From positions 1-40,594 of the forward strand of contig NZ_JACJQJ010000076.1 in NCBI RefSeq assembly GCF_014696615.1: a DNA stretch of 40,594 nt, written 5' to 3'. Positions 1-40,594 of the stretch are shown here, piece after piece. This DNA is from Nostoc linckia FACHB-104. Lineage in GTDB: Bacteria; Cyanobacteriota; Cyanobacteriia; Cyanobacteriales; Nostocaceae. Made by a program: the position numbers and the translations under genes. A model generated the notes under the pieces. The model was not told where the DNA came from. It saw only the letters and a program-made list of their open reading frames with translations, and did no database searches. Every line of letters starts with the position of its first letter. Position 1 is the first letter of the stretch.

Positions 1-66
1 AACAAAAAAACAGAACAATAATTTTGGAGGGGGTTTGGGGGACGCAACCGTCACCCAATCGGGGGT

Positions 67-85
67 TTGGGGGAGAATCCCCCAA
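67..85. repeat. Short G/C palindrome downstream of the AAA+ gene
   Basis: A 7-bp stem (TTGGGGG / CCCCCAA) around AGAAT. The motif GGGGGTTTGGGGGA occurs twice, near 28 and 60. It lies beyond the 3' end of the minus-strand AAA+ gene and could end its transcript, but no clear T-tract follows, so a terminator is not claimed. The rest of 1-253 shows no gene. Confidence 0.35.
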
Positions 86-253
86 TTGATCTGGCTTTTT
101 TGATAAGTGACAAATCAATCACTAATGACCTTAACCGAACAGTATTGGATTATACCTAAGCATTTACACAACTTTGACAAGCGATCGCCCTTTTTCCTGT
201 TACTCTACGGTTGACTATAATTATCAATTGGCGACGCAATCAAAAAATTAATG

Positions 254-1456
254 TTATACAAACTTTTGATTAAATTCATATATCAAATCTACTCTGCCCT
301 TGCGTAACATTGCCGGGTCTAATCTTTCTGTAGTATTACAAGTCATCAACACAACTAAACGCTGCTTCATCTGTAGACCAGATTCATCAACTACACTTTG
401 ATATAAAGTACCATCTAATAAACTCAGAATGTGTTCTGTTTTATTGTTATACTGCGCCACTTCATAAGCACGATTCTGAGCTAAGTTATCAGCTTCATTA
501 ATAATGATGCAAATTCTCTCTAAATAAGTTGGTGGTACAAAGTTAGTAATTGCATCATGATCTAAGATAAAAATGACAAATCCTAAAGGTACAAGAATTT
601 CTTGGGCTACTGCTTGTGTCCATGCAGTTTTACCTGTACCTGGTTCTCCATGTACGACAACAGCTAATTGATTTTGATTGAGAATTGACTGTTGTACTGT
701 GTCTGTAAAGTTTTGAATATCTGCGGGAAATGTGCGAATGGGAAATTGGCTGTTTACCTTACCTACACGACTTTGATAACCACTTAACATCACTGCTAAA
801 TCATAAGTCGCTTTGCTAATTAAAGTAGCCATATCTCTGGCCATCAAAGTATATTGTCTCCGTCCGCGATCGTAAGGGTCAATTTGTAGCCAAATATCGT
901 ATTGAGACCAGTAAGCATAAACAGTATTAATCACATCTATCCGTTCCCAATTGACAAATTTTTCAACGGGAAAGTAAAAATCACGTTCTGAATAATATTG
1001 AGTAATAATATCAGGACGGTCTAAGATTTTTAAAACTCGCAATACAGTGATTTCTTGCAAGCGATTTAGTACATAATCAATAGGAATACTATTGCGGCTC
1101 ACAAATTGCGTGATGGGAGTTTCTGTACTCAGAACTTCCTTATAACGATTATCTGGTGTTAGCGGTTCTGGGGTAATAAAATTCCAAAATTTTTGTAATT
1201 CTCCTCTTGTATAATCGGAAGCGACATTTAATATATTTGCCCACCAACTATAATCTCTTCTACCTAACGCATCAGCATAGTAACTTGCTAAGTTAATAGT
1301 TTTTTGGGTTAATTCGTGGGTGTCATGAAAAAGAATTTGTCCAAAATATGCTAAATCAAAGTCCCGTTGAAATGGCCGCCAACCACTACTCAAAAGGTTT
1401 TGACGGTTGTTATTTGCGGAATTGCCTTCGTTATTTCTAAAATCATCAAAAACCAT
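254..1456 (-). CDS. AAA+ ATPase, function unknown
   Basis: A 400-aa protein. The C-terminal third is an AAA+ ATPase core: Walker A GEPGTGKT at about residues 269-276, a Walker B-like IIINEAD in which Asn replaces the usual first Asp, a sensor-1 stretch MTCNTTERLDP, and a KGRVD arginine-finger-like end. The N-terminal ~240 residues match no domain I recognise and are rich in Tyr and Trp. The sensor-1 and arginine-finger region resembles BCS1/FtsH-like AAA proteins, where the ATPase remodels or moves another protein; the partner here is unknown. It is transcribed away from the signalling cluster and has no operon partner in view. The ATPase assignment is firm; the role is not known. Confidence 0.75.
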   Translation of the reverse strand: MVFDDFRNNEGNSANNNRQNLLSSGWRPFQRDFDLAYFGQILFHDTHELTQKTINLASYYADALGRRDYSWWANILNVASDYTRGELQKFWNFITPEPLTPDNRYKEVLSTETPITQFVSRNSIPIDYVLNRLQEITVLRVLKILDRPDIITQYYSERDFYFPVEKFVNWERIDVINTVYAYWSQYDIWLQIDPYDRGRRQYTLMARDMATLISKATYDLAVMLSGYQSRVGKVNSQFPIRTFPADIQNFTDTVQQSILNQNQLAVVVHGEPGTGKTAWTQAVAQEILVPLGFVIFILDHDAITNFVPPTYLERICIIINEADNLAQNRAYEVAQYNNKTEHILSLLDGTLYQSVVDESGLQMKQRLVVLMTCNTTERLDPAMLRKGRVDLIYEFNQKFV

Positions 1457-2601
1457 ATTTTTAGTGATGTAGCGGTAGTTGAATTAGTTGATGTTGACGT
1501 AGAAAAGCTGAAAAAGTTTTTTCTAGTATAATCTAGTACATCTATTTCGGAAAAAATAGCTCATCCGACAAAGCGATGCAGCACATCAAATTGCTGTTTT
1601 GATTTTTATCAACAATCTTAGGGTAATTTTAATTTAGCGTAGTGGTAGTAGTTACTGGCGAGTGGCTAGTACTAATACACATGAACTTCCCACGGCACTA
1701 CTCACAACGTAAAAATTAGTGTTTCAGCTAAAATCAGACAATACACGCCCTAAAAAAATTGCTATCGAGCTAGAGTATATACACTTATCTAAAGGTGGCG
1801 GAACTTTATATTCTCAAGAATAAAAAAAGACTGTGGTGAATTTTTGACAGTTAGTCTCTATCTAACTGACAGGAAGATAAAAAGGCATCTAAATATATGT
1901 AGTTGAGCATCTTTTGTATTACATTGTAATACAAAAGATCCCAACCTGTCAAGTCCGGACAATTCTGCTGGGATTGGTGTAATTGTCAGTAAATCTAGAT
2001 AAGACATAACAATAGCAGTAAAATTCTTGACTTATAGCTATTGAGAGATGCTATCCGTCTATCTTTATGCATACTGGTAAATTTGAATTAATTACAAGCT
2101 GGCTAGTGTTCGCTTAACCTCTAACTATTCTGCTGTGGGTAATCACCACTCTACAAATACTACTTCAGAAAGCTATATTCATTTATAGGATGATTTATAC
2201 GCTTTCATGCATTTGAGAAATTAGAGATAGATGAAATTGGCAGTCCCTACTTTTTTTCTAATTGCTGCAATTACTTGGTAATTTCCTTGCTTAAATACTG
2301 TGTATATTTAACTGCCAATAATCTACAGACAAGTGCATGATAGTTTGCTCATTAAGTTATATCTACTTTTCGTTATATTTGAAGTTCTTATGTTATAAAC
2401 CTAAAAACATTCTTTAATTTTGCATATAATACAAGAAGTAACTGCTATAGCTTCAGATTGATGTTGATGAACCTCAGCATATAGACCCTGTAATCAAGAT
2501 TCTTAATTGCAAGATAGCGAGACGTGAGTACATGCTTAATGGATCAAAATTTGTGATTTCGCTACCAACAATGAATCTTATTTAAATACTCGGGAGAAGA
2601 A
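1457..2601. other. Long intergenic region (1.1 kb) without a convincing gene
   Basis: AT-rich sequence between the divergent AAA+ gene and the first response regulator. No ORF with protein-like composition is seen on either strand. It contains one perfect palindrome at 1909-1939, listed separately. It probably holds the promoters of both flanking genes, and an unrecognised small RNA cannot be excluded. Confidence 0.5.
1909..1939. repeat. Perfect 31-nt palindrome (15-bp arms)
   Basis: The arm ATCTTTTGTATTACA is followed by one T and then its exact reverse complement. There is no T-tract on either side, so it is not a standard intrinsic terminator. It lies in the middle of a long intergenic region, and a protein-binding site or a structured transcript are both possible. 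Confidence 0.7.
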
Positions 2602-3054
2602 ATGTTAGCACATTCATTCATGAGTGATAAAAAGAAGCAAAACTCTCCACGGCCTTTAATTTTGGCAGTAGAAGATCATGATGATAATCTCTTGTTGATG
2701 AGTTATGCTCTGGAATCACTTGGTTGTAGATTTATTTGTCAGAAAGATAGTACTAATACTGTCTTAGTTGCTAAAGAGTACCAGCCGGATTTGATTATTT
2801 TAGATATTTTATTACCCACTATCAGCGGTATCGATGTTGTACGTTATTTAAAGCAAGATTCACTTACTGACAAAATTCCTGTAGTAGCAGTCACAGCCTT
2901 AGCCAGCAGAGAAGATAAAGAACGTATTCTTCAGGCTGGTTTTAATGCCTACCTCAGCAAACCATATATGATTGAGGAATTAGAAACTGTTATCCGCCGT
3001 CTACTGTGTGGAAAGCTTGATTCCTCCTCAGTGTTTGAGTTATGTAGAGAATGA
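2602..3054 (+). CDS. Single-domain response regulator (receiver only)
   Basis: A 150-aa protein that is essentially one receiver domain (about residues 18-135). It has the acidic pocket VEDHDD near 23-28, the phospho-acceptor Asp at about 68 in LIILDIL, a Thr in VTAL and the conserved Lys in SKPY. It has no output domain, so it should pass the phosphate or act through protein contact, like CheY/DivK-type regulators. A GGGAG stretch about 6 nt upstream supports the start at 2602; a second Met at 2620 is possible. It faces the convergent hybrid kinase at 3217-4353, and their ends are separated by a heptanucleotide repeat. The cognate kinase is not shown by the sequence, although three kinases lie within 6 kb. 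Confidence 0.85.
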   Translation: MLAHSFMSDKKKQNSPRPLILAVEDHDDNLLLMSYALESLGCRFICQKDSTNTVLVAKEYQPDLIILDILLPTISGIDVVRYLKQDSLTDKIPVVAVTALASREDKERILQAGFNAYLSKPYMIEELETVIRRLLCGKLDSSSVFELCRE

Positions 3055-3066
3055 TTTTGGTAGTTT

Positions 3067-3100
3067 GTAATTCGTAATTCGTAATTCGTAATTCGTAATT
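3067..3100. repeat. Short tandem repeat, unit GTAATTC
   Basis: Nearly five head-to-tail copies of the heptamer GTAATTC, just after the response-regulator stop codon and between convergent genes. Heptameric short tandem repeats of this kind (STRR) are well known in heterocystous cyanobacteria. Confidence 0.85.
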
Positions 3101-3216
3101 AAAATTTTTATTGAGAATTTGCTCAAGGGTAGTAAGGAAAAACTTTTATCCTCAAGCTGATTCCAAAAGCTCTACTTAATGTAAGCAACGTTTATAAATT
3201 TTGAATTTTGAATCGC

Positions 3217-4353
3217 TTATTTCTCGGTGTTCTTTGGCAAGCGTACCGTAAATTTACTTCCTTGACCTAGTACGGAAGTAACTTCAATTTTACCGCCATG
3301 TGCTTCTACAATTCGGCTGGATAGATGCAATCCCAAGCCACTTCCGGAGCGTTTATTTCTACCTTGACGAAAGCGCTCAAAAATTGTTGCTTGGTCTTCA
3401 GGTGCAATCCCATAGCCTGTATCTTCAATTTCAATTATGAGATAGGTTTGTTTTTGCGTCCCGTAAGGTTTTTCAAAAAAGCGAATTTCTACGCCACCTG
3501 TATCTGTAAACTTGATGGCGTTTCCTACTAAGTTGCTCAAAACTCTTCTTAGTTCTAAGCTGTCACCCATAACTACACCAGCTTTGTCTCCTAGAGAGTC
3601 TAAGTTATGAGTATCTACTTTTAGGGTTAACTGTTTCTCCATTGCTAAGGGACTCAGTTCACTCACTACTTCTTGTGCTGTTTCTTTGAGGTCGCAATTC
3701 TCCCAGTTCAAGGTTTTTTTACCAGCCTCGAAGCGAGAAACTTCTAGGAGGGTATTTACCATTTGCATCAAATTTTGGTTACTGCGAATCATGACACTGA
3801 TTGCTTGTTTCATCTCAGGTGAGATTTTACAGAAAGCTTCTTCCTGAAATAAATACAGCATCCGATCTGCGGCTACTAATGGTGTTCGCAAATCGTGGGT
3901 AAGGCGGGAAACAAAGTCTTCTCTCTGACGAGCCATTTTTCTTTGTTCGTCAAGACTCTCTTTCAGGCGTAAGAGCGATCGCACTCTGGCTAACAGTTCA
4001 TCGGTATCAAATGGTTTGCGAATAAAGTCGTCAGCACCAACATCTAAACCTTCCACTACGCTAGATTCATGAAAGGCGGTGATGAGAAGAATGGGAATAT
4101 ATATTTTCTTTAGCTCTGGGTTTCCACGGATACGGCGTGTTACTTCATAGCCATCCATTCCAGGCATCATCACATCTAATAAAATTAAATCGAATGATGA
4201 TTGTTCAACTTTTTCTAAAGCTGCTAAACCATTGGATACTAGTTCAATCTCATATCCTTCACTCTCTAAAATTGTTTGCACTAATATGAGATTGTCTTGA
4301 GTATCATCAACAGCCAGAATACGAAAAACTTTAGAATTTTCTGCAACAGACAT
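3217..4353 (-). CDS. Receiver-histidine kinase (response regulator fused to HisKA-HATPase)
   Basis: A 378-aa protein without membrane segments, so probably cytoplasmic. Residues 10-127 form a receiver with pocket VDD at 15-17, phospho-acceptor Asp60 in LILLDVMMPGMDG and Lys113. A short helical linker leads to a HisKA domain with His153 in LTHDLRTPL. The HATPase domain (about 255-372) shows the N box (NLVGNAIKF), the G1 box (DTGYGIAPED) and the G2 box (GSGLGLHL). This inverted layout, input receiver then kinase, is common in cyanobacteria; it lets an upstream phosphorelay control the kinase. The gene lies 32 bp downstream of the receiver-kinase gene starting at 5753 on the same strand and is probably co-transcribed with it. 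Confidence 0.9.
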   Translation of the reverse strand: MSVAENSKVFRILAVDDTQDNLILVQTILESEGYEIELVSNGLAALEKVEQSSFDLILLDVMMPGMDGYEVTRRIRGNPELKKIYIPILLITAFHESSVVEGLDVGADDFIRKPFDTDELLARVRSLLRLKESLDEQRKMARQREDFVSRLTHDLRTPLVAADRMLYLFQEEAFCKISPEMKQAISVMIRSNQNLMQMVNTLLEVSRFEAGKKTLNWENCDLKETAQEVVSELSPLAMEKQLTLKVDTHNLDSLGDKAGVVMGDSLELRRVLSNLVGNAIKFTDTGGVEIRFFEKPYGTQKQTYLIIEIEDTGYGIAPEDQATIFERFRQGRNKRSGSGLGLHLSSRIVEAHGGKIEVTSVLGQGSKFTVRLPKNTEK

Positions 4354-4385
4354 GATCTATAAATTTAGCTTTTTTAGGATTAATT

Positions 4386-5753
4386 TTAGAATCTCACGTT
4401 GGGATAACCCGTCGATACTCGGTTAGATTCTGAATGATATTTATGAGGATTCTGGCTCGATTCCGAATAAAATTGATGGGGATTCTGAGCAGAGCAAATA
4501 ATATAATCATTATCATATTTTAACGTATGATCATCAACTTTTGTAGTTGATAATGTGATTTGACGCGGCAATTCAATTCTAAACATAGAGCCTACTCCCA
4601 ACAGGCTCTTGAGAATAATTTTGCCGTTCATCATTTTGACTAAGGAATCGACAATTGCTAAACCCAAGCCTGTACCTGGGTATTTGCGAGTAATAGTTTG
4701 ATCGACTTGCCGAAATGCTTCAAAAATTAATTTAAAATCTCGAGAGGCAATACCAATTCCCGTATCGCGTACAGTAATTGCAATACTATCAGTTGGCAGT
4801 TGACTGACCTCAACCCAAATACTCCCAGACTCTGTAAATTTTATGGCGTTAGAAATTAAATTAACTAATATTTGTTGAATACGACTAGAATCATTAAATA
4901 TTAAGGGATTATCTAAATCTATATGTACAGATAAAGATAGATTCTTTATTTCTGCTAAAGAACTGACTTCGGCGACGGTTGCATTAATTATTTTGGGCAA
5001 ATCAAACCACTCTGGCTTTAGCTCTAATTTGCCAGCTTCTAACTTAGAAAAGTCGAGAACTTCGTTTAATAACATCAGCAAATGTTTACCATTATTCAGA
5101 ATACGTTCTACCATATCCTTTTGCTGATTTGTGAGTTGTCCAAATTTGGGACGTAGTAATATTTGTGAAAAGCCAATAATGGCATTCATGGGAGTTCGCA
5201 GTTCATGGGAAATTGTCGCTAAAAACTGCGATTTTAATCGTGAAGCCTCTAATAATCTTAAATTTTGTAGATGAATTTGTTGCCGCTGTCTTTCTAATTC
5301 TTGATTTTTTCTTAACAGTTGCTCGTTACTTTCTTTAAGTTGTTGATGAGCCAAAGCAGCTTGCATTTCCGCTCGATGAACGCGAATTGCATTTCGCAAA
5401 ACTTGCGCTAAAATTTCCGCAGAAACTTTAGCTTTGGATAAATAATCTGTAGCACCAGCTTTCATCAACTCAACAGCAATTTGGTCATCCCCTTGACCTG
5501 TCAGCACTACTATGGGTACTCTAATTTCTAGAGCGCGTAATTTTTGAATCAAGGTCAAACCATCAGCATCTGGTAAGCGATAGTCAAGAAAAACGCAGTC
5601 ATAAGTAGTAGTTGTGAGTGTAGAGATCGCATCACTGCAAACGCCTACTTCTGACAGTTCCATTGACACACCTGCTTGTTTCAGGGCACGTCGGACTGCC
5701 ATTCGGTCTACTTCATCGTCATCTACAACCAAAATTTTCAGCGTTTCTTCCAT
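4386..5753 (-). CDS. Receiver-histidine kinase with coiled-coil linker
   Basis: A 455-aa protein. Residues 6-122 are a receiver with the acidic cluster VVDDDE, Asp57 in CVFLDYRLPDADG and Lys107. Residues about 125-172 are a Gln/Glu/Leu-rich coiled coil. A HisKA domain follows with His183 in TISHELRTPMNAIIGFS, then a HATPase domain with NLISNAIKF, DTGIGI and GTGLGLAI. The last ~55 residues are low-complexity and contain an internal repeat (two S-x-NPHxYHSES-like units), so they are probably a disordered tail. The gene is upstream of and co-directional with the second receiver-kinase (32-bp gap). Both lack sensor domains, so their signal probably arrives by phosphotransfer or protein contact. 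Confidence 0.9.
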   Translation of the reverse strand: MEETLKILVVDDDEVDRMAVRRALKQAGVSMELSEVGVCSDAISTLTTTTYDCVFLDYRLPDADGLTLIQKLRALEIRVPIVVLTGQGDDQIAVELMKAGATDYLSKAKVSAEILAQVLRNAIRVHRAEMQAALAHQQLKESNEQLLRKNQELERQRQQIHLQNLRLLEASRLKSQFLATISHELRTPMNAIIGFSQILLRPKFGQLTNQQKDMVERILNNGKHLLMLLNEVLDFSKLEAGKLELKPEWFDLPKIINATVAEVSSLAEIKNLSLSVHIDLDNPLIFNDSSRIQQILVNLISNAIKFTESGSIWVEVSQLPTDSIAITVRDTGIGIASRDFKLIFEAFRQVDQTITRKYPGTGLGLAIVDSLVKMMNGKIILKSLLGVGSMFRIELPRQITLSTTKVDDHTLKYDNDYIICSAQNPHQFYSESSQNPHKYHSESNRVSTGYPNVRF

Positions 5754-5934
5754 CGGCTTTTATTTTCGCTGTCAAATACAGGTTGAACTCTAGCATTACC
5801 ATTTTCAAGCTATTAAACTAATAATATTAGATTTTAGATTGGGTAATACTTACTTTCTATGCTTCATCTCTATGGCTGTGGATTCCCAACATCTAATCAA
5901 TAATCTGGTATTATACTCCTCAGGTATGAGTTGA

Positions 5935-6366
5935 TTAAGGCATTTCGCACAGTATCCAATACCTATTAAGAGTTGCCATCATCTCGACAAAATTGGAGAA
6001 CGTGACAGGCTTTAAGATATAGCCAGCAACATTTAAGTTATAGGCTTCTACTCGGTCTTGATCCTGATTTGATGTCGTCATTACGACCACAGGAGTTGTT
6101 TTTAATATAGGGTCAGAACGTAATTCTTGTAGAAATTCTATTCCGCCCATTTTGGGCATATTTAAATCTAGGAGAATCAACCGCCTTTCTAAGGGAATGG
6201 TAGGGGGTTGGTCACTATAACCCCGAAGCATATTTAATGCTTCTAGTCCATTATTTGCTAAATAAATTGGGTTAGTAATATTAACTTTCTTGAATGCCCG
6301 CTTGACATTCATCACATCAACTTCATCGTCCTCCACTAATAGAATATTAATCACTCTTTCCTTCAT
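5935..6366 (-). CDS. Rcp1-like single-domain response regulator
   Basis: A 143-aa receiver-only protein. It has the pocket VEDDEVD near residues 11-17, the phospho-acceptor Asp67 in LILLDLNMPKMGG, the switch Thr in VMTTS and Lys in YILKPV. The LDLNMPKxxG signature and the inserted loop before it (RGYSDQPPTIPLERR) are typical of Rcp1-type regulators, which often partner phytochrome-like or PAS-containing kinases. It sits between the receiver-kinase pair and the PAS kinase, all on the minus strand, with 332 bp separating it from the PAS kinase. Pairing with that kinase is inferred from position only. Confidence 0.85.
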   Translation of the reverse strand: MKERVINILLVEDDEVDVMNVKRAFKKVNITNPIYLANNGLEALNMLRGYSDQPPTIPLERRLILLDLNMPKMGGIEFLQELRSDPILKTTPVVVMTTSNQDQDRVEAYNLNVAGYILKPVTFSNFVEMMATLNRYWILCEMP

Positions 6367-6698
6367 CTTCTGCTTTTATATATTCTTTTTTCTCAGTAAT
6401 GTGGTTAATCTCTAATGTATGAGCTTAAAATAGCTATTACAGCAGAGCTTAGATACTACGAAATGGAGAAAACTAAAAAATTCCCCCTGCTAAATCAATT
6501 CACCCAAGAGCAGTGATCATTAGCAAGCAATAAATAAACAGGTGGTGATTAGCTCCTGAAAGCAGACGGAGCTGATAAATAGTAAAATAAAATACTTATC
6601 ATGCTCAACCCAATTCTAAATGAGCAGCTGCCAACCCGTCCTCAGTCATTAGTCTGAGTTGCCTAATAATAGATTATGTACCATAAGCTTGAGCACTT
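6367..6698. other. Intergenic region between PAS kinase and Rcp1-like regulator
   Basis: 332 bp without a convincing ORF, RNA gene or terminator hairpin. It probably holds the promoter of the regulator at 5935-6366. Confidence 0.4.
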
Positions 6699-8657
6699 TT
6701 ACTCATCAGGTTGCTTTGGCCAGGTAAAGCGAAAAATGCTCCCTTGATTAACTGCTGATTCTAAGCTAATCGTACCTCCTTCTGTTTCCACAATTTTTTT
6801 GACGATCGCCAAACCAATGCCTGTATTTTCTTTGCGATCGCGTGATTCTAAAGTTTGGAAGATCGTAAATATTTTATTGTGATATTCAGAGGAGATGCCT
6901 GGCCCATCATCAGCAATGGTGAATTCATAGTATTTCCCTCTGTCTTGAACTGATATGTTGACGATACCATCTATTCGGGAGTGATGCTGAATGGCATTGC
7001 CAATTAAATTTGCAAATACTTGTTGCAGGGGTAGGCGTTTAGCGATCAAGGTAGGCATTTTATTGGCAATTTGGATGTTAAAAGTTGCTGGTGGTTGCAA
7101 AGAGTCAATAACTTCTTTGAGCAATACACCCACATTTACCTGGGAAGATTGTGTCTGAATGCGCCCAATGCGGGAATATTCCAGCAAGCCGTTAATTAGT
7201 GATTCCATACGCCGCACTCTCCCGCGCAGCAACCGCATTTGTTGTTGATTTTCTGGGGGAAGTTGTCCCTTGAGGTCTTCTTCTAACCATTCAGAAAGAC
7301 TAGCTATAGCCCTTAAAGGTGCTTTTAAATCATGGGAAGCAACGTAAGCAAATTGGTCGAGTTCTTGATTGCGCTTTTGCAAAATTGTGGTGGTTTGCGC
7401 CAGAATTTTGTTCGCGCCTGAAAGTTCTTCAGCCCTTTGTTGTAAAGTCTGTTCAATTTGTTTGTGATGGGTAATATCAATACATGAACCGATATATCCC
7501 ACAAAATTACCATCTGTTGTAAATCTGGGAGTTCCTGTATCTAATATCCAGCGATATTCGCCATCAAACCGTCGCAGGCGATACTCCATACTAAAGTTTT
7601 GGTGACGATCAAAGGCTGTAATATAAGTTTCTAAACAATATTGCAAATCCTCGGGATGTACTCCCTGCGACCAGCCGTTACCTAATTCTTGTTCCATCGT
7701 CCGGCCAGTAAACTCCAGCCAGTTTTGATTAAAGAAATTACACAGTTTATCTAATCCCGACATCCAAATCATCATCGGTGCATGATTAGCCATGATTTGA
7801 AATCTTTGCTCACTTTCTTGTAATGCCTGTTCTGTTAACTGACAATGAGCAATATGATCGAAAGCGACACCTACACAACGATTTGGTAAGGGAAATATTC
7901 TGACATTGAAAAAACTATAGGGAGTATTTTGATCGCAGTAATCAATTTGTTTAACTTCGCCTTGACCAGAAAGGGCTACCTTAGCATAAAGTTCGATATT
8001 TGCCTGATTTAATATCAACTTGTCAGGAGAGAATTCTTTAATGGCTTTACCGATATAATCTGATAAATTGACTCCCATCAAATCACTGGCGGCAGGATTA
8101 GCTGCTAATAATTGCAAGGAGTTAATATTATTGGTTTTTGCTAAATGCCAAATTTGTAAACCGAAGGGGATGTTGTGAAATATATCGGCATCAAATGGCA
8201 ATTGAGTGTTAGCATTTTCTATCTTTGCGGTAACGCTGTGTTCGCTATTTAATGATTTGCGATCGCCTAAATCTCGACCTTTGAAAATTAACAAAATAAT
8301 CCGCCCAGTTTGATTTTTAATCGGGCGAATCGTCAAGTCTAGAGTAGCGACTGTATGACCTGCTCCCAGAATCTCAACTCGATTTTGCACCAATTCGCCG
8401 CTAGCCGCAATAGCGATCGCTTCCCGGATTTTTACCTGAGTTGTCTTGGTTAACTGCCACCAACTAGCTTCCCATAAAGGCAAACCGACCACATCATTAC
8501 TAGTCAGTCCACCAAAATCTAAAGCTGTCTGATTAATATCAATCAGAATACCATCCGGCTCCATAAGAGCAATAAATTCAAAACTCTGGTTAAATATTGC
8601 TCTCATTGGTCGCTCAATTTCTTTGATGCCAGCTTGAGTTTGTTGATATCTTTCCAT
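6699..8657 (-). CDS. PAS-domain sensor histidine kinase
   Basis: A 652-aa cytoplasmic-looking kinase with three PAS-like regions. The first spans about 15-130, with a PAS start IFNQSFEFIALMEPDG; the second spans about 155-280; the third spans about 285-405 and has a clear PAC motif (YRWILDTGTPRF ... GSCIDITHHK). A short coiled coil leads to HisKA with the phospho-accepting His in YVASHDLKAPLRAI near residue 440. The HATPase domain (about 535-648) has NLIGNAIQH, DDGPGI and GIGLAIVKK. No transmembrane segment and no phytochrome GAF or chromophore-binding region is visible. The DLKAPLRA type of H box is common in cyanobacterial kinases paired with Rcp1-like regulators, one of which lies just downstream. 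The signal sensed is unknown. Confidence 0.9.
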   Translation of the reverse strand: MERYQQTQAGIKEIERPMRAIFNQSFEFIALMEPDGILIDINQTALDFGGLTSNDVVGLPLWEASWWQLTKTTQVKIREAIAIAASGELVQNRVEILGAGHTVATLDLTIRPIKNQTGRIILLIFKGRDLGDRKSLNSEHSVTAKIENANTQLPFDADIFHNIPFGLQIWHLAKTNNINSLQLLAANPAASDLMGVNLSDYIGKAIKEFSPDKLILNQANIELYAKVALSGQGEVKQIDYCDQNTPYSFFNVRIFPLPNRCVGVAFDHIAHCQLTEQALQESEQRFQIMANHAPMMIWMSGLDKLCNFFNQNWLEFTGRTMEQELGNGWSQGVHPEDLQYCLETYITAFDRHQNFSMEYRLRRFDGEYRWILDTGTPRFTTDGNFVGYIGSCIDITHHKQIEQTLQQRAEELSGANKILAQTTTILQKRNQELDQFAYVASHDLKAPLRAIASLSEWLEEDLKGQLPPENQQQMRLLRGRVRRMESLINGLLEYSRIGRIQTQSSQVNVGVLLKEVIDSLQPPATFNIQIANKMPTLIAKRLPLQQVFANLIGNAIQHHSRIDGIVNISVQDRGKYYEFTIADDGPGISSEYHNKIFTIFQTLESRDRKENTGIGLAIVKKIVETEGGTISLESAVNQGSIFRFTWPKQPDE

Positions 8658-8944
8658 TTTTGTTAGCTTATTTTAAGCTTTTTATCTCACAACTATAGTC
8701 GGAAGTTTCATGAGCGATCGCTCTCTAGCTAAAAACGAAAGAATAGGGCAAGCGGCAGTTTATCTAAATATTTCATTTTTTCTTGTAAAATATCTATACA
8801 TCTGCGGTCAGATATTTACATCTATCTAGTCTAAAAAAGGCAAATTTATTATTTCTATCGGTGGATGCACGCTACTGCAATAATCATCTATCTTTGGTTT
8901 GGTAAAAGTAGATAAACGCCTTACAAAAGTTACTATTTAAGCAG

Positions 8945-9691
8945 ATGGAGTCACAGAACGTGAGTGTCGCAATGAGTGAAATTAGCATTATTTTAATTGA
9001 GGATCACGATTTAACTCGGATGGGGCTAAAGGCTGCATTACAGTCTCAGAGTGGACTGAAAGTAATTGGTGAAGCAGCCAATGCCACTCAAGGATTAAAA
9101 CTTTTAGAAACAGCTAAGCCAGATGTAGCGGTGGTAGATATTGGCTTACCTGACATGGATGGCATTGAACTTACCCGCAAATTTAAGCGCCAGCAAGCAG
9201 AAACCGGACAAGCCACAAAAATTCTCATCCTGACAATGGATCATACAGAGGATGCCGTACTAGCTGCATTTGCCGCTGGTGCAGACTCCTATTACATGAA
9301 AGAAACTAGTATTAGTAGATTAACCGAAGCAATTCAAGCAACTTATACAGGTAACTCTTGGATTGACCCCGCGATCGCCAACGTAGTATTACGGAAAATG
9401 CGGCAAGGTTTACCCGCAGACACCCAAGCCAGCGATAAGCCGAAAACAGTGAAAATTGAGGCTTTAGCATCAGAATACGAACAAGTTTTAGAAACCTACC
9501 CACTCACACAACGGGAACTAGAAATTCTGGAATTGATTGTTGCTGGTTGTAGCAACGGTCAAATTGCCGAAAAACTCTACATCACAGTTGGTACCGTCAA
9601 AACCCACGTTCGCAACATCCTCAACAAACTCTGCGCTGATGACCGTACACAGGCTGCTGTTCGCGCCTTGCGTTCTGGGTTAGTGGGGTGA
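8945..9691 (+). CDS. NarL/FixJ-family response regulator
   Basis: A 248-aa DNA-binding regulator. The receiver is at about 13-135 with the pocket IEDHD, the phospho-acceptor Asp65 in VAVVDIGLPDMDG, Thr in LTMD and Lys in YMKE. A LuxR-type helix-turn-helix occupies about 184-246 (LTQRELEILELI ... GTVKTHVRNIL). The first Met is used here, but a Met at residue 10 (8972) directly precedes the receiver and is equally plausible. It is transcribed divergently from the PAS kinase across 287 bp. Being the only DNA-binding output in the cluster, it is a candidate endpoint for the neighbouring kinases (inference from position). Confidence 0.88.
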   Translation: MESQNVSVAMSEISIILIEDHDLTRMGLKAALQSQSGLKVIGEAANATQGLKLLETAKPDVAVVDIGLPDMDGIELTRKFKRQQAETGQATKILILTMDHTEDAVLAAFAAGADSYYMKETSISRLTEAIQATYTGNSWIDPAIANVVLRKMRQGLPADTQASDKPKTVKIEALASEYEQVLETYPLTQRELEILELIVAGCSNGQIAEKLYITVGTVKTHVRNILNKLCADDRTQAAVRALRSGLVG

Positions 9692-9771
9692 GGGATTGGG
9701 GACTGGAGAAGGGGTAAGGGAGATGAGGGAGATGAGGGGGATGAGGGAGATGAGGAAGACAAATACTTTTG

Positions 9772-9915
9772 ACTCAGAACTCAGAACTCAGAACTCAGAA
9801 CTCAGAACTCAGCACTCAGAACTCAGCACTCAGAACTCAGCACTCAGAACTCAGCACTCAGAACTCAGCACTCAGAACTCAGCACTCAGCACTCAGAACT
9901 CAGCACTCAGCACTC
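9772..9915. repeat. Heptanucleotide tandem repeat array, units ACTCAGA and ACTCAGC
   Basis: About 20 head-to-tail heptamers alternating between ACTCAGA and ACTCAGC. The array starts 80 bp after the LuxR-type regulator and ends at the stop codon of the convergent glycosyltransferase. It is preceded by an imperfect GAGATGAGG-type repeat at about 9718-9756. The array creates spurious open frames that should not be annotated. There is no spacer structure, so it is not CRISPR. Confidence 0.9.
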
Positions 9916-11275
9916 AAAATCTTGATTGCAAACACTCAGCAATGCGCCGCGCAGCGCCTGGTTGACCCATTCGCAGGACTCCGTTATCTGCAATTATTTG
10001 CAACCTGTCGGGATTTTTGAATAAAGACTGCACTTCTTTAGCAACTTTGTTTGGTTGATCTACTAAAATCAAAGATGGCCCAAGAAGGCGACTTTGCGCT
10101 TCTGCAAAGCCAGGATTATATTGTGGCCCTTGACCGGGAATCGCGATCGCAGGTTTTCCTAAACCTACAAATTGTTCTGTGGCTGTACCTGCCATTGCGA
10201 TCGCAAAATCTCCTAAATGCAAGCAATCGTTATAAGCTTGTTGCGTTAAGATAAAGTATGCATTTTTTTGCTTAAATGTCAATAAATTAGGGTCGTTCAG
10301 CTGGATCGGTGACTCTGGATGAGAACGCCAGCCTTGGATGGTAAGAGTTTTAATTAAAGCGTTACAGTCTAAACCAGGAGCGATCGCTCCTAAAAATATT
10401 ACTGTGCCAGAAGTATAAAAAACCGAATCTCGCTCCCGGAAACTAGAAAGTAATGCAGACACCGCAACCGTAATACTTTCCCAATTACTATAGGCCTCTG
10501 GCGCACGAGAACCAGGTAGAAGAGTTACAACCAGAGGACGGGTAATTTCTTGCTGTTGCATATCCCCACTATAAAATCGTTGTGTGGGAAAAGAAGGTGC
10601 CAATCCATCCATCATGGGATTACCCAAATCAAAGGCGGGAATCGGCCATTTTTGCAAGATTTCTGTGGTTAGAGAATCTCTAGGGAACACCGCCCGACAA
10701 CGGCGACGACTCATCAACCACCGTTCCCAGGGATGATAAATCGAACCAGAAAAGTTTTCCCATTTTGCGCCTTTATTTTTACGTGGTAATAAACCAGATT
10801 CATCGCGCACATAATATTCTGATTTGGCAGTGCCGACAAAAGCATAGTTAGCACCGCTAAATGTGGCAAATAAAAGTGGGACTATATCGCCTACAGCCAA
10901 AATCGCCTTATTGTTACCTAATTTTTTTTGCGATTTCACCCAACGACGCACAGCTTTAATTTGACTGAGAGTTAATTGCACTAAACCACCACGGACATCT
11001 TTGGCTAGTTGTCGTCCATCCATATAGATAAAACCGCCAGAAGGCAAAGTCCGTACCGAACCAATCACAGGGATATCTAACTGTTGATAAGCGCGTCCTT
11101 CACCCACCAGAGGTAAAGCAAAAATATCTGGTGGGTTTGACTGTTGTTGCAGTGCTTGCAAAATCCTGACAGCAATTACATCTTCACCATGACCATTACT
11201 TAAAACAAGTAGCTGCAAACGAGAACTTGGAGATGGCGCTGGGGAACCTACAGATAAGGGCGATACATCATTCAT
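9914..11275 (-). CDS. Lipid-A-disaccharide-synthase-related glycosyltransferase
   Basis: About 453 aa from the Met beginning MNDVSPLS. The frame is open for another 32 residues upstream, but that extension looks non-conserved. The N-terminal motif LLVLSNGHGEDVIA, the central VTLLPGSRAPEAY and the C-terminal MAGTATEQFVGLGKPAIAIPGQGPQYN are typical of the LpxB-related, GT-B-fold family widespread in cyanobacteria. By family, it should transfer a sugar from a nucleotide donor (the PGSR and GxATEQ loops bind the donor) to a lipid or related acceptor. The true substrate is unknown, and this is not assumed to be LpxB itself. It is divergent from the Omp85 gene, which would fit an outer-membrane role. 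Confidence 0.8.
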   Translation of the reverse strand: MNDVSPLSVGSPAPSPSSRLQLLVLSNGHGEDVIAVRILQALQQQSNPPDIFALPLVGEGRAYQQLDIPVIGSVRTLPSGGFIYMDGRQLAKDVRGGLVQLTLSQIKAVRRWVKSQKKLGNNKAILAVGDIVPLLFATFSGANYAFVGTAKSEYYVRDESGLLPRKNKGAKWENFSGSIYHPWERWLMSRRRCRAVFPRDSLTTEILQKWPIPAFDLGNPMMDGLAPSFPTQRFYSGDMQQQEITRPLVVTLLPGSRAPEAYSNWESITVAVSALLSSFRERDSVFYTSGTVIFLGAIAPGLDCNALIKTLTIQGWRSHPESPIQLNDPNLLTFKQKNAYFILTQQAYNDCLHLGDFAIAMAGTATEQFVGLGKPAIAIPGQGPQYNPGFAEAQSRLLGPSLILVDQPNKVAKEVQSLFKNPDRLQIIADNGVLRMGQPGAARRIAECLQSRF

Positions 11276-11495
11276 ATGAAACAAAAATTCACTATTAAAT
11301 GTCTTGTTTAGCAATAGGGCATGGGGCGTTGGGGAGGCAGTGCGTTGGACGGGTTTCCCGGCTTGAAGCAACTGCCGTCATTGGGCATTGCTGATGTCCT
11401 CGGATTGTTGTTGTCTCCCTTCCCTTATTTGCCTCCTTTCTCCTCCTTGTACCCCCAACACCAAACCCCTAATCCCCAATCCTAGGCTAATTATT

Positions 11496-13679
11496 ATGCG
11501 AGTTTCTTCTGCAGCAATTTTTACTTTAGCGACCTTGGCGGCTAGTAATGCCACTCAGCAAGCAATGGCTGCACCCACCCAAGATTCTCTTCAAACTGAA
11601 AAAGCAAGTAAATTAGTAGTTCCGGTGATTGAAGACTCGCCAGCAAGGGTAGAAGCGGTTTCAGCACCGGAGACTGTAGTTGCCCAACAATTTTCCCAAA
11701 ATCCTGTAGTTGTGCAAAGAGGGGTGAATAACAACTCCGCAGTTATGGTAACTCCGGAACAGGGTAATAAGAAGAATGTATCTGTTGTACTTCCTACTCC
11801 ACCTGTAATTGTTCGCACACCTGCAGCACCTGTTTCTCTTAACCAGGGGACACAGGGGAATGCTAAAGTGACAATTCCTAACCTTCAAGCCCAAAAGGTC
11901 ACACCAGCTGCTGCACCTCCAGCAGCTACTCCCCCAGCAATTGACAATAATTTAGTTGTCACAGCCACAGATGTGCAGATGTTGGGTGCAAGTCAGGAAT
12001 TACAACAAATAGTTCGCCAGGTAATTAAAACCCAAAAAGGCGGAGATACTAGTCAAAGTCAGCTGCAAAAAGATGTAGCAGCAATTTTGAATACAGGTTT
12101 ATTTACCAGCGCCAATGTTAATAGCCGCACTACACCAGCTGGGTTGAATGTAGTGTATCAGGTACAACCAATAGTAGTGCGATCGCTGCAGCTTTCTGGG
12201 GCAAAGGCGCTGACTTATCAAGTCGCCCTCACACCGTTCAAATCGCAAATCGGTGCTGTCATTAGTCCAGCTGCACTCCAGCAAGCAGTACAACAAATTA
12301 ATAAATGGTATGCCGATAACGGTTACAACTTAGCGCGGGTGATGTCAATTAAACCCAACCGCGAAGGAATTTTAACTGTTAATGTTGCCGAAGGTTTGGT
12401 AGGGGATATCAAGTTTCGCTTTCTCAACGATGATGGTCAAAGCGTTGATAGCAAAGGTAATCCCGTTAGTGGGCGGACTAAACCAGATTTTATCCGCCAG
12501 CAACTCAAACTTAAGCCTGGTCAAATCTTCCAAGAAAATACAGTTAGGCAAGATGTGCAACAACTTTATCGCACAGGCTTATTTGAAACTGTGAATGTAG
12601 CTTTAGAAGGGGATGCTAACAAAGTAGATTTAGTCTACGAACTCAAGGAAACTGGGGCCCGTGCAGTTAACGTTGGTGGTAGTTACAACGCCGACCAAGG
12701 AATTTTAGGTACATTAACTTATCAAGACCAAAATGTTGGCGGTGTCAACAATACTGTGGGTTTGAATGTCGGTGTGGGATTGCGTGACTTTCAATTTGAT
12801 ACTAAATATACAAGTCCCTATCGAGAAACTAGCCCTGATACCCTAGGATATACAATCAATGCCTTTCGCCGTCGTGAACTCTCAACGATATTTGATGATG
12901 AAGTTCCACTAGCAAACGGTGATAGGGCTAGAGAAGGGCGGATTGGCGGTAGTGTAAGCTTGCAACGACCCATTGATGATTGGGATACATCCTTAGGATT
13001 TAACTATAACCGCATTAGTATCCGCGATCGCCAAGGTAATATTACCCCAACCGATGCCAAAGGAAATTCTTTAACCGCTAGTGGTACTGGTATTGATGAC
13101 CTGACAACAGTATCTTTTACCGCTACCAAAGACCGACGCAATAACCCCATCAATCCTACCCAAGGTTCTGTTCTCAAACTCAGTACAGAACAATCAATTC
13201 CCATCGGTCAAGGGAATATATCCATGAACCGTGTCACAGCGAATTATAGCCAGTATGTACCATTACAGATATTTGGCAGCAAACAACCACAAGTATTTGC
13301 CTTAAATGTCCAAGCAGGGACAGTTTTAGGGAATTTACCACCTTATGAAAGCTTTAACTTAGGCGGTTCTAATTCCGTGCGCGGTTACAATACTGGAGAT
13401 GTGGGAAATGGTCGCAGTTATGTACTAGCTTCCGCAGAATATCGCTTTCCTATTGTCTCTGCAGTGGGTGGTGTATTGTTTGCTGACTTTGCCTCCGATT
13501 TAGGTTCTGGTAGTAGCGTTTTAGGAGATCCCGCAGGTGTACGTGGTAAGCCAGGTAGTGGTTTTGGTTATGGTGCAGGGGTGCGTTTCGACTCACCCCT
13601 GGGCTTAATCCGGGCTGACTATGGTATTAACGACCAAGGAGAAAGCCGTGTACATTTCGGTATTGGACAACGCTTTTAA
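11496..13679 (+). CDS. Omp85-family outer-membrane protein (BamA/Toc75-like)
   Basis: About 727 aa from the ATG at 11496. This start gives an immediate signal peptide (MRVSSAAIFTLATLAAS...AMA); the frame opens at 11388 but the added residues are low-complexity. After a Pro/Gln/Val-rich linker there are POTRA-like repeats (roughly residues 155-390; for example QLQKDVAAILNTGLFTSANV and VRQDVQQLYRTGLFETVNVAL). A C-terminal beta-barrel follows, with the motifs FNLGGSNSVRGY and GFGYGAGVRFDSPLGLIRADYG and a terminal Phe. Omp85 proteins insert or export proteins at the outer membrane, and cyanobacterial members are related to the chloroplast Toc75. The VRGY barrel-loop motif and the terminal Phe strongly support the call. 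Confidence 0.92.
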   Translation: MRVSSAAIFTLATLAASNATQQAMAAPTQDSLQTEKASKLVVPVIEDSPARVEAVSAPETVVAQQFSQNPVVVQRGVNNNSAVMVTPEQGNKKNVSVVLPTPPVIVRTPAAPVSLNQGTQGNAKVTIPNLQAQKVTPAAAPPAATPPAIDNNLVVTATDVQMLGASQELQQIVRQVIKTQKGGDTSQSQLQKDVAAILNTGLFTSANVNSRTTPAGLNVVYQVQPIVVRSLQLSGAKALTYQVALTPFKSQIGAVISPAALQQAVQQINKWYADNGYNLARVMSIKPNREGILTVNVAEGLVGDIKFRFLNDDGQSVDSKGNPVSGRTKPDFIRQQLKLKPGQIFQENTVRQDVQQLYRTGLFETVNVALEGDANKVDLVYELKETGARAVNVGGSYNADQGILGTLTYQDQNVGGVNNTVGLNVGVGLRDFQFDTKYTSPYRETSPDTLGYTINAFRRRELSTIFDDEVPLANGDRAREGRIGGSVSLQRPIDDWDTSLGFNYNRISIRDRQGNITPTDAKGNSLTASGTGIDDLTTVSFTATKDRRNNPINPTQGSVLKLSTEQSIPIGQGNISMNRVTANYSQYVPLQIFGSKQPQVFALNVQAGTVLGNLPPYESFNLGGSNSVRGYNTGDVGNGRSYVLASAEYRFPIVSAVGGVLFADFASDLGSGSSVLGDPAGVRGKPGSGFGYGAGVRFDSPLGLIRADYGINDQGESRVHFGIGQRF

Positions 13680-13698
13680 AAAAAGTATGACAGTGGTT

Positions 13699-13737
13699 AA
13701 CAGTCAACAGTCAACAGTCAACAGTCAACAGTCAACA
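13699..13737. repeat. Heptanucleotide tandem repeat, unit CAACAGT
   Basis: Between five and six consecutive copies of CAACAGT just after the Omp85 stop. A degenerate ACTCAG-rich stretch continues at about 13870-13950. This is the third distinct heptamer family in 11 kb, consistent with a heterocystous cyanobacterium. Confidence 0.85.
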
Positions 13738-13957
13738 ATAACAATCAAATATTTTTATCTGGAAGTCTTTGAGATCAGAATACTTCATCCTTTTATTTAG
13801 CAATGTATTATAAAAAAGACAAAACTGTTGCGATAATAGGGAGGTTTTAGCGCTGAGGGGAGAGACGATTTCTCAAGAAATCCCTTAAGACTCAGGATTC
13901 AGTACTTATCTGCTCACTCAGTACTTAGGACTCAGAACTCAGGAATCAAAAATCTCT

Positions 13958-15580
13958 ATGTTAGCAGGTACAACTTTACAGGGTGGAAAATATACCCTAA
14001 ACCAAGAAATCGGGCGTGGTGGCTTTGGCATTACGTTCAAAGCTACGCATCATTACTTAGGTCAGGAAGTAGTGATGAAAACCATTAATGAAAGGCTGCG
14101 ACAACATCCTGATTTTGCCAAGTTCGAGCGCCAATTCCAAGATGAGGCGAGACGATTAGCTACTTGTGTCCACCCCAACATTGTGCGGGTAAGCGACTTT
14201 TTTGTGGAAGCTGGTTTACCTTACATGGTAATGGAATATATTCCCGGTGATACCTTGGGAGATGCATTTGTCTTACCAGGGATACCGTTACCAGAAGCCA
14301 CAGCAATTCATTACATCCGGCAAATTGCAGCTGCTTTACAGGTAGTACATAACAACGGTCTGCTGCACCGCGATGTCAAACCAGATAATATTATTTTGCG
14401 CCAAGGCACTCAGGAAGTAGTGCTGATTGATTTTGGCATTGCTAGAGAATTTAACGGTGGTGTCAAACAAACACACACTGGTATGGTTTCCGAGGGCTAT
14501 TCTCCTATTGAACAATACCTGACACAAGCGCCACGCACACCCGCCACAGATGTTTATGGCTTGGCTGCTACATTATATGCATTGTTGACCGGGCAAGTGC
14601 CTATGCCAGCACTACTGCGCGATCGCGAACAAATGCCATCTCCCCGGGAACTGCAACCCCACCTCAGTGCCGCAGTGAATCAAGCAGTCATGCGGGGGAT
14701 GGCGGTAGAATCTCGCTTCCGTCCAGCAACAGTTGGTGAATGGCTAAAACTGCTACCAGGTGATGGGGGAACAGTAGCCACACATTCCGCACCAACTCAT
14801 ACAGTGGCAACTATTAATTTATCGTTGCAAGAACAAGAAAATTTATTTGGTAAAACTGGTAAAAAACAAATTACTGTGCCAACCACCCTCAAGAATGCAA
14901 GAGAACTGGCACAAAAACTAGCAGCATCTAAAGTATTTATTGGTACTAGCGTCGCAGTGATTGCGGCTAGTGCAGGGTTTGGCATTACTAGTATGTTGCC
15001 AAAATCCCAGCCCCAGCCCCAGGAAAACTCAACTCCGCTTTTTTCTCAACCTACACAAGAACAAACAACGCAAACGCCTGTAGCAGATACAACTCCATCA
15101 CCCAGCAATCAAGAAACTCAAACCTCTACATCCTCTGAGGTAAAACCCGTTTCTACTTCCTCAAGGCGCAGGCGCTATCGTCGTGTTTATCAAGAAGAAT
15201 CTGCCCAAACTAATACTAATCAAAGATCTCAAGAAGAAACTTCATCAAACCGTAGTTCTGAACAGCCTGCACCTACGCCTAGTCCTTCCCCTACATCATC
15301 TTTAGTAGAAAAATTACGAGCATACCAATCATCTCGTAAATCATCCCCCGCACCAGCAGTTAATAATTCACCTTCTACTACAAAAGATTCTGCTGCACCT
15401 CGCACAGAGAAGCAGTCAAATCCTGTAGTTATACCACCTTCCTCCGCAGCACCAGAAACTAAGCGTTCAGATCCTCCGGCTGTGGTGGTTCCAACTCAAG
15501 AGGTGAAACAAAACTCCAGTAGTGATAATTCTCCGAAGGTAGAAAAGTCAACGGAGAAACCAGTGGAAGAGAATAATTAA
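13958..15580 (+). CDS. Membrane-anchored Ser/Thr protein kinase
   Basis: A 540-aa Hanks-type kinase. The glycine loop GRGGFG is at 19-24 with Lys41 in VVMKTI. The catalytic loop HRDVKPDN is near 136-143 and the metal-binding DFG near 157-159. An APE-like region (GYSPIEQY) and a [15 protein letters not shown] helix follow. The kinase domain ends near 270, and a single hydrophobic segment at about 325-347 ([18 protein letters not shown]) anchors it in the membrane. The remaining ~190 residues are Pro/Ser/Thr-rich and probably disordered, without PASTA, WD40 or TPR repeats. All catalytic residues are present, so it should be active; substrates are unknown. Confidence 0.93.
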
Positions 15581-15679
15581 ACACTATGGGGGGATTGGTG
15601 TTTGGTGTTGGGTGTTTGGGGTTTGCCATTAATTAATTCTCCTCTGCTCCCTGCCCCCTGCCCCCTTGCCTCATCTCCC

Positions 15680-16360
15680 TCATTTCTTAATCAGCCGATC
15701 GCGATCGCACAATCGAATGCTGGAACCGTTCATCTCAATGATTCCTTCTTGACTGAGTTTATAGAAGGCGCGGGAGAGGGTTTCGGGAATTGTCCCTAAA
15801 AGTGCGGCGAGTTGTCTTTTGGGTAAGTCCAGTTCGACTACATCGTTACCGGTGCGATCGCTTAATGTTAATAAGTAGTTTCCCAGCCGTTCGGGGACTT
15901 CTTGAAACGACAGGCTATCAACCAAGAATGTTAGCTTTCGCAGGTGTCGCGCAAAGGTTGCCAAAATTGCGATCGCTAAGTCTGGATGTTGTTGTATTAC
16001 CATCAAAAATGCTGTTCGCGGAACAAATACAACCTCAGAATTTTCAATTGCTGCGGCTGAGGCTGGATAGTGTCCACCATCGAAGGTGGGTACTTCGGCA
16101 AAGTGTTCTTCAGCAGTAAATATATGCAGAATTTGCTCTTTGCCATCTTTTGCTACTTTAAAAACTTTAATTCTGCCGGATTTAACGATAAAGAATCCTG
16201 TACCTTCATCTCCTTCTAAAAAAACTGTTTTTCCTCTTTTATAAGTTTGTAAGATAGCAATATTAGCCAATGCTTGCAATTGCTCATCCAACACATTCTG
16301 AAAAATTGGTGTTTTTCGCAAAAAATCTTTAATTTCTAAGACACGTTCACTGACACTCAT
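15680..16360 (-). CDS. Crp/Fnr-family transcriptional regulator
   Basis: A 226-aa protein with a cyclic-nucleotide-binding-type beta-roll (about 18-135; includes VFLEGDEGTGFFIVKSGRIKV and an Ala-Ala region after the PBC-like loop) and a C-terminal Crp-type winged helix (about 160-222; LPKRQLAALLGTIPETLSRAFYKL). There is no Fnr-type N-terminal Cys cluster. Residues needed for true cAMP binding cannot be confirmed by eye, so the effector is unknown. Its start codon lies about 55 bp from the first left-end repeat of the transposon, so the element has probably landed in this gene's promoter region and may have changed its expression. Confidence 0.88.
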   Translation of the reverse strand: MSVSERVLEIKDFLRKTPIFQNVLDEQLQALANIAILQTYKRGKTVFLEGDEGTGFFIVKSGRIKVFKVAKDGKEQILHIFTAEEHFAEVPTFDGGHYPASAAAIENSEVVFVPRTAFLMVIQQHPDLAIAILATFARHLRKLTFLVDSLSFQEVPERLGNYLLTLSDRTGNDVVELDLPKRQLAALLGTIPETLSRAFYKLSQEGIIEMNGSSIRLCDRDRLIKK

Positions 16361-16416
16361 ATTATTGGATTGGAAATTAACTTCTATATTTTGCTGAAGT
16401 GAATATATTTATTACA

Positions 16417-16463
16417 TTGTCCATTAAATAATTGTTGTCCATTTTAAAGAATTATTGTCCATT
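16417..16463. repeat. Putative CAST left-end TnsB-binding repeats (3 x TTGTCCATT)
   Basis: Direct copies of TTGTCCATT at 16417-16425, 16435-16443 and 16455-16463, spaced 18 and 20 bp. Tn7-like ends carry several spaced TnsB sites, and the position directly upstream of tnsB fits the left end of a V-K element. The first copy should lie near the transposon tip. Confidence 0.65.
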
Positions 16464-16480
16464 TTCAATTTATAGTGCTT

Positions 16481-16526
16481 ATAGCTGAAACCTTTTCATA
16501 GCAAGGGTTTCAGCTATTTTGTTTTT
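16481..16526 (+). terminator. Intrinsic terminator within the transposon left end
   Basis: A perfect 12-bp stem (ATAGCTGAAACC at 16481-16492, GGTTTCAGCTAT at 16506-16517) is followed by TTTGTTTTT. It is oriented to stop plus-strand transcription entering the transposon just before tnsB. No plus-strand gene ends close by, so insulation of tnsB from outside read-through is a plausible role (inference). Confidence 0.75.
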
Positions 16527-16558
16527 AGATTATTCTTTTCCCATTTTTAAATCAAATG

Positions 16559-16599
16559 ATGTCATAAATCATATAAAATTTTAAAGTAAATAATGACAT
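16559..16599. promoter_or_regulatory. tnsB: Inverted ATGTCAT / ATGACAT pair upstream of tnsB
   Basis: ATGTCAT at 16559-16565 and ATGACAT at 16593-16599 flank a very AT-rich 27-bp stretch about 20 bp before the tnsB start, where its promoter should lie. It could be a regulatory or TnsB site. A GGAG at about 16607-16610 is the probable ribosome binding site. Confidence 0.35.
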
Positions 16600-16618
16600 A
16601 TTTTGTGGAGATGAGCTG

Positions 16619-16834
16619 ATGCCCAGGAAGCCCACGAGCGAAGCCTTTCCAGCGTTGGAGATTGAGGAAGCCGCAAATAAGGAAGAAGAGCAAACAAAGC
16701 ACCTACTAGTTAACGAAGATTCATCAGACTATCTCAACAAGGTCGATTTGATAGATGCTATCCGTCAAGCACCTAACAAAGCAGCTCGTAGGGATGCGTT
16801 CGCAGATGCAGCTAAAGCTTTGGGTAAAAGCGAA
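16619..16834 (+). pseudogene. tnsB: tnsB, 5' fragment (N-terminal domain)
   Basis: About 72 codons of the N-terminus of a Tn7-like TnsB (the DDE transposase that joins the element ends to the target). The segment PNKAARRDAFADAAKALGKS matches the beginning of the first helix-turn-helix of V-K TnsB proteins. The reading frame then runs into an IS4-family element and stops at 16843. The start follows a GGAG ribosome binding site at a normal distance. Only this piece and the 3' fragment after 18.24 kb remain. Roughly 100-150 residues, including most of the DNA-binding domains and the approach to the first catalytic Asp, are missing. Confidence 0.75.
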
Positions 16835-18240
16835 TGGCACTAAGAAAAGCGGAAAGCCTTATCAATTAAGCAGTTTGCAATTGTTTGCGTAACTTATGCC
16901 GGGGCTTGGTCAATCTGGGGTAAGCTTTGGGGCGGCGTTTGGTGACTCGTGGTTCACTGCGACCTGGGCGGTCGGGAACGGCCTTGTGAGCAATAACTTT
17001 TAGCAAAGTGCGATAAAGAAGGAGGCTTTTTTGAGAAGTTGCTGCTAATAATTTGGGAATAAAGTTAATTAAATGGTGGCGAGTACCTTGCAGTGATAAG
17101 CGTAATGGAGGAGTGGTGTAAGTAGTTCCAGCATCCCACATCAAACTACGAAGTAGATTGTAAGCCAGCAAAAAAACGTAAATTTCTTTGCGTACCATTG
17201 AGGGTGTGTTACATCGTAAAATATCCATACCCAAGGTAGTTTTTAGATGTCTTAAATCTAGTTCAACATCCCACCGTTTACCGTAAAGTCCAACAATATC
17301 CAGAGTAGGATAAGTGGCTTTATCTAAAAGAGTAGTAATTAAGCTGACTCGTTGAGTGCGAAAACCAGGAATAACAATGTAGTAGTAAATTTCTCTTACA
17401 GTTATGCTAGAAGGTAAAGCATCAAATTCATCCTTGCTCAAACCTTTTGGGCAACTTTTAGGTTTATACCAAGTAACTAGTTTGTCACAATCCCCAACAA
17501 TTTTTCCTTTTCGCATGGTGGTTGTGCGAGATTGATGCTTGCGAAATACCGCATCACAGTCAAGTTGTTTAATAGCAAACATATCAGCGTAAGCGCAAAA
17601 TGCTCTATCCCCTAAAAGCACATCATTTGGTTTGAGAAAACTGTACAACCTCCTTGCTAATTTAATATCATGCGTGTTCAAAACGTCTATGCACAAAGCA
17701 ATAGCGGCTCCTGTAGCTAAACTGAATATCACTCCAATTTTGGCAATTGGGAATCCACATCCTTCTTTTTGGGTACTAGCTTGAGGGTATTCTTTTTGGT
17801 TCTCTACAGTATCCGGCATGGAGACAGTCGAGCCATCTATCACCTTTACATTTCGACCACACCATAAATATTCTTCTGTAATTTTTTCTTCTAGACTTTG
17901 TGCAGAGAAATTAAAAAGTTTTTCTAATAACTTCTCTGGGAGTCTCGCCCTAGCTTGGCAGTAAGCACTCGTATCTGTTGAAGGGATTTCTACTTCTGAT
18001 TCTGCCAGATGTGCAATTATTTTACTTACAGCATTATGGCAAGTTTTATCCGTATCTAAAACCTGCGATAAAAACGCCCACAACGTTATAAATGGGTCAA
18101 ACAATCGCTTTTTATATTTAATATTTAGCTCAGAAATTGCTTGTTTTATTGCCGATTCTGGTATCAATTCTTTAAAAGGTAGCCCTAACCCTTGGCTAAA
18201 TTTATCCTTGAGGATTTGTACTCTTAGTGTCACAGTGGTG
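16835..18240 (-). mobile_element. IS4-family insertion sequence interrupting tnsB
   Basis: A single-ORF element. An imperfect terminal-repeat candidate is TGGCACTAAGA at 16835-16845 versus TGACACTAAGA (reverse complement) at 18222-18232. The second copy overlaps the transposase GTG start, so the element may be trimmed at that side or its true end may lie some tens of bases further right. No clean target duplication was found, consistent with a deletion next to the element. Confidence 0.6.
16866..18233 (-). CDS. IS4-family DDE transposase
   Basis: A 455-aa transposase, probably complete, from a GTG start. The DDE residues fit IS4: Asp in VKVIDGSTVSMPDT, Asp in VLLGDRAFCAYADM, and Glu within the family signature Y-2-R-3-E-6-K (YGKRWDVELDLRHLK). 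The Arg/Lys-rich C-terminus is usual for the group. It transcribes opposite to tnsB. No frameshift is visible, so it may be active even though the host transposon is not. The start codon lies at the very edge of the inferred element, so the exact N-terminus is uncertain. Confidence 0.88.
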   Translation of the reverse strand: MTLRVQILKDKFSQGLGLPFKELIPESAIKQAISELNIKYKKRLFDPFITLWAFLSQVLDTDKTCHNAVSKIIAHLAESEVEIPSTDTSAYCQARARLPEKLLEKLFNFSAQSLEEKITEEYLWCGRNVKVIDGSTVSMPDTVENQKEYPQASTQKEGCGFPIAKIGVIFSLATGAAIALCIDVLNTHDIKLARRLYSFLKPNDVLLGDRAFCAYADMFAIKQLDCDAVFRKHQSRTTTMRKGKIVGDCDKLVTWYKPKSCPKGLSKDEFDALPSSITVREIYYYIVIPGFRTQRVSLITTLLDKATYPTLDIVGLYGKRWDVELDLRHLKTTLGMDILRCNTPSMVRKEIYVFLLAYNLLRSLMWDAGTTYTTPPLRLSLQGTRHHLINFIPKLLAATSQKSLLLYRTLLKVIAHKAVPDRPGRSEPRVTKRRPKAYPRLTKPRHKLRKQLQTA

Positions 18241-18243
18241 TTT

Positions 18244-19596
18244 ATGATGTTGGCTTATTCGTCTCAAAAAAGTATTTCACGGACGAGTAAGCTTTTTCTA
18301 CCTTCAAAAACTTTTTGGGCAAACGTACATCATCTTCCTATCTGCGATGACCATACTAAATTAGATATTTTGTTAATAGACGAAGAAGATAAAAAAGTTA
18401 TTGGTCGTCCATATATCACATTGGTAATGGATAGCTATTCTGGGTGTGTGACAGGTTTTTATCTAGGTTTTGAACCTGCTGGCTCGCATGAAGTTGGTTT
18501 AGCGCTACGTCATTCAATTTTGCCAAAGCACTACGAAACCGAGTACGAGCTTCAAGAAACATGGCAGGTGTGCGGAATTCCAGAATATATAATGACAGAT
18601 CGTGCGAAGGAATTTAAATCGGCACATTTAAAACAAATTTCCCTACAATTAGGTTTTACGCGGCGGTTACGTGCTTTTCCTCAAGCAGGTGGTTTAATTG
18701 AATCAATATTTGACAAGATTAATAAAGAAATTTTGTCTTTATATGGTGGATATACTGGTTCAAGTGTAGAGGAACGTCCGCCAGAAGCAGAAAGGACTGC
18801 CTGTCTAACGCTTGATAAACTAGAGAAAATCTTAGTGAGATATTTTGTAGACCATTACAATCGTCATGATTATCCAAGGGTGAAAAATCAAAAACGTATT
18901 GAGCGATGGAAATCAAGGTTGCTGGAAGAACATGAAGTTCTCGATGAACGTGAACTAGATATTTGTTTAATGAAAGTTGCAATACGCAATGTAGAAAAAT
19001 ATGGTTCTGTCAACTTTCAGGGTTGGGTATACCAAGGCGACTGCTTGTTAAATTATGAAGGTAAGCAAGTTTCTTTAAGATATGACAAACGCAATATTAC
19101 AACTGTGCTTGCTTATACTCGCCCTATTAACAGTGAACCAGGAGAGTTTCTTGGTGTTATACAAGCTAGAGATTGTGAAAGAGAAAGGATGTCTCTGGCT
19201 GAATTAAATTATATCAAGAAAAAATTGCGCGATGAAGGTAAACAAGTTGATAATTCTTCTATTTTGAACGAGCGTTTGTCTACATTCGAGGATGTTGAAC
19301 AAAACCGAAAGGAGAGACGCAGACAACGCCAGAAAAAAGCCCAACAAAAACACGAGATTAAGTCAAATAAATCAAAACTAATCGAGTTATTTCCTGAAAA
19401 TGTAAACCCACAAGAAATAATAACATCACAAGAAAATTTAATATCTACTTTTGACGCAGATCCACCAAATATAGTAAATTCAATAGATAAGCAAGTTACA
19501 CAAAATAAACCTGATCCCAATCAAACAGCTAAAGCTAGACGACGACCTAGAGTAGGTGTGAAAGATTGGAACCAATTTATGAGGGATAATTGGTAA
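18244..19596 (+). pseudogene. tnsB: tnsB, 3' fragment (catalytic and C-terminal domains)
   Basis: An open frame of ~450 residues carries most of the TnsB core. The first catalytic Asp is in CDDHTKLDILLID, the second in IMTDRAKEFKS and the Glu in GGLIESIF. It continues with the Mu-type C-terminal beta-barrel region (LRYDKRNITTVLAY) and a basic, disordered TnsC-interaction tail ending DNW. Recognisable homology begins only near 18340; before that the sequence looks like IS-junction DNA. The helix-turn-helix domains are gone, so end recognition should be lost even though the catalytic triad survives. The stop codon is 5 bp before the tnsC ATG, indicating an original tnsB-tnsC-tniQ operon. Confidence 0.85.
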
Positions 19597-19601
19597 TTGT
19601 C

Positions 19602-20522
19602 ATGCCGGAGACAAACTTAGCCCATGCCAATGTAGAATTTCAGCAGCAGGTAGGTGCAAATTTACAACCTGCTGAGGAACTACGGCGATCGCTTGAAGCA
19701 CAAGCTGAGGTTGAAAGAATTGGTAAAGCTAACACTTACCTTCCCCTAGATCGTGACACAGAATTATTTGACTGGCTTGATGATCAGCGTGATGCAAAAC
19801 TTTGTGGTTATGTGACATCAGCTACAGGTTCTGGCTTATTAAAAGCTTGTCAATTGTACAGAACTCAGTACGTAAAGCGAAGAGGAACTTTGTTGGAAGT
19901 CCCAGCAACTGTAATCTACGCTGAAATAGAGCAGCATGGAGGTCCAACGGATTTGTACTGCTCTATTTTGGAAGAAATTGGTCATCCGCTTGCTCATGTT
20001 GGAACACTGCGAGATTTGCGATCGCGTGCATGGGGAACTATTAAGGGATATGGTGTCAAAATACTCATCATTGGTAATGCCGACTACTTAACGTTGGAAG
20101 CTTTTAACGAGCTAATTGATGTTTTTACAAAAATGCGAATTCCCGTTATCTTAGTCGGCACTTACTATCTAGGCGATAATATTCTTGAACGGAAAAGTCT
20201 CCCATACGTGCGCGTTCATGACTCGTTTTTAGAGTCATACGAGTTTCCTAATTTAAATGAGGAAGAGGTAATTGAGGTTGTAAACGATTGGGAAGAAAAA
20301 TTTTTACCAGAGAAGCGTCGATTAAATCTTACCCAAATGGAGAGTGTAGTTTCTTATTTGCGGCTAAAATCTGGAGGTTTGATTGAGCCTTTGTATGATT
20401 TACTTCGCAAGATTGCAATACTAAAAATAGATGAGCCACATTTTGAACTGAATCAATATAATTTGACGAAACGGTTTGGCAGACGTAAAGAACCAAAAGT
20501 TAAATTTAAAAGAAAAAGCTGA
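19602..20522 (+). CDS. tnsC: TnsC-like AAA+ protein with degenerate Walker motifs
   Basis: About 306 aa from the ATG at 19602 (the frame opens 4 codons earlier at a TTG overlapping the tnsB stop). By position and sequence it is the V-K TnsC, the AAA+ ATPase that forms filaments on target DNA and links Cas12k/TniQ to TnsB. The Walker A position reads TGSGLLKACQLY: the invariant Lys and the following Ser/Thr are both Leu. The Walker B position reads ILIIGNADYL: Gly-Asn where Asp-Glu is expected. The rest of the fold is well preserved and open to a basic C-terminus (RRKEPKVKFKRKS). ATP binding and hydrolysis should be abolished. This is either early decay of a dead transposon or a changed function. 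Confidence 0.85.
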   Translation: MPETNLAHANVEFQQQVGANLQPAEELRRSLEAQAEVERIGKANTYLPLDRDTELFDWLDDQRDAKLCGYVTSATGSGLLKACQLYRTQYVKRRGTLLEVPATVIYAEIEQHGGPTDLYCSILEEIGHPLAHVGTLRDLRSRAWGTIKGYGVKILIIGNADYLTLEAFNELIDVFTKMRIPVILVGTYYLGDNILERKSLPYVRVHDSFLESYEFPNLNEEEVIEVVNDWEEKFLPEKRRLNLTQMESVVSYLRLKSGGLIEPLYDLLRKIAILKIDEPHFELNQYNLTKRFGRRKEPKVKFKRKS

Positions 20523-20576
20523 AGGCTCTTATTTGCTTTGATTTCAAGTCTTTAGTAAAACGTAAACTATGGGTTC

Positions 20577-21089
20577 ATGGAGCCAGAAATCTTACAAAAT
20601 CCACCTTGGTATATCGAACCGAAGGAAGGAGAAAGTATCAGTCACTATTTTGGTCGATTTAGGCGACACGAAACTGTTTGCGTATCGTCGTCTGGAACTT
20701 TAAGTAAAGCCGCAGGTATTGGCCCAGTATTAGCAAGGTGGGAGAAATTTCGGTTTAATCCGTTTCCCAGTCAAAAGGAATTAGAAGCTATTGGTAAATT
20801 AATTAGCTTGGATGCAGACCGAATTGCTCGAATGCTTCCACCCAAGGGTGAAAAAATGAAACTGGAGCCAATTCGCTTGTGTGCTGCGTGTTATGCAGAG
20901 CAACCATATCATAGATTGGAGTGGCAGTTTCAATCAACAGTAGGGTGCAACCTCCACAAGTTACGTCTACTTTCAGAATGTCCCTTCTGCAAGGAGCGTT
21001 TTGCTATCCCAGCGTCGTGGGAACAGGGAGAATGTAACAAATGCCATGCACCTTTTAGAAGTATGAAAAAGCGGCAAAAAGCTTATTAA
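20577..21089 (+). CDS. tniQ: TniQ (short V-K type)
   Basis: A 170-aa protein, the short size usual for V-K CAST TniQ (ShCAST TniQ is ~167 aa). It starts with the family block LQNPPWYIEPKEGESISHYFGRFRR. Its C-terminal half carries paired zinc-ribbon motifs: CAACY, then CNLH, CPFC and CNKC. TniQ bridges the Cas12k-guide complex and TnsC at the target. All zinc ligands seem present, so it looks intact while its partners are broken. It lies 54 bp after tnsC on the same strand and is probably co-transcribed. The minus-strand caspase-STAND gene ends 92 bp further on, marking the start of the cargo. Confidence 0.9.
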   Translation: MEPEILQNPPWYIEPKEGESISHYFGRFRRHETVCVSSSGTLSKAAGIGPVLARWEKFRFNPFPSQKELEAIGKLISLDADRIARMLPPKGEKMKLEPIRLCAACYAEQPYHRLEWQFQSTVGCNLHKLRLLSECPFCKERFAIPASWEQGECNKCHAPFRSMKKRQKAY

Positions 21090-21181
21090 ACAATATTTCC
21101 GGTTAAGTTATAATGACAGTGAGTTGAAGAAGAACTGAATTGAGATCGCCTAGCATTAGCCTTGTTTGCTTGAGGCGAACT

Positions 21182-24100
21182 TCAGTTTAATAGACGTTGC
21201 TTCTCTTCTTCAGTGAAAGGATTTTTACCAGCACGCAGAGCATTAACCCAACTTTGCATTTGTGCTTTGTCTTCTTTATTATCAGTCGATTTGATATATG
21301 CCTCAAAGTCTTCAATTGCCCCTTGAGTATTGCCAGTCAGCGCCCTACCAATACCCCGAATTGGACGAATGTTTATATTTTCAGGCTCAAGTGCCACCGC
21401 TTTATCACAGGCAAACATGACATCTGCGGCATATCCCCTCAAACTGCCATCCCAGCAGAGTTTATTCCAAGAATCAGCAGATATTTTCAAGTTGGGGTCG
21501 AATTTTTGTGCATCTGCGTAGGCAGCAAGAGCTTCCTTGACTTTACCATCTTTAACGAGCTTTTCTCCCTGAGTAACCAAAGCAAGGGCAGCTAACTGTC
21601 CGACTTCTATTGTGCTAGGGATAGCTACGTTAGAATCCAATTTTCGGGCTTGATTAAACTTAGCTTCCGCAGTTTTGATATCACCATCTGCCTTTGCTAT
21701 GGCTTGACCTTGATTAACTAGAAATTGAGCTTTTTCGCTGTTGCTCCATTTGGCAAAGTCGAGACAGGTTTGCGCTGCGGCTTTTGCATCGTCAGTTTTA
21801 GCTTCTAGAAGTGTAGGATGCTCGTGTAAATTATTGCACCCCACTTTTAGCCAATCTTGCCAATTACCACCAGCCCACAACCGTAGCGTGTTGTCATCAC
21901 TGCCACTGACAATATACTGACCATCGCGACTGAACGCCAGCGCCCTGACACGTTCTGTATGACCGTTGAGGGTGTGGAGCAACTTGCCTTTTGTATCCCA
22001 CATCCGTAGCGTGTTGTCATCACTGCCACTGACAATGTACTGACCATCGGGACTAAACGCTAGCACCGTGACATAACTTGTATGACCGTTGAGGGTGTGG
22101 AGCAAGTTGCCTTTTGTATCCCACAACCGTAGCGTCTTGTCATAACTGCTACTGACAATATACTGACCATCGGGACTGAACGCCAGTGCTGTGACAGGTG
22201 CTGTATGACCGTTGAGGGTGTGGAGCAAGTTGCCGTTTGTATCCCACATCCGTAGCGTATTGTCTACACTGCCACTGACAATATACTGACCATCGGGACT
22301 GAACGCCAGTGCTGTGACAGGTGCTGTATGACCCTTGAGGGTGTGGAGCAACTTGCCTTTTGTATCCCACATCCGTAGCATATTGTCATAACTGCTACTT
22401 ACAATATACTGACCATCGGGACTGAACGCCAGCGCCGTGACAGTAGCTGTATGACCCTTGAGGGTGTGGAGCAAGTTGCCGTTTGTATCCCACATCCGTA
22501 GCGTATAGTCATCACTGCCACTGACAATGTACTGACCATCGGGACTGAACGCCAGCGCCCTGACAGTACCAGTATGACCCTTGAGGGTGTGGAGCAACTT
22601 GCCTTTTGTATCCCACATCCGTAGCGTCTTGTCACTACTGCCACTGACAATGTAATGACCATCGGGACTGAACGCCAGCGCATTGACACCGCCTGTATGA
22701 TCCTTGAGGGTGTGGAGCAAGTTGCCTTTTGTATCCCATATCCGTAGCGTCTTGTCATAACTGCCACTAACAATATACTGACCATCGCGACTGAACGCCA
22801 GCGCCCTGACACGTTCTGTATGACCCTTGAGGGTGTGGAGCAACTTGCCTTTTGTATCCCACATCCGTAGCGTCTTGTCATTACTGTCATCACTGCCACT
22901 GACAATGTACTGACCATCGGGACTGAACGCCAGATCCGTGACACGTCCTGTATGACCGGAAAAAATATTGCGCTCACGCACAGCTTCTATTGCTTCTAAT
23001 AAACTAGATTGAACTTCACTTAAAACTTCCCCCAGTTGTGACTTACTTTCACCAGTTGCCCCAATTGCTGAAATTAATTGCTCTACATTTGTCTGTATTG
23101 GCAGTAAATATTTGATATTTGTACCTTTTTCTCGCAGATTGGCTATAGTTGCTTGTTTGCGAGACTCTAATCCAAAAATTGTAGAAGCCACTGCACCTAT
23201 AGCTACCACGCCTACAAAAGCAGCAACAGCCCCAAATCTAACCCATTTACTTGTGTTACGTTGCTGAATACTTTTCTGCACAAATTCCGATGCTAAATGC
23301 GACAGCAAACCGAGATCCCCATACTCTTGTAAGTAATTCTCTGCCTCTGCCAATTTTGACCCGGTAAACAGATAATCTTTGGACTTGCTTTTACTTTCCC
23401 ACTCCTCTGATGCTGCCTCAATCTTGCGCTCAACGCGGATAGCGGCGCGGTTTTCACTCACCCAAGCACGCAGTCTTGGCCAATGGCGAATCAATGCTTC
23501 ATGAGTTACATCCACCACTGTCACCGTCTTTTGACTCTCTCCCCGTGCTTGCAGTTCCGATGTCACCACTAATCTGGCATCTGTCAACTTCATTAGCACT
23601 TGTTCCACCACTTCTGCCGACTGCTGGGAGTTGACTAAATCTGTTTTAAACACCTGTCTGCGGGTGTCTTCGGTTCCTTCTCCCAACTGAGTTAACTCGA
23701 TGAATATCCGTTTAGCAGTCAGTTGTTCTGTGGAGTCGAGAGCATCATAAACTTCATCAGCCCGTTTTTGTAGCGTGCCTTTAACTCCACCAAGTCTGCT
23801 ATATTCTGCCAGAGTTAAGCGATTCACCTCTCGCTTCCGCCACAATTCCGTTAGGGTATATTGCAACAAAGGTAAACTACCAGGGCCTTCCACATCGGCT
23901 AACATTTGTTCTACTAGTTCCCGTTGCACTTCTAACCCTACTTGATAGGCTGGTTGGGTAATGGCTTCTGTCAACTCCTTTTTATTCATTGGGGTGACAG
24001 TAATCAGATTCTCTTGAATTTTCTGTGCTAATCCGGCATATTCTTGTTCGGCACATTTACCAAAAAAATCTGCCCGCATCGTCATTACCACCGTCAACAG

Positions 24101-25606
24101 AGAATTATTTAATGCTCCTAACAAACACTCAAAAAACTCCTGTCGTTCGTTTTCATCTTTACAGAGAGTAAAAACTTCTTCAAATTGGTCGATGACGAGG
24201 ATGAGACGATGGGTTTGTAAGGGTAGAGTGTTTACATCAGGCTCTAGCTCATGCGGTACTTCTACTGATTGCAATGTCGCTTGGACTAATTGAGTTAATC
24301 CCCTTGCACCCTTGTTGAGTAACTCTTGTGCTGTTTCAAGTTCAGATTTGGGTGTATCTGTCTGTGTTTGGGCATCCTGAACCTGGCGGCGAATTATATT
24401 ATCAGAAATTACGCCCTCATAATTAGTCATTGCGAGCGGAACGGAGTGTAGTGAAGCAATCTCCTCAAGACTGGGATTGCTTCTCTTTGCTCGCAATGAC
24501 GAAAATACGTTAGCTGTACGTAAGTCCTGATTATCTAAAAATACTCTAGCTAAACTTTTGAGGGGATGCTCTCCGGGGCGAAAAATCTTGATTACCCATT
24601 GATCACTTCCTCCCAATCTTTTGCCTAACTTCAGTTGATGCAGTAAACCTGCCTTAACTACACTAGATTTACCACTTCCCGAAGCGCCGACAACTGCCAA
24701 AAAATTCCCTTGCCTAATATTCTCCAACAGCGAATCAGTTAAAGCGGTGCGTCCGTAGAAATATTTCGGGTCTGATTCGTTAAATTCAAAAGCTGCTAAA
24801 CCTTTGTAAGGGCAGAATTCTGCCATTAAAACAGCACGGTCAATTTTTTCTTTTTGTCCCGTGAGGATAATTTCTGTGCCAGTGTTATGAAAAATCGGAC
24901 GCTGACGGGTAGTTTTTAGCTGCTGCTTAATTAAGTCAACCAGGGAGTAGTTTGTCACCCAGCCTTCAGCATGATTTTCCGGTTTAAGTGCTTCTACTAA
25001 TGCGCCACTCAAAATCCCATGATTGCCACTCAACTCTTCATAGGCGACTTCAAATTCACGAGAAGCGGTAATTAAACATCTATCCTTTGTCTCAAAACTC
25101 CCAGGATCAGCATCATCGAAACTCAATAACTCACCGCTATAACAACAATCTAACCACACAATTTGCTGCCGCACCGGGGAAGATTGTAAAAGTTTGCGTA
25201 ACCAGTCTAGGGAAAGTCCCCACTGCCCAATCACAGGACAAGTATCGCTGGCAGCTAAAAAGCCTTCTGTGACTCCACCGATATCTTTGCGTAAACCATG
25301 CCCCGCAAAAAACAGCAACGCTGTATCAGGAATGCTGCGCCCAGGGGGGTTGAAAAGTTGAACAATAGCTGTTTCTAATTCTTGGACTGTTAGCTGCTGC
25401 TGAGGATCGACAAGGTAAGATCCATCCTGATTATAAGCTACTGGTAAACGCTCGACATGGAATTTACCGTAAGTTTCGAGAATTTGGGCTATGGCTTCGG
25501 CATCAGTTGCTGGGGCTTTGAGATGCGGTGGGCGATCGCTAGATTTTTCTATCAACGTCGGATAGCGATTAATGCCGATCACCAATGCTTCTCTTTCCAT
25601 AACCAC
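21182..25606 (-). CDS. Caspase-like protease fused to nSTAND NTPase, membrane segment and WD40 repeats
   Basis: A 1474-aa multidomain protein. Residues 1-250 are a caspase-like peptidase with catalytic His103 in FAGHG and Cys155 in WLDCCYSG. Residues ~265-760 are a STAND NTPase with Walker A GASGSGKS (307-314) and Walker B LILVIDQFEE (468-477). A single hydrophobic segment lies at about 783-806. Nine 41-residue WD40 repeats (about 885-1240) are followed by a TPR-like C-terminal region. Such proteins act as sensors: the repeats bind a trigger, the NTPase oligomerises, and the protease is activated; related STAND proteins are anti-phage or cell-death factors. Residues ~368-395 come from an inserted palindromic repeat, yet the frame is kept. 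It is divergent from the two genes at 25.7-28.1 kb. Confidence 0.9.
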   Translation of the reverse strand: MVMEREALVIGINRYPTLIEKSSDRPPHLKAPATDAEAIAQILETYGKFHVERLPVAYNQDGSYLVDPQQQLTVQELETAIVQLFNPPGRSIPDTALLFFAGHGLRKDIGGVTEGFLAASDTCPVIGQWGLSLDWLRKLLQSSPVRQQIVWLDCCYSGELLSFDDADPGSFETKDRCLITASREFEVAYEELSGNHGILSGALVEALKPENHAEGWVTNYSLVDLIKQQLKTTRQRPIFHNTGTEIILTGQKEKIDRAVLMAEFCPYKGLAAFEFNESDPKYFYGRTALTDSLLENIRQGNFLAVVGASGSGKSSVVKAGLLHQLKLGKRLGGSDQWVIKIFRPGEHPLKSLARVFLDNQDLRTANVFSSLRAKRSNPSLEEIASLHSVPLAMTNYEGVISDNIIRRQVQDAQTQTDTPKSELETAQELLNKGARGLTQLVQATLQSVEVPHELEPDVNTLPLQTHRLILVIDQFEEVFTLCKDENERQEFFECLLGALNNSLLTVVMTMRADFFGKCAEQEYAGLAQKIQENLITVTPMNKKELTEAITQPAYQVGLEVQRELVEQMLADVEGPGSLPLLQYTLTELWRKREVNRLTLAEYSRLGGVKGTLQKRADEVYDALDSTEQLTAKRIFIELTQLGEGTEDTRRQVFKTDLVNSQQSAEVVEQVLMKLTDARLVVTSELQARGESQKTVTVVDVTHEALIRHWPRLRAWVSENRAAIRVERKIEAASEEWESKSKSKDYLFTGSKLAEAENYLQEYGDLGLLSHLASEFVQKSIQQRNTSKWVRFGAVAAFVGVVAIGAVASTIFGLESRKQATIANLREKGTNIKYLLPIQTNVEQLISAIGATGESKSQLGEVLSEVQSSLLEAIEAVRERNIFSGHTGRVTDLAFSPDGQYIVSGSDDSNDKTLRMWDTKGKLLHTLKGHTERVRALAFSRDGQYIVSGSYDKTLRIWDTKGNLLHTLKDHTGGVNALAFSPDGHYIVSGSSDKTLRMWDTKGKLLHTLKGHTGTVRALAFSPDGQYIVSGSDDYTLRMWDTNGNLLHTLKGHTATVTALAFSPDGQYIVSSSYDNMLRMWDTKGKLLHTLKGHTAPVTALAFSPDGQYIVSGSVDNTLRMWDTNGNLLHTLNGHTAPVTALAFSPDGQYIVSSSYDKTLRLWDTKGNLLHTLNGHTSYVTVLAFSPDGQYIVSGSDDNTLRMWDTKGKLLHTLNGHTERVRALAFSRDGQYIVSGSDDNTLRLWAGGNWQDWLKVGCNNLHEHPTLLEAKTDDAKAAAQTCLDFAKWSNSEKAQFLVNQGQAIAKADGDIKTAEAKFNQARKLDSNVAIPSTIEVGQLAALALVTQGEKLVKDGKVKEALAAYADAQKFDPNLKISADSWNKLCWDGSLRGYAADVMFACDKAVALEPENINIRPIRGIGRALTGNTQGAIEDFEAYIKSTDNKEDKAQMQSWVNALRAGKNPFTEEEKQRLLN
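21870..22960 (-). repeat. Nine near-identical WD40-coding repeats (123-bp unit)
   Basis: Tandem 123-bp units inside the caspase-STAND gene. Each encodes an HT..V..LAFSPDGQYIVSGS.D..LRMWDTKGKLLHTL-type blade. Units are almost the same at DNA level; differences cluster at the residues after HT, at the residue pair before LAFS and at the turn before the LR-W strand. One unit (the first) carries three extra residues. Confidence 0.9.
24426..24500. mobile_element. 75-bp palindromic repeat (MITE/REP-like) inserted in frame
   Basis: Starts GTCATTGCGAG and ends CTCGCAATGAC, with internal GAAGCAATC and GGATTGCTTC arms: one long imperfect hairpin. Read on the minus strand it adds about 25 residues (SSLRAKRSNP ... 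SLHSVPLAMT) to the STAND domain. A second copy of the same family is at 34789-34861. Confidence 0.85.
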
Positions 25607-25673
25607 AAATTAATTTAAGTATTTAAGCTAGGCTAGTTAATCATGTAACCAAGAAATCCTAGTTATTTTCCTT

Positions 25674-26153
25674 ATGGAAACTACCAATCTTAACAATACT
25701 TTAATAGCTCTGTTACTAGCCCTGAAAGATTCAGAAACACCTCTGAGTGAAACGGAACAATCCGATTTATCCCAAGTAGCTGAACAACTTTCTGCCAACC
25801 CAAAAGCCTGGGAAATACTCATCGAACCCCGCTTGTTAGCGATGATTCAAGCTAACGAACCTTTAAATCAACGGTTTCAAGCCGCTAAATCTCAATTAGA
25901 TAATTTAGGTGATACAGTGCCCCTCAATTTACTACCTAGCGAGGCTGAACTAGAACAAGTTGCACCAAAGCAGAAACCTCAAGTGGTAACTCGTGGTATT
26001 CCACAAGTTAGCTCCTCAGACTTGAGAAGCAATGAAATTACCAATATGGCTATCAGGGTTATGACAACTCCCAATCCTTCGGAAACTGCTAAAAAATTAA
26101 GTCGCTTTGAGCAATTTCAACAATTTTTAAACCAAAATCTTGCACAAAAATAA
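25674..26153 (+). CDS. Hypothetical protein, divergent partner of the caspase-STAND gene
   Basis: A 159-aa soluble protein I do not recognise. It is mostly helical and Gln/Leu/Asn-rich, with a first half (to ~80) of amphipathic helices, a Pro/Gln linker at about 95-115 and a C-terminal helical segment (ETAKKLSRFEQFQQFLNQN). There is no Cys pair, membrane segment or catalytic motif. Its start is 67 bp from the start of the caspase-STAND gene in the opposite direction, so they share a promoter region. It could be an adaptor, inhibitor or substrate of the caspase, but nothing in the sequence shows which. Confidence 0.6.
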   Translation: METTNLNNTLIALLLALKDSETPLSETEQSDLSQVAEQLSANPKAWEILIEPRLLAMIQANEPLNQRFQAAKSQLDNLGDTVPLNLLPSEAELEQVAPKQKPQVVTRGIPQVSSSDLRSNEITNMAIRVMTTPNPSETAKKLSRFEQFQQFLNQNLAQK

Positions 26154-26593
26154 CGCTATGCTAATTCATCTATATTTGCCTTAGCCATAGCAACTTCATT
26201 CACCTTAACCCCCCTTATTCAAAGGTGGGGTTAATTCATCAGTTCTCTTGCGTAATTATCAATAGACTACTAAACTAATGGCAAAACTTATGAGGATGGG
26301 ATAAAACTATGACTCATACTCGGTTTCAACAGACTTGATTATCAGGCAATAAATTTATTTGTTGGTTGACTGAGTGACAAGATAATAGCTTTTTACCTTA
26401 TACCAATTCTTTATGAAGCTGCATAGAACTCGATCCCCCCTAGCCCCCCTTAGAAAAGGGGGGAACCGGAAAAACATCCATTAAAGTCCCCCTTTTTAAG
26501 GGGGATTTAGGGGGATCGAGATATGTGCAACATAAAAACTATATTTCTCTGTGTTTACCATCCATAATCGAAAATCTAAAATGATTTCCTTGA
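26154..26593. other. Intergenic region with two palindromes
   Basis: 440 bp without an ORF. It holds a short hairpin with TTAACCCC / GGGGTTAA arms at 26205-26234 and a 92-bp palindromic element at 26429-26520. The remainder is AT-rich and should contain the promoter of the 487-aa gene. Confidence 0.5.
26429..26520. repeat. 92-bp palindromic element with C/G-rich arms (MITE-like)
   Basis: The 24-bp arms, beginning CTCGATCCCCCCTAGC on the left and its near reverse complement on the right, enclose a second inner pair of CCCCCTT/AAGGGGG blocks. Elements with GATCCCCC..TTAAGGGGG arms are scattered through many cyanobacterial genomes. No ORF is inside. Confidence 0.7.
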
Positions 26594-28057
26594 ATGACTG
26601 ACCTCATTTATCCCACTATTGACCTCTTTCTCTTTGACTTGAAATATAGTTTAGGGGATACTCCAGAAGAGATTAAGCAAAATCAACAATTTTATTACAA
26701 TAAAATTCCTGAATACATTCGCCCATTATTGTTAGAAAATGGGCAAGATTTACAAGGTGAATATGTTCATCTTCTCCAAGATGTATACGCACAGACAAAA
26801 CATCATAATGAACAATATGAAGGCTATTTCTATCCGGTGCTACTCGGTGATAGTTATGGCTTACTTGTAGAGTGTGCATTCAAAAATAAAACTCATGCTC
26901 AACCTGCTAAAATATTTGTCGATATCAAAGCTGAAATTGAGCGCATATTAAAGAGTCAAACAGTTACTATTGGGCAAACCTGGATGCTTTCTGGCTGGCT
27001 ACCTCCTGCTCAAACTAAAAGCTCCGAAGAGATTGCTCAAGCTTGTTATCAGGCATTAATGCCCGGTTTAGATTGGGAAGGAGATTTACAAGGTCAAGGA
27101 CACTTTCTGGGAGCAAATATTTTTGAACTCACTCAAAATAATCAGCATTTTATTATAGTAATATATCCCGATGAAGCTACTTCAAACCAATCTGGTAAAT
27201 TTTATTCTGACTGGATACGTTTATTTTATTATCGGCATAAAATAGTTTGGGCTTATAGTCAAAGTCGTTTATTAAAACATTCTCTCCAAACTTATTTTAC
27301 TAAAATTAAAGTCGGAAGTGATGCTATTGAGCAAGCTAGAAATAAGGGAGGTGAGTTAAATACATTGCATAAAACATTAGTTGATGTGCAAAATACACTC
27401 AATGAATATACAAGAGAATTAACTATACTTGATTTTCAAGGTGGTACGATTGATATTAATTTAAGTAATTATGAAAAACGTCTAGGGAGAATTAAACAAA
27501 AGTCTCAAAAAATCCAATCAAATCAAGAAACAGAAGTTAAGTTTTTAACAGAGTTTAGTAAATTAGTTAAAGATAAATATCGCCTACAGATAACTAAAGA
27601 CTCAGAAAACCTGGAGAGAGGTTTAAAATTACTATCTGATACTATTAATGCAGTTAGTAGTCGAGTTGAAGTAGAAAAAGCTGAACGCGATCGCAATTTT
27701 CAAGAATTCGTTAGCCTTCTCGCTGTAGGCTGGACTTTTGGCTCTTTTGTTGCCGCTTTACCAGGATTGGGTGAAAAGAACGATAACCCTGTCAGATCTT
27801 TCCTGATTAATTCTTTCAATCTACAACAAACTATAAAAGACCAAAAGACAACAACAGAAGTAAAGACAGTTACACCGCAACCAAGTACAACAGCAGGAAC
27901 AACAAAGCAAAAAGTGATAACAGTTACACAGCAGGAAGCAAACCAAGAACCTTGGTGGCTAGTCCCAGCTACGAAGGGAATATACACCCTCAGCGGATTT
28001 GTCATTGCTATATTAGTAGTTTTGCTTTGGCGGCGTTTATGGAGACGATACAGTTAA
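26594..28057 (+). CDS. Hypothetical protein with coiled coil and C-terminal membrane segment
   Basis: A 487-aa protein of unrecognised family. The N-terminal ~240 residues form a soluble mixed alpha/beta region rich in aromatic residues (no known motif; contains KIFVDIKAEIERIL and WMLSGWLPPA). A long helical, probably coiled-coil region follows (about 245-375). A hydrophobic stretch at about 376-392 (LLAVGWTFGSFVAALPGL) may be membrane-associated. A Thr/Gln linker leads to a strong C-terminal membrane helix (about 462-480) ending in a basic tail (WRRLWRRYS). It is co-directional with the 159-aa gene and divergent from the caspase-STAND gene, which also has a membrane segment. It may be a membrane effector or target of that protease (inference). 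Confidence 0.6.
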   Translation: MTDLIYPTIDLFLFDLKYSLGDTPEEIKQNQQFYYNKIPEYIRPLLLENGQDLQGEYVHLLQDVYAQTKHHNEQYEGYFYPVLLGDSYGLLVECAFKNKTHAQPAKIFVDIKAEIERILKSQTVTIGQTWMLSGWLPPAQTKSSEEIAQACYQALMPGLDWEGDLQGQGHFLGANIFELTQNNQHFIIVIYPDEATSNQSGKFYSDWIRLFYYRHKIVWAYSQSRLLKHSLQTYFTKIKVGSDAIEQARNKGGELNTLHKTLVDVQNTLNEYTRELTILDFQGGTIDINLSNYEKRLGRIKQKSQKIQSNQETEVKFLTEFSKLVKDKYRLQITKDSENLERGLKLLSDTINAVSSRVEVEKAERDRNFQEFVSLLAVGWTFGSFVAALPGLGEKNDNPVRSFLINSFNLQQTIKDQKTTTEVKTVTPQPSTTAGTTKQKVITVTQQEANQEPWWLVPATKGIYTLSGFVIAILVVLLWRRLWRRYS

Positions 28058-28202
28058 GGCATTTACTCAAAAAATCGGCGTTGCATAAATGTGAGATAAA
28101 TTGCCAATTGAAACCATTGAAAATCCGTTTACGTCTGCAAACCAAATGTAGTAACTGCAAAATACCTTTACCAAGTCCCGCCGCTTGGCAGGGCAGGCAA
28201 AG

Positions 28203-28237
28203 CCAATAAGAAAGAGACGGGAATGAACCACGTCTCT
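28203..28237 (-). terminator. Intrinsic terminator for the minus-strand 100-aa gene
   Basis: On the minus strand, AGAGACG (28237-28231) pairs with CGTCTCT (28219-28213) and is followed by TTCTTATT. It lies about 30 bp past the stop of the gene at 28270-28572. Confidence 0.6.
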
Positions 28238-28269
28238 AGGCGATGGGAAAAATTTATGTATCAAAGCTT

Positions 28270-28572
28270 TTACGCTGCATCTGCTACTAGCAAGCCATTA
28301 ACAGCTATGATGAGCAACTGCGCTTGCAAAGGAGTATCGCAACAAGGTCTTTCATCGCTATTACAAGGCTGCACTATCCATTTGCCGTCAAGGTTTTGGT
28401 AAAAAGTGCCTAGCAGTTGCCAACCATTCCAAACTCGATAAAGTTCTCCAAAATCATCGGTTACAGAGTCAATTTCTATTTCTGGTGGTGCTGGGTCAGT
28501 TAATTGGTCAATGTATTCCTCAAACTCTGATTGTGCCAAAGTTTGGTCGTCAAATACCTCTTGTGTAATCAT
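28270..28572 (-). CDS. Hypothetical acidic protein, 100 aa
   Basis: An acidic, probably soluble protein with no family I recognise. It reads like a small beta-rich domain: LYRVWNGWQLLGTFYQNLDGKWIVQP followed by a Cys pair (DERPCCDTPLQAQ) and a hydrophobic C-terminal helix. The sequence pattern (x-W-x-x-L-G-T-F-Y, then G-K-W) suggests a real protein rather than a chance frame, and a terminator follows. It is divergent from the ribbon-helix-helix gene at 28769. Confidence 0.5.
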   Translation of the reverse strand: MITQEVFDDQTLAQSEFEEYIDQLTDPAPPEIEIDSVTDDFGELYRVWNGWQLLGTFYQNLDGKWIVQPCNSDERPCCDTPLQAQLLIIAVNGLLVADAA

Positions 28573-28601
28573 GTGAATAACCTCACTGATGGAGTTTTAC
28601 A

Positions 28602-28641
28602 AAAGGCGATCGCATGGTTTGGCGACTGGGCGATCGCCTTT
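28602..28641. repeat. 12-bp inverted repeat containing HIP1 cores
   Basis: AAAGGCGATCGC at 28602-28613 and its exact reverse complement at 28630-28641, with a 16-nt spacer, lie between divergent genes. Each arm contains the HIP1 octamer. It could be a hairpin or an operator. Confidence 0.6.
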
Positions 28642-28768
28642 GCTTTGTTACTATATTGTAGTTACTTGTTACTACTAAAACAAGAGCGTTACTACAAAAT
28701 TTTCCAAACCCTGCAAAATTGAGGTAAATAGAGTTATTACAGATTTAGGGTTTGAAGCGATAACTAAC

Positions 28769-29026
28769 ATGGCAAAGCGTCAGACAACAAAGCTGAACAA
28801 TCAAATCATCGTCAGAATGGATGATGAGACGAAGGAAGCTTTTATGGATAAAGTTCAGTCAGAAGGGAAAACAGCTTCGGAATTAATTATGGGATGGATA
28901 CGTTCTTACCTTGCAGAAGAAAGCCACGGAGCGCCAGATTTAACCAAAATGCACACTGAATTAGAGAACCTAAAGCAGCAGGTTGCACTAATTCAAAACG
29001 AACTCTTGGGAAAAACCGCAGCCTGA
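28769..29026 (+). CDS. Ribbon-helix-helix (CopG/MetJ-type) DNA-binding protein
   Basis: An 85-aa protein. Residues 8-50 form a ribbon-helix-helix: a basic beta strand NNQIIVRMDDETKEAF followed by two helices (KVQSEGKTASELIMGWIRSYL). The C-terminal ~30 residues are a coiled coil (LENLKQQVALIQNELL) that may add oligomerisation. Such proteins are dimeric repressors, often of toxin-antitoxin or plasmid genes, but no toxin gene adjoins it. It could control the divergent 100-aa gene or itself. Its stop codon is inside a hairpin (29021-29050). Confidence 0.75.
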   Translation: MAKRQTTKLNNQIIVRMDDETKEAFMDKVQSEGKTASELIMGWIRSYLAEESHGAPDLTKMHTELENLKQQVALIQNELLGKTAA

Positions 29027-29050
29027 GAGATGAAAATGATTCTCTCAGGC
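29021..29050. repeat. Hairpin overlapping the stop of the ribbon-helix-helix gene
   Basis: GCCTGAGAGA and TCTCTCAGGC form a perfect 10-bp stem with a 10-nt loop. The TGA stop lies inside the first arm. There is no T-tract, so it is more likely to stabilise the 3' end than to terminate. Confidence 0.6.
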
Positions 29051-29095
29051 GATGGATAGATGAAATTATTAACTCTGCTCCCAGGATTCCAAAAG

Positions 29096-29125
29096 ACCCG
29101 TCAGACGCTTGACGGGTTTGGTTTT
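29096..29125 (+). terminator. Intrinsic terminator
   Basis: ACCCGTCA (29096-29103) pairs with TGACGGGT (29110-29117), followed by TTGGTTTT. It is well placed to end the ribbon-helix-helix transcript. The remaining ~200 bp up to the metallopeptidase gene show no ORF. Confidence 0.7.
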
Positions 29126-29326
29126 CTATAGGGAAAGTATTGTTATTACTAGTATATATAAGTAGTAACTGATAATGGTGTTTGCGATCGCTCAAATTAT
29201 TACTCTTTGTATCTCAGCTTTTATAAAAATTCCTGTAATTCTTTCAATGATGAGTGTAATGACGGCAAGTATAACTGAAGTGCGATCGCCTGCACCTTGT
29301 CAATGTAATCTGGCTAAAAGCCGAAC

Positions 29327-30031
29327 TCAGTAACTTCCCAGGGGTGAGCGGTTCAATTCATCCTTATAAAATTTCCAATTGGGGAGAAATTTATTCATCA
29401 AAGCCACGAAGCGATCGCCATGATGACGTTCCAACAAATGTACCATCTCGTGAACTACAACGTATTCTAGGCAGTACTTGTCTTTTTTGGCTAGTTCCAG
29501 GTTGAGCCAGATGCGTTTGGCTTGGATGTTGCAAGTACCCCATTTGGTTTTCATCAGTTTTACCCCCCAGTCCTCAACCTGAACTCCTATATTCTGTTGC
29601 CATTTGGCAATTAATGAGGGAATATCTTGTTTTAACTGCTGTCGATACCAGGACATCATCACTTGTTGGCGTTGCGCTTCATCACTTCCTGGCTTGACAT
29701 AAAGGTCAATATATGTATTATTTCTAATTTCTACTTTGGGAGTTCCCTGACAATAGATAACATTTAGTAAATAGCGTTTACCTTGGAAGTAATGGCTTTC
29801 ACCAGATACAAATTCTCTTGGTGACTGGCGTTCTTGTGTTTCAAAATTAGCTTGATGCTTTTTGATCCAGGCTAGTTTGGAGATGGCGAATAAACGCACA
29901 GCTTCGTCATCCAGGTGTAAGGGTGTGGCGATACGTACTCGACCATCAGGGGGATATACTGCCAAGTGTAGGTTTTTAATATCTTTTCTGGCAACGTCTA
30001 TGACGAGTTCACCAACTGTAATTTGATGCAT
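29327..30031 (-). CDS. YgjP-like zinc metallopeptidase (DUF45/M48-related)
   Basis: A 234-aa protein. The C-terminal half has the gluzincin site HEMVHLLERHHGDRF: HExxH plus a third His, as in YgjP/SprT-like (WLM) peptidases. The TKWGTCN...RIWLNLELA block upstream of it is the conserved family signature. It is the last gene of the restriction-modification operon, starting 1 bp after the hsdR stop. Genes of this family are often found next to type I restriction systems, but their role there is not established; protein turnover of a subunit is one idea. No signal peptide is present, so it should be cytoplasmic. Confidence 0.85.
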   Translation of the reverse strand: MHQITVGELVIDVARKDIKNLHLAVYPPDGRVRIATPLHLDDEAVRLFAISKLAWIKKHQANFETQERQSPREFVSGESHYFQGKRYLLNVIYCQGTPKVEIRNNTYIDLYVKPGSDEAQRQQVMMSWYRQQLKQDIPSLIAKWQQNIGVQVEDWGVKLMKTKWGTCNIQAKRIWLNLELAKKDKYCLEYVVVHEMVHLLERHHGDRFVALMNKFLPNWKFYKDELNRSPLGSY

Positions 30032-30032
30032 C

Positions 30033-33000
30033 CTAATACTCGCTTTGGCTTTTGACTATTTCAAAAATGCGTTCTACATCTTCTAGGGAATCTAGATTTT
30101 GTTTAATGGCATTTTTTACTTCGCGTTCTTTGATTTTGTTTCCCCGCCATCCATCTTTTTTGGTTTTGCGAATCGCTTCATCTATCGCTAGAGCTAATAC
30201 TTCGTCTTGATTAAGGTTGTCGTATAAAGCCTGTTTAGCAGCAGAGTTCAATGATTGAGGATACTCTGAGGAACTGTTGGGTTGAGCAACTTGTTTACTT
30301 AACTCAACAATTTTCTGCAAGTAAGCTTGATATTCTTGGGATGCTGTTTTTCTGGCTTGAATCAATTCGTCCAGCAATGTGGACATTTTCTCAAAATATT
30401 TCGGGTTGGTTGGTTGCTTGTCAATGATAACTTTGCGTAAGTTGTTTTCAATGGTTTCTGCTACTGCTGTTTTGTTCTGCTTGATGCCTTGGGGTAATGC
30501 GTTAACAGCATCAGCACCCCTTTTGACTATCAACTCAACCAGTGTCATGTCGTCAAAGGTAGCAATAGTTTCGCTTTCTTCTGCACCAATGTAGTTATCT
30601 ATTAAGTGGCGCATAGCGGGTTCATAGGCTTTTAAATCAATATAATCTCCACTGGCAAGTTTTACCTCAGCACGTACCTGTTCGTAATGCTTAACTTCTT
30701 GTTTAATAGTGTCGATTTCTGCTGTGCTGTACCCAGCTTGTACCATGTCATTAGAAAGGTTGGCATAGGCTCGAACTAAAGCGGATGTGTATTTATACAG
30801 GGCAACACGCTTTTGCTGGTTGTCTTGAACGCTGTCTGGTTTGTCATTATCCCCGCAGAAATAGCGGATATAGGCAGGAGTATCTTGAGGTGGCTCTACA
30901 AGTTCGCAAAGGGCTTTAATAGCTTCTCTAGTCTCTTCTAGGCGTTCTCTGCCTTTTTCTAATCTGTCACTCAATAAGCCATCAACGTCGTCTACGTCAT
31001 AATCTTCAAAAGCTTCTGAGGTATAGTCCTTAACTGATTTTTCTAAGCTTTTAAATAGGTCTTTGTAGTCGATAATATAGCCATATTCTTTATCTTCCCC
31101 ATCTAAGCGATTGACACGACAAACTGCTTGAAACAGTCCATGATCACGCATGGTTTTATCAATGTAGAGATAGGTAGCAGGAGGAGCATCAAAGCCTGTT
31201 AGAAGTTTGTCAACTACTATCAGTAGCTTCATTTGGGCAGGTGATTTGATAAATTTCTCTTTAACTTCCTCCTCAAACTTCTCTGGACTTTTCCCATTCA
31301 GCATTTTTTTATAAATTTCGTATTGCTGGAGCTTTTGAGTGCGTTCATCGTTTCCGGTGCTTTCGCCTTTAATGCTTTTCTCTGAGGCATCATAAGAAGT
31401 GATAATGGCGCATTTAGTAAAGTCTGCTGCTTGAAATAACTCATAATATTTACAAGCTTCGTAAATGCTACCTGCTACGAGAATGGCGTTACCCCGTCCA
31501 CTTTGTAGTCTGTCTTTGGTTTCAAAATCTAGGATAATATCGCCGACAATTTTACTCAGGCGTGATTTAGAACTGAGGACTCTTTGCATAGTTCCCCAGC
31601 GTTGCTTAAGTAGGGTTTTCGCTTGTTCAGTTAAGCCTCTGGTTTTGGCTTCAAACCATTGGTCAATTTTGGTTTGGGAGGTAACATTTTGTTCTACTTT
31701 ACGAGCTTCGTAGCGTAAATCTAGAACAACTTTATCTGTCACAGCTTCGTCAAATTTGTATGTGTGAATGTACTCCCCAAATATTTCTAGGCTATTCCGT
31801 TCGTCTTTTTTGAGTATGGGTGTACCAGTAAAGCCAATGAACAAGGCATGAGGCAAAATTTCCTTCATGGCTTTGTGCAATTTACCTGTTTGGGAGTGGG
31901 TGCGATGACACTCATCAACAAAGACATAAATATCGCCTTTGACTTGGAAGTTCTGGGGTAAACTGCTCTTGAGTTGGGCTATGTAGTTGTCGTAACCACG
32001 TTGTTCTGCATTACTGTCTTTTCTGCCAAATTTATGGATTAAGGAGCAAAGTAACCAAGGGGTAGTATTATTCAGTTGGGTAATTAAGTCTTGACCACTT
32101 TTTGTGCGATAGATGTTTTCGTTAACACCTAAAAATACCCCTTCAATTTGCTCATCTAGTTCTTCCCTATCTGTCATAATTAAGACACGAGCATTAGGGT
32201 TATATTCCCGAATCCATTTGGTAAGCCAAACCATAGTTAAGCTTTTACCACTGCCTTGGGTATGCCAGATAATGCCCCCTTCCTTACGGGAAAGATAAAT
32301 TTGGGCTGCTTTGACACCAAAATACTGATTATGTCGGCAGAGTTTTTTCACCCCACAGTCAAAGACAACAAAATTGTGGATAACTTCGAGAAAGCGGGTT
32401 TTTTCGCAGAGTTGAAGTAGATGTCTATCTAAACGATTCTCGATGTCGCTGTAGGTGTCTTCTTTCCAGGTGAGGTAATATTGTTCTGGAGTTTCGATGG
32501 TTCCATAGCGGAGTCCTTCGGTGTCGTTACCTGCCATGACAAACTGCATGGTATGGAAGAAGGACTTAATAAATATGGATTTTTGGTTATCGAGGTTTTG
32601 GCGGATACCTTCGGAGACGGAGACGGTGCTGCGTTTAAGTTCCAGAACACCAAGGGCGATGCCATTGATGTATATAACTATATCTGGGCGTTTGGTATTT
32701 TCGCCTTTAACGGTGACTTCTTCTGCGATCGCAAAATCATTTTCTAGAGGTTCTTCCCAGTCGATCAGCCAAACGGTTTGGGTGTTATCGCCAACTTCTT
32801 CTTTGACATTAACCCCATAGCGCAGCAAGCTATAAACTTGTTTGTTGATGTCATAAAGGCTTTTACTTTGGTCGCCTGCGACTTTGTTGAGTTCATACAA
32901 GGCTTTGGTGATCAGGCTGTTGCTGTAGCCTTGTTTGTCGCGGAGGAAGGCGGTGAGGATTTCCGTTTCGATGTTGCTGTTGTTTGGTCGGTCGTGCCAA

Positions 33001-33089
33001 TCACCCAGATAGCGATAGTCTAATTGTTGCTGGAATAGTTGCACAATGCGGTTTTGGGTTAGGCGTTCGCGTTGTCCGACCTGGCTCAT
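30033..33089 (-). CDS. hsdR: Type I restriction enzyme, R subunit (endonuclease/translocase)
   Basis: A 1018-aa protein, the normal HsdR size. The PD-ExK nuclease site is at 135-152 (RPDIVIYINGIALGVLELKRS region; Asp136, Glu150, Lys152). The helicase motor follows: Walker A HTQGSGKS at 276-283, DECHRTH near 392, FTGTPI, and a second RecA domain with DKLLTGFDAPPATYLYIDK and the QAVCRVNRLDG arginine motif. The ~300-residue helical C-terminus probably contacts the methylase core. HsdR translocates DNA and cuts when bound to HsdM2-HsdS at unmethylated sites. It looks intact. It needs HsdS for recognition, and that gene is broken here. Confidence 0.95.
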   Translation of the reverse strand: MSQVGQRERLTQNRIVQLFQQQLDYRYLGDWHDRPNNSNIETEILTAFLRDKQGYSNSLITKALYELNKVAGDQSKSLYDINKQVYSLLRYGVNVKEEVGDNTQTVWLIDWEEPLENDFAIAEEVTVKGENTKRPDIVIYINGIALGVLELKRSTVSVSEGIRQNLDNQKSIFIKSFFHTMQFVMAGNDTEGLRYGTIETPEQYYLTWKEDTYSDIENRLDRHLLQLCEKTRFLEVIHNFVVFDCGVKKLCRHNQYFGVKAAQIYLSRKEGGIIWHTQGSGKSLTMVWLTKWIREYNPNARVLIMTDREELDEQIEGVFLGVNENIYRTKSGQDLITQLNNTTPWLLCSLIHKFGRKDSNAEQRGYDNYIAQLKSSLPQNFQVKGDIYVFVDECHRTHSQTGKLHKAMKEILPHALFIGFTGTPILKKDERNSLEIFGEYIHTYKFDEAVTDKVVLDLRYEARKVEQNVTSQTKIDQWFEAKTRGLTEQAKTLLKQRWGTMQRVLSSKSRLSKIVGDIILDFETKDRLQSGRGNAILVAGSIYEACKYYELFQAADFTKCAIITSYDASEKSIKGESTGNDERTQKLQQYEIYKKMLNGKSPEKFEEEVKEKFIKSPAQMKLLIVVDKLLTGFDAPPATYLYIDKTMRDHGLFQAVCRVNRLDGEDKEYGYIIDYKDLFKSLEKSVKDYTSEAFEDYDVDDVDGLLSDRLEKGRERLEETREAIKALCELVEPPQDTPAYIRYFCGDNDKPDSVQDNQQKRVALYKYTSALVRAYANLSNDMVQAGYSTAEIDTIKQEVKHYEQVRAEVKLASGDYIDLKAYEPAMRHLIDNYIGAEESETIATFDDMTLVELIVKRGADAVNALPQGIKQNKTAVAETIENNLRKVIIDKQPTNPKYFEKMSTLLDELIQARKTASQEYQAYLQKIVELSKQVAQPNSSSEYPQSLNSAAKQALYDNLNQDEVLALAIDEAIRKTKKDGWRGNKIKEREVKNAIKQNLDSLEDVERIFEIVKSQSEY

Positions 33090-33192
33090 AGCAACCCTCT
33101 CACTGTGATAATCACGGATTTACTCAGCTTTAAATATGACACTGTTAATCAAACTATGTCATCTCTATTTGTGTCATCCGTGAATTTTCTGT

Positions 33193-33597
33193 CTAGCTTA
33201 ATGTTTGTAACCAGGAAGTACCTGTGAGATTGGTATCGACTGTGGCTAAGGTCAACTGGTGGTGAATTGCTGTAGCGGCAATAAAGCGATCGCCTGGGTC
33301 TTGATGCGGTAACTGAATCTGACGGCTTAAAATAGCGATGTGGCGGTTAAGTGGAGCTTCACGAATTTCCAGGGTATTTAAGGCTAAATCAACCCATGCA
33401 ACTGGATTAGGCTGTAAAGATATTCGTCCTTTTTCTGCTAAAAGTAGAGTTTCCCAGATACTAATTGGACTGAGCCAAAGTTCGGTTGTTGCTGCTGCAA
33501 TAGTGGTTTGAAGTTGAGGAGATAGGCGTTCGTTACCAAGTAAATACCAAAGCCAGATGTGGGTATCAAGTAAGAGCTTCACTGGAGTGCTTCCCAT
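33193..33597 (-). CDS. PIN-domain toxin (VapC-like)
   Basis: A 134-aa PIN-domain protein. The N-terminal strand KLLLDTHIWLWYL carries the first acidic residue, SISIWE the Glu, and HQDPGDRFIAATA the central Asp pair; TVDTNL ends the site. These residues coordinate metal for RNA cleavage in VapC-type toxins. The gene overlaps the upstream Phd/YefM-type antitoxin by 19 bp, the usual TA arrangement. The pair sits between hsdS and hsdR, so it may stabilise the restriction operon or the whole transposon cargo (inference). Confidence 0.88.
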   Translation of the reverse strand: MGSTPVKLLLDTHIWLWYLLGNERLSPQLQTTIAAATTELWLSPISIWETLLLAEKGRISLQPNPVAWVDLALNTLEIREAPLNRHIAILSRQIQLPHQDPGDRFIAATAIHHQLTLATVDTNLTGTSWLQTLS

Positions 33598-33815
33598 GTG
33601 GTAGCAGGGATTACTGGAGCAATTACGTCTCCCAATATTTCGCCGCTACCCTTCATTGCTCCAAATGCTGGGCGCTGGGGTTGAGGGGTGGCGGGATAGA
33701 TGATGACTAAGGGTTCTCCGTCATGGGTGACGGTTACGGGTGTTTTAGTGCGTTGTATTTCTGCAAATATTTGTTGCAGCGTTTCAGGTAGTTCGCTGGT
33801 AGCAATGTGTTCCAT
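33579..33815 (-). CDS. Phd/YefM-type antitoxin
   Basis: A 78-aa protein. It has the Phd/YefM N-terminal fold pattern: TSELPETLQQIFAEIQRTKTPVTVTHDGEPLVIIYP. A C-terminal tail (GEILGDVIAPVIPATTWEAL) should wrap the PIN toxin. It also presumably represses its own promoter. It overlaps the toxin gene by 19 bp and lies 65 bp downstream of the hsdS stop. Confidence 0.85.
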   Translation of the reverse strand: MEHIATSELPETLQQIFAEIQRTKTPVTVTHDGEPLVIIYPATPQPQRPAFGAMKGSGEILGDVIAPVIPATTWEALQ

Positions 33816-33880
33816 AGTAAGGTTTAGCTTTTGTTCTTGCTTCTATTCTAGAGATTGGCGGTTGAAAACCCTAACGTTGC

Positions 33881-35276
33881 TCAAGAACTGCTAATTAGTC
33901 TCGTTTTTCCGGTGAGAAGTTCTTGCATCATGCCCTGTTTTATAGCTTTGAATTTATCGCGCTTTTGTTCTAAGGCTGTGATTTCTGCACCCATGTCGCT
34001 GAGGATTTGGGCGATCGCTTTTTGTTCTTCTTTGGTTGGCGGTACATTGATAATGAAATTTTTTATATCATCTGAACTGATGTGAGGAATTGCTGTGACT
34101 GTCTTTACTGAGTCACAATGGTTTGTAAAATAGTCATTGCAAATACATTCTTTTAGGTAGCCCATATCTATTTTGCTAGAACGAATCCTTGCAACACGTT
34201 GTAATAGCAAAGCTGGTACATCATTACTTGAAAGTCTTGCAAAACTTCTTCCAACTAAAGAACCATCCATTGCAATTACAATATCTCCTACTTCTAACAC
34301 ATACTTTTTTAAGTCTGGAGTGATTGCAGACCAATATTCAGTAATATCATCAGACCAATCAGTTACACCTCTCTTAATATTTGAACCTCTTAACAACTTA
34401 ATACCTGTAGACGAATATTGACTGCTTGAAAAAGGAAATCCGGTCAACAAATCAATTTCTTGGTCAAGTTTTTTTAATTCCCACTTGCTGCTAAAACCAG
34501 GCAGGCGTTTTTTGCCAGTGATGAGTTGTTGCATCGTAGCTTGCTTGGTGTTGCGCTTTTTGGTGATGAGGCGATCGCACTCTGTAATCAGGGCATCAAC
34601 ATCGCTGAGGGATTGGGCGATCGTTTTTTGTTCAGGGAGAGGGGGAATGGGAAGAGAAACCCGCCGCAGAATTTCTTGATTCAGTGATGCCATAGTCGTT
34701 CCAGTTGCATTCTGGAGGAACCAAGCTTGAACCTCTTTACGTTGGAATTGGCAAGCAATAAGTAGTCTGACAGAATTAATTACACAATGTCATTGCGAAT
34801 GGAGCGAAGCGGAATGAAGCAATCACAGGGGTTGGGATTGCTTCACTTCGTTCGCAATGACTGTAAATATTTTTGTCCAATTACTTAAATGGAGGATAAA
34901 ATGTCTTAAAAGGTCTAATCCGAATGCCATCCGACCCAAGGAAGCAACCCGACTGGCTTTCATTGACTAAAGCCGAACGGTCAACCGCTCCCTTTCTGCC
35001 GAAAACAATGTCACCACAATTTAGAACATACTCTGGTAATCGCCGAACTACGGACGACGGGACTAGAGGGGTTTTTTCATCAACTCGCAGTGTTCCCTCT
35101 CCGATTTCACGAACGGAAATAAGAGGTGTGCCATCTGCATGGGAATACTCATTAGCTTTTAGTAATGTTCCGAATGGACCGGTTCTGATCTGCCCAATGT
35201 TTTGAACATCTTGCACCTCCCAGTCCTCTGGAATTACGCCCATCTCCGTCTGCTTGTAACCCGGCTTCAGTTCCAT
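33881..35276 (-). pseudogene. hsdS: Type I restriction specificity subunit, disrupted
   Basis: HsdS holds two target-recognition domains (TRDs) that read the two halves of the DNA site. The N-terminal piece (35276-34881, 131 aa) starts MELKPGYKQTEMGVIPEDW and stops at TAA within TRD1. The C-terminal piece is open from about 34785 and contains NATGTTMASLNQEILRRV, the first conserved region, all of TRD2 and the second conserved region ending at 33881. Between them lies a 73-bp palindromic repeat and a change of frame. Together the pieces would give ~420 aa, a normal HsdS. The start overlaps the hsdM stop. Translation of the C-terminal half alone (Met at 34693) is possible, since half-HsdS proteins can dimerise. 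Confidence 0.85.
34789..34861. mobile_element. 73-bp palindromic repeat (MITE/REP-like) inside hsdS
   Basis: Begins GTCATTGCGAATGGAGCG and ends TTCGTTCGCAATGAC, with GAAGCAATC / GGATTGCTTC inner arms. It is the same family as the copy in the caspase-STAND gene at 24426-24500, with a diverged centre. Confidence 0.85.
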
Positions 35277-37675
35277 GCCAACCCCATTTTTTGCAAATGC
35301 CCCTCAACCTTAGCCGTCAACTCCTCAACCTTACTCGTCAACTGCGGCAAAGGCGTATCATAACGTTCCGCCAACTCCTGAATTCGCTGCGTCAACCGTT
35401 GCGAAATCCGATCCATCTCGGAAGCGATCGCCTGTTGCAATGTCGGCATCCACTTGTCATCTACCACCAGCGTTTTTATCTCGTCCTCGGTTAAATCTCC
35501 ATATTTTGTTAACACACAATTATCCAAAAATTGAGTCAATACTTTAATTTGTTTACTAATTTCCGCCTCTTGCTCAATCAGCTTTAAATAAGCCTTTAAT
35601 ACCTTTAACTCATCGGCAAACGTGGCATCATTCTTAATTACCTTGATGCGATCATTGATATTCGCTTTGGTAATTTTGCCACTGTCATTGGTGACTTCTT
35701 CCAGCAAACCCTCCTCACCGCCATGTTCTTCTTGCAGTTCCTCCTGCTGGCGGACAATTTCATCCTTTTTCGTTTCCAAAGTTTCAATTGCTGCCTGTTC
35801 AGCTTGAAAATAGCGGTTAATCATTAACTCCTTGGGAATCAGTTCGCAGACATAATCTGTTACTACACCTTTCTTATTTATCACCGCTTTCAGTTCTGCC
35901 TTCCAGCCATCCTCAACCAAAATATAAACATCGTCCTTCATACTTTCCACCCAATAGGTCATTAGGTGCTGGTAAACATCGTACTTATCAATCAGACTTT
36001 TACCTGTAAATGCTTGCAGCAAATCTTCCGAAAGCGCGTGAATAATCGCCTTGGGCTTATCTCTCGGCTGGATGGCTTTGAGCAAAGGCGTGTGTTTTTC
36101 TTGCCACGTCTCAAAAACCGCTTGGATGTCCTTCCCATAGCTGATAAATTCAGGATGAGCAAAAATACAAGCTTTGACTTCTGATCCTGGAATTTTAAGC
36201 ATCAAGTATCCTGGGCGATCCGCCGCCTCAAATAATTCCTGTTGGAGTGTCGGGTAAACCTGCCAGTAATCGCTCAAAGCCTCAATATCTCGCTTGGGTA
36301 TCCCTCCCAACAGATGCGCCTCAATATCCTGAATATCTTCCTCTTCCTGAGAGTCGATATAACGCGGAATATTCAGGTTGTACTCATTCCCCGCAATTTC
36401 CTCAACTGGAACCATCCGCGAATACTTCGCCACCTCAAGCTGTTTGTTGAAGACATCAACAATTTTATGAATGTCCTGCTCCCGCAGACGGTTTTTATTG
36501 CCGTCTTTAACAAACCCCTTGCTGGCATCAATCATAAAAATGCCTTGGCGATTCTCGGCATCTTCCTTGTCTAACACAATAATGCAGGCAGGAATCCCCG
36601 TCCCATAAAACAGGTTCGGCGGTAGCCCAATAATCCCCTTGATAATGCCCTTGCAAATCAGATTTTTCCGAATTTCCGCCTCCGCATTCCCCCGAAACAA
36701 CACCCCATGCGGCAGAATAATTGCCCCTTTGCCATTACTTTTCAGAGAACGCACCATGTGCAGCAAAAAAGCATAGTCCCCATTTTTAGCCGGAGGAATG
36801 CCATAGCCATCAAACCGTTGAAACTCATCCTTGGCTGGATTAAGTCCATTACTCCAAGCTTTTGAGGAAAACGGAGGATTAGCCACAGCAAAATCAAAAG
36901 TTTTCAGGCTACCATCAGCATCTTTGAAATAAGGACTTGATAAAGTATTATCCTGCCAAATCTCAGCAGTAGGGTGTCCGTGCAGGATCATGTTCATCCG
37001 AGCCAAAGCGCGGGTAGCGTTGTCCATTTCCTGCCCGTAGATAGTTAAGCCCCGTTCCGCTTCATCCGCCGACTTTAGCAATAGAGAACCACTACCACAA
37101 GTCGGATCGTAAATCGTCTGACTCTGGCTTTCGGCTGAATTAACCCCAATAACTTGAGAAATGACACGGGAGACTTCCGCCGGAGTATAAAATTGTCCCT
37201 TACTTTTACCCGATTGCGTCGCAAAGTTACGCATCAGGTACTCATAGGCATCGCCTAAAATATCATCACCATCGGCGCGATTCTTACTAAAATTCAAAGC
37301 AGGGGTTTCAAAAATTGCCACCAAGTTGGAAAGCCTATCCTGCATTTCCTTACCTCTGCCCAATTTGTCAGCATCATTGAAATCAGCTACATCAATAACA
37401 CCCTTTAAATCATTGGCTTCGGCTAACTTGGTAATAATTTTGTTGATACCATCCCCGATATCTTTCTGTCCTTTCAGCGCCACAATATCCTGAAAGCCTC
37501 CGCCTTCAGGCACTTCAATCAGCGCATCCGCTACACCAGCGTATTTATCAGATACATATTTAACAAATAATAATACCAGTACATAATCCTTATACTGCGA
37601 GGCATCCATGCCACCCCGCAGTTCATCACAGCTTTTCCATAACGAACTATAAAGTTCACTTTTCTTAATTGCCAT
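35267..37675 (-). CDS. hsdM: Type I restriction-modification methyltransferase subunit
   Basis: An 802-aa N6-adenine methyltransferase. The N-terminal helical domain (MAIKKSELYSSLWKSCDELRGGMDASQYKDYVL; residues 1-150) is followed by the SAM motif YDPTCGSGSLL near 188-198 and the catalytic NPPF near 264-267. A ~300-residue C-terminal extension contains long helices and a coiled coil (about 620-800); this makes it larger than classical HsdM (~500-530 aa) but similar to a common long variant. It makes the modification and, with HsdS and HsdR, the restriction complex. It is first in the operon hsdM-hsdS-antitoxin-toxin-hsdR-ygjP. No defect is visible. Confidence 0.93.
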   Translation of the reverse strand: MAIKKSELYSSLWKSCDELRGGMDASQYKDYVLVLLFVKYVSDKYAGVADALIEVPEGGGFQDIVALKGQKDIGDGINKIITKLAEANDLKGVIDVADFNDADKLGRGKEMQDRLSNLVAIFETPALNFSKNRADGDDILGDAYEYLMRNFATQSGKSKGQFYTPAEVSRVISQVIGVNSAESQSQTIYDPTCGSGSLLLKSADEAERGLTIYGQEMDNATRALARMNMILHGHPTAEIWQDNTLSSPYFKDADGSLKTFDFAVANPPFSSKAWSNGLNPAKDEFQRFDGYGIPPAKNGDYAFLLHMVRSLKSNGKGAIILPHGVLFRGNAEAEIRKNLICKGIIKGIIGLPPNLFYGTGIPACIIVLDKEDAENRQGIFMIDASKGFVKDGNKNRLREQDIHKIVDVFNKQLEVAKYSRMVPVEEIAGNEYNLNIPRYIDSQEEEDIQDIEAHLLGGIPKRDIEALSDYWQVYPTLQQELFEAADRPGYLMLKIPGSEVKACIFAHPEFISYGKDIQAVFETWQEKHTPLLKAIQPRDKPKAIIHALSEDLLQAFTGKSLIDKYDVYQHLMTYWVESMKDDVYILVEDGWKAELKAVINKKGVVTDYVCELIPKELMINRYFQAEQAAIETLETKKDEIVRQQEELQEEHGGEEGLLEEVTNDSGKITKANINDRIKVIKNDATFADELKVLKAYLKLIEQEAEISKQIKVLTQFLDNCVLTKYGDLTEDEIKTLVVDDKWMPTLQQAIASEMDRISQRLTQRIQELAERYDTPLPQLTSKVEELTAKVEGHLQKMGLAWN

Positions 37676-37872
37676 TTTGTGTAGCCTTTAAAAGACCTCC
37701 CCTGATCAACTTTGCCAGACGTTCTCAAGCCCGTCTGACACTTTGCCTTGAAGTTTTGACATCGTGCAAAGAACCAATAACATACCACGCGCAAGGACTT
37801 AGCTCATGTAGTGGCTGAGGATATATCGTATACCAGGAATGCTCAAATTGGCGTAGATACAACAGCTACATA

Positions 37873-38037
37873 TTATTGCGGCGGATTTTGCTTCTCTCGC
37901 TCCTCAACAGCCTTACTGACAATCCGCACAACAAGATTACTGATGGGACGGTCTTCTTCCTGCGCCCATCTCACCAAAGCCTCATGGATATCTTTGGGGA
38001 AATATATCGAAGTTTGTACGCGATCGCTTTGGCTCAT
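37873..38037 (-). CDS. Arc-type ribbon-helix-helix regulator divergent from cas12k
   Basis: A 54-aa protein (start 38037, stop codon at 37873-37875). The beta strand SDRVQTSIYFPKDIHEAL and two helices (RWAQEEDRPISNLVVRIVSKAVEER) make an Arc-like ribbon-helix-helix. V-K CASTs are known to carry a small regulator next to and divergent from cas12k, either MerR-type CvkR or Arc-like, which represses cas12k and effector RNA genes. Position, orientation and the repeated palindromes in the shared intergenic region fit that role. The repressor appears intact although its target gene is broken. Confidence 0.8.
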   Translation of the reverse strand: MSQSDRVQTSIYFPKDIHEALVRWAQEEDRPISNLVVRIVSKAVEEREKQNPPQ

Positions 38038-38424
38038 TAATCTTTAAAACATTTATCGCCAGTTCATCATAACCCCACTACCTTGTTACAAGGCTAAATA
38101 ATGTTTAACAATGTTCAGCAATGTTTCATGATAAACTTAAAACATTGCTGAACATTAAATTAAAGTTCAACAATGTTAAATCTCTATATCTCGAAAGTCC
38201 AAGCTATGCCTAACTTAAGTAATATTTGCTACTTAGCTTGTATGGATTTTGGGCAACTTCCCTCATCTGCAAAGTTGCCAGCAGATTTTGCAGATATTGC
38301 CACATCACCGAAATTTTTAGATTGCGATCGCGTCAAGTGCGATCGTGCTGACAAAGGCTAATAAGCAATCAAGTTCTAACTACACGAGCTAAGAAATTAT
38401 TTATTTTATGGAGAGGTTCACACT
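38038..38424. promoter_or_regulatory. Regulator-cas12k intergenic region
   Basis: 387 bp between divergent genes. The left half holds the AACAATGTT-type operator array (38104-38177). The right half holds a small hairpin, GGCAACTT (38252-38259) with AAGTTGCC (38272-38279), overlapped by an alternative pairing CTGCAAA/TTTGCAG ending near 38293. A 62-codon frame at 38173-38361 has no recognisable product. A GGAGAGG ribosome binding site precedes the cas12k ATG. Confidence 0.55.
38104..38177. promoter_or_regulatory. Putative operator array for the Arc-type repressor
   Basis: AATGTTCAGCAATGTTT at 38110-38126 is exactly inverted at 38140-38156 with a 13-nt spacer. AACAATGTT occurs at 38107-38115 and again at 38169-38177. 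The dense TGTT/AACA half-sites around the divergent start sites look like cooperative ribbon-helix-helix binding sites. Confidence 0.65.
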
Positions 38425-40391
38425 ATGAGCCGCGATCGCCAGAAGAAATCCACGAGTCCAATCCATAGAACTATACGATGCCATCTCCATGCTAGTGAAG
38501 ATGTACTGCGTAAAGTATGGGAAGAAATGACCCAAAAAAATACTCCTCTGATTGTTCAATTATTGAAGAGTGTAAGTGAGCAACCAGAATTTGAAGCCAA
38601 TCAAGAGAAGGGAACAATAAGTAAAAAAGAAATCACAAAATTACGCAAAGCTCTGACAAACGATTCTGCTCTTCAGCAACAGTCAGGTCGTCTTGGCACA
38701 TCAGCAGACTCTTTGGTAACAGAGGTTTATACATCATGGCTTAAATTATCTCAAAAAATCAAAAAGCACAAAGAAGGTAAAGAATACTTTCTAAATAATA
38801 TTCTCAAAAGTGATGTTGAACTTGTAGAAGAAAGCAATTGTGATTTACAGACAATCCGTTGTAAAGCACAAGATATACTGAGCCAGCCAAAAGAATTTCT
38901 AGAACAGATTATTAATAATGATGCCGTTCTAAATCAAACAAAGTCAGCGAGGAAAAAAGTTAAAAACAGTAGTAATGAAATTAACGCCTCCAAACAAAGT
39001 AAAAATTCGGATTACCAAGAAAATGTAGATAAAAATATCCCAGAAACATTGACTGAAATTTTATATAAAATCCATAAAATAACTCAGGATATTCTAACGC
39101 GGTGTGCCGTCGTCTACTTGATAAAAAACCATAATAAAGTTAGTGATATAGAGGAGGATATCAAAAACCTTAAAAAGCGTCGCACTGAAAAACAAGTTCA
39201 GATTAAACGTCTAGAAGAACAAATACAGAATAAGAAATTACCTAATGGTAGAGATATAACAGGAGAAAGATATAATCAAGCATTTGATAATTTAATCAAT
39301 CAAGTACCTCAAGACAATGAAGAGTACGCAGAATGGATAGCTAGCTTATTAAATAAAGTCTCACATTTACCGTATCCTATCGATTATTTGTATAGCGATT
39401 TAACTTGGTATAAAAATGAATAAGGAAAAATTATTGTTTACTTTAATGGCTGGGCTAAATTTCACTTTCAAATTTGTTGTAATAAACGCCAACTTCATTT
39501 CTTTAAACGCTTTCTAGAAGACCATAAAGCTCTTAAAGAAAGTGAGAAAGGAGAAACAAAACTTTCAGGTAGTTTGGTTACACTACGTTCTGTACAGTTG
39601 TTGTGGCAAAAAGGTGAAGGCGCTGGTGAGCCGTGGAAAGTTAATAAATTAGCTTTGCATTGTACCTATGATGCTCGTTTATTGACAGCAGAGGGTACTG
39701 AAGAAGTAAGACAAGAAAAGACTGATACTACACAAAAAAAAGTTACTAAACCAGAAAGTAATAAAAATCTCGATAGCGATGAACAAAAAAGCCTGAATAG
39801 AAATATATCTTCATTGTCTCGGCTTAATAATTCATTTGCTCGTCCCAGTAAGCCAATTTATCGAGGTCAGTCTAACATAATTGTTGGTGTTAGTTTCCAT
39901 CCTGTTGAATTAGCAACACTTGTTGTAGTTGATATAATTACTAAAGAAAAAATCATCTGTAAAACAGTCAAACAGTTACTAGGTGATGCTTTTTCTCTCT
40001 TAAGTCGTAGACGACGGCAACAAGTGCATTTTCGTAAAGAAAGAGAAAAAGCTCAGAAAAAAGACTCTCCTTGTAATATGGGCGAATCGCAACTAGAGAA
40101 TACGTTGATAAATTGCTAGCCAAAAGAATAGTAGAAGTCGCTAAGGAATATCAGGCTAGCTGTATTGTTTTACCAACATTAAAAGACACGAAGGAAATCC
40201 GTACCAGTGTAATTCAAGCAAAAGCGGAAGCTAAATTCCCTGGTGATGTAAATGCCCAAAAATTATATGTGAAGGAGTATAATCGCCAGATACACAATTG
40301 GAGCTACAGCAGACTTCAAGAATCCATAAAGTCAAAAGCTGCCGAGTTGAAAATTATCCCTCTTCTGTCACTTTCCGAGTATTCTGAATAA
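38425..40391 (+). pseudogene. cas12k: cas12k, inactivated (nonsense, frameshift, 3' truncation)
   Basis: Cas12k is the nuclease-dead, guide-RNA-binding targeting protein of V-K CASTs (~640 aa). Homology runs from codon 1 (MSRDRQKKST...HRTIRCHLHASED) through LNTPLI-like NTPLIVQLL, the RuvC region RGQSNIIVGVSFHP and the arginine-rich QLLGDAFSLLSRRRRQQ. A TAA at 39421-39423 interrupts it in frame between WYKNE and GKIIVYFNGW. One base is missing between 40098 and 40099, after GESQLE; the next frame resumes with YVDKLLAKRIVEVAK. Homology ends near SIKSKAAEL (about 40350), about 35-40 residues short of the family C-terminus, where an IS701-like element begins. Start and ribosome binding site (GGAGAGG) are intact. 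Confidence 0.92.
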
Positions 40392-40594
40392 AAGGATGAA
40401 AAGAAAAAACTCTGGAAGGTAAGCAGGGCAATGGATGTAGAATTACAAATCCTGAAACATTTAGCAAGAGATCCTCATCCAACAGTTGGCATCATAGATG
40501 AATATTGTGCAGAGTATAAAGACTTATTTAAAGAAGTAAGAAATTATGAGTGCTTCAAATATTTACACTTGGGAATCATCTCAACGATAAAAAG
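40360..40594 (+). mobile_element. IS701-like insertion sequence, left part; truncates cas12k
   Basis: The sequence after about 40355 is no longer cas12k-like and leads into a transposase start 75 bp further on. The exact inverted repeat and target duplication cannot be set because the other end is outside the window. Confidence 0.5.
40431..40594 (+). CDS. IS701-family transposase, N-terminal part (runs off the window)
   Basis: 54 codons, open to the window edge, starting MDVELQILKHLARDP. The following segment, with IIDEYCAEYKDLFKEVR and YECFKYLHLGIIS, matches my recollection of the N-terminus of cyanobacterial IS701-like DDE transposases. A GGAAGG ribosome binding site lies about 10 nt upstream. 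The catalytic domain is outside the window, so activity cannot be judged. Family assignment rests only on this N-terminal similarity. Confidence 0.6.
   Translation, partial: MDVELQILKHLARDPHPTVGIIDEYCAEYKDLFKEVRNYECFKYLHLGIISTIK

Follow-up and report, generated by a model that had tools for sequence, protein, structure and literature searches.

A type V-K CAST copy, probably recently immobilised, from a lineage whose TnsC lacks canonical ATPase residues

Described V-K CASTs and the layout of the window element

In the CAST of Scytonema hofmannii (ShCAST), TnsC filaments carry bound ATP and are trimmed by TnsB through hydrolysis, and with a non-hydrolysable ATP analogue filament disassembly is blocked and insertion becomes untargeted (passages in PMC9876797). 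According to a review (Annu Rev Biochem 2024, PMC11406308), the catalytic glutamate is missing from some V-K TnsC proteins and some have no typical Walker A motif; the passage of that review on non-canonical V-K TnsC gives no lineage, selection or mobility evidence and no CRISPR-free derivative. Among the matches listed in the open-licence literature, we found no description of the lineage considered here, whose TnsC we call Walker-less, or of its two-gene derivative.

The window, meaning the whole stretch of 40,594 nucleotides from Nostoc linckia FACHB-104 that was analysed, carries an element (Table 1) that an earlier note, made from the letters alone, had read as a V-K CAST. Protein matches to ShCAST and Pfam bear this out: the tnsB 3' piece matches ShTnsB (E 6.4e-85), tnsC matches ShTnsC (E 5.3e-23), the first cas12k piece matches ShCas12k (E 1.3e-39), and TniQ has its Pfam domain. 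V-K-type TnsB, TnsC and TniQ are encoded consecutively, tnsB being broken, and cas12k, also broken, lies 3' of the cargo, both arrangements pointing to V-K CAST ancestry. At the left end, window 16418-16465 matches the right end of the relative G085 in inverted orientation, and the chromosomal flank common to the window and the relative G015 stops at 16417. Searched with Rfam at gathering scores, the window gave no match, and ARAGORN detected no tRNA in it.

The note's further statement that the repressor gene, tniQ and most of the cargo remain open holds with two qualifications. First, the uninterrupted 54-aa reverse ORF is a candidate repressor, its place and size agreeing with the Arc regulators described in part of PMC9938897. 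Second, hsdM, hsdR, the caspase-like/nSTAND1/WD40 protein and other cargo genes are open, but hsdS is split, with a 73-bp palindrome (34789-34861) between its two pieces; the G085 gene in the same position encodes 427 aa.

Table 1. Features of the element in the window, with positions counted from the first letter of the window
Feature	Position	Strand	Basis or remark
Left transposon end, terminal TGTCCATTAAATAATTG and two more repeats	16418..16474	+	sequence
tnsB 5' remnant, ~71 native codons	16619..16843	+	90% to G015 over 71 aa
IS4-family insertion in tnsB	16832..18348	-	PF01609; PF13006 just below cut-off
tnsB 3' remnant, catalytic core and C-terminal part, open frame	18349..19596	+	ShTnsB match; 92% to G015
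tnsC, intact, Walker-less	19590..20522	+
tniQ, intact	20577..21089	+	PF06527; 93% to G015
Cargo: caspase-like/nSTAND1/WD40 protein, 1474 aa, open	21182..25606	-
Cargo: 487-aa protein	26594..28057	+	unmatched in Pfam or PADLOC
Cargo: YgjP-like metallopeptidase	29327..30031	-	like gene in G085
Cargo: type I restriction subunit hsdR, open	30033..33089	-	like gene in G085
Cargo: PIN-domain protein and small neighbour	33193..33815	-	PF01850; neighbour without Pfam match; presumably VapBC-like, as we name the neighbour
Cargo: hsdS, split, 131 + 270 aa	33881..35276	-	PADLOC specificity-subunit match, both pieces
Cargo: type I methyltransferase hsdM, 802 aa, open	35267..37675	-
54-aa ORF before cas12k, open; Arc-type repressor candidate	37873..38037	-	translation, ribbon-helix-helix-like by look
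cas12k remnant	38425..40356	+	stop 39421-39423; frameshift between 40077 and 40119; 3' end lost
IS fragment truncating cas12k, contig end inside it	40355..40594

The Walker-less TnsC lineage

The window TnsC has leucine in place of the Walker A lysine, glycine-asparagine in place of the Walker B Asp-Glu pair and serine in place of the trans arginine, and so lacks the residues expected of an ATP-dependent TnsC of the ShCAST type. The earlier note had counted these active-site substitutions as damage, which would make tnsC one more decaying gene of this copy, and they do remove residues needed by ShCAST (in the part of PMC11406308 concerned). The same residues, however, are missing from all 18 close relatives examined, with open frames. 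Altered Walker A and B motifs occur in 19/19 rows (the window and 18 close relatives, 17 genomes, 81-94% identity), ORFs of 200 aa or shorter and interrupted copies being left out, and the residues corresponding to ShTnsC Lys66, Asp144, Glu145 and Arg189 are absent from 20/20 selected Walker-less tree rows and from 0, 0, 1 and 1, respectively, of 6 canonical rows. Walker substitutions are also found in more distant type V-K CASTs. The median dN/dS of tnsC is 0.117 (36 pairs, window left out), indicating purifying selection; the open window gene gives 0.084-0.148, inside the range of the other pairs, and no canonical TnsC was found in the sister genome G015. Decay of tnsC in the window is hardly credible on this evidence; judged by its sequence, the gene is undamaged and belongs to a conserved Walker-less lineage. 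Dead Walker motifs do not show that a CAST is decaying.

The Walker-less rows group as a single clade in the TnsC tree, and still do when the columns of Lys66, Asp144, Glu145 and Arg189 are removed (100/100), and in the TnsB tree the clade has support of 100/99 without a far outgroup and 75/86 with it. The trees omit G370, a remnant relative with a deletion of the Walker A region, together with interrupted or short TnsC copies. The lineage covers at least three family groups within one cyanobacterial order. The TnsC trees carry a long-branch warning near the split between Walker-less and canonical rows.

The predicted structure of the window TnsC has an AAA+ fold (pLDDT 84.3), and its best PDB match is ShTnsC (7m99, TM 0.85 by target length). 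Retention of this fold in the model is one reason to consider that Walker-less TnsC may still bind ATP, through an unusual loop using a lysine two residues on and with slow cycling, so that these would be ATP-dependent CASTs with a deviant P-loop. That lysine, two positions past the lost Walker A lysine (K85 in the window), is present in 20/20 Walker-less tree rows, the glycine preceding the lost lysine is retained in 16/20, and G370 keeps the first Walker B Asp. However, 20/20 rows lack the trans Arg and both Walker B residues, Asp and Glu, and in predicted models the helix begins after two loop residues in the two-gene TnsC described below versus five in the window TnsC. We consider a deviant P-loop unlikely, if still deserving of attention, and lean towards nucleotide independence of Walker-less TnsC.

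Lesions of the window copy and their age

Damage to tnsB and cas12k is of another kind, and here the earlier note, which had proposed an IS insertion plus deletion in the former and a nonsense codon, a frameshift and an IS truncation in the latter, was right on every lesion. Two segments of the window align to G015 (16418-16831 to 17838-18251, 18349-21115 to 18693-21459), and between them a 1,517-bp IS4-type insert replaces 441 bp of tnsB, leaving ~147 codons missing. The insert encodes a 455-aa IS4-family transposase (16866-18233), and related IS are present on cyanobacterial plasmids; in a megablast search of the tnsB-tniQ stretch against plasmids, matches were confined to the IS. In G085 numbering, cas12k stops after roughly codon 325, is frameshifted at roughly codon 550 and is truncated after roughly codon 637 of 671, and the sequence from 40355 on recurs at ten other places in the assembly at 99-100%. 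The window thus holds neither the intact tnsB nor the intact cas12k of a functional mobile V-K CAST. That the contig terminates in an IS might suggest that the damage is an artefact of draft-genome assembly, but the IS4 insertion is internal to the contig, bordered on either side by element sequence, and neither the nonsense codon nor the frameshift is anywhere near the contig-end repeat; we give this explanation almost no weight.

Position 40594 is the end of the contig and not of the element. The earlier note had proposed to look beyond it for the CRISPR array, tracrRNA, right end and target-site duplication; the right end was found on a separate contig, C108, but this element's tracrRNA/CRISPR stretch was not found in the 9.39-Mb assembly, and the flanks differ (TACAT at the left end, AATGG at the C108 right end, on two contigs). 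The missing array could partly be an assembly gap. V-K CAST homing guides follow a GTN PAM rule, and the guide on C108 and the neighbouring tRNA fit it: 17/17 bases match a tRNA-Ala (GGC) that lies on C108, outside the window, GTA precedes the match, and the right end is 54 bp from the start of the guide match.

Nor was a second intact tnsB-tnsC-cas12k set, which would have undercut the earlier note's claim of lost mobility, found in the genome: searches gave one TnsC, one V-K-like TnsB beside two distant ones (28-32%), and one extra cas12k, internally deleted, on C36, a C-terminal piece lying on C177. With ~147 codons missing from tnsB, three breaks in cas12k and no tracrRNA/CRISPR stretch found, the window copy is unable to move itself.

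The lesions look young from sequence comparison. With G131 as outgroup, the window and G015 branches carry 3 and 7 nonsynonymous and 7 and 5 synonymous changes in cas12k part a, 3 and 3 against 1 and 2 in part b, and 5 and 2 against 10 and 13 in tniQ, all small counts; tniQ dN/dS to G015 is 0.068. Neither dN/dS nor these polarised changes gave a consistent excess of amino-acid changes that would mark relaxed selection on the window copy. Since the lesions look young, the open tniQ, tnsC and cargo frames need no selection after the loss, and of the idea that mobility was lost while cargo was kept, immobility is supported and retention is weakened, both by this and by the broken hsdS.

Mobility of the relatives and comparison with known systems

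Relatives in the Walker-less lineage have moved. A same-genus relative has, beside a tRNA-Ala, TnsB, Walker-less TnsC, TniQ, Cas12k, a tracrRNA region, 22 CRISPR repeats, a homing guide and a 5-bp duplication. All four genes are open on 7 of 21 element contigs, and in G015 across two contigs; some of the other 14 end too early and some are decayed (G212, G213, G183). A tRNA-Ala adjoins the right end on 7/7 contigs with four open genes, the guide having been checked in two relatives, G085 and G015, where a tracrRNA region (recognised by position and likeness) and a CRISPR array follow cas12k. Among the eight contigs with both ends, 5-bp flanks match on four (G208, G041, G122 and the decayed G212), as they do in G015 across two contigs, and do not match on G131 (four genes open), G140, G047 and G117; a matching flank may come from an older insertion because elements stack at these sites. 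In G085 the four genes are intact and the outer left repeats are absent.

Within the lineage there is also a 4-kb derivative consisting of tnsB and Walker-less tnsC, without TniQ or Cas12k. This two-gene element is mobile: plasmids of Trichormus variabilis provide a filled site (ATCC 29413 plasmid A) and an empty one (strain 0441), with flanks matching at 100% and overlapping by 5 bp. The genomes in which it has moved have no TniQ in the element, and in two of them no Cas12k was detected. In the TnsC trees, the Trichormus TnsC, accession WP_011316413.1 in ATCC 29413, is nested among V-K CAST TnsC. A grouping of the two-gene TnsB with G461 was rejected (p-AU 7e-10); because this TnsB does not join G461 as its TnsC does, tnsB and tnsC seem, by their sequences, to have exchanged partners.

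Several decayed copies, and genomes such as G208 that also have canonical TnsC, could alternatively mean that Walker-less CASTs are dying out and that canonical CASTs of the same cells move them in trans. However, a search for other V-K TnsC at E 0.001 that returned two in G208 returned none in G015 or G071, a canonical TnsC query found none in G000, G015 or G071, tnsC and tniQ are under purifying selection, and G071, in which a Cas12k was not detected, carries multiple copies of two-gene elements. Mobilisation in trans is, in our judgement, improbable.

That the window contains a decayed member of this family we regard as very likely, and we put at roughly 0.85 the fuller reading that it is a recently immobilised V-K CAST copy from a lineage whose TnsC lacks canonical ATPase residues. 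In complete relatives, a guide near the right end would direct Cas12k and TniQ to the tRNA-Ala gene, where TnsC would bind DNA and recruit TnsB as in ShCAST, but with neither the assembly nor the turnover of TnsC driven by ATP. A TnsC of this kind may, in two-gene elements, let TnsB insert at unselected sites. We would give even odds to the broader proposal that in this lineage the AAA+ regulator became a nucleotide-independent scaffold and RNA-guided homing to tRNA-Ala genes was retained, and that a CRISPR-free, TniQ-free two-gene transposon arose within the lineage and recently moved in one laboratory cyanobacterium. If so, TnsC ATP hydrolysis would be dispensable in nature for transposition and RNA-guided targeting. 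A lineage without the ATPase residues and with guides, tRNA-Ala sites and duplications allows a direct test of whether target choice needs ATP, and the Trichormus element offers a 4-kb natural minimal system for such tests.

Compared with known systems, the lineage resembles ShCAST in having tnsB-tnsC-tniQ on the left and cas12k, a tracrRNA region and CRISPR repeats on the right (in G085 and G015), and differs from it in a TnsC without the Walker A Lys, Walker B Asp/Glu and trans Arg and, in the window copy, in broken tnsB and cas12k. The Trichormus element, a transposase plus an AAA+ regulator, is like IS21 (IstA/IstB) and phage Mu (MuA/MuB). The IS21 regulator is nucleotide-controlled (from part of PMC11208146), and ATP- and ADP-bound structures of MuB are among the PDB matches; the Trichormus TnsC, by contrast, is Walker-less.

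A TnsC lineage without Walker residues

The tnsC gene of the window opens a more interesting lineage than the decayed copy that carries it. Its active-site substitutions had been taken for damage in the earlier note, but the same residues occur in 18 close relatives from 17 genomes (81-94% identity): all 19 TnsC rows, counted as ORFs longer than 200 aa with both Walker regions, have the sequence SATGSGLLK for Walker A and GN[A/S]D for Walker B. In a further, truncated row, from G117, the Walker A region is missing and Walker B is TNDD. Across the family, the window TnsC found a match in 111 of 217 genomes, most of the matches listed being distant (about 26-35% identity). The TnsC of the two-gene element described below, run against 388 genomes of the order, gave 14 matches at E 1e-30 or better.

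For trees, 20 Walker-less and 6 canonical TnsC rows were taken from genome searches and the PDB, as a selection and not a census. Relative to TnsC of ShCAST (Scytonema hofmannii), all 20 Walker-less rows have Leu at Lys66, Gly or Asn at Asp144, Asn, Lys, or Gln at Glu145, and Ser or Thr at Arg189. They form one clade (support 100/99; 100/100 with these four columns removed), with long-branch warnings near the Walker-less/canonical split, and the TnsB tree is concordant with this clade (100/99), more weakly with a far outgroup (75/86). Family groups f8 and f15 also have Walker-less members with Cas12k matches, and one member of the lineage (G494) is plasmid NC_014534.1 of Gloeothece verrucosa PCC 7822. 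A remnant kept out of the trees (G370) has its Walker A region deleted and retains the first Asp of Walker B (VDDAH). In G209, a tnsB-tnsC-tniQ set with the canonical Walker A Lys directly follows a Walker-less element's cas12k, which is cut short at codon 67. In G131 (C107, L063), a second copy of the last 45 tnsC codons lies ~1.2 kb further downstream, and the space between the two has small reverse ORFs.

Pairwise dN/dS (Nei-Gojobori) for TnsC has a median of 0.117 over the 36 pairs that exclude the window (range 0.074-0.155) and is 0.084-0.148 in pairs with the window; values are 0.098 for TniQ (36 pairs), 0.170 for the C-terminal part of TnsB (28 pairs), and 0.367 and 0.227 for two parts of Cas12k (21 pairs each). 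An AlphaFold2 model of the window TnsC has an AAA+ fold (pLDDT 84.3), with ShTnsC as the nearest solved structure. Because a lysine two positions after the lost Walker A Lys is kept in all 20 Walker-less rows, there is room for an unusual phosphate loop.

The window copy and its age

As a decayed copy, the window element is ordinary. The window makes up all of contig C156, which belongs to an assembly of 9.39 Mb in 181 contigs; its bases 1-16,417 are largely common to the same-genus relative G015 (93-96% identity), and the element begins at 16418 with TGTCCATTAAATAATTG and continues past the contig end. The lesions reported earlier in tnsB and cas12k are confirmed. After 71 tnsB codons alignable to G015, 1,517 bp carrying an IS4-family transposase replace 441 bp, and the remainder, including the catalytic core, is an open frame; cas12k has one stop and one frameshift, and near codon 637 of 671 its 3' part is cut off by a sequence with ten further occurrences in the assembly. 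The tniQ frame is uninterrupted, as had been said. A 54-aa reverse ORF 5' of cas12k resembles in place and size the V-K CAST Arc-type repressors described in passages of PMC9938897.

Of the parts expected beyond 40594, the right end was recovered: a query made of the G085 sequence between the 3' end of cas12k and tRNA-Ala located the right 378 bp on contig C108 of the window's genome, and the same query found no tracrRNA/CRISPR array stretch of the window element there. The C108 piece adjoins tRNA-Ala(GGC), with a gene that we take to be hisF-like also beside it, and its guide matches this tRNA at 17/17 bases, with GTA before the match.

Polarised against relatives, few changes fall on the window branch, and it does not consistently exceed the G015 branch.

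Nonsynonymous/synonymous changes by branch and outgroup
Branch	Outgroup	cas12k a	cas12k b	tnsB part	tnsC	tniQ
Window	G131	3/7	3/1	4/19	3/16	5/10
Window	G041	3/8	3/2	6/18	9/18	4/14
G015	G131	7/5	3/2	13/21	7/12	2/13
G015	G041	5/6	3/2	14/18	5/13	4/14

The loss of mobility looks young, so cargo genes that are open cannot be read as evidence of retention. The hsdS gene is in two pieces with a 73-bp palindrome between them. The proposal that mobility was lost while cargo was kept is thereby weakened. The same genome carries a second V-K CAST remnant on two contigs, with a gene that looks MerR-like, a cas12k lacking an internal stretch, a Cas12k C-terminal piece, a tracrRNA-like match, and five CRISPR repeats of a different sequence. 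As for a second intact tnsB-tnsC-cas12k set, the own-genome search found no further TnsC.

Complete relatives at tRNA-Ala

All four genes are each one open frame in 7 of 21 element contigs (G085, G208, G160, G131, G041, G082, and G122; open meaning at least 605/640 TnsB and at least 661/671 Cas12k residues), and tRNA-Ala (ARAGORN) adjoins the right end in all seven. Flanks are identical in four of eight both-ended contigs (TATGG in G208 and G041, CATGG in G122, AGTGG in the decayed G212) and differ in G131, G140, G047, and G117. Since elements stack at tRNA-Ala sites, a matching flank may predate the most recent insertion. The G085 element lacks the outer left repeats; it carries six CRISPR repeats, and its guide matches its own tRNA-Ala at all but one base. 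In G015, TnsB, Walker-less TnsC, and TniQ lie on one contig and a second contig has an open cas12k frame of 678 codons; we infer that the two belong to one element, and it has a tracrRNA region, 22 CRISPR repeats, and an IS-like insert within one further repeat, and its guide and right end adjoin tRNA-Ala(GGC), with AGTGG at either side.

A two-gene derivative and known systems

A ~4-kb transposon carries tnsB and a Walker-less tnsC (its product annotated 'ATP-binding protein' in ATCC 29413). G071 has three copies (99.95-100% identical) of a 3,975-bp form encoding TnsB, TnsC, and a 197-aa reverse ORF, and a 4,005-bp form is present as two copies that do not differ in Trichormus variabilis 0441 (G211). 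Plasmids A and C of ATCC 29413 carry the same 4,005 bp at 100% identity. Neither TniQ nor Cas12k gave a match in the 18-kb stretches around the G071 and G211 copies, and Cas12k was not detected in G071 or G109. Target duplications flank one of three G071 copies and both G211 copies; G211 and G109 together have six short non-autonomous copies, five of them with both ends found and two with duplications. On ATCC 29413 plasmid A the element has TCAAC on either side, and 0441 holds the empty site, with the same flanks at 100% identity and a five-base overlap. In trees its TnsC groups with G461 and its TnsB with G279/G356/G482, which would fit an exchange of the two genes.

Coordinates of features in genomes (G), contigs (C), and extracted loci (L)
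Feature	Location	Remarks
Short repeats, chromosomal flank	window 9696-10020	translation TQNSELR/TQNSALS
hsdS palindrome	window 34789-34861	MITE- or REP-like
Second remnant, window genome	C36 11025-12598 (L085); C177 1-1400 (L098)	
Second right end	L050 17832-17838 (G015); L056 5832-5838 (G208)	five bases left of left end
Serial left ends	G041 C209, near 22202 and 23361	
Canonical tnsB-tnsC-tniQ	G209 C1 15391-19123 (merged L074+L075)	
Two-gene element	L081 6140-10114; L082 4839-8843; NC_007410.1 132928-136932; NC_007412.1 294918-298922	multicopy
487-bp non-autonomous copies	G211 C1 3994647-3995133, 1672001-1672487; C2 215902-216388	both ends; duplications 2/3
Empty site, 0441	NZ_CP047243.1 142446-142974 and 142970-143536	

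Among the papers listed from the open-licence literature, we saw none on the Walker-less lineage or the two-gene derivative. That Walker motifs are absent from some V-K TnsC is already stated in a passage of a review (PMC11406308), and one survey dropped TnsC sequences that were gapped at the Walker positions of its alignment (PMC10293859). For ShCAST, PMC9876797 attributes both the trimming of filaments and reliable targeting to ATP hydrolysis.
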